NCBI GenBank assembly: GCA_024681275.1
Contig: JAILBD010000284.1
Span: 1 to 32,054 of the forward strand
Direction: 5' to 3'
Length of the DNA: 32,054 bases
Origin: Erysipelotrichaceae bacterium
GTDB taxonomy: Bacteria > Bacillota_I > Bacilli_A > Erysipelotrichales > Erysipelotrichaceae
In this document: positions 1 to 32,054 of the stretch, piece after piece
How the letters are laid out: every line of letters starts with the position of its first letter
How positions within the stretch are numbered: the first letter of the stretch is position 1
Program-made: the position numbers and the translations under genes
Notes under the pieces: generated by a model
Seen by the model: only the letters and a program-made list of their open reading frames with translations
What the model was told of the DNA's origin: nothing
Databases searched by the model: none

Positions 1-432
1 GAAAGCGGGATCATAATACTTCTCAGGGTCCTCCTTCTTGAAGGTGTAGCGCAGATAATCAAGGATCACTTTTCGGCCCTCTTCAGAAACATCACTGATC
101 ACGACCGGTTCGAAATCCTGGTCGGCAAAGTATTTCTTATCCGCCCCGTAATTGACCAGATAATAATCGCCATACGGGATCAGGGTATAGTCATAGATCG
201 GATCGTTCTTCTCTCCCTTGCACAGGTTTTTGACAAAAGAAAGTCCCTGTTTTGAATCCGGATAGAAAGCCAGACAGTGTCTGGTCTTATATGTCCTGGC
301 TTCATCATGGATCGATCTTTTGCCTATGAAATCAAAATTCACGAAAAAGACGACAAACAAAGCCAGCAGTGCAAGAGACAGCAGTGCAATGATGGAAACA
401 GAGACACGATCTACTTTTCTTTTCTTTTTCAT
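1..432 (-). CDS. Unknown membrane-anchored protein, 3' end outside the window
   Basis: This is an open frame of 144 codons that starts at an ATG (430-432 on the complement) and is still open at the window edge, so the C-terminus is missing. The N-terminus is MKKKRKVDR followed by one hydrophobic segment (about residues 10-31), typical of a signal anchor or uncleaved signal peptide. The visible remainder is a polar, tyrosine-rich extracytoplasmic-looking domain. I do not recognise the family. It begins 9 bases after the ABC permease stop codon and is probably in the same operon. A weak AGG lies upstream of the start, and a TATAAT overlaps the permease stop, so it could also have its own promoter. 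Transport-related function is only suggested by position. Confidence 0.75.
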   Translation of the reverse strand, partial: MKKKRKVDRVSVSIIALLSLALLALFVVFFVNFDFIGKRSIHDEARTYKTRHCLAFYPDSKQGLSFVKNLCKGEKNDPIYDYTLIPYGDYYLVNYGADKKYFADQDFEPVVISDVSEEGRKVILDYLRYTFKKEDPEKYYDPAF

Positions 433-441
433 CACTACCTA

Positions 442-1209
442 TTATAAACCAATTGGATTGATTTTCTTCCTTATCAGGTCACCCATGCGGTCTATCACCA
501 GCATCAGTCCGACAGCGATCAGAGAGTATCCAAAGATCGGGACCATGTTCGTCGGATCCGAAGAACGGGCACCGAGTATCGCTGAACCAAGCCCGGCATT
601 GGAAGATCCCGTGATGACCTCAGCCATGATCTCGATCTTGAAAGACAGCGAGAAACTGCTGGTCATCGCCACGATGATATAAGGTAATGCCAGCGGCAGC
701 TTGATACGCAGATTGCTTCTGAAGAACGAAGCACCATCGACCTTCGCTGCATTGATCAGGCTTTTTGAGATATTCTGTATCCCGCCCTTGACACCTTCGT
801 AAATGATCGGGAAGCAGATCAGGACGACCAGATAGACCGGAGCCCTTTTAAAGCCCGCCAGAACGATGAAAAGATAGACAAGGGAAGCTGTAGGAACAGC
901 CCGCAAAGCGATCATCAGCGGCCTGAAAAGCTCCTCAAATACAGGTCTGTTTCCGGCAATGACGCCAAAGATCAGTCCCAGGACAAGAGAGATCAGGAAG
1001 CCTTCGATCATCCTGGACATCGTTGCATAAATGCATTTATACGTGTATGATCTGCCCAGAAGATAGAAAGCATGTCTGAACGATTCCACCGGACCGGGAA
1101 AGACCATCGTCCTCTGCCCTATCACAATGGCAAAAGCTTGCCACAACGCGGCAAGCAGTATTACACCCGAGATAAATATGATCCTTTTATTTGAAGTAGA
1201 TCTCTTCAC
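442..1209 (-). CDS. ABC transporter permease, SsuC/TauC/nitrate type (BPD_transp_1)
   Basis: Predicted inner-membrane permease of an importer, 255 residues with about six membrane segments. The cytoplasmic EAA loop that docks the ATPase is visible at about residues 153-173 (NAAKVDGA, then RIKLPLALP). I chose the GTG at 1207-1209, which has GGAAAG four bases upstream and gives a 23-base overlap with the receptor gene. The longer frame from the ATG at 1278 would overlap the receptor by 92 bases and add a residue stretch unlike a permease N-terminus. The neighbouring lipoprotein is the likely solute receptor. No ATPase gene is in the window, so it must lie further left or elsewhere. The substrate cannot be told from sequence; this subfamily handles sulfonates, nitrate, thiamine precursors and similar small molecules. 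Confidence 0.87.
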   Translation of the reverse strand: MKRSTSNKRIIFISGVILLAALWQAFAIVIGQRTMVFPGPVESFRHAFYLLGRSYTYKCIYATMSRMIEGFLISLVLGLIFGVIAGNRPVFEELFRPLMIALRAVPTASLVYLFIVLAGFKRAPVYLVVLICFPIIYEGVKGGIQNISKSLINAAKVDGASFFRSNLRIKLPLALPYIIVAMTSSFSLSFKIEIMAEVITGSSNAGLGSAILGARSSDPTNMVPIFGYSLIAVGLMLVIDRMGDLIRKKINPIGL

Positions 1210-2161
1210 TTGTCTTTCCGATACCGAAGATCTCCAGGAAAGCGTCGATGTCATCCTTGATATCGATCGCTTTGGCATAACCCAGACCCATCGCGTTATT
1301 GCCTAAAGCATTGGTCTGTTTAAAGACATTGACCACGACGGCCGGATTGAATCCATACTGTGCAGTCGCCTCATCATCTGAATAGACCGAAAGACCATCT
1401 GCGACAAGCTGCGGATCAGCGATCGCGGCAGCGATGGAGTCAGAAAGAGCGTTCAGGAATGCGTTCCCTGTCGCTTCATCGACACTGTTCCTGATGAAGA
1501 CGGCAGCCTGGATCATATCCAGACCGGACTTGTTCTTGTAGACTTCCTGAATATCCGCATAGACTTTGGCCTTCTCATTCTTTTTCAAAGAGGCAAAAAG
1601 TGCCGGCTGTGCAAGGAAAACATAATCGACAGGAGTACCATCAGAATAATTGCCGCTGGCCAAAGCTGCAGCCGCCTGACCTGCATCCGCTTCAAAAAGC
1701 AGAGATGCATCATAATCGTTTCCATAGAGATAGTGCCACAGCTTGTTTGGAAGCATGTTCTCATTGCCGAAAAGGACGATCCTGTCATCACTGTCCATCG
1801 TCTCATCTTCATCATTTCCTGTAGAAGCCAGATAGAAATTGCCGAACGTGATGATCGCGCCGACTTTGTATTCAGCGCCGTTTCCGATCGCCTTGATGCC
1901 GCTGGTCAGATCGACGACCAGGACATCCGGAGATTCGCTGCCCGTCCATAAAGCGGAGATCGCATCCGCAGTGACACGGGTATAGTTCTCATTCCCGATC
2001 TGATCATAGAAAGCCAGGACCGGAGCTCCCTTTGGAGTGACGATCGTCAAAACGGAAGTATCGACAAGCGATCCTTCTTGTGCGGGAGTCTCCTCCTGCT
2101 TATTTGTTGCGCATGCGCAGAGCATGAAGATCGCGAATAATACAGTTACTATTTTTTTCAT
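1187..2161 (-). CDS. ABC transporter substrate-binding lipoprotein (NMT1/SsuA-like)
   Basis: A 324-residue secreted receptor expected to hold a solute outside the membrane and deliver it to the permease encoded next. The N-terminus has a lysine pair, a hydrophobic stretch and a lipobox LCAC with the lipidated cysteine at residue 17. The rest resembles a type II periplasmic-binding fold, with LTIVTPKGAPVLAF at the start of the mature part. GGAGGGAAGGTG lies just before the ATG, a strong ribosome binding site. The gene is divergent from a Crp/Fnr-like regulator and appears to be under its control. Ligand unknown. The family assignment rests on overall pattern and the paired permease, so NMT1/SsuA-like is an inference. 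Confidence 0.85.
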   Translation of the reverse strand: MKKIVTVLFAIFMLCACATNKQEETPAQEGSLVDTSVLTIVTPKGAPVLAFYDQIGNENYTRVTADAISALWTGSESPDVLVVDLTSGIKAIGNGAEYKVGAIITFGNFYLASTGNDEDETMDSDDRIVLFGNENMLPNKLWHYLYGNDYDASLLFEADAGQAAAALASGNYSDGTPVDYVFLAQPALFASLKKNEKAKVYADIQEVYKNKSGLDMIQAAVFIRNSVDEATGNAFLNALSDSIAAAIADPQLVADGLSVYSDDEATAQYGFNPAVVVNVFKQTNALGNNAMGLGYAKAIDIKDDIDAFLEIFGIGKTSEEIYFK

Positions 2162-2165
2162 TTAT

Positions 2166-2194
2166 TTCACCTTCCCTCCGGAATTATATATAAT
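2166..2194 (+). promoter_or_regulatory. Predicted promoter of the Crp/Fnr-like regulator gene
   Basis: A TATAAT at 2189-2194 with a weak TTCACC at 2166-2171, 17 bases apart. The predicted start is near 2201, so the operator at 2211-2224 would lie at about +11 to +24, where a bound regulator would block transcription or ribosome access. Confidence 0.45.
2183..2188 (-). promoter_or_regulatory. Predicted -10 of the ABC receptor/permease operon
   Basis: TATAAT on the minus strand predicts a start at about 2176, giving a 15-base leader that carries the ribosome binding site. No good -35 lies 17 bases upstream. Instead the Crp-type palindrome is centred at -41.5, the standard position of a class II activator site. 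Confidence 0.5.
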
Positions 2195-2210
2195 ATGAGC
2201 AGGAAAAGAT

Positions 2211-2224
2211 GTGATTTGGATCAC
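2211..2224. promoter_or_regulatory. Crp/Fnr-type operator GTGAT-N4-ATCAC
   Basis: A perfect inverted repeat GTGATTTGGATCAC. Read as a CRP site it is TGTGA-N6-TCACG (2210-2225), one base from the TGTGA-N6-TCACA consensus. It lies between the two divergent genes. It would sit at -41.5 for the transporter and downstream of the start site for the regulator gene, which suggests activation of the first and repression of the second. Confidence 0.62.
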
Positions 2225-2227
2225 GTT

Positions 2228-2812
2228 ATGAACGAAATCCTCGATCTCTTGAAAAATGTTGAACAAGATCTTTATTCAACAGTCTCTTTGCATAAAGAAG
2301 AGACTTTATTTCGTGAAGGAGATCTGTGTGAAGAGATCGGCATCATCACTCAAGGAGAGATCGCCATCATATCCTATCTGGAAGATGGTTCAGAGATCAT
2401 CTATAACCGCCTGGGCCGGGGAGGGATATTCGGAAACAACCTGGTCTTCTCAACAGAGCCATATTATAAAGGCAACATCATAGCCCAGACAGACACTTCG
2501 ATCACCCTGGTCAAGAAGCAGGATCTGCTGCACCTTCTGGAAACGAACAAAGAGTTTATGCTCGAGTATATGAAGATCCTGTCTGATCAGGGCAAACAGC
2601 TCAACACCAGGATCAGACTGCTGTCGATGTCTTCAGCCGAAGAGAGACTCTTCTATTACATGCATGAACATAAAAGAAGGATCACTGTCAGCTCGATCAG
2701 TGACCTGGCCAGGGACCTGTTTTTAACCAGGGAAACATTATCAAGGCTCTTGAGCAGATTGTCTGAAGAAAAACGCATATTAAGAGACGGAAAAGACATC
2801 AGATTGTTATAA
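2228..2812 (+). CDS. Crp/Fnr-family transcriptional regulator
   Basis: A regulator with an N-terminal cyclic-nucleotide-binding-type beta barrel and a C-terminal winged helix. An upstream ATG at 2195 would give 205 residues; I prefer the ATG at 2228 (194 residues), because the 2195 codon abuts the -10 and has no ribosome binding site. The recognition helix (residues 178-184 of the long form) reads TRETLSR. The R-E-x3-R pattern matches the CRP residues that read GTGA, and the palindrome next to the gene contains GTGA/TCAC. The N-terminal cysteine cluster of FNR is missing, so an iron-sulfur oxygen sensor is unlikely. The CRP-type phosphate-binding cassette is not obvious either, so the effector is unknown. 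Threonine aldolase follows 24 bases downstream. Confidence 0.88.
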   Translation: MNEILDLLKNVEQDLYSTVSLHKEETLFREGDLCEEIGIITQGEIAIISYLEDGSEIIYNRLGRGGIFGNNLVFSTEPYYKGNIIAQTDTSITLVKKQDLLHLLETNKEFMLEYMKILSDQGKQLNTRIRLLSMSSAEERLFYYMHEHKRRITVSSISDLARDLFLTRETLSRLLSRLSEEKRILRDGKDIRLL

Positions 2813-2813
2813 T
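2805..2813 (+). promoter_or_regulatory. Extended -10 promoter before threonine aldolase
   Basis: TGTTATAAT, a TGN-extended -10, overlaps the stop codon of the regulator gene. It predicts transcription from about 2820, leaving a 17-base leader that holds the GAGGAC ribosome binding site. No -35 is evident. Confidence 0.45.
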
Positions 2814-2836
2814 ATATAGAAAAAGAGGACACCACT

Positions 2837-3868
2837 ATGTATTCATTTGCCAACGACTATTCTGAAGGCGCATGTCCCAAGGTACTCAGCGCTCTCATCC
2901 AATCAAATAATGTTCAAAGTGCAGGCTATGGTCTGGATACGTTCTGTGAAGCCGCTGCAAACATCGTCAAACAGAAGATCGAACACGACGATGTCGATGT
3001 TCATTTCATTACCGGCGGCACACCATGCAACGTTCTTGCGATATCGACACTGAGAACGCATGAGGCTGTCATCTGTGTTGAATCCGGACACATCAATACA
3101 CACGAGACCGGAGCGGTCGAAGCGACCGGACACAAGATCATTTCTGTCAAAGGAAGAAACGGCAAGATCACACCGGAAGAGATCAGGAACGTGGTCGCGT
3201 CCCATCCGGATGAGCACATGGTCAAGCCTAAGATGGTCTTCATCTCCAACGCCACCGAATTCGGCACGATCTACAAGAAACAGGAACTCAGTGATATCTA
3301 TGAGACCTGTAAAGAGCTTGGCCTCTACCTTTATCTTGATGGTGCAAGACTGGGAAATGCCCTGGTCGCGACAGGCAACGATCTCACATTCAAGGATATC
3401 TGCGATCTGACAGACATCTTCTATATCGGTGGAACGAAGAACGGTGCCCTCCTGGGTGAAGCGATGGTCATCAGAAACGACGATCTGAAACCGGACTTCC
3501 GTTATCTGATCAAGCAGCACTGTTCCATGCTGGCAAAAGGAAGAGTCATCGGTGTCCAGTTCCTCGCCTTGCTGGAAGACAAGACCTATCTTGACAATGC
3601 CCGCAACGCCAACATCATGGCACAGGCTTTGAAGTACATCTTCTCCCAGTTTGCCATCCCGATGTATATCGACTCACCGACCAACCAGATCTTCCCTGTG
3701 CTGGATAACAAACTCCTCGAAAAGATCCAGCAGAACTATGAAGTCATCAAATGGGGCCCTTATGATGAAAAACGGACCATCGTCAGATTCGTCTGCTCAT
3801 GGGCGACAAAGAAAAGCGACATCCAGAACTTCTACAACGATCTGGTCACCTACATAAACAACAAATAG
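2837..3868 (+). CDS. ltaE: Low-specificity L-threonine aldolase (beta-eliminating lyase family)
   Basis: A cytoplasmic PLP enzyme of 343 residues expected to split threonine or allo-threonine into glycine and acetaldehyde. The PLP lysine is K201 in FYIGGTKNGALLGEA. The aspartate that pairs with the pyridine nitrogen is D168 in LYLDGARLGNA, and the conserved histidine motif GHINTHETGA is near residue 85. Length is normal for the family. GAGGAC precedes the ATG at a suitable distance. The stop codon lies inside a hairpin shared with the convergent peptidase gene. A related beta-elimination activity, such as tryptophanase-like, is less likely given the length and the G-T-K-N-G motif. Confidence 0.9.
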   Translation: MYSFANDYSEGACPKVLSALIQSNNVQSAGYGLDTFCEAAANIVKQKIEHDDVDVHFITGGTPCNVLAISTLRTHEAVICVESGHINTHETGAVEATGHKIISVKGRNGKITPEEIRNVVASHPDEHMVKPKMVFISNATEFGTIYKKQELSDIYETCKELGLYLYLDGARLGNALVATGNDLTFKDICDLTDIFYIGGTKNGALLGEAMVIRNDDLKPDFRYLIKQHCSMLAKGRVIGVQFLALLEDKTYLDNARNANIMAQALKYIFSQFAIPMYIDSPTNQIFPVLDNKLLEKIQQNYEVIKWGPYDEKRTIVRFVCSWATKKSDIQNFYNDLVTYINNK

Positions 3869-3885
3869 GACTTGCGTCCTATTTT
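3863..3885. terminator. Bidirectional terminator holding two stop codons
   Basis: A 9-bp stem (AAATAGGAC / GTCCTATTT) with a TTGC loop and a T-run on the plus strand. The TAG of threonine aldolase (3866-3868) and the TAG of the convergent S66 peptidase (3879-3881 on the complement) are both inside the stem, only 10 bases apart. Confidence 0.75.
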
Positions 3886-4859
3886 AATTTGAATCCGATA
3901 GACCCTTTGCCATCCCGATATGAGACATCTGCCATAGCGCCGTTGATCAGTGTCATATACGGTGTCGTATGCCCGATATCCATCTCGCAGATATGAGGGA
4001 TCTTCCCCAAGGCCTTATCGGCAGCCTTGATATAATCCAGCTTTTTATCCTCGACATTCGGGAAACAGACCCGGCCGATCAGCACGGCTTTACAGTGCCT
4101 GAACCATCCGGCATTTTTGAACTGTAAAAGCGTCAGATAGAAATTATAGGAGGACATGCTGAAGATATCGAAATACCATATGATGCCATCTTCCTTGTAA
4201 CGGTCGATGAAACTGTTCGTGTGATCCAGATCAGTACCGATCAGCTTTTCGATACACTCTACACAGCCTCCGATCAGCCTGCCACTGGCCTTTACCTCTT
4301 CGTTCCTGCTGACCCATCTCACCGGATGATAGGCCTTGATCTCGTTGATCTCGTCCAGAAAAGTCCGGTATCTGTTATAGGACTTCTGTCTGACGATGTC
4401 GCCCTGAAGATAACGGAAAAAGGTCTCCTGAGGACGCGATCTCTGATATGTGAATCCGGCGCCGTTGCTTCCATACAGTGTCGCTATATCAAGTTTGGTC
4501 GTGACAGTGAATAAAAGATTGGTCGGATCAGACATGCCGGCGATCCATTTGGGATCCTCATCGATGTGATCGAAATCGACATACGGCATCATCTCCAGCA
4601 TGAAATCGCCGCCTGCCGCGCAGATGATCGCATCGACATCATCATTCAAGACGAGCTCATCCAGTTCTCTGGCTCTCTTTCTTGCTCCGGCAGATCTGTC
4701 ATTGTTCACTCTGACCGATGCGGTCTCATAGACCGAATACCCTTTTGAAGCCAGGACCTCATTGGATAAGATGAACTGATCCAGCTTCTTTCCCACACCC
4801 GCGCTTGGTGCGCAGATGCCTATCGTAGCGTTCTCTTTCAGAAATGCAGGATATCTCAT
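3879..4859 (-). CDS. Peptidase S66 family protein (LD-carboxypeptidase / MccF-like)
   Basis: A 326-residue serine peptidase of the family that trims the terminal D-Ala from peptidoglycan tetrapeptides (LdcA) or inactivates microcin C-type peptide nucleotides (MccF). The nucleophile elbow is GMSDPTNLL with S110. The histidine motif is DIGHTTPYMTL with H297. The catalytic glutamate, normally in a L-F-L-E-like strand, appears as aspartate D231 in IIWYFDIF when aligned by spacing to the following helix. There is no signal peptide, so it is cytoplasmic. It has a clear ribosome binding site (AAAGGAGC) and its own extended -10 promoter. Recycling versus self-immunity cannot be decided from sequence. 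Confidence 0.86.
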   Translation of the reverse strand: MRYPAFLKENATIGICAPSAGVGKKLDQFILSNEVLASKGYSVYETASVRVNNDRSAGARKRARELDELVLNDDVDAIICAAGGDFMLEMMPYVDFDHIDEDPKWIAGMSDPTNLLFTVTTKLDIATLYGSNGAGFTYQRSRPQETFFRYLQGDIVRQKSYNRYRTFLDEINEIKAYHPVRWVSRNEEVKASGRLIGGCVECIEKLIGTDLDHTNSFIDRYKEDGIIWYFDIFSMSSYNFYLTLLQFKNAGWFRHCKAVLIGRVCFPNVEDKKLDYIKAADKALGKIPHICEMDIGHTTPYMTLINGAMADVSYRDGKGSIGFKLK

Positions 4860-4872
4860 ATTGAATGCTCCT

Positions 4873-4901
4873 TTGACTTGTCTTAATTATATCAGTATAT
4901 T
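4873..4901 (+). promoter_or_regulatory. Strong sigma-A-like promoter with no obvious gene after it
   Basis: TTGACT (4873-4878), 17 bases, TATATT (4896-4901), predicted start near 4908. It is close to the hrcA promoter in quality. It drives transcription toward a hairpin with a T-run at 4967-5003. Confidence 0.6.
4886..4894 (-). promoter_or_regulatory. Extended -10 promoter of the S66 peptidase gene
   Basis: TGATATAAT on the minus strand, a consensus TGN-TATAAT. The predicted start is near 4879 with a 20-base leader ending in AAAGGAGCATTCAAT before the ATG. It overlaps the spacer of a promoter pointing the other way. Confidence 0.6.
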
Positions 4902-4907
4902 CTGATC

Positions 4908-5003
4908 GCATTCACTGATGAAACAATGTAAAATAAATGTAAATAAAATCGAATAACAGATCCGCTAAAAAGACTTCTCAATTACCAAGAAGTTCTTTTT
5001 TTC
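4908..5003 (+). ncRNA. Candidate ~95-nt small RNA or attenuated leader of the cold-shock gene
   Basis: Bounded by a near-consensus promoter and an intrinsic terminator. The only frame of note is a 12-codon ATG frame from 4918 without a ribosome binding site. It may be an independent small RNA. Alternatively it is the first part of a 267-base leader of the cold-shock gene at 5175, with conditional termination. I recognise no known RNA family. The rest of the 315-base gap (5004-5174) is A/T-rich and holds only the cold-shock promoter region. Confidence 0.4.
4967..5003 (+). terminator. Intrinsic terminator upstream of the cold-shock gene
   Basis: AAAAAGACTTCT pairs with AGAAGT-T-CTTTTT (one bulged T), with loop CAATTACCA, followed by more T. 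No annotated plus-strand gene ends here, so it must serve a non-coding transcript or a leader. Confidence 0.6.
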
Positions 5004-5102
5004 TTGTTTTCTTCTGTTTTTTTTGGGTCATTCTCTTACATTTATGCTCTTTTTATCACGGTACATCATTCATCCTAGATAGTACTTATTTTATGAAAAA
5101 AA

Positions 5103-5131
5103 TTGCATCATACTGAAAATTGATTTAAAAT
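5103..5131 (+). promoter_or_regulatory. Predicted proximal promoter of the cold-shock gene
   Basis: TTGCAT (5103-5108), 17 bases, TAAAAT (5126-5131), predicted start near 5138 and a 37-base leader. An alternative overlapping pair is TTGATT (5120-5125) with TAGTAT (5143-5148), also 17 apart. The sequence does not decide between them. Confidence 0.45.
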
Positions 5132-5174
5132 AAAATTGCATATAGTATTATTTGTTGCTAGTAAAGGGGAATTA

Positions 5175-5372
5175 ATGACAGGTAAGGTTAAGTGGTTTAA
5201 TGCCGCTAAGGGTTATGGCTTTATCACTGGAGATGATGGCAAAGAAGTTTTCGTTCATTTCTCAGCTATTCAAGTTGATGGTTTCAAAACACTGGATGAA
5301 GGCCAGCCGGTTGAATACGATGTCAACGAAGGACCAAAAGGCCCGCAAGCAGCTAACGTCAAAAAGATCTAG
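5175..5372 (+). CDS. csp: Cold-shock protein, CspA family
   Basis: A 65-residue OB-fold RNA/DNA chaperone that melts mRNA structure. Both nucleic-acid-binding motifs are present: KGYGFIT (RNP1 type, about residues 13-19) and VFVHFSAI (RNP2 type, about residues 26-33). The start MTGKVKWFN is typical of the family and is preceded by AAAGGGGAATTA, so the ATG at 5175 is preferred over an in-frame ATG at 5136. It is a single-gene unit with its own terminator. A promoter 267 bases upstream and an intervening terminator raise the chance of leader-based control. Confidence 0.95.
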
Positions 5373-5400
5373 GTACTGTTTGAACGATCAGACCGAACAG

Positions 5401-5424
5401 AGGACTCGTATGAGTTCTTTTTTC
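5401..5424 (+). terminator. Terminator of the cold-shock gene
   Basis: AGGACTC, loop GTAT, GAGTTCT, followed by a run of T (one G-U pair in the stem). Confidence 0.7.
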
Positions 5425-5433
5425 ATGCAAAAT

Positions 5434-5455
5434 AAAAGGCTTTCTCAAGCCTTTT
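5434..5455. terminator. Terminator of clpB, overlapping its stop codon
   Basis: A perfect 9-bp inverted repeat AAAAGGCTT / AAGCCTTTT with loop TCTC. On the minus strand it follows directly from the clpB TAA (5454-5456) and ends in a T-rich run. It may also back up the cold-shock terminator. Confidence 0.75.
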
Positions 5456-8006
5456 ATTCATTGTTCCTGATCACATACTGATCATTTTCCACATCGACAA
5501 GGATCTTTCTGACATCATAGTTTTCCAGCAGATACTTGGCGATCAGAGATTCGACAGCCCTTTGAATATGTCGCTTCATCGGTCTTGCACCGTAGGTCTG
5601 ATCGAAACCGCACTCGACGATCTTTTTCATAGCCTGTTCCGAGACACTGAGCTCGATATCCGATTCTGCCAGTCTCTTTTTCAGAATATTCAGGAACTTT
5701 TCTGCGACCTTCTCGATCATATTCTGATCCAGCGGATTGAAGATGATGATTTCATCCACACGGTTGATGAATTCCGGTTTGAATGTCATCTTCACGATCT
5801 CTTCATATTCTTTCTGTTTCTTTTCTTCATCCTCTTCAAAGGCGAATTGAGAACCCAGGTTGGAAGTCATGATGATGATCGTGTTCTTGAAATCGACAGT
5901 CACACCCTTGGAATCTGTGATCCTGCCATCGTCCAGTATCTGCAGAAGGATGTTGAAGACATCAGGATGCGCCTTTTCGATCTCATCCAGAAGGACGATC
6001 GAATAAGGTTTCCTTCTGACAGCTTCCGTCAGCTGACCGCCCTCTTCATAACCGACATATCCCGGAGGAGCACCGATCAGACGAGATACGGAGAACTTCT
6101 CCATATACTCCGACATATCGATCCTTACGATCTTTGATTCATCGTCAAAGAGCTGTTCAGCCAGAGCCTTTGCAACTTCTGTCTTGCCCACACCTGTCGG
6201 GCCCAGGAACATGAAGGAACCGATCGGACGATTGGTATCAGACACCTGGGCTTTCGATCTGAGTATCGCATCCGACACCAGATCCAGAGCCTTGTCCTGT
6301 CCAACGACCCTTTCCGATAATTTATCTTTCAGATGCAGGAGCTTCTCTCTCTGGGAAGACATCAGCTTAGAAACATCGATATGTGTCCATTTTGCGACCA
6401 CTTTGGCGATCGACTGTTCATCGACGACTTCCGACAGCATCCTGTCTTCATCTTCAAGTGACAGTTCATTGATCCTTCTTTCAAGAGATGGGATGGTCTC
6501 ATACTGCAGTTTGGATGCTTTCTCATAATCGGCATTGTTCTGCGCATCCGACATCGCAAGTTTGGCCCTTTCGAGCTCTTCCTTGATCTGTTTGATCTTG
6601 CTCAGATCATCTTTCTCTTTCAGCCATCTGGCATCCAGGACCTTTTTCTTTTCTTTCAGTTCTTCCAGATCCTTATCCAGTTCGGCAAGGCGTTTGTTCG
6701 CCTTTTCATCTTCTGTTTCCTTCTTGAGGGAGATCCTCTCGATCTCCAGTGTATCGATCTTTCTGGATAATTCATCCAGTTCGACCGGCTTGGAATCCAT
6801 CTCCACACGGGTCGATGCACAAGCCTCATCGATCAGATCGATCGCCTTATCCGGAAGAAAACGATCAGAGATATAGCGGTCTGAGAGTGTCGCTGCCGCG
6901 ATGATCGCATCATCCTTGATCTTGACACCGTGATGTGCCTCAAAACGGTCCTTCAGTCCTCTCAGGATCGAAACGGTATCTTCAACGCTTGGCTCATCGA
7001 CAGAGACTTTCTGGAATCTTCTCTCCAGAGCGGAGTCTTTTTCAATATATTTTCTGTATTCATCGAAAGTCGTTGCGCCGATGCATCTCAGTTCACCTCT
7101 TGCCAGCATTGGCTTCAAAAGATTCGCCGCATCCATCGCACCTTCGCTTTTACCTGCTCCGACAAGATTGTGGATCTCATCGATAAACAGGATGATCCTT
7201 CCATCAGCGTTCTCTATCTCCTTCAAAACGGCCTTGAGACGTTCCTCAAACTCACCTCTGTATTTCGCACCGGCGATCAGAGAACCCATATCCAGTTCGA
7301 TCAGGTCCTTGTCTTTCAGTCCCAGCGGAACATCATTGTTGAAGATCCTCCATGCAAGACCTTCGACGATGGCGGTCTTGCCGACACCTGGCTCACCGAT
7401 CAGGACCGGATTGTTTTTTGTTTTACGGGAAAGGATCTCGATCACCCTTCTGATCTCGTCATCACGACCGATGACCGGATCGATCTTGCCATTTCGGACA
7501 TCATCTACCAGATTTCTTCCGTATTTCTTTAAAGGATTGAGATTGTTTTCATCTTCTTTATTGTTGATCATCGTACCACCTCTTTCCATGGAATAGCGAT
7601 CCTCGATATCTGTGCGGGAAAAACGGCAATATTTACGCATCTCCTGGCAGACAGCAGAATCGTTGAACAAGACAGCGATAAACATATCGAACATCGAAAT
7701 ATACTTGTCCTTGCGCTGTCTAGATTTATTGAGCGCTTCATTATAAGCGTTTGCCACATACCTGCTGACTGTAGGCTCCTGCGCTCTGTCGGAACCCGGC
7801 AGTCTGTTCAGATAAGTCTCATTGATGCTGACGAGCCTGTTCACATCAGTATGAAAACTTCCCAGGAGCTCTGTGATGTCATCATTCTGCAGAAAAGCCG
7901 CCATCATATGTTCGGAACTCAGTTCCGGATGATTGTATTCTTTGCAGACCGTCAGCGCCTCCATCAGGATCTGCTGAAGTTTTTCTGTCATGATCTCAGG
8001 ATTCAT
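5454..8006 (-). CDS. clpB: Chaperone ClpB (Hsp100 disaggregase)
   Basis: An 850-residue ATP-driven disaggregase that works with DnaK/DnaJ/GrpE to pull proteins out of aggregates. Order: Clp_N domain (1-140), AAA+ 1 with Walker A GEPGVGKT (204-211) and Walker B IILFIDE (271-277), coiled-coil middle domain (about 405-520), and AAA+ 2 with GPTGVGKT (602-609) and VLLDEIE (671-677). The middle domain length is that of ClpB rather than ClpC or ClpE. The ATG follows AAAGGAGGTATATCC. A CIRCE operator just upstream places it under HrcA, and it follows dnaJ on the same strand. An internal ATG at codon 146 has a good ribosome binding site, suggesting a short form. Confidence 0.97.
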   Translation of the reverse strand: MNPEIMTEKLQQILMEALTVCKEYNHPELSSEHMMAAFLQNDDITELLGSFHTDVNRLVSINETYLNRLPGSDRAQEPTVSRYVANAYNEALNKSRQRKDKYISMFDMFIAVLFNDSAVCQEMRKYCRFSRTDIEDRYSMERGGTMINNKEDENNLNPLKKYGRNLVDDVRNGKIDPVIGRDDEIRRVIEILSRKTKNNPVLIGEPGVGKTAIVEGLAWRIFNNDVPLGLKDKDLIELDMGSLIAGAKYRGEFEERLKAVLKEIENADGRIILFIDEIHNLVGAGKSEGAMDAANLLKPMLARGELRCIGATTFDEYRKYIEKDSALERRFQKVSVDEPSVEDTVSILRGLKDRFEAHHGVKIKDDAIIAAATLSDRYISDRFLPDKAIDLIDEACASTRVEMDSKPVELDELSRKIDTLEIERISLKKETEDEKANKRLAELDKDLEELKEKKKVLDARWLKEKDDLSKIKQIKEELERAKLAMSDAQNNADYEKASKLQYETIPSLERRINELSLEDEDRMLSEVVDEQSIAKVVAKWTHIDVSKLMSSQREKLLHLKDKLSERVVGQDKALDLVSDAILRSKAQVSDTNRPIGSFMFLGPTGVGKTEVAKALAEQLFDDESKIVRIDMSEYMEKFSVSRLIGAPPGYVGYEEGGQLTEAVRRKPYSIVLLDEIEKAHPDVFNILLQILDDGRITDSKGVTVDFKNTIIIMTSNLGSQFAFEEDEEKKQKEYEEIVKMTFKPEFINRVDEIIIFNPLDQNMIEKVAEKFLNILKKRLAESDIELSVSEQAMKKIVECGFDQTYGARPMKRHIQRAVESLIAKYLLENYDVRKILVDVENDQYVIRNNE
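7569..7583 (-). promoter_or_regulatory. clpB: Internal ribosome binding site and start for a short ClpB
   Basis: AGAGGTGG (7576-7583 on the complement), then TACG and an in-frame ATG (7569-7571) at ClpB residue 146. This is almost the position where E. coli ClpB has its second start (codon 149), which yields ClpB without the N-domain. Confidence 0.55.
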
Positions 8007-8019
8007 GGATATACCTCCT

Positions 8020-8046
8020 TTAGCACTTCTAACTTATGAGTGCTAA
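8020..8046. promoter_or_regulatory. CIRCE operator upstream of clpB
   Basis: TTAGCACTT-N9-GAGTGCTAA, one base from the consensus TTAGCACTC-N9-GAGTGCTAA. It lies directly before the clpB ribosome binding site, so HrcA should repress clpB. I could not find a convincing -10/-35 pair around it; TTGAGA (8051-8056 on the complement) is a possible -35. Confidence 0.92.
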
Positions 8047-8058
8047 TCATTCTCAATT

Positions 8059-8084
8059 TTTTAAGTAGGTCTCCCTACTTAAAA
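8059..8084. terminator. Hairpin between dnaJ and clpB, overlapping the dnaJ stop
   Basis: An 11-bp stem TTTTAAGTAGG / CCTACTTAAAA with loop TCTC on the plus strand. The dnaJ TAG (8075-8077 on the complement) is in the stem. In the dnaJ direction it is followed by A rather than T, so it may be a weak terminator or a processing site that lets some transcription run into clpB. Confidence 0.5.
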
Positions 8085-9214
8085 GTTTTCTTGAATTTTT
8101 CAAATACGCTCTCTTTCTTGCGATTCGCAAGTTTTTCGTAGAGTTCCTTCTCTTCCCTGCTCAGTTTTTTAGGGATCTCGATCTGGACTTCCACATACTG
8201 GTCACCGACATTCTTGGTCCTAAGATCCTTGATGCCATAACCCTTGATGCGCAATTGCTGACCCGGCTGCGTACCGGCAGGGATGGTCAGTTCTACGTCC
8301 CCATAAGCGGTCGGAACATCGACCACCGTTCCCAGAGTCGCATCGATCGCCGAGATCGGAACGGCAATGTGGATATTATTGCCTTCGCGGGTGAAATACT
8401 TGTGCGGTCTGACTCTGATCTCAATGTAAAGATCTCCATTAGGACCGCCATTCTCACCGCGCTCGCCATAACCGGCCAATCTGACCTGCTGACCGGAACT
8501 GATGCCGGCCGGGATCGTGACCTCGACCTGTTCCTTGACCGTGTTGTAGCCTTTGCCGCCGCAATGCGGACAGATCTTCTTGATCCGCTTGCCTGTACCT
8601 CGGCAATCCGGACAGACGCCCTGCTGCTGGACGACACCAAACGGCGTCCTGGACTGTCTGACGACCCTGCCCGTTCCTCTGCAGGTCGGACAGGTCTCGA
8701 TATCTGACTTTGTCGCAGCACCGCTGCCGTCACAATAAGTACATACTTTATCGACGGTAAGATTGATCATCTTGTCAACGCCATGTACAGCATCGAGGAA
8801 ATCGATCTCCATTGACATATAACGGTTATCGCCTTTGATAGGACCGCTCCTTCTGGAAGAACTGCTTCCTGAGCCGAAATTGAATCCGGAGAATCCTCCC
8901 ATCCCTCCGAAGAAGTCTGAGAAGATATCTCCGAGATCATCCATATTCATTCCGCCAAAGCCCGAAGAATAGCCTCCATTCGCAAAACCATCCATACCCG
9001 CATGACCAAACTGGTCATAGGTCGCCTTTTTCTGTGGATCCGAGAGGACTTCATAAGCCTCATTGACCTCCTTGAATTTTGCTTCGGCATCCGGAGCCTT
9101 GTTCACATCCGGGTGATATTGTTTAGCTAACTTACGATAAGCTTTTTTGATCTCATCTTCGCTTGCAGACTTGGATATACCCAGGACCTCATAATAATCG
9201 CGCTTGTCAGCCAT
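8075..9214 (-). CDS. dnaJ: Co-chaperone DnaJ (Hsp40)
   Basis: A 379-residue class A J-protein that brings unfolded clients to DnaK and stimulates its ATPase. It has the J domain with HPD at 34-36, a Gly/Phe-rich stretch to about residue 115, and four zinc repeats ([32 protein letters not shown]), followed by two substrate-binding beta domains. It starts 35 bases after dnaK with GAAAGGAGGTATT before the ATG. It is the last gene of the hrcA-grpE-dnaK-dnaJ operon. Confidence 0.97.
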
Positions 9215-9249
9215 AATACCTCCCTTTCTATCTGATATCTATATACTGA

Positions 9250-11699
<2,450 letters not shown>

Positions 11700-11710
11700 A
11701 AAGCTCCTTT

Positions 11711-12733
11711 CTAATGAAACATATCCTCGATCTCCTTACAGATGAAATCCAGAAGATTGACGACCCGGTTGTATTCCATCCTTCTCGGTCCTACGACCAT
11801 CAGACGTGCGTTGTCATCCGGATTTTCGGAGATCCTTATCTCACTGGAAACGATGGCGATATCATCTTTCCATACCAGTTCCGTGCCCTTTGGCGTCACG
11901 GCGATCACATCATTGCTGCCGGTCTGTCTGTCGATCAGACTCCTGAACAGTTTTGAATCATCGAAGAATTTCGTCAGCTGTTTCAGCTTTTCGACATCCG
12001 CATATTCAGGCTGATACATCATGTTTGAAGTGCCATTGAAATACAGCGTTTCCGAAGCAAATTTGACGAAGGCTCCGGCAAAAGCGTTATACAGCATCTC
12101 AAAACGATGTACCGACTTCGTCAGGATCGGTTTCAGCGACTCCAGCTTTTCAGGAAGTTCGGAGATCAGTGTGCCTCTCAAACGGTCATTCAGGATATCC
12201 GTACAAGTCTCGATATCCTCGACTGTGACCTCTTCCGCAAAATTGAAGGTCTTGTTTTCAGTATAGCCGGTGTTCGTGATGAAGACACAGACTGCGGTCT
12301 TGGGATCGATCTGGAACACTTTGATGTGTTCCAGCGTCTGGTTCTTCGCATCCGGCCCCAACATACCTGTGGCTAGATTGGTCATTTCCGAAACGATCTT
12401 GCAGGATTCCTTGATCGCATCCTCGATATTCGCACTGCGGCGATCAAATATATTGGATAAGGCATATTTGACTTCCTCATCCATATCCTTCTTCAGCAAA
12501 TGTTCGCAGTAGTACTGATAGCCCTTGTTGGAAGGGATCCTGCCGGCTGAAGTATGCGGCTTTTCCAGATAACCCAGAGACTCCAAAGTCGCCATATCAT
12601 TGCGTATCGTTGCACTGGAGTACGGCAGACCGTATTTCTCGACCAGTGTCTTGGAACCGACCGGTTCCGCCGTAGAAACGAATTCATCGACTATCGCTTT
12701 GAGTATTTCGACCATTCGTTGTGTCAATGCCAT
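11711..12733 (-). CDS. hrcA: Heat-inducible transcription repressor HrcA
   Basis: A 340-residue repressor that binds CIRCE and is kept active by GroE. The N-terminal winged helix (MALTQRMVEILKAIVDEF, then SSATIRNDMATLESLGYLEKPHTSAGR) is typical, followed by a GAF-like and dimerisation region. I start at the ATG at 12731-12733 because AAAAGGAGGTGG lies four bases upstream; an in-frame ATG at 12754 would put the ribosome binding site inside the gene. HrcA should repress its own operon and clpB. I see no ctsR or groE here. Confidence 0.96.
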   Translation of the reverse strand: MALTQRMVEILKAIVDEFVSTAEPVGSKTLVEKYGLPYSSATIRNDMATLESLGYLEKPHTSAGRIPSNKGYQYYCEHLLKKDMDEEVKYALSNIFDRRSANIEDAIKESCKIVSEMTNLATGMLGPDAKNQTLEHIKVFQIDPKTAVCVFITNTGYTENKTFNFAEEVTVEDIETCTDILNDRLRGTLISELPEKLESLKPILTKSVHRFEMLYNAFAGAFVKFASETLYFNGTSNMMYQPEYADVEKLKQLTKFFDDSKLFRSLIDRQTGSNDVIAVTPKGTELVWKDDIAIVSSEIRISENPDDNARLMVVGPRRMEYNRVVNLLDFICKEIEDMFH

Positions 12734-12747
12734 ACAGCCACCTCCTT

Positions 12748-12774
12748 TTAGCACTCTGGTTTACCCTTTGCTAA
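12748..12774. promoter_or_regulatory. Degenerate CIRCE downstream of the hrcA start site
   Basis: TTAGCACTC-N9-CTTTGCTAA. One arm is perfect; the other keeps TGCTAA but not the GAG end. It covers about +1 to +25 of the predicted transcript, the usual place for CIRCE. Confidence 0.7.
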
Positions 12775-12778
12775 AAAT

Positions 12779-12807
12779 AATATACAACAATCATTTAGCA
12801 CTGTCAA
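12779..12807 (-). promoter_or_regulatory. Sigma-A promoter of the hrcA-grpE-dnaK-dnaJ operon
   Basis: TTGACA (12802-12807), exactly 17 bases, TATATT (12779-12784), all on the minus strand. The predicted start is at about 12772. The -35 lies inside the upstream CIRCE, so repressor and polymerase would compete. Confidence 0.85.
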
Positions 12808-12821
12808 CCTATTAGTGCTAA
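12795..12821. promoter_or_regulatory. CIRCE overlapping the hrcA -35
   Basis: TTAGCACTG-N9-TAGTGCTAA, one mismatch in each arm. Together with the site at 12748-12774 it brackets the promoter. Confidence 0.88.
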
Positions 12822-12829
12822 TTAATTGC

Positions 12830-12860
12830 AAAAATAAAAGATGACCTCGCCTGGTCATCT
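12830..12860 (-). terminator. Terminator of ftsW-rsmD-coaD, overlapping the coaD stop
   Basis: AGATGACC / GGTCATCT stem (12839-12846 with 12853-12860) followed on the minus strand by TTTATTTTTGC. The coaD TGA (12855-12857 on the complement) is in the stem. Confidence 0.75.
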
Positions 12861-13334
12861 GTAAAGCTTCTCTGAGACCTCCTTGATGATAGGTCCCGGA
12901 ATGTAGTCACTGATGTCGCCGTTGAAAGAAGCGATCTCCTTGGCGATCGACGAAGACAGAAAGGATAATTCCGGCTTCGATACCATGAAGACCGTTTCCA
13001 CATTCGGATTCAGGCCCAGGTTCGCCGTGGCGAGAGCCAGTTCTGACTCATAATCCGATACGGCTCTGACACCTCTGACCAGGATATTGCATTCATAGCT
13101 GTCCGCCAGATTGACTGTCAGGCCTTCGCCGATGACGACCTCGACATTGTCGATACCGGCAATGCATTTCTCGATCATCCGCTTCCTTTCTTCTTTGCTG
13201 AAAGTACATCTCTTCGCCGGATTCTCCATGACGGCAACGATCAGTCTGTCGTAGATCTTGGCTGAACGAAGGATGATGTCGAGATGTCCGACCGTGATCG
13301 GATCAAAAGTGCCCGGATAGATGGCTTTGATCAT
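12855..13334 (-). CDS. coaD: Phosphopantetheine adenylyltransferase
   Basis: A 159-residue enzyme that adds AMP to 4'-phosphopantetheine, the penultimate step of coenzyme A synthesis. It shows the nucleotidyltransferase motif GTFDPITVGH (TVGH at 14-17), the substrate loop VRGVRAVSDYE (87-96) and the C-terminal SFLSSSIAKE motif. The ATG overlaps the rsmD stop as ATGA, so translation is probably coupled. The rsmD-coaD pair is a common bacterial arrangement. The last CoA step (coaE) is encoded 8 kb away in the polA operon. Confidence 0.96.
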   Translation of the reverse strand: MIKAIYPGTFDPITVGHLDIILRSAKIYDRLIVAVMENPAKRCTFSKEERKRMIEKCIAGIDNVEVVIGEGLTVNLADSYECNILVRGVRAVSDYESELALATANLGLNPNVETVFMVSKPELSFLSSSIAKEIASFNGDISDYIPGPIIKEVSEKLYR

Positions 13335-13885
13335 TGATTCTCTCCTTTTCTATAATATAAGAGCTTATTGATTCCGTATCTTTTTTCCTTATATCTATAT
13401 ATATCATTATACCTTTCGTCCAGATCCCTGTCCTTTCTGACTTCGACGATGACCACACCGTCATCTTTCAAAACATCGTATTCATCGATATAAGAAAAGA
13501 TCTGTTCATACTCTTCAAAGGCGTAAGGGGGATCGCAATAAATATAGTCAAATCCATAGTCCCCGACCTTTTTCAGGCAATCCCTATAATCCAGCTGGTA
13601 GACGATCCGCTCCTCTTTGACCTTGTCCAGATTGGACCTGATGATCTTCACGGCCTCTCTGTTGGCATCATTGAAAACCACATCCTCCGCACCTCTCGAA
13701 AGAGCCTCCAGTCCAATTGCACCGGAGCCGGAAAAAAGATCCAGAAACTTCGTATCGGACCAGATCGTGATAGAAGAAAAGAGCGCCTCTTTCACCATAT
13801 CTCTCGTCGGCCTGGTGATATCCTCCCCTTCCAGTGTCTTCAAAGGGGTCCTCTTGTATTTACCCGCGATGATCCTCAGCATCAT
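13331..13885 (-). CDS. rsmD: 16S rRNA m2G966 methyltransferase RsmD
   Basis: A 184-residue SAM-dependent RNA methyltransferase. The SAM motif is LDLFSGSGAIGLEA (48-61) and the catalytic N-methyltransferase motif is YCDPPY (116-121). I start at the ATG at 13883-13885, preceded by AGAAAGGAAA; a second ATG follows immediately. The longer frame from 13921 would extend deep into ftsW. With the chosen start the overlap with ftsW is 26 bases. Confidence 0.94.
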   Translation of the reverse strand: MMLRIIAGKYKRTPLKTLEGEDITRPTRDMVKEALFSSITIWSDTKFLDLFSGSGAIGLEALSRGAEDVVFNDANREAVKIIRSNLDKVKEERIVYQLDYRDCLKKVGDYGFDYIYCDPPYAFEEYEQIFSYIDEYDVLKDDGVVIVEVRKDRDLDERYNDIYRYKEKRYGINKLLYYRKGENQ

Positions 13886-15032
13886 TTTCCTTTCTGATCC
13901 TGACCAGTTCATTCTGAGCAAGGCCGAGAGAAGCCATCGAAGCCATCAGGGAAGATCCGCCCGATGAGATCATCAGAAGCGGAACACCGGTCAGAGGAAT
14001 GAGACCACTGACACCGCCAACATTCAATATGAAGTGCAGGATGAAATACATGAAGACACCCAGCAGGGCCATCTTTGAAACGGTCCTCTGCGCTCTGAGC
14101 GAAGCAGAAATGATCGGATACAGAAGCAAACCGTACAGGACGAGAAGTCCGACAAAGCCGACGATGCCAAGTTCCTCGACGATGACAGGCAGGATAAAGT
14201 CGTTTGAAGGGTTCGGGAAATTCATATACTTGTGAATGGAATTGCCGTAACCCAAGCCAAAAAGACCGCCATTGGCAAAGGACACCAGAGACATGATGAT
14301 GTGATAGCCGTTGTCATACTGGTAAAGGAACGGATCGGCAGCTGCAAGGAATCTGCCGACCATATAGTTGTCCGCATGTTTCTTGAGAAGCTCCGTAACA
14401 GGCGGAGACAGAACGATCAAAGCCAGTGCGACGACCCCTAAGACGATAAGAGTCATCCACCTTCTGTGTTTTTTCAGTTCCTTATACGGCGCGAGCATCG
14501 CCATGCAGTAGCACATGACGAAAAGCACGACCGCCGAACCCAGGTCGTGCTGAATGACGAGGATGATAAAAGTGTAGACCAGGGTCGCAGCAGCATAAGT
14601 CCAGAATCTGCTCGTGTTCTTCTCTTTCTGATCTCTGCCCAGAAGCCGGCAGGCAAATATGATCATGAAGACCTTCGCGAATTCCGAAGGCTGTATCGTA
14701 GCCCCGCTGCCGATCCAGATCCAGGCGTAGGCGCCGTTGATCTGACCGAAGAAACGACAGGCGATCAGTGCTGCCATGATGCCAAAATAAAAGACCCAGG
14801 CTAAGAATAAACGGATATTCTGGGCGGGGAAATTCATCAGAAAGAAATATGCGACAAGGCCTGCCGCACCATAGATGAGCTGTCTGGTGATGACTCCTGT
14901 CAGATAGGAAGCATCTCCGGCGCTGTTGCCCATCTCGGCTGAAGCGATCATCAGAGAACCGAATACCAGCAAAGCCAGTGCCGCAAAAGCGATACGTTTA
15001 TCACCAAAGGATATTTTCCCTCTCTTGGACAT
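13860..15032 (-). CDS. ftsW: SEDS-family peptidoglycan polymerase, FtsW-like
   Basis: A 390-residue polytopic membrane protein with about ten helices. The SEDS motifs are present: IQPSEFAK, FPNPSNDFILPVIVEELG (with the aspartate expected to be catalytic in glycan polymerisation) and GLIPLTGVPLLMISSGGSS near the C-terminus. The last motif fits FtsW or RodA; the link to rsmD-coaD favours FtsW, but this is not decisive. No Shine-Dalgarno is present before the ATG, and the next in-frame upstream codons include TAA, so this start is forced. The transcript is predicted to be leaderless. Divergent from def across a 42-base gap. Confidence 0.9.
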   Translation of the reverse strand: MSKRGKISFGDKRIAFAALALLVFGSLMIASAEMGNSAGDASYLTGVITRQLIYGAAGLVAYFFLMNFPAQNIRLFLAWVFYFGIMAALIACRFFGQINGAYAWIWIGSGATIQPSEFAKVFMIIFACRLLGRDQKEKNTSRFWTYAAATLVYTFIILVIQHDLGSAVVLFVMCYCMAMLAPYKELKKHRRWMTLIVLGVVALALIVLSPPVTELLKKHADNYMVGRFLAAADPFLYQYDNGYHIIMSLVSFANGGLFGLGYGNSIHKYMNFPNPSNDFILPVIVEELGIVGFVGLLVLYGLLLYPIISASLRAQRTVSKMALLGVFMYFILHFILNVGGVSGLIPLTGVPLLMISSGGSSLMASMASLGLAQNELVRIRKENDAEDHRG

Positions 15033-15038
15033 AAAATC

Positions 15039-15047
15039 ATTTTATCA
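15039..15047 (-). promoter_or_regulatory. Extended -10 six bases before the ftsW start codon
   Basis: TGATAAAAT on the minus strand, then GATTTT, then ATG. With a standard -10 position the transcript would start at the A of ATG. The gap to def also contains the palindrome ACAATTGT between the two start regions. Confidence 0.5.
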
Positions 15048-15059
15048 CAACAATTGTGG

Positions 15060-15068
15060 TATTATAAT
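15060..15068 (+). promoter_or_regulatory. TATTATAAT element six bases before the def start codon
   Basis: TATTATAAT, then AATGCT, then ATG. TATAAT at 15063-15068 puts +1 at the A of ATG (15075). If TATTAT with the TGG before it is used as an extended -10, +1 is 15072. Either way the leader is zero to three bases. Confidence 0.6.
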
Positions 15069-15074
15069 AATGCT

Positions 15075-15635
15075 ATGCTGATAAACAACGACACAATAAT
15101 CAAAGATGATGATCCACTGATCAGAAGAAAATCTGCTGATGTCGCTTTGCCTTTGTCCGATGAAGACAGAGAGATCCTTATGCAGATGCTCAAATATGTA
15201 GACGATTCCACGAACGAAGAGATCGCGAAGAAAGAGAATCTGAGACCGGCAGTCGGCATCAGCGCCATACAGATCGGCATCCCCAAGAAGATGACTGCCA
15301 TCATCATCAAAGACGAGGAAGGAAACAAGACCTGCGAATACGCGCTCGTCAACCCCAAGATCGTATCCAATTCCGTTGAAAAGGCATGTCTGGCAGCTGG
15401 TGAAGGCTGTCTTTCCGTCGTTGAGGAACATGAAGGTCTGGTCTATCGGTCCGCAAGAGTCAAAGTCAAAGCCTACGATGCTTTACAAAATAAAGAGATC
15501 CTGATCAAAGCCGAAGGATACCTCGCCATCGTCCTTCAGCATGAACTCGATCACTTCAAAGGGATCCTTTTCTACGACCATATCAACACAGCAGATCCAT
15601 TCTATACGCAGCCTGATACACTGGTTATTGATTAA
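15075..15635 (+). CDS. def: Peptide deformylase
   Basis: A 186-residue metalloenzyme that removes the N-formyl group from new proteins. Motif II is EGCLS (110-114, metal cysteine C112). Motif III is QHELDH (155-160, metal histidines H156 and H160, catalytic E157). Motif I reads GISAIQIG (61-68) where GxGxAAPQ is usual, keeping the glutamine but replacing the AP pair. The ATG at 15075 gives a normal type 2 N-terminus; the in-frame TTG at 15054 adds seven residues and lies upstream of the -10. There is no ribosome binding site. The RNase J gene follows with its own promoter. Confidence 0.95.
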   Translation: MLINNDTIIKDDDPLIRRKSADVALPLSDEDREILMQMLKYVDDSTNEEIAKKENLRPAVGISAIQIGIPKKMTAIIIKDEEGNKTCEYALVNPKIVSNSVEKACLAAGEGCLSVVEEHEGLVYRSARVKVKAYDALQNKEILIKAEGYLAIVLQHELDHFKGILFYDHINTADPFYTQPDTLVID

Positions 15636-15656
15636 ATCGGCTCTTTCGTTTAGAAT
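15628..15656 (+). promoter_or_regulatory. Promoter of the RNase J gene
   Basis: TTGATT (15628-15633), 17 bases, TAGAAT (15651-15656); the -35 overlaps the def stop codon. Predicted start near 15663, giving a 53-base leader with the repeats CATATATG and CATATG before GGAGGTTAA. Confidence 0.6.
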
Positions 15657-15715
15657 ATTTACATACTAAACAGAACAAAACATATCATTCATATATGTAA
15701 GCATATGGAGGTTAA

Positions 15716-17473
15716 ATGAACAATTTCACTACGCATTTTAGTCCGGGCGAATACAGTTCTTCGCGTGCCTACAGCGGTGCGAATTATGACCCGAAGAACG
15801 ATACTCTGGTCTATGCCCTCGGTGGACTCGGTGAAGTCGGCAAAAACATGTACTGTTTTGAACACGACGATGAGATCATCGTCATCGATGCCGGTGTCAA
15901 GTTTCCTGACGATGAACTGCTGGGTGTCGACTATGTCATCCCGGATTACACACATCTCATAAAGAATAAAGACAAAGTCAAGGCTCTGATCATCACCCAT
16001 GGCCATGAAGATCATATCGGCGGCATCCCGTTCCTGCTTTTAGCCTGCCCGATCAAAAAGATCTATGCACCTCGCTTTGCCAAGGCACTGATCGAAAAGA
16101 AACTATCTGAAAGAAGAAGACTTGCCAATACGCAAGTCATCGAAATAGACTGCGATTCTTCGGTACAGACCGATCATTTCCGTATCGGGTTCTTCAATAC
16201 CGTTCACTCGATACCGGATTCCCTGGGCGTCCTGATCAACACGCCAAACGGCAGGATCGTCGAGACCGGCGACTTCAAGTTCGACCTGACACCGGTCGGA
16301 CAAAACTCCGACTATCAGAAGATGGCCTATATCGGCGCAGCCGGTGTCACTCTGCTGATGTCTGATTCAACCAACGCCGAAGTGGATGGATTCTCGATCT
16401 CAGAGAAACAGGTCGCAGCAGCGATCAATGACATCATGCGCAAGACGAGCGGCAGGATCCTGATCTCTACCTTCGCATCCAATGTCAATCGTCTGGCACA
16501 GATCATCAAAGCGGCACAGAAATGCGGACGCAAAGTCGTCGTATTCGGACGATCCATGGAAAATGTCGTTGAGATCGGACAACAGATGAAAACGATCGAT
16601 GTTCCAGAGGATACCTTCCTCTCGCCGGAACTGGTCAACCAGTATCCACCGGAGAAACTATGTATCATATGTACCGGTTCACAGGGTGAAGCTCTGGCAG
16701 CCCTCAGCAGGATCGCCAACGGATCCCACAAATACGTCAAGATCATTCCTGGAGATACCGTCGTCTTCTCCTCAAGTGCGATCCCCGGCAATGCCCTCAA
16801 TATCGGCGGAATCGTCAATCAGCTGATGCGCAACGGTGCAAGAGTCCTTGAAAACAAAGCCCTGTCCTCGCTTCATACGACAGGACATGCATCCAAAGAG
16901 GAACAGAAACTGATGCTGCAACTGATCAAACCGAAGTACTTCATGCCCATGCATGGCGAATACAAGATGCTGAAGCTACATGCGGATTCCGCAGTCGAGA
17001 CAGGGATCCCGAAAGAAAACTGCTTCATCTGCGCCAACGGCGACGCGCTGGTCTTGCATGAGGGAGAAGTCTATCGTTCCAACACCAGGATACAGACCGA
17101 TGCGATCTATGTCGACGGCAACGATATTTCCGGACTTTCGACTTCTGTTCTCAAAGACCGTAAGATCCTCGCCGACAACGGACTGGTCGCAGTCGTCGTC
17201 TGCATCGATTCCCGAAGCAACAAGATCCTGTGCAAACCAGGCATCGTATCCAGAGGCTTCGTCTATCTCAAGGAATCACAGACCATGATCAGGGAAGCGG
17301 AATCCCTGGTCTATGAAGCGCTTCGAAACGCGATGCGTCAGAAGGTCACTTTCGGAGATCTGAAGAACTGCATCAAGAACACTCTGGAACCATTCCTTTA
17401 CGAAAAGACCAACCGCAACCCGATCGTGATCCCGGTCATCCTGAATCACGTCGATGCGCTCAAGAAAGACTGA
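15716..17473 (+). CDS. rnj: Ribonuclease J
   Basis: A 585-residue metallo-beta-lactamase/beta-CASP ribonuclease that degrades mRNA from the 5' end and cuts internally. The zinc motif HGHEDH is at 95-100; further ligands are H164, D186 (TGDF) and H413 (MHGEY). The beta-CASP part has MSDSTNA (215-221), SGRILISTFASN, and TTGHAS (388-393). It carries about 25 extra residues before the conserved core compared with typical RNase J1/J2. GGAGGTTAA precedes the ATG. J1 and J2 cannot be separated with only one copy in view. PNPase, the 3' exonuclease partner, is encoded at 27212-29443. Confidence 0.95.
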   Translation: MNNFTTHFSPGEYSSSRAYSGANYDPKNDTLVYALGGLGEVGKNMYCFEHDDEIIVIDAGVKFPDDELLGVDYVIPDYTHLIKNKDKVKALIITHGHEDHIGGIPFLLLACPIKKIYAPRFAKALIEKKLSERRRLANTQVIEIDCDSSVQTDHFRIGFFNTVHSIPDSLGVLINTPNGRIVETGDFKFDLTPVGQNSDYQKMAYIGAAGVTLLMSDSTNAEVDGFSISEKQVAAAINDIMRKTSGRILISTFASNVNRLAQIIKAAQKCGRKVVVFGRSMENVVEIGQQMKTIDVPEDTFLSPELVNQYPPEKLCIICTGSQGEALAALSRIANGSHKYVKIIPGDTVVFSSSAIPGNALNIGGIVNQLMRNGARVLENKALSSLHTTGHASKEEQKLMLQLIKPKYFMPMHGEYKMLKLHADSAVETGIPKENCFICANGDALVLHEGEVYRSNTRIQTDAIYVDGNDISGLSTSVLKDRKILADNGLVAVVVCIDSRSNKILCKPGIVSRGFVYLKESQTMIREAESLVYEALRNAMRQKVTFGDLKNCIKNTLEPFLYEKTNRNPIVIPVILNHVDALKKD

Positions 17474-17486
17474 CAAGCATAATAAA

Positions 17487-17520
17487 AGCCGCGATCCTGT
17501 ACAGGACCGCGGCTGTTTTT
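17487..17520. terminator. Bidirectional terminator between rnj and pfkA
   Basis: A long G/C-rich inverted repeat (AGCCGCGATCCTG / CAGGACCGCGGCT, one mismatch) followed by GTTTTT on the plus strand and TTTTATTAT on the minus strand. Confidence 0.85.
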
Positions 17521-17524
17521 CTAT

Positions 17525-18484
17525 TTAGACCAGTCTGTCAAAGAGCCTGTAGAAAGCTTTGCGGCTGCTTCTAGGCATCGAGACACATTCCTCGATAGGC
17601 ATGGAAACGATCTCGTTGTTCCTGATGCCGACACAGTGTCCGCCTATACCGGCGACCAGCAGCTCAACAGCTTTGGCGCCCATCCTTGAAGCCAGGACTC
17701 TGTCTGAAGGGCTGGGCGATCCGCCTCTTTGAATGTGGCCCAGGATCGTGGCTCTTCCGGCAAAACCGGTGACGCGGGAAATCTTGTCAGCCAGCGATTT
17801 GACATCGCACACTTTCTCTGAAACGATGACGATCGCGTGATTCTTGCCCTGATTCTCCAGATATCTGAGTTTTTCCAATACGGCTTCTTCATCGTATCCG
17901 GTCTCCGGTGTGATCAGGATCTCAGCACCGCAGGAGATGCCGGAATAAATAGCCAGGTCACCGCAGCGGTTGCCCATGACTTCGACGACCGAGCAGCGGT
18001 GATGGGAATTGGATGTATCTCTGAGCTTATCAACACATTCGACGACCGTGTTCAAAGCCGTATCGAAGCCGATCGTATAATCGGTCCCTTCGATATCGTT
18101 ATCGATGGTGCCCGGTAAAGCGATGCAATTCACACCATGTCTGGTCAACGCATCCGCGCCGCGGTATGTGCCATCTCCGCCGATCACGACCACCGCATCG
18201 ATGCTGTTCTCTTTCAGCTTGTTGACGCCTTTCATCAGGACTTCTTCATCCTTGAATTCCGGCAGTCTTGCTGAGCCAAGGATCGTACCGCCTCTGGCGA
18301 TCGTCTCGGAAACGGAATGCTTGTTGAAAGGTTCATAAAGCCCCTCGACCAGCCCCTTGTATCCATCGTGGATACCGACTACTTCGATCCCGTTAGCTAA
18401 AGCTGTTCTGGTGACGGCCCTGATAGCCGCATTCATACCAGGCGAATCTCCGCCTGAAGTCAATACGCCGATCTTTCTCAACAT
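17525..18484 (-). CDS. pfkA: ATP-dependent 6-phosphofructokinase
   Basis: A 319-residue glycolytic kinase, exactly the usual length. Motifs: LTSGGDSPGMNAA, IGGDGTYRGA (the glycine after GGD marks ATP rather than pyrophosphate use), PGTIDNDI with catalytic D128, and GHIQRGGSPS. I use the second ATG (18482-18484), which is eight bases after AGGAGG; the first ATG (18490) overlaps the dnaI stop but sits too close to the ribosome binding site. It is the last gene of the trmB-to-pfkA operon, an unusual home for a glycolytic gene. Confidence 0.96.
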   Translation of the reverse strand: MLRKIGVLTSGGDSPGMNAAIRAVTRTALANGIEVVGIHDGYKGLVEGLYEPFNKHSVSETIARGGTILGSARLPEFKDEEVLMKGVNKLKENSIDAVVVIGGDGTYRGADALTRHGVNCIALPGTIDNDIEGTDYTIGFDTALNTVVECVDKLRDTSNSHHRCSVVEVMGNRCGDLAIYSGISCGAEILITPETGYDEEAVLEKLRYLENQGKNHAIVIVSEKVCDVKSLADKISRVTGFAGRATILGHIQRGGSPSPSDRVLASRMGAKAVELLVAGIGGHCVGIRNNEIVSMPIEECVSMPRSSRKAFYRLFDRLV

Positions 18485-18486
18485 GA

Positions 18487-19329
18487 TCATCCCCTCCTCA
18501 TATTTTGACCTGATAATACGAAATTATCACTGAGTATATCTATTCTTTCCAGAAGTCTTCTGGCATTCATCAGATTTGATTTTTCCTTGCGGTCATACTG
18601 ATAGTGTTTCAGCAGTTCCTCTTTGTTCAGATTGGAAGTGAACATCGTGATCAGAGAATTCTCCATCCTGTGATCCAGGATCCTGAAGAGGATATCGTCT
18701 CTTACAAATTCCGACACCGTCTCAGAACCGATATCATCCAGGAAGAGATACCCGGCGTTTTTCAGGATCGAGATATTGCGGTCGATCATCTCTGACGCCG
18801 TACCGAAATAAGATTTCATCTCATTGAAGAAATTGGAGACCTTGACAAAAGCGACCTTCTTGCCTTTCTTGACCAGAGAGTTGGCAAGAGCCGTGCACAG
18901 ATAAGTCTTGCCGACACCCAGATCTCCGCAGATGTAGAGACCTCTGTCGCTCTTTTCATAAAGGATGGCTGCCAGTGCGAGATAGAGCTGCTTCTGCTCC
19001 GGAGCATATCGGACGTTGTTCAGATCGAGGTCTGCCAGATTCTTTGCCACATCGCAATACATGTATCTGTCTAAAACCGACTGCGAACTCCGCGCTTTCA
19101 AAGCGAATTCACAGTATTCGATCTCCTCGATCAGTACGCCGTCATTGGACAGACACAGTCTTTCACCGACCGAAGGCTGACTGCACTGGGCCAATCCCTG
19201 ACATCCTTCGCATTTTTTGCGTGAAGAAAGCACTCTTAAAAATGTGCCCAGATGTTCCTGCACGAATGATTCATCTTCAGCAAACCGTGAAAGGTATGCG
19301 TCTTCTCTGATCATCTCGGTCTTCGTCAT
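18487..19329 (-). CDS. dnaI: Primosomal helicase loader DnaI
   Basis: A 280-residue AAA+ protein that loads the replicative helicase on DNA. The N-terminal cysteine cluster CEGCQGLAQC (C40, C43, C49) fits the zinc-binding helicase-interaction domain of Bacillus DnaI. The AAA+ part has Walker A GDLGVGKT (135-142), Walker B LFLDDIG (195-201), sensor TSN (231-233) and an arginine pair at 257-258. Its ATG overlaps the stop of the DnaB-type gene as ATGA. Confidence 0.93.
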   Translation of the reverse strand: MTKTEMIREDAYLSRFAEDESFVQEHLGTFLRVLSSRKKCEGCQGLAQCSQPSVGERLCLSNDGVLIEEIEYCEFALKARSSQSVLDRYMYCDVAKNLADLDLNNVRYAPEQKQLYLALAAILYEKSDRGLYICGDLGVGKTYLCTALANSLVKKGKKVAFVKVSNFFNEMKSYFGTASEMIDRNISILKNAGYLFLDDIGSETVSEFVRDDILFRILDHRMENSLITMFTSNLNKEELLKHYQYDRKEKSNLMNARRLLERIDILSDNFVLSGQNMRRG

Positions 19330-20453
19330 TTCTTGCCCATCAGTTTAAGCAGTTCCTCTTCCTGAGAAGCGGACATCATCTTATTGCCGCTGTCGTCATA
19401 GACAGGAAGCTTATCTTCATCTTTATTCTTATTATACGGTCTCGAAAGCCTCTGCAGTGCATCTTTTGATGTCCTGACATCGTTGCGGTGCAGATCAGAA
19501 GCGATCGGATAGAGGTAATTCTCGATCAAACGGTTATCGCAGTTCTTCAATCCATGTGCCAGCAGGACGTTGATGACCGGTGGAACCAGGTGATACTTGT
19601 TGGCCAGATTGTATATGATCTTCTTATCATAATCCGTCACTTCCTTGCCCTCTTGCATAGACATCAGGAAGCTCACGCATGGAACGTCATACCTGTCGCC
19701 TTCAACGGCCTTGTAATCACTTTTGGCCCTCATGCAAAGATAACGCAGTTCTTTCAGATCGAATTCGTTGGAATCGATGCTTGCCACACGCGGCAGGAAA
19801 GTCCGCATCTTGTCATAAGAAATGTTGTAAAGATCAGCCAGAACGGCCATCTCTTTCAGATTTTCTCTGGTCCTGAAACGCATCGGAAGAAGGTTGGTCG
19901 AAATATCTTTCAGGAAGACATTGACATCAAAAAGCGTATTGAATTCGAAAGTCTGTTCATTGCTTCTCTTGAGATAGGATTCATCATCGGCTTTCCAGTT
20001 CCTGAGCGAATCAAGGGATAAAGTCTGAGAAACATCTTCAAAACCGCTGTGATCGCTTTCGACCTGGATGTCAGCGATCAGATCCTGGTAGTGTTCCCCA
20101 GAAGTCTTAAGTATAAAATCTCTGACCAGGATATCATCTTTGATGAACTGTCTGATCTCCATCGGATTATGGAAGACGAAGATATAACGGTTCTCCTGTC
20201 TAAGGGTCTTGAGCAGCCTGTATTCGTTCAGTTTCAGGCAATAGAATTCAAAATCATCGATGGAAAGATTCAGTGAGATCAGAAGTTCATTGATCTCGCG
20301 AAAGCCGATACTGCTGCCCCTGAGGACCATGTATTCATACATCGCCAGAGCATCATTTCCGATCAATGGCCCATAGAAAAAAACCAGAGAGCGTAATCTC
20401 TCTGCTGATATCTCGGCATTGATCTCTGCTTTATAAAAATCTTTTCCTAACAT
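19326..20453 (-). CDS. dnaB: Replication initiation / membrane attachment protein, DnaB-DnaD family
   Basis: A 375-residue primosome protein of the Gram-positive type (not the E. coli DnaB helicase). It helps DnaD and DnaI load the helicase at the origin and restart sites. The N-terminal winged-helix region begins LGKDFYKAEINAEISAERL; the C-terminal DnaB_2/DnaD-like helical domain is near residues 265-350 (KKIIYNLANKYHLVPPVINVLLAHGL). It is shorter than Bacillus DnaB. Sequence divergence is high, so identification leans on the helical domain and the adjacent dnaI. It overlaps coaE by seven bases (ATGTTAG). Confidence 0.83.
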   Translation of the reverse strand: MLGKDFYKAEINAEISAERLRSLVFFYGPLIGNDALAMYEYMVLRGSSIGFREINELLISLNLSIDDFEFYCLKLNEYRLLKTLRQENRYIFVFHNPMEIRQFIKDDILVRDFILKTSGEHYQDLIADIQVESDHSGFEDVSQTLSLDSLRNWKADDESYLKRSNEQTFEFNTLFDVNVFLKDISTNLLPMRFRTRENLKEMAVLADLYNISYDKMRTFLPRVASIDSNEFDLKELRYLCMRAKSDYKAVEGDRYDVPCVSFLMSMQEGKEVTDYDKKIIYNLANKYHLVPPVINVLLAHGLKNCDNRLIENYLYPIASDLHRNDVRTSKDALQRLSRPYNKNKDEDKLPVYDDSGNKMMSASQEEELLKLMGKK

Positions 20454-21007
20454 TTCAATTCATTGAGCCATTCATCTATGAGCTGATAAAGGTCATTCAG
20501 ACTACCATTATTATAAATGATTTTATCTGCTCTTTTGGCTTTTTCCTCTACGCTCATCTGATCATTCAGACGTTCCATCGCCTCTTTCGCACTGAGGCCT
20601 CTTTCCTGAAGTCTTTCGATCAGAAGATCATAGTCTGTCACAACCAGAAGGTTGTGATCGAAATAGACATCCCAATCAACTTCAAAAAGAAGCGGGACCT
20701 CCGCAAACAAAGGGTCATCCTCTCTTTCAAAAAGTCTCTTCAGGATCAGAGGATGCATGATCCCCTCCAGCTCTTTTCTGGCCTCCTCGTCGTTGAAGAC
20801 CACCGAAGCGAGCTTCTTCTTGTTCAGCTCTTGCGCATCAAAGCAGTCGGGAAAGGCCTCTTTGATACGCAGATAGCCTTCCTGGTCCTTCTCCAGCAGT
20901 TTCCGGTTCTCATAGTCGCAGTCAAAAACATCATAGCCCTTAGAAGCCAGATACTGACAGACCATGCTTTTGCCCGAACCGATCGAGCCCGTGATCGCGA
21001 TCTTCAT
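20447..21007 (-). CDS. coaE: Dephospho-CoA kinase
   Basis: A 186-residue P-loop kinase for the last step of coenzyme A synthesis. P-loop GSIGSGKS at 8-15; the CoA-binding lid and motifs EVPLLFE and RLNDQMSVEEKAKRAD are typical. It overlaps mutM upstream by ATGA and the DnaB-type gene downstream by seven bases, so translational coupling is likely. The placement polA-mutM-coaE is common in Bacillota. Confidence 0.95.
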   Translation of the reverse strand: MKIAITGSIGSGKSMVCQYLASKGYDVFDCDYENRKLLEKDQEGYLRIKEAFPDCFDAQELNKKKLASVVFNDEEARKELEGIMHPLILKRLFEREDDPLFAEVPLLFEVDWDVYFDHNLLVVTDYDLLIERLQERGLSAKEAMERLNDQMSVEEKAKRADKIIYNNGSLNDLYQLIDEWLNELKC

Positions 21008-21813
21008 CTTTTCTGACAGACCTCACAATAATAGGTACCGCGTCCACCCACTCTGATCTTCCTGATCTTCGATGAACAGACCGGACAGACTTCCATCGCA
21101 TGGGCACGCAGCGACATCTGAAAACGCCCTGTCACACCCAGTGAAGAAGTATAGGAACGGATCGTCGTTCCTCCCGCTTCTATCGCCGCATTCAGAATGA
21201 GACGGGTCTTGTCGATCAGGTTCCTTATCTCGTCATCAGAAAGATCATTCGCTTTGCGTTTCGGATTCACGCCGATGGCAAAAAGGATCTCGTCGGCATA
21301 GATGTTGCCGATACCGGCAACGAAACTCTGATCCAGAAGGACTTCCTTGATCGGGATCCTCTTCTTATTCAGATAATCACGGCAGTATGGCAAAGAAAAC
21401 GCATCCCAGAAAGGTTCAGGTCCCAGATCCCTGAACTGTTTATAATCTTCTTCTTTCTTCATCAGTTCCATCCTTCCGAACTTACGGACATCGTTATAGC
21501 GAAGCTGCCTTCCGTCTTCAAGATCAAAGATCACATGATCGTGTTTGTTGAGCGGAACACCATCATCGAGGATGAAATATTTGCCTTCCATCCTGAGATG
21601 AGAGACCAACGTCACATCATCCATTTCAAAAAGCAGATATTTTCCTCTTCTTTTGAAATCACGGAAGTGCTGGCCGATCAGAGTTTTCTTAAAAACATCC
21701 TCGTCTTCATCGATGATCTTCTTGCAAAGGATGGAGATATCTTTTATTTGCGCATCCCTGATCTGATACGCCAGTGTATCAAGGACGGTTTGAACTTCAG
21801 GAAGTTCCGGCAT
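21004..21813 (-). CDS. mutM: Formamidopyrimidine-DNA glycosylase
   Basis: A 269-residue repair enzyme that removes 8-oxoguanine and FaPy and cuts the strand by beta/delta elimination. The catalytic N-terminal proline and E3 are seen in MPELPEV; the lysine K58 lies in KRRGKYL. The zinc finger is C243-x2-C246-x16-C263-x2-C266, ending CEVCQKR. It starts within the polA stop codon (TAATG). Confidence 0.96.
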   Translation of the reverse strand: MPELPEVQTVLDTLAYQIRDAQIKDISILCKKIIDEDEDVFKKTLIGQHFRDFKRRGKYLLFEMDDVTLVSHLRMEGKYFILDDGVPLNKHDHVIFDLEDGRQLRYNDVRKFGRMELMKKEEDYKQFRDLGPEPFWDAFSLPYCRDYLNKKRIPIKEVLLDQSFVAGIGNIYADEILFAIGVNPKRKANDLSDDEIRNLIDKTRLILNAAIEAGGTTIRSYTSSLGVTGRFQMSLRAHAMEVCPVCSSKIRKIRVGGRGTYYCEVCQKR

Positions 21814-24386
21814 TACTTGGCCTCATACCAGTCCTTGCCGATCGCCAAAGAACAGTCAAGTCTTGTCTTCATATGATATGCGTTCATCATGATCTCGGGG
21901 ATCATTTCCTTCATTCTTTCAACTTCATCCTCAGGAACATCAAAAATGAGTTCATCATGGACCTGAAGGATCAGTTTGGCCTTCATCTTCTCCTCTTTAA
22001 GCTTAGCAGCGGCTCTGACCATGGCGATCTTGATCAGGTCGGCAGCAGATCCCTGTATGCCGGCGTTCATCGCCGCTCTCTTGCCGAATTCCCTCATCAT
22101 GTAGTTGCGGTCGTTGATCTCATTGATATAGCGGCGCCTGTTGAGCATCGTCTTGACATAACCGTTCTTTTGACAGAAATCGACCTGCGCATCCAGATAC
22201 TCTCTGATCTTCGGGTACGTCAGAAAATAATCATCGATGAATTTGCGTGCATCTTTGAAAGAAAGCTGCGTCTGATTGGCCAGACCAAAATCGGAGATCC
22301 CATAGACCACGCCAAAATTGACAGCTTTGGCATGTCTTCTGACAAGATCGGTCACTTCTTCCCTTTTCAATCCGAATACATCCATTGCCGTCTTGGTATG
22401 GATATCGATACCGCTGTTGAAGGCATCGATCATCTTCTCTTCGTCAGCCAAAGAAGACAGCACTCTCAATTCGACCTGAGAATAGTCAGAACTGATCAGC
22501 ACGTTGCCTTTCGAAGGCTTGAAAGCCTTGCGGATCTCTTTGCCGTCTTCATCACGTACCGAGATGTTCTGCAGATTCGGATCATAGCTGGACAGTCTGC
22601 CCGTCTGCGTGATCATCTGCGAAAAGATCGTGTGGATCTTTCCATCAGGACCGATATACTTCTTCAACCCTTCCGCATACGTCGAATACAATTTCGTGAA
22701 CTTGCGATATTCCAGGACGTCCGATACGACCGGATGATAATCGATGAGCTTATTCAAAACTTCAGCATTGGTGGAACCCTTTTTCAGATCCGGAAGATCC
22801 AGCTCATCATAAAGGACCTGTGCAAGCTGTTTTGTCGAAGCGATATTGAATTCATGTCCAATGGAATCGTAGATCCTTCTTTCAAGGACATCGATCTTCT
22901 CCTTTGTCTGCGATGCGATCTCATCCAGTTCTTTCTCATCACAATAGACGCCTTCTTTTTCCATTTCATAAAGGACATCGACCAAAGGAAGTTCGATATC
23001 TTCATAGAGATCTTTCATCTGCTTTTCTTCGAGCTCTTTCAGGACCTTCGGATAGATCCTGATCAGTTCAGCGGCGACATCGCTGCCATAGATGGCAATG
23101 TTCTCTTCAGACACTTCCAGAGGCTTTTTCTCCGTTCCGAAAAGCTCTTTGAGTTCTTTGACCTGACCGCCTCCATAATTCATGATGATGGCAGAAAGAT
23201 CGGAATTGTAGTTGTTTGAAAGGAAGCACATGAGAAAGATGTCATCGGTATTTTTGCCGATACTGATGCCGTTGTGATCCAAGGCATGTCTGATGGCTTT
23301 CAGATCGAACACGATCTTCTTGCGATCGGAATCCAGATACGCCAGTGCTTCCTCGTCCTTTTTCAGATCATCCAGACTGATATATTCCTGTTCACCGTTT
23401 CTGGCGAAACAGGCACCGTAGATCTTTCTCTCATAGTAGGAGAATTCATCGGAAACAAAGAAGATCAGCGCCTCATCCAGAAGCGATGCCGAGATCTGTT
23501 TTACGATCTGAGCTTTCTTTTCTTCCTCCCTCTCAGGCTCTTCGATCTTCCTGATCAGAGAATACATCTCATACTTTTCAAAGAAATCATTCCTCGTTTT
23601 TTCATTGATGTGCAGCTTCAGATCATCGAGATCCCCTTCGATATCGACATCGGTCTTGATCGTGGCCAGCTGTTTGGAAATGAAACAGGATTCCTTGTCC
23701 CTGATCAGCTTTTCCTTCAGCTTTCCTTTGATCTCATCGATATGTTCATAGATCCCTTCACAGGTATCATAATCGTTCAGCAGCCTGACAGCTGTCTTGT
23801 CGCCAACGCCCTCAACACCTTTGATGTTGTCTGATTTATCACCGGCAAGACCCTTGTAATCGATGATCTGGTAAGGCTTGAGCCCGTATTCATCTTTCAA
23901 AGCCGCCTCATCCATCTTTGCGATATCCGACATGCCCTTGCGCATGACATAAACGCTGGTCGTATCATCGATCAGCTGCAGCATGTCTCTGTCCGAAGAC
24001 AGGATACAAGTTTCAATATTGTACTTTTTAGCAAGAGAACCGATGATGTCGTCCGCTTCGATCGAATCGAATTCAAAATAAGGCAGATCATAAGCCTCCA
24101 GCATCTCTCTGACAAGCTGAAACTGAGGGACCAGTTCTTCCGGTGTCTCGCGTCTTCCTGCCTTGTAATCCGGGACCAGATCATGACGGAAAGTATGCTT
24201 GCCTTTGTCAAAAGCTACCGCACAGTAATCAGGAGCGATCGTCTTGATCGCCTTGTTGATCATATTCGCAAAAGCGTATACAGCATTCGTGTATACGCCC
24301 TTTGAAGTCTTCATCATATTCCCGTAATAAGTCGCATAGAAAGCTCTAAACAGGACTGAGTTTCCATCTATGAGTAACAGCTTCAT
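21813..24386 (-). CDS. polA: DNA polymerase I
   Basis: An 857-residue polymerase for Okazaki fragment processing and gap repair. The 5' nuclease domain is complete (DYKAGRRETPEE, ILSSDRDMLQL, GDKSDNIKGVEGVG). Polymerase motifs: A SSDYSQVEL with D634, B RRHAKAVNFGVVYG (683-696) with F691, C QVHDELIFD with H810-D811-E812. The proofreading domain (about 300-460) lacks the FDTET exonuclease I motif: the matching strand reads LIFFVSDEF. A 3'-5' exonuclease is therefore probably inactive, as in Bacillus polymerase I. The ATG is directly next to the stop codon of the lipoprotein gene (TAGATG). Confidence 0.97.
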   Translation of the reverse strand: MKLLLIDGNSVLFRAFYATYYGNMMKTSKGVYTNAVYAFANMINKAIKTIAPDYCAVAFDKGKHTFRHDLVPDYKAGRRETPEELVPQFQLVREMLEAYDLPYFEFDSIEADDIIGSLAKKYNIETCILSSDRDMLQLIDDTTSVYVMRKGMSDIAKMDEAALKDEYGLKPYQIIDYKGLAGDKSDNIKGVEGVGDKTAVRLLNDYDTCEGIYEHIDEIKGKLKEKLIRDKESCFISKQLATIKTDVDIEGDLDDLKLHINEKTRNDFFEKYEMYSLIRKIEEPEREEEKKAQIVKQISASLLDEALIFFVSDEFSYYERKIYGACFARNGEQEYISLDDLKKDEEALAYLDSDRKKIVFDLKAIRHALDHNGISIGKNTDDIFLMCFLSNNYNSDLSAIIMNYGGGQVKELKELFGTEKKPLEVSEENIAIYGSDVAAELIRIYPKVLKELEEKQMKDLYEDIELPLVDVLYEMEKEGVYCDEKELDEIASQTKEKIDVLERRIYDSIGHEFNIASTKQLAQVLYDELDLPDLKKGSTNAEVLNKLIDYHPVVSDVLEYRKFTKLYSTYAEGLKKYIGPDGKIHTIFSQMITQTGRLSSYDPNLQNISVRDEDGKEIRKAFKPSKGNVLISSDYSQVELRVLSSLADEEKMIDAFNSGIDIHTKTAMDVFGLKREEVTDLVRRHAKAVNFGVVYGISDFGLANQTQLSFKDARKFIDDYFLTYPKIREYLDAQVDFCQKNGYVKTMLNRRRYINEINDRNYMMREFGKRAAMNAGIQGSAADLIKIAMVRAAAKLKEEKMKAKLILQVHDELIFDVPEDEVERMKEMIPEIMMNAYHMKTRLDCSLAIGKDWYEAK

Positions 24387-25424
24387 CTATTCACCTTCCG
24401 TTTGGATCTCCTGGATCTCATTATATGTGCTGCTGCTGTTGGAAGCAGCAATGCTTTCAAGAACGCTCAGATTCTCATACATAAGCGACAGATAGTCTTT
24501 TCCGGATTCGATCTGCGCATTGCTCAAAGAAGAGATGTTGTGCATCGTGATCCTCTTGAGCCCAAGCTCCTCTTCCAGACGGACCATCAGATTCAGCATC
24601 TCATCCGTCATGTTCGACTCATACACGATGAAACGCACGTCATCGTTTCTGATCCTGTTCTTGATCGCCTCAAGCTGCGCCTCGCTTGGCAAAGCTCCAT
24701 ATTTGGACAGACAGACCGGATAGACCTGAAAACCGAAGTCCTTCTGCCAGCAGCCGAAAGACCCGGTCATGGAGACGAACTTGATGTTCTTATTTTCCTT
24801 GACGAGCCTTGTCGCCAGTGCCTGATAGGATGCATCCAGAGCGATCAGATCATCCGCCACCTGCTTGTAGTTCTCTGTAAAGTAGGAAGACTGCTCGACA
24901 TAGTTGTTGGAAAGATACTCATAGACATCCTTTGCCATACAATACATGCCGCTTGGAGAAAGCCAGATGAACGGATCCAGATCGTACGTATCCAGATCGG
25001 CAAAGACATCGCCTTCATAGTATGGCCCTTCCACATAGGATACAGAACCATTGACGATGACCGGCATATATCTCTTGTATTCGTAAAGACAGTTCAGAAC
25101 GGAAAGATCGCCTGCTGAGAGGTCGATACCCAGTTCCTTTATCTTGTCGGAATACAGGTCCATATAAGGTTCCAGATCGCCGATATGGAAAAGGACGGAA
25201 GAATCTTTCACCACTTCTTCGTAGTCATCCACCAGATTGGCGCACTGGACCAGCGTGCGGTTCTGGATCGAGACCGCCTCGATCCTGTTTCCGCCTATCC
25301 TGTTCAATAGATAGCCGATCGGATAGATAGTATATGCTGTAAAACGCTTGCTGGAAGTGCAGCCGCTCACAAGCAGTAGCACCAGCAGGACAGCGACCAC
25401 TTTCTTAATCAATTTCATACTCAC
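24387..25424 (-). CDS. ZnuA-like lipoprotein lacking the metal-binding histidines
   Basis: A 345-residue secreted lipoprotein with lipobox VSGC (Cys22). The fold pattern is that of the cluster 9 metal receptors (ZnuA/adhesin): YTIYPIGYLLNRIGG, DLEPYMD, DPFIWLSP and ESNMTDEMLNLMVRLEEELGL. At three positions where the family has histidine ligands I see none: no histidine in 52-70, F152 in place of the DPH histidine, and T220 in the MTGSFGCW segment. E269, the fourth ligand region, is kept. It probably does not bind zinc in the usual way. The start is GTG (25422-25424) with AAGG upstream; an ATG lies two codons later. It sits between trmB and polA with no permease or ATPase. Function unknown. 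Confidence 0.8.
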   Translation of the reverse strand: MSMKLIKKVVAVLLVLLLVSGCTSSKRFTAYTIYPIGYLLNRIGGNRIEAVSIQNRTLVQCANLVDDYEEVVKDSSVLFHIGDLEPYMDLYSDKIKELGIDLSAGDLSVLNCLYEYKRYMPVIVNGSVSYVEGPYYEGDVFADLDTYDLDPFIWLSPSGMYCMAKDVYEYLSNNYVEQSSYFTENYKQVADDLIALDASYQALATRLVKENKNIKFVSMTGSFGCWQKDFGFQVYPVCLSKYGALPSEAQLEAIKNRIRNDDVRFIVYESNMTDEMLNLMVRLEEELGLKRITMHNISSLSNAQIESGKDYLSLMYENLSVLESIAASNSSSTYNEIQEIQTEGE

Positions 25425-25427
25425 TCA

Positions 25428-26039
25428 TTATACCTTATCGATCTGATATTTCGCATAGTAGATCGGCTTACCCTCGGCTGTAAATTTCGCCTGATACGCC
25501 GTCATCGGCTCACCTTGCGCATGATAATCTCTGCTGACATCAAGAAGTCTGAACTCAGAAGCCTCGAAATATGTCAGGGAGTCATCATAGAAGCCTTCAT
25601 TATCTGTCTTCAGGACCAGGATGCCCTGATCCTTCAGGACCTTGGCATAGCTTTTCAGGAAAGGCGGATATGTGAGTCTTCTCTTGTGATTGCGCTTCTT
25701 TGGCCAGGGATCCGAAAAATGAAGATAGATCAGGTCGAGACTGTTCTCTTCGCAGAGTTCCTCGATGTTCATCGCATCTGCCAGTATCACTTTGAAGTTG
25801 TTCAACGCAAGATCCCGGGCTTTTCTGATCGCTCTGGCAACACAGGTCTCTTCCCTTTCGAGTCCCACATAGAAGATCTCAGGGTGCAGAGCTGCTGACT
25901 GTGTGATGAAATCGCCCATTCCCATGCCGATCTCGATATACAGCGGCTTCTCGGTCCTGAATCCGTTCAGGTCTTCGATCAGATATTCTTTCTCATTTTC
26001 AAGAAATGAAGGCACCCATTTCTTTTTCCTCATTCGCAT
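25428..26039 (-). CDS. trmB: tRNA (guanine-N7-)-methyltransferase
   Basis: A 203-residue enzyme that makes m7G at position 46 of tRNA. It shows a SAM motif IGMGMGDF, the TrmB signature HFSDPWPKKRNHKRRL, and KTDNEGFYDDS near the end. It is the first gene of the operon reaching pfkA. No ribosome binding site precedes the ATG at 26037-26039 or the in-frame ATG two codons later. The TATTATAAT element lies six bases before the first ATG. Confidence 0.95.
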   Translation of the reverse strand: MRMRKKKWVPSFLENEKEYLIEDLNGFRTEKPLYIEIGMGMGDFITQSAALHPEIFYVGLEREETCVARAIRKARDLALNNFKVILADAMNIEELCEENSLDLIYLHFSDPWPKKRNHKRRLTYPPFLKSYAKVLKDQGILVLKTDNEGFYDDSLTYFEASEFRLLDVSRDYHAQGEPMTAYQAKFTAEGKPIYYAKYQIDKV

Positions 26040-26045
26040 ATTTCT

Positions 26046-26054
26046 ATTATAATA
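26046..26054 (-). promoter_or_regulatory. TATTATAAT element six bases before the trmB start codon
   Basis: TATTATAAT, then AGAAAT, then ATG on the minus strand. +1 would be the A of ATG. No TTGACA-like -35 is found at 16-18 bases. The same palindromic core gives TATAAT (26048-26053) for the divergent peptidase, whose predicted start is near 26060. Confidence 0.6.
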
Positions 26055-26090
26055 CTATGTAGGTCGAGAACCTGAAAAAAGGAGCATCTC

Positions 26091-27164
26091 ATGAACAAAG
26101 AAAGAATCACAAATGTCCTCAGCAGACTTGAAAACGCCGATGCCGTTCTGGTGTCCGATCCGATGGCGATCAGATACCTGTGCGGTGAGATGATCTATCC
26201 CGGTGAAAGATTCCTGGGCCTGCTGCTCAAGCGCGGGCAGGATCCTGTCCTGTTTCTGAACATCCTCTTCCCTATGCAGGAGATAGAAGGTCTAAAGATC
26301 GTCAGTTATGCCGACGGCGATGACCTCAATGAGCTCCTGTCGTCATATATTTCTAAAGATGAAGTCCTTGGCATTGACAAGACTTTTCAGGCGAGATTCC
26401 TGCTTCCCATGCAGAAATACGGCCTGGCTAAAGACTACGTTGACGGCTCTCTCGCAGTCGACAAGACCAGAGCGGTCAAAGAAAAGGAAGAGCTGGAACT
26501 GCTGAGAAGATCTTCACAGATCAATGATGCAGCCATGGCGGAATTCAAAAAGCTGATCCATGAAGGCGTCAGTGAGAAACAGATCGCATCAAAATGCCTT
26601 GACATCTATAAGAGACTCGGCGCTGATGGTTTCTCCTTCTCTCCGATCGTCGCGTTCGGAAAGAACAGTGCCAATCCGCATCACATGCCTGATGATACGA
26701 TCCTTCAGGAAGGCGATGCCGTTTTGTTTGATGTGGGCTGCACCTATAGAGGTTACTGTTCCGATATGACCAGGACCTTCTTCTACAAAAAAGCGCCGGA
26801 AGGCAAACGGAAAGAGGTGTATGAACTTGTCCGCAAAGCCAATGAAGAAGCGACCGAAAAAGTGAAAGCCGGTGTCAGGCTCTGTGATATCGACAAGACA
26901 GCCAGAGACATCATCATTGAAGGAGGCTATGGCAGGTTCTTCACCCACCGACTGGGGCATTTCATCGGACTGGAAGATCACGAATATGGCGATGTATCAG
27001 CCGCCTTCAAAGATCTTTGCGAGATCGGCAATGTCTTCTCGATCGAACCGGGCATCTATGATCCGGACAGTCTGGGCTGCAGGATCGAGGATCTTGTCGT
27101 CGTGACAGAAGAGGGCTGTGAGGTCCTCAACAGCTATCCGCATGATATAGAGATCATCTGCTGA
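26091..27164 (+). CDS. M24 family Xaa-Pro aminopeptidase/dipeptidase
   Basis: A 357-residue two-metal peptidase that removes residues in front of proline. The pita-bread ligands are all present: D214 (LFDVGC), D225 (CSDMTRT), H290 (THRLGHFIG), E319 (SIEPGIY) and E333 (RIEDLV). The N-terminal creatinase-like domain covers about residues 1-125. AAAAAAGGAGCATCTC precedes the ATG. It is a one-gene unit ended by a strong hairpin. PepP and PepQ types cannot be told apart safely. Confidence 0.92.
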   Translation: MNKERITNVLSRLENADAVLVSDPMAIRYLCGEMIYPGERFLGLLLKRGQDPVLFLNILFPMQEIEGLKIVSYADGDDLNELLSSYISKDEVLGIDKTFQARFLLPMQKYGLAKDYVDGSLAVDKTRAVKEKEELELLRRSSQINDAAMAEFKKLIHEGVSEKQIASKCLDIYKRLGADGFSFSPIVAFGKNSANPHHMPDDTILQEGDAVLFDVGCTYRGYCSDMTRTFFYKKAPEGKRKEVYELVRKANEEATEKVKAGVRLCDIDKTARDIIIEGGYGRFFTHRLGHFIGLEDHEYGDVSAAFKDLCEIGNVFSIEPGIYDPDSLGCRIEDLVVVTEEGCEVLNSYPHDIEIIC

Positions 27165-27177
27165 AACAGAAAAAGAA

Positions 27178-27207
27178 ATGGCGATGTCAATGACATCGCC
27201 ATGTTTT
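27178..27207. terminator. Bidirectional terminator between the M24 peptidase gene and pnp
   Basis: Inverted repeat ATGGCGATGTCA / TGACATCGCCAT separated by one base (effective loop a few bases), followed by GTTTTC on the plus strand and TTTCTTTTTC on the minus strand. Confidence 0.8.
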
Positions 27208-27211
27208 CTTA

Positions 27212-29443
27212 TCAGTCTTTTTTGCCGAAGAACCTGATCTCACCGAAAGTCTTTTTCTTTTCTTCTTTCTTCTCTTCAGGAGCTTCTTCAGTCTTGGCTT
27301 CTTTCTTGTTTTCTTTCTTATTTTCTTTCTTGTTCTGCTTCTCTGGTTTAGGCAGCAGTTCCTTTGCGGAAACGTTGACTCTGCCCTTTTCATCGATCTC
27401 CATGACCTTGACTTTGATCCTGTCACCGATCTTCAGAACATCTTCAGGCTTATCGACTCTTTCATGTTTGATCTTGGAAACATGAAGCAGTGCGTCAGTT
27501 CCCTTGAACAGTTCAACGAAAGCGCCGAATTTCTCAAGTCTGACGACAGTCGCATCATAGATCTCGCCGACCTTTGCTTCTTTGGTGATCTCATCGATCA
27601 TCGCTTTAGCCTTCTCGATCGCTTCCTTGGAAGTATGATAGATCACGACCTTGCCGTCATCGTCGATGTCGATCTTGACATCATCACATTTCTCGATGAT
27701 ATCGTTGATGACCTTGCCACCTGTACCGATGACTTCTCTGATCTTGTCAGTCGGGATCATGAAAGTGACCATCTTAGGTGCATACTGGCTGACTTCTTTT
27801 CTCGGTTCAGCGATCGCTGTAGCCATGTTGTCAAGGATCTGCATCCTTCCCTCATGAGCCTGAGCGAGAGCTTCCTTGAAGATCTCTCTTGTGATGCCTT
27901 TGCACTTGATATCCATCTGCAGAGCAGTGATACCTTCTCTGGTGCCTGCAACCTTGAAGTCCATATCGCCATAGTGGTCTTCCATACCCTGGATGTCTGT
28001 CAGGATCGAGTAATTATCACCAGTCGTGATCAGACCCATCGCAACACCTGCGACCGGAGCCTTGATCGGAACACCGGCTGCCATCAGCGACATGGTGCCT
28101 GCACAGATCGAAGCCTGTGAGCTTGAACCGTTGGACTCCACGACTTCAGCAACTGTTCTGATCGCATACGGGAATTCTTCTTCTGAAGGAAGGACCTGGA
28201 GCAGTGCTCTTTCGCCAAGAGCGCCGTGACCGATCTCTCTTCTGCCTGGAGAACCCATCCTGCCGACTTCGCCGACTGAATAAGGCGGGAAGTTGTAGTG
28301 GTGCATGAAACGCTTTTCTTCGACTTCCGTCAGGTCATCGATGATCTGATTATCACCCAGAGGACCTAAAGTCGTTACGGAAATGACCTGTGTCTGGCCA
28401 CGGGTAAACATGGCTGAACCATGGACACGCGGTAAGAGGTCGACCTGTGAATTCAGAGGTCTGATCTCGTTGAGCGCTCTGCCGTCCGGTCTGATCTTCT
28501 CTTCGGAAACGAGTCTTCTGACTTCTCCGGCGATGATCTGTTCACAGTATTCGCCTGTCTGCTTGACCAGTTTATCGGATTCTTTTTCGCTCAGTTCTTC
28601 ATTGGAAGCGAAGTGTTCCTTCATCTCGTTGGTGATGGATTCCTGAGCGGCATATGATTCCAGCTTGTCGTGGATCGAAACAGCTTCTTCAAGTCTGACC
28701 TTGCCATTGGCATTGACATAATCCTTGACGCGCGGATCGATCTCATAGAGGACGACTTCCATCTTCTCTTTGCCGACCTTGGCAATGATCTGTTCCTCAA
28801 ATTCACAGAGTTCTTTAACTTTTTCATGACCGAACATCAGCGCATCCAGCATGAGGTCTTCATCGACTTCCTTGGCGCCTGCTTCGACCATGTTGAGAGC
28901 TTCCTTGGTACCGGCAACAGTCAGGTCGATCAGGGATCTGGATGTCTGTTCGACAGTCGGGTTGACGACGAACTGTCCATCGACGTAGCCAACTTTGACG
29001 CCAGCGATCGGGCCATCAAACGGGATATTGGAGATACAGATCGCCAGTGATGCGCCTAACATCGCAGCCATCTCCGGAGAACAGTCGGTATCTGTTGACA
29101 AAACAGTGTTGACGACCTGAACTTCGTTACGGAAACCTTCTGCGAAAAGAGGACGGATCGGTCTGTCGATCAGCCTTGCAGTCAGAGTTGCATGTTCGGA
29201 AGGCCTTCCTTCTCTTCTCAGGAATCCGCCAGGGATCTTGCCTACCGAATAAAGCTTTTCTTCAAAAGATACAGTTAACGGGAAAAAATCTGTGTCCTTA
29301 GCGACACTTGAGGCACAGGCGGTCGACAGTGTGACTGTATCGCCATACCTCACCAGTACAGACCCTCCGGCCTGTTTAGCGATCTCACCGGTCTCGATGC
29401 TTAACTTACGACCGTAGAAATCTAAATCAAATACTTCTTTCAT
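27212..29443 (-). CDS. pnp: Polyribonucleotide nucleotidyltransferase (PNPase)
   Basis: A 743-residue phosphorolytic 3' exoribonuclease. It has two RNase PH-like domains (about 1-215 and 300-550), a KH domain ([20 protein letters not shown], about 555-620) and an S1 domain (about 620-690). The C-terminal tail of about 45 residues is a low-complexity Lys/Glu segment with a KKEN repeat. This tail is an addition to the usual core and may bind RNA or a partner. The ATG has only a purine-rich weak ribosome binding site (AGAGAAAAGTAAAGA). Confidence 0.97.
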
Positions 29444-29481
29444 TCTTTACTTTTCTCTTCTTTCTTAATTTCAACCTATAC

Positions 29482-29490
29482 ATTCTAACA
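29482..29490 (-). promoter_or_regulatory. Extended -10 promoter of pnp
   Basis: TGTTAGAAT on the minus strand (TGN-TAGAAT), predicted start near 29475 and a 32-base leader. No clear -35. Confidence 0.45.
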
Positions 29491-29504
29491 TAGAAAAGGT
29501 GAAA

Positions 29505-29579
29505 ATGCCTAATAATAAGGATAATTCCGCGCTGTTATCGTTGATCATAGCCTCTTTATCCGCATATTTTTTCTTCTGA
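29505..29579 (+). CDS. Candidate 24-residue single-helix membrane peptide
   Basis: A short ATG frame reading MPNNKDNSA followed by a hydrophobic run LLSLIIASLSAYFFF to the stop (TGA 29577-29579). AAAAGGTGAAA lies directly upstream, a strong ribosome binding site at a slightly short distance. A polar start followed by one helix is the usual plan of small membrane proteins. It lies in the gap between divergent pnp and the FemABX-like gene, 50 bases before the latter. A promoter is not clear. Without comparative data it could be a chance frame. Confidence 0.45.
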   Translation: MPNNKDNSALLSLIIASLSAYFFF

Positions 29580-29614
29580 TTCAACAAGGCGGTTCCAATG
29601 TTGCGGAAAAAATA

Positions 29615-29623
29615 TATTATAAT
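29615..29623 (+). promoter_or_regulatory. TATTATAAT element six bases before the FemABX-like start codon
   Basis: TATTATAAT, then GAACTT, then ATG at 29630. +1 would be the A of ATG. No ribosome binding site and no good -35. Confidence 0.6.
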
Positions 29624-29629
29624 GAACTT

Positions 29630-30619
29630 ATGAAGCTTCATGAGACTGATGTGAAACATTTCAATGATCTGGCAAAGGCGGAACCTGATTCCACCATCTA
29701 TCAGACTTCCTTTTGGTCAGACTACATGGTCGCAAAAGGATATGATGCCGCTTTTCTGGAAGCGACGGATGATCAGGACATCTGCCAGGGACTGACTCTC
29801 CTGCTGATGAAAAAGGAATCAGTCTTTTCAAGAGGCCTGAGTGCCTATGCGCCATACGGTATCCTGTTCAATTACTATGACGGGTCCTCATTCAGGCAGT
29901 TCCATGAACTTTTCGTCGGCTATCTGAAACAGAAAAAAGTCAACAAGCTGATCATCGAACCGCAGGTCGATGCAGACAACAGGAAGATATGCAAGCTGCT
30001 GGAAGAACTCGGTTATGAGAAAGAAAGCGATCTTTCCGTCTTTGAAGTCTTCCCGGATCATCATGTCAACGCCATCTCCGATCCCAATGTCATACTGAAG
30101 ATCAGATGCGAAGACAATGCTGCGACACTGAACAAACTGGCTGAAAAGAACGATAAAGAAAATCTGAAGATCTATGAGAATCTGAAAGGCCACGCCCTCA
30201 ATTACATCGCACAGCTTGACTGTTTCAAAAGCAGAAGAGCGATCGAAGAGAGTCTGACTGCTCTCAACGACTATGTCAGCGAACATAAGGACGATTACAA
30301 ATTCGTCGAGGATGTCGCAGAGAAAGAAAAACAGATCTCCGATCTGAAAAAACTTTTCAACACCATCATCAGATATGAACAGAAGTATTCCCAGGATCCG
30401 GATATCGCCGCCTATTGCGTGTCCCTTTTCTCTGACAAGAGCACCATCATGTTCAGATTAAGCAGCGATAAAGATGATCTTTTCCATGCAGAAAAAGAAA
30501 TTATCGATCAAATTTGTGCAGACAGCCTCAATCGTGGTATCATAAGAGTCGATTCAGGTGAAAGATTCTGCTACAGCAGCGAAAGAAAGCTCATCGGCAG
30601 ATACGTCCTGAAGATCTGA
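29630..30619 (+). CDS. FemABX-like aminoacyltransferase, divergent
   Basis: A 329-residue protein resembling the Fem family, which transfers amino acids from aminoacyl-tRNA to the peptidoglycan stem peptide. N-terminal GNAT-like half: TIYQTSFWSDYMVAKGYD, AYAPYGILFNYYD and KLIIEPQVDAD match the Fem patterns QSxxW, YxPRGP and KIDP. A helical coiled-coil arm follows (about residues 185-250, with FVEDVAEKEKQISDLKKLFN). The last 80 residues are poorly matching, and the usual C-terminal substrate-site motifs are not evident. It may be inactive or have a different acceptor. The stop codon is one base before tRNA-Thr. No ribosome binding site; predicted leaderless. Confidence 0.7.
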   Translation: MKLHETDVKHFNDLAKAEPDSTIYQTSFWSDYMVAKGYDAAFLEATDDQDICQGLTLLLMKKESVFSRGLSAYAPYGILFNYYDGSSFRQFHELFVGYLKQKKVNKLIIEPQVDADNRKICKLLEELGYEKESDLSVFEVFPDHHVNAISDPNVILKIRCEDNAATLNKLAEKNDKENLKIYENLKGHALNYIAQLDCFKSRRAIEESLTALNDYVSEHKDDYKFVEDVAEKEKQISDLKKLFNTIIRYEQKYSQDPDIAAYCVSLFSDKSTIMFRLSSDKDDLFHAEKEIIDQICADSLNRGIIRVDSGERFCYSSERKLIGRYVLKI

Positions 30620-30620
30620 C

Positions 30621-30696
30621 GCCGACTTAGCTCATCAGGTAGAGCAACGCACTCGTAACGCGTAGGTGGTAGGTTCAAGTCCTATAGTCGGCACCA
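30621..30696 (+). tRNA. tRNA-Thr (anticodon CGT), CCA encoded
   Basis: A 76-base cloverleaf. Acceptor GCCGACT / AGTCGGC, D stem GCTC / GAGC, anticodon loop CTCGTAA (anticodon CGT, reads ACG), T arm GTAGG-TTCAAGT-CCTAT, and ACCA at the end. The anticodon stem ACGCA / CGCGT has an A-C mismatch at the loop-closing pair 31-39. It starts one base after the FemABX-like stop codon and shares its terminator, so the two are likely co-transcribed. Confidence 0.95.
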
Positions 30697-30707
30697 TTTA
30701 TAAAACA

Positions 30708-30738
30708 AGATCCCGTTTATCAACGGGATCTTTTTTTC
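30708..30738 (+). terminator. Terminator of the FemABX-like/tRNA-Thr unit
   Basis: AGATCCCGTT, loop TATC, AACGGGATCT, then seven T. The opposite-strand stop codon of the small membrane protein gene (30720-30722) lies at the loop, and the T-run is the antisense of that protein's basic tail. Confidence 0.85.
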
Positions 30739-31124
30739 CTCTTTTTATCTTTTTTTTCGTCTCTGATCGTCAGGATCGAGATCATGAACAGGATACCGGA
30801 TACGATCATGATGATGCCCATGGTGTTCATCAGATCTGACTTCCCCTTGAAGTATAGGGTGAGATAACCGCTCAGGATCTCAAGAAGTCCGGCAAAACAC
30901 AGGATCCCCTTCGTATTGAAGGTGATACCGAATATGCCGCTGATGATGTTGATGCCCGGAATGATGTAGATCGACAGACGCAGCAAAGTCGCTTCAAAAT
31001 CCGTGCCCGGCAGGATGCGCATGATGATCGGATCGTTGTCGAACTGGTAAGCCACCGCAAAATACATGATCACGGCAATGACCAGTTCGCTCACGGATAT
31101 GAATGCTGCGATCTTTCTGTTCAT
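30720..31124 (-). CDS. Small four-helix membrane protein of unknown function
   Basis: A 134-residue protein with four predicted membrane segments (about 7-27, 48-68, 72-92, 99-119) and a strongly basic C-terminal tail EKKDKKRKKRSR, expected inside the cell. I do not recognise the family. It starts nine bases after truA but has no ribosome binding site; TATTAGAAT lies six bases before its ATG. It ends in the loop of the convergent tRNA terminator. Confidence 0.75.
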   Translation of the reverse strand: MNRKIAAFISVSELVIAVIMYFAVAYQFDNDPIIMRILPGTDFEATLLRLSIYIIPGINIISGIFGITFNTKGILCFAGLLEILSGYLTLYFKGKSDLMNTMGIIMIVSGILFMISILTIRDEKKDKKRKKRSR

Positions 31125-31130
31125 AAGTTT

Positions 31131-31139
31131 ATTCTAATA
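31131..31139 (-). promoter_or_regulatory. TATTAGAAT element six bases before the membrane protein start codon
   Basis: TATTAGAAT, then AAACTT, then ATG on the minus strand. It overlaps the truA stop codon (TAG at 31134-31136). The geometry is identical to that at def, trmB and the FemABX-like gene. Confidence 0.5.
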
Positions 31140-31865
31140 GAAAATCTTCACCAGATAAAGGCCGTTAGGATCGGCATTGTAACGTCTCGTCGACTTGCTT
31201 GGATGGTCCAGCATATTCCGGATGTCTTCCAGGCTCTTCTTCCCCCTGCCCAGATCGATCAGAGTGCCGACCATGATCCGGACCATGTTGCGAAGAAAAC
31301 CGCTGCTGGTGACGCGTATCGTCAGGATGTCTTTTTTCATCGTCAGAGAGAATTCGGTGATATTCCTCACCTGATTGGGATACTCTTTCAGACTTGATGT
31401 GTTGAAAGAGGTGAAATCGTGTTCGCCGAGGAACATCTCTGCTCCCTTTCTCATAAGGTCGACATCGAGTTTATAGAAGCACTGATAAGCCCTTCCTCTC
31501 AGGAAGACATCGTATTCTCCGAGATTGATGAGATACTCATAAGTCTTCTTTTTGACGCTGTAACGGGCATGAAAATCTCTGCTGACCTGTTTGACTTCCA
31601 GAACATGGATGTCGCCAGGCAGAAGCGAATTCATCGAGAACTTCAGCTTACCTTCGTCTTTGACGATATCGCTGTCGAAGTGAAAGACCTGCCCTCTGGC
31701 ATGAACACCGGCATCCGTTCTTGACGACATGACGATGCGGATCTTCTCAGAAAAGATCCTTTCGATAGCCGACTCGATCACATCCTGGATCGCCAGAGCA
31801 TTGGTCTGAGACTGAAAGCCGGCATAATCCTTGCCGTCATAGGCGATCGTGACTTTATATCTCAT
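31134..31865 (-). CDS. truA: tRNA pseudouridine(38-40) synthase TruA
   Basis: A 243-residue enzyme that makes pseudouridine at positions 38-40 of the tRNA anticodon arm. Catalytic D51 lies in SSRTDAGVHA; other typical parts are YDGKDYAGFQ at the start and GFLRNMVRIMVGTL near residues 205-218. Its ATG overlaps the ecfT stop as ATGA. The ecfT-truA arrangement is standard in Bacillota. Confidence 0.96.
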   Translation of the reverse strand: MRYKVTIAYDGKDYAGFQSQTNALAIQDVIESAIERIFSEKIRIVMSSRTDAGVHARGQVFHFDSDIVKDEGKLKFSMNSLLPGDIHVLEVKQVSRDFHARYSVKKKTYEYLINLGEYDVFLRGRAYQCFYKLDVDLMRKGAEMFLGEHDFTSFNTSSLKEYPNQVRNITEFSLTMKKDILTIRVTSSGFLRNMVRIMVGTLIDLGRGKKSLEDIRNMLDHPSKSTRRYNADPNGLYLVKIFY

Positions 31866-32054
31866 AGATAGAACCTGGAAGCAATGGAGAAAGCCAGTGT
31901 CAATACGCAGACGAAAATGAACAGATGATCCCTGAGTTTAAACTTCAGGACATGATATCTGGTGCGTTCAGCTCCCGGCACATAGCCTCTTGCCTCCATG
32001 GCATCAGCCAGTTCATAAGCTCTTTCAAAAGCGACAGAAAACAGCGGTACGATC
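31862..32054 (-). CDS. ecfT: ECF transporter transmembrane protein EcfT, C-terminal end
   Basis: The last 63 residues of a gene that continues beyond the right edge. It contains the second coupling-helix motif of EcfT (ELADAMEARGYVPGAERT), which contacts the EcfA ATPases, and a final hydrophobic helix ending RFYL. EcfT joins the ATPases to vitamin-binding S components for uptake. It overlaps truA by four bases (ATGA). Confidence 0.9.
   Translation of the reverse strand, partial: IVPLFSVAFERAYELADAMEARGYVPGAERTRYHVLKFKLRDHLFIFVCVLTLAFSIASRFYL

Follow-up and report, generated by a model that had tools for sequence, protein, structure and literature searches.

The window, that is, the whole stretch of DNA analyzed here, comprises 32,054 nucleotides from a rumen-type member of the Erysipelotrichaceae, a little-studied group, and the genome-wide counts were drawn from related genomes. 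It holds five genes whose start codon is preceded, at exactly six bases, by a hexamer of the form TANAAT (Table 1). An earlier note had reported these five sites, and we confirmed the coordinates and strands of all of them, as well as the T that it described directly before each ATG (5/5). The longer unit TATTATAAT-N6-ATG was found three times in the window and never in 100 shuffles, while TANAAT-N6-ATG was found five times against an expectation of 0.97, a count reached in one of 100 shuffles.

Table 1. Start-adjacent hexamers, the genes that follow them and the associated palindromes, in window coordinates
Feature	Position	Strand	Remarks
ftsW/rodA-family gene, predicted leaderless	13860..15032	-	best model TIGR02614, below curated cut-off
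-10 of ftsW, TAAAAT	15039..15044	-	6 bp from ATG; TGTGA in front (extended -10 like)
palindrome ATTATAAT at def/ftsW	15061..15068	.	def -10 on +
mirrored TATAAT facing ftsW	15061..15066	-	distance 28
-10 of def, TATAAT	15063..15068	+	6 bp from ATG at 15075
def, peptide deformylase, predicted leaderless	15075..15635	+	TIGR00079
TATAAT of ZnuA-like gene	25427..25432	-	8 bp from ATG; possible 2-nt leader
trmB, tRNA (guanine46-N7)-methyltransferase, predicted leaderless	25428..26039	-	TIGR00091
-10 of trmB, TATAAT	26046..26051	-	6 bp from ATG
palindrome ATTATAAT at trmB	26046..26053	.	trmB -10 on -
mirrored TATAAT facing SD-bearing peptidase gene (start 26091)	26048..26053	+	distance 37
-10 of FemABX-like gene, TATAAT	29618..29623	+	6 bp from ATG
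FemABX-like gene, predicted leaderless	29630..30619	+	PF02388, 1.7e-8
small gene, possibly leaderless or coupled to truA	30720..31124	-
TAGAAT of small gene	31131..31136	-	6 bp from start; overlaps truA stop codon; weakest of five

The start codons of def and ftsW are 42 bp apart in divergent orientation, and the upstream neighbor is likewise divergent for trmB and the FemABX-like gene. The site at 31131-31139 overlaps the end of truA, which the small gene follows on the same strand after a gap of 9 bp; as the spacing of its TAGAAT is 6, 6, 7 and 7 bases in the window and three relatives, we consider it weaker than the other four. The small gene itself matched no Pfam or NCBIfam model at the cut-offs applied. 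The ATG used for the ZnuA-like gene is the third codon of the ORF that opens at 25424. An open extension of seven codons upstream of def was judged noncoding, since its codons, compared by eye, differ among relatives.

The absence of a Shine-Dalgarno (SD) sequence, claimed for all five sites, was borne out at four, which have no match of at least four bases; ftsW has one four-base match (GTGA), which lies at the -10, ahead of the predicted +1. The companion claim that most other genes of the window have a strong SD is about right only at the looser cut, as matches of at least four bases precede 17 of the 23 genes and matches of at least five only 12.

The earlier note had proposed a genome-wide positional peak as the test of its idea, and such a peak, sharp and at six bases, was present in the relatives. 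Scanning eight related genomes with the pattern TATTATAATN{0,24}ATG, we found the gap between TATTATAAT and ATG to be six in 40 of the 120 matches, the other 24 gaps averaging 3.3. We then used 1,160 genes called in the window and 1.19 Mb of three relatives. The distance from TANAAT to ATG was bimodal, with a peak at 6, few cases at 10-17 and a broad hump of leadered genes at 20-32. Near-5' ATGs numbered 75, 25, 23 and 11 at distances 6-9 and three to eight per distance at 10-17, against 0-2.7 for a control of internal ATGs scaled to equal number. The peak does not depend on the 9-mer put forward as the unit, as any TANAAT serves. Genes with TANAAT at exactly six bases made up 22 of 374, 36 of 391 and 21 of 367 of those called in the three relatives, and we predict a leaderless share of several percent. 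With the window, there are 84 distance-6 genes, some of whose starts may be wrong, since the gene caller and start choice were home-made and 30 of the 84 starts lie 6-78 bases inside the longest ORF. No common function was apparent among 30 distance-6 proteins scanned of the 79 outside the window. In an order-wide survey, the form N5T-ATG occurred 4,192 times, compared with 2,552 at a distance six bases longer and 1,878 when reversed; the use is patchy, with a ratio below 1.5 in 52 of 148 genomes.

The base preceding the start codon provided a second signature. It is a pyrimidine in 82 of the 84 genes, and in 52 of the 54 in which the start is the first of the ORF, against a background of 58% across all first-ATG genes. 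The starts themselves are ATG in 75 cases, GTG in nine and TTG in none, and an SD of at least four bases precedes 8% of genes at distance 6 and 74% of those at 20-32. The fixed distance, the pyrimidine-purine (YR) signature, the choice of start codon and the missing SD are all features of the sequences themselves, as are the conservation in orthologues and the trade-off with the SD described below.

These patterns are very probably explained by an ordinary -10 element of the housekeeping sigma factor (TANAAT, best TATAAT), placed such that the initial nucleotide of the start codon is also the transcription start. At a spacing of exactly six bases, the messenger should open directly with the start codon: RNA polymerase would initiate seven bases beyond the hexamer, at a YR step whose R would be the initial A of AUG or G of GUG, and the resulting mRNA, having neither leader nor SD, would be translated by recognition of its 5' AUG. 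For def, the predicted +1 is the A of its ATG. Judged from sequence, def, trmB, ftsW and the FemABX-like gene are best read, by a wide margin, as transcribed without a leader, and the gene starting at 31124 with less certainty; it is from the same patterns that we infer the RNA 5' ends at the start codon, the sigma factor and translation in a 70S or 5'-AUG mode. That -1 is almost invariably a pyrimidine suggests selection for a start precise to a single base.

Ordinary leaders from promoters further upstream, with SD-less initiation in AT-rich sequence and the TATAAT merely part of an unstructured leader, would also account for the missing SD, and AT-rich SD-less starts are found in many bacteria, according to the available part of PMC5397173. 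Such leaders, however, give no reason to expect one constant distance, a pyrimidine in 82 of 84 genes or a valley at 10-17, and the 42-bp gap between def and ftsW leaves little room for them outside the coding sequence of the partner; we regard this explanation as very improbable. Still harder to credit is that the wrong start codons were assigned and that the real ones sit further downstream, preceded by a short leader. While trmB does have a second in-frame ATG six bases in (MRM...), the same def ATG follows a normally spaced SD in distant relatives, protein similarity reaches residues 1-3 in many distant def relatives and TTG never occurs at distance 6.

The -35 was described as poor in the earlier note, and this holds for the leaderless promoters as a group: with the weak motifs searched, we found no -35 signal above shifted controls. 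The further idea that the extra TAT in front of TATAAT replaces the -35 was rejected, as 11 of the 84 leaderless genes and 13 of the 201 leadered ones have TAT ahead of the hexamer and a T at -15 occurs at similar frequency in the two sets (57 and 53%). Nor was TG at -15/-14 enriched in the leaderless group (13/84, compared with 52/201 leadered); among the five genes of the window, only ftsW has it.

The start-adjacent -10 is conserved within close relatives, while many distant ones have lost or replaced it. The hexamer was found at N6 in all six def orthologues, one reading TATATT, in all six of ftsW, two with a GTG start, and in all eight of trmB, one as TACAAT; for the FemABX-like gene, element and spacer are identical in L003, L004 and L007. 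A distance of exactly six was kept in 23 of 33 directed orthologue pairs, compared with 13 of 80 for the exact distance of leadered genes. Among the 28 directed pairs above ~45% identity, the -10 was at seven in two and absent from 6-9 in three. Across the order, the distance of six was found in only nine of 30 trmB loci read. The def gene forms a natural experiment: from species to species, its promoter distance changes in step with its SD. Of its 30 loci in the order, 12 have a -10 at 6-8 and no SD of at least five bases (one has four), while the other 18 all have an SD of at least four and either no visible -10 or one at a distance of at least 15; a -10 at 6-8 and a strong SD are thus mutually exclusive among them.

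A subtler alternative takes the adjacent -10 to be real but secondary, the main transcript being leadered or reading through from an operon, with coupled translation. The small gene fits this, given its position 9 bp after truA, the TAGAAT over the stop codon and the spacing of six to seven, and ftsW also faces the mirrored TATAAT at distance 28. The divergent neighbors of the other four genes speak against it, as does a divergent upstream neighbor in 52 of the 84 distance-6 genes compared with 254 of the 1,160 genes overall. We think this alternative unlikely, though it deserves some weight.

Leaderless genes as such are not new to the phylum. The earlier statement that they are not typical of Bacillota needs qualification, since Zheng et al. 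2011 predicted them in 56 of 209 Firmicutes genomes; as the available part of that paper (PMC3160421) has it, they are concentrated in Lactobacillales and Mycoplasma, which leaves part of the statement standing. Our elements resemble their TANNNT signal, with the first T of the -10 ~12 bp upstream of the start and no SD, and share the TAtAAT form reported there for Firmicutes; a -10 about 6-7 bp before the ORF has likewise been described in D. radiodurans (Zhong et al. 2025; PMC12340547, in part). In contrast to the systems of Zheng et al., the -1 pyrimidine rule is nearly absolute here, and the TG-extended -10 that they described in Lactococcus is not enriched (13/84; PMC3160421). In Mollicutes and other Bacillota, relatives if taken broadly, measured leaderless mRNAs are few, going by the accessible portions of the reports: 13 and 10 genes, <1%, in Enterococcus (PMC7724050), nine transcripts in Mycoplasma gallisepticum (PMC4245973) and nine genes expressed from start-codon transcription start sites (TSSs) in Mesoplasma florum (PMC7745072), compared with the several percent predicted here. 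The string "erysip" is absent from the main text of Zheng et al. 2011 (PMC3160421), and PMC10783764 counts Erysipelotrichia among the SD-using classes, with no treatment of their leaderless genes in its available part. A literature search found nothing on point for leaderless genes in Erysipelotrichia or for two-way leaderless promoters, and no start-site mapping for Erysipelotrichaceae. With the present predictions, the Erysipelotrichaceae would join those lineages of Bacillota in which leaderless genes are predicted in large numbers.

TATTATAAT includes a palindrome that reads as a -10 on either strand, and a palindromic -10 (ATTATAAT, ATTATATAAT) could serve both. In the window, the mirrored TATAAT might act as a promoter toward ftsW and the peptidase gene. 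In this genus, a two-way unit, CAT-N6-ATTATATAAT-N6-ATG, links divergent genes with 22 bp between their start codons, a distance that has no room for leaders, SDs or regulators; between some divergent pairs, a two-way leaderless promoter would be the sole content. We found 38 such sites in 28 of 36 genus genomes and none with the reversed control. Of the 33 exact sites, 27 were read, and all 27 have ORFs of at least 60 aa at both ATGs and, on 53 of 54 sides, a pyrimidine at -1. The degenerate form (ATTNTANAAT) accounts for five of the 38 sites, with both ORFs in one of four read. Beyond the genus, the exact unit occurred in five of 392 genomes of a phylum sample, with both ORFs in two of the five.

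A perfect dyad between divergent genes is a classical type of operator, and ATTATAAT and ATTATATAAT could be bound by a small dimeric regulator instead of forming mirrored -10s. Yet the palindromes are made of the -10 consensus and have the six-base spacing and YR step on each side (53/54), the N8/N8 form of the exact palindrome occurs in 0 of 36 genus genomes, and no shared function is evident for the named gene pairs; we hold operators to be improbable. A bolder reading, a genus-wide gene-pair device in which the self-complementary 10-bp double -10 ATTATATAAT fires two divergent leaderless mRNAs from a 22-bp intergenic region, their starts separated by 23 bp, is likely. Since RNA polymerase can bind in just one direction at any moment, a pair such as ung and folC would share the promoter and compete for it. 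If true, two genes would be served by a complete expression unit of very small size, which would bear on minimal genomes and on the choice of polymerase orientation.

Bidirectional promoters with one symmetric -10 region used both ways have been described by Warman et al., with TSS separations of 18 and also 10 and 23 bp (PMC12825309 and PMC10268837, in part). The genus loci similarly have overlapping -10s on both strands between divergent genes, and from the spacing of the 22-bp unit their TSSs would be 23 bp apart. They differ in that both outputs are predicted to be leaderless, so that the promoter would be the entire 22-bp intergenic region and its upstream contacts would lie in the coding sequence of the partner; the word "leaderless" is absent from the main text of both papers.

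The corresponding 20-bp unit, CAT-N6-ATTATAAT-N6-ATG, was weak across the order, with 18 sites in 17 of 148 genomes compared with four reversed. ORFs of at least 60 aa flank only two of 17 sites read on both sides, and most therefore look like chance in AT-rich genomes. A site in L001, with 43 aa on one side, is doubtful, but those at trmB in G003 (149 and 203 aa) and at ung-folC in two genus members look real.

Three exact TATTATAAT-N6-ATG elements, at def, trmB and the FemABX-like gene, and two variants, at ftsW and a small gene after truA on the same strand (the fifth gene), were present where the earlier note had placed them. The exact form occurs three times in the window and in none of 100 shuffles, which chance is not expected to give, and the looser TANAAT-N6-ATG occurs five times against an expectation of 0.97, with five reached in 1 of 100 shuffles. 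On the proposed lack of a Shine–Dalgarno (SD) sequence, one SD measure gave no match of at least 4 for four of the five genes and, for ftsW, one match of 4 located at its –10; by this measure, 17 of the window's 23 other genes have a match of at least 4 and 12 of at least 5. The window of 32,054 bases has a GC content of 47%, and its genes are ordinary housekeeping ones (hrcA-grpE-dnaK-dnaJ-clpB, ftsW, def, RNase J1, polA, trmB, truA and others), with an inverted repeat, which we take to be CIRCE-like, ahead of clpB besides one near hrcA.

The start-adjacent –10 is a real, conserved, genome-wide sequence feature; the genome-wide statements are based on the genomes of relatives. PolA of the window shares 73–86% identity with eight contigs whose titles name Erysipelotrichaceae or Solobacterium MAGs, several being of ruminant origin. 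In these eight related genomes (G001–G008), all within the single genus group used for genus counts, 40 of 120 matches to TATTATAATN{0,24}ATG have a gap of 6, with a mean of 3.3 matches per gap over the other 24 gaps, giving the fixed-distance peak that the earlier note had named as its test; T precedes ATG in 33/40 matches at gap 6 and in 23/80 at other gaps. Using 1.19 Mb from three relatives, with genes called by a simple script (1,160, including 28 of the window), we recorded TANAAT-to-start distances for starts at most 90 bases from the first start of the ORF. The counts for ATG were 75 at distance 6, 25 at 7, 23 at 8, 11 at 9 and 3–8 per position at 10–17, followed by a broad hump at 20–32 (leadered genes), while internal ATGs scaled to equal number gave 0–2.7 per position. 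Among other start codons, GTG was found at distance 6 nine times and TTG never. Of the 84 distance-6 genes, 54 begin at the first start of the ORF and 30 at a start 6–78 bases inside it; per relative genome, distance-6 genes number 22/374, 36/391 and 21/367.

More broadly, TATAATN5TATG occurs 4,192 times in 148 genomes of the order, compared with 2,552 when the same words are spaced 6 bases wider and 1,878 when the pattern is reversed. Individually, 21 genomes were significant after Bonferroni correction, and the ratio was at least 3 in 44 and below 1.5 in 52. A phylum sample of 195 also included small genomes in which the pattern far outnumbered its reverse (e.g., 42 vs. 3 and 33 vs. 3). With ratios this uneven, usage is patchy rather than universal. 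Two genomes of the order sample, G049 and G070, had zero motif matches and no def or trmB match and are possibly misplaced or contaminated assemblies; G275 of the phylum sample had 124 reversed-control matches and 6 forward ones, presumably a repeat family.

A pyrimidine immediately precedes the start in 82/84 distance-6 genes (T 79%, C 19%) and in 52/54 of those starting at the first start of the ORF, compared with 58% of all first-ATG genes. Given this excess, the T seen before ATG in the earlier note resembles the pyrimidine at –1 of a transcription start, predicted to fall on the A of ATG (+1). The pyrimidine tends to lie one base upstream at distance 7 (Y6R7 in 15/28; 98/201 in leadered promoters) and two bases upstream at distance 8 (16/24), as expected if the polymerase still starts 7 bases past the hexamer, which would leave leaders of 1 or 2 nt. 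As a pyrimidine also directly precedes the start in 21/24 distance-8 genes, transcription may also start at the A there. The distance-8 class in relatives favors YGT-ATG, with G at position 7 in 67% and T at position 8 in 88%.

An SD match of at least 4 was found in 8% of genes at distance 6 vs. 74% at 20–32. TTGACA-like –35 sequences (at least 4 of 6 bases) were present in 20% of distance-6 promoters (within the 12–21% of shifted controls) and 31% of leadered ones (controls 13–23%), and –35 scores did not differ significantly between the two classes (Mann–Whitney p 0.28). The suggestion that TAT substitutes for the –35 found no support, TAT preceding TANAAT in 11/84 distance-6 vs. 13/201 leadered promoters; TG at –15/–14 was found in 13/84 vs. 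52/201 (p 0.06). The main inference of the earlier note, a family of leaderless genes, stands: the feature is best read as a set of predicted leaderless genes, a kind already known, of which we found no report for this lineage among open-licence papers. In the sequence features tested, these predicted genes agree with the leaderless genes of Zheng et al. 2011 (PMC3160421). Gut Cappable-seq data place leaderless starts at 10–15% in Akkermansia and Bifidobacterium (PMC4782308), a paper whose main text does not contain "erysip".

Among orthologues of the five sites, the upstream sequence diverges while the –10 and the 6-base distance persist: the –10 lies at 6 in 6/6 for def (one TATATT), 8/8 for trmB (one TACAAT), 6/6 for ftsW (start codon ATG or GTG) and 3/3 found for FemABX. 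The fifth gene has distance 6 in one relative and 7 in two; because its hexamer (TAGAAT or TAAAAT) shares bases with the stop codon of truA, operon read-through from truA is a fair rival there. Across reciprocal best hits in the sampled contigs, a distance of exactly 6 was kept in 23/33 directed pairs and the exact distance of leadered genes in 13/80, pairs being counted in both directions and thus nonindependent, with 5 of the 33 weak (near 30% identity). Among the best 30 def loci of matches in 146/148 order genomes, 12 have the –10 at 6–8, none with an SD of at least 5 and one with 4; the remaining 18 all have an SD of at least 4, and their –10 lies no closer than 15 or was not seen; one of them (L104) is ambiguous, with TATTAT six bases ahead of the start. 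Both types place the start codon at the same position, and the pattern is read as an evolutionary switch. For trmB, distance 6 was found in 9/30 loci, two of them at about 39–44% identity. The TATAAT at the end of trmB has a counterpart in 8/8 relatives, 7–9 bases from an ATG as judged by eye, and is possibly a short-leader internal promoter.

A divergent upstream neighbor was found for 52/84 distance-6 genes, 66/177 leadered genes and 254/1,160 overall. TATTATAAT includes ATTATAAT, which is its own reverse complement, so each strand carries a –10. Within the window, the mirrored TATAAT of the trmB site is directed toward an SD-bearing peptidase gene (distance 37) and that of the def site toward ftsW (distance 28); the divergent gene of the FemABX site lies too far away (about 172 bp, by coordinates). 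A mirrored –10 was found in 16/84 leaderless vs. 25/201 leadered promoters, not a significant difference. It accompanies a close divergent neighbor in leaderless (12/16 with vs. 28/68 without) and leadered promoters (17/25 vs. 37/176) alike. The cyclic-nucleotide-binding-domain gene has its TATAAT at distance 0; its start is therefore probably misassigned, or the TATAAT serves only the opposite, SD-bearing gene.

The sampled contigs contain divergent pairs with each gene at distance 6 and start codons 20–22 bp apart. CAT-N6-ATTATATAAT-N6-ATG has 10 sites in 7/148 order genomes, all seven in the genus of G002, and CAT-N6-ATTNTANAAT-N6-ATG has 38 sites in 28/36 genomes of that genus; reversed controls gave 0 for both, and the exact palindrome flanked by N8 instead of N6 at both ends was found in 0/36. 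Beyond the genus, the exact unit occurs in only 5/392 phylum-sample genomes, two with frames on both sides. The predicted two-way leaderless promoter is best read as a new variant among leaderless genes. In their –10 design and predicted TSS spacing, the 22-bp units resemble E. coli bidirectional promoters, described in PMC12825309 as having a shared symmetric –10 and 23-bp TSS spacing; among open-licence papers we found no combination of leaderless and bidirectional promoters.

Features of the window and gene pairs of the two-way unit in the genus of G002
Feature	Position (strand)	Sites
AT-rich near-palindrome with TATATAAT, common to two divergent genes 33 bp apart	2161–2195	
Cyclic-nucleotide-binding-domain gene, TATAAT directly abutting ATG	2195	
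Inverted repeat, TTAGCACT...GTGCTAA type	8020–8046	
TATAAT formed by trmB end (Lys-Val-stop), ahead of ZnuA-like gene	25427–25432	
Fifth gene	30720–31124 (–)	
TAGAAT of fifth gene	31131–31136	
ung-folC		10
Nucleotidyltransferase + gene without NCBIfam match		9
murE + 1-phosphofructokinase-like kinase		3
Remaining gene-pair types		one type of 2, three of 1

Exact sites make up 33 of the 38 in the genus, and 27 of these 33 were read. ORFs of at least 60 aa open from both ATGs in 27/27, two of them still open where the fetched locus ends; for comparison, such a frame opens from 27% of random ATGs and on both sides in about 7% of cases. A pyrimidine precedes the start in 53/54. The 27 sites form seven gene-pair types, and since sites inside one type are homologous, the evidence amounts to seven independent types out of seven. 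We take the nucleotidyltransferase to be TmcAL/YlbM-like and its partner to be YceD-like. The folC loci of the genus include ung in 28/30, one ung-folC locus being interrupted by Ns, and the distance between the two start codons is 20 bp in 2 loci, 22 in 11, 23 in 10 and 24–36 in 4. Of the 27 readable loci, 26 have the ung –10 at 6 and one has it at 8; the folC –10 is at 6 in 13, 7 in 12, 8 in 2 and 11 in 1 (n = 28).
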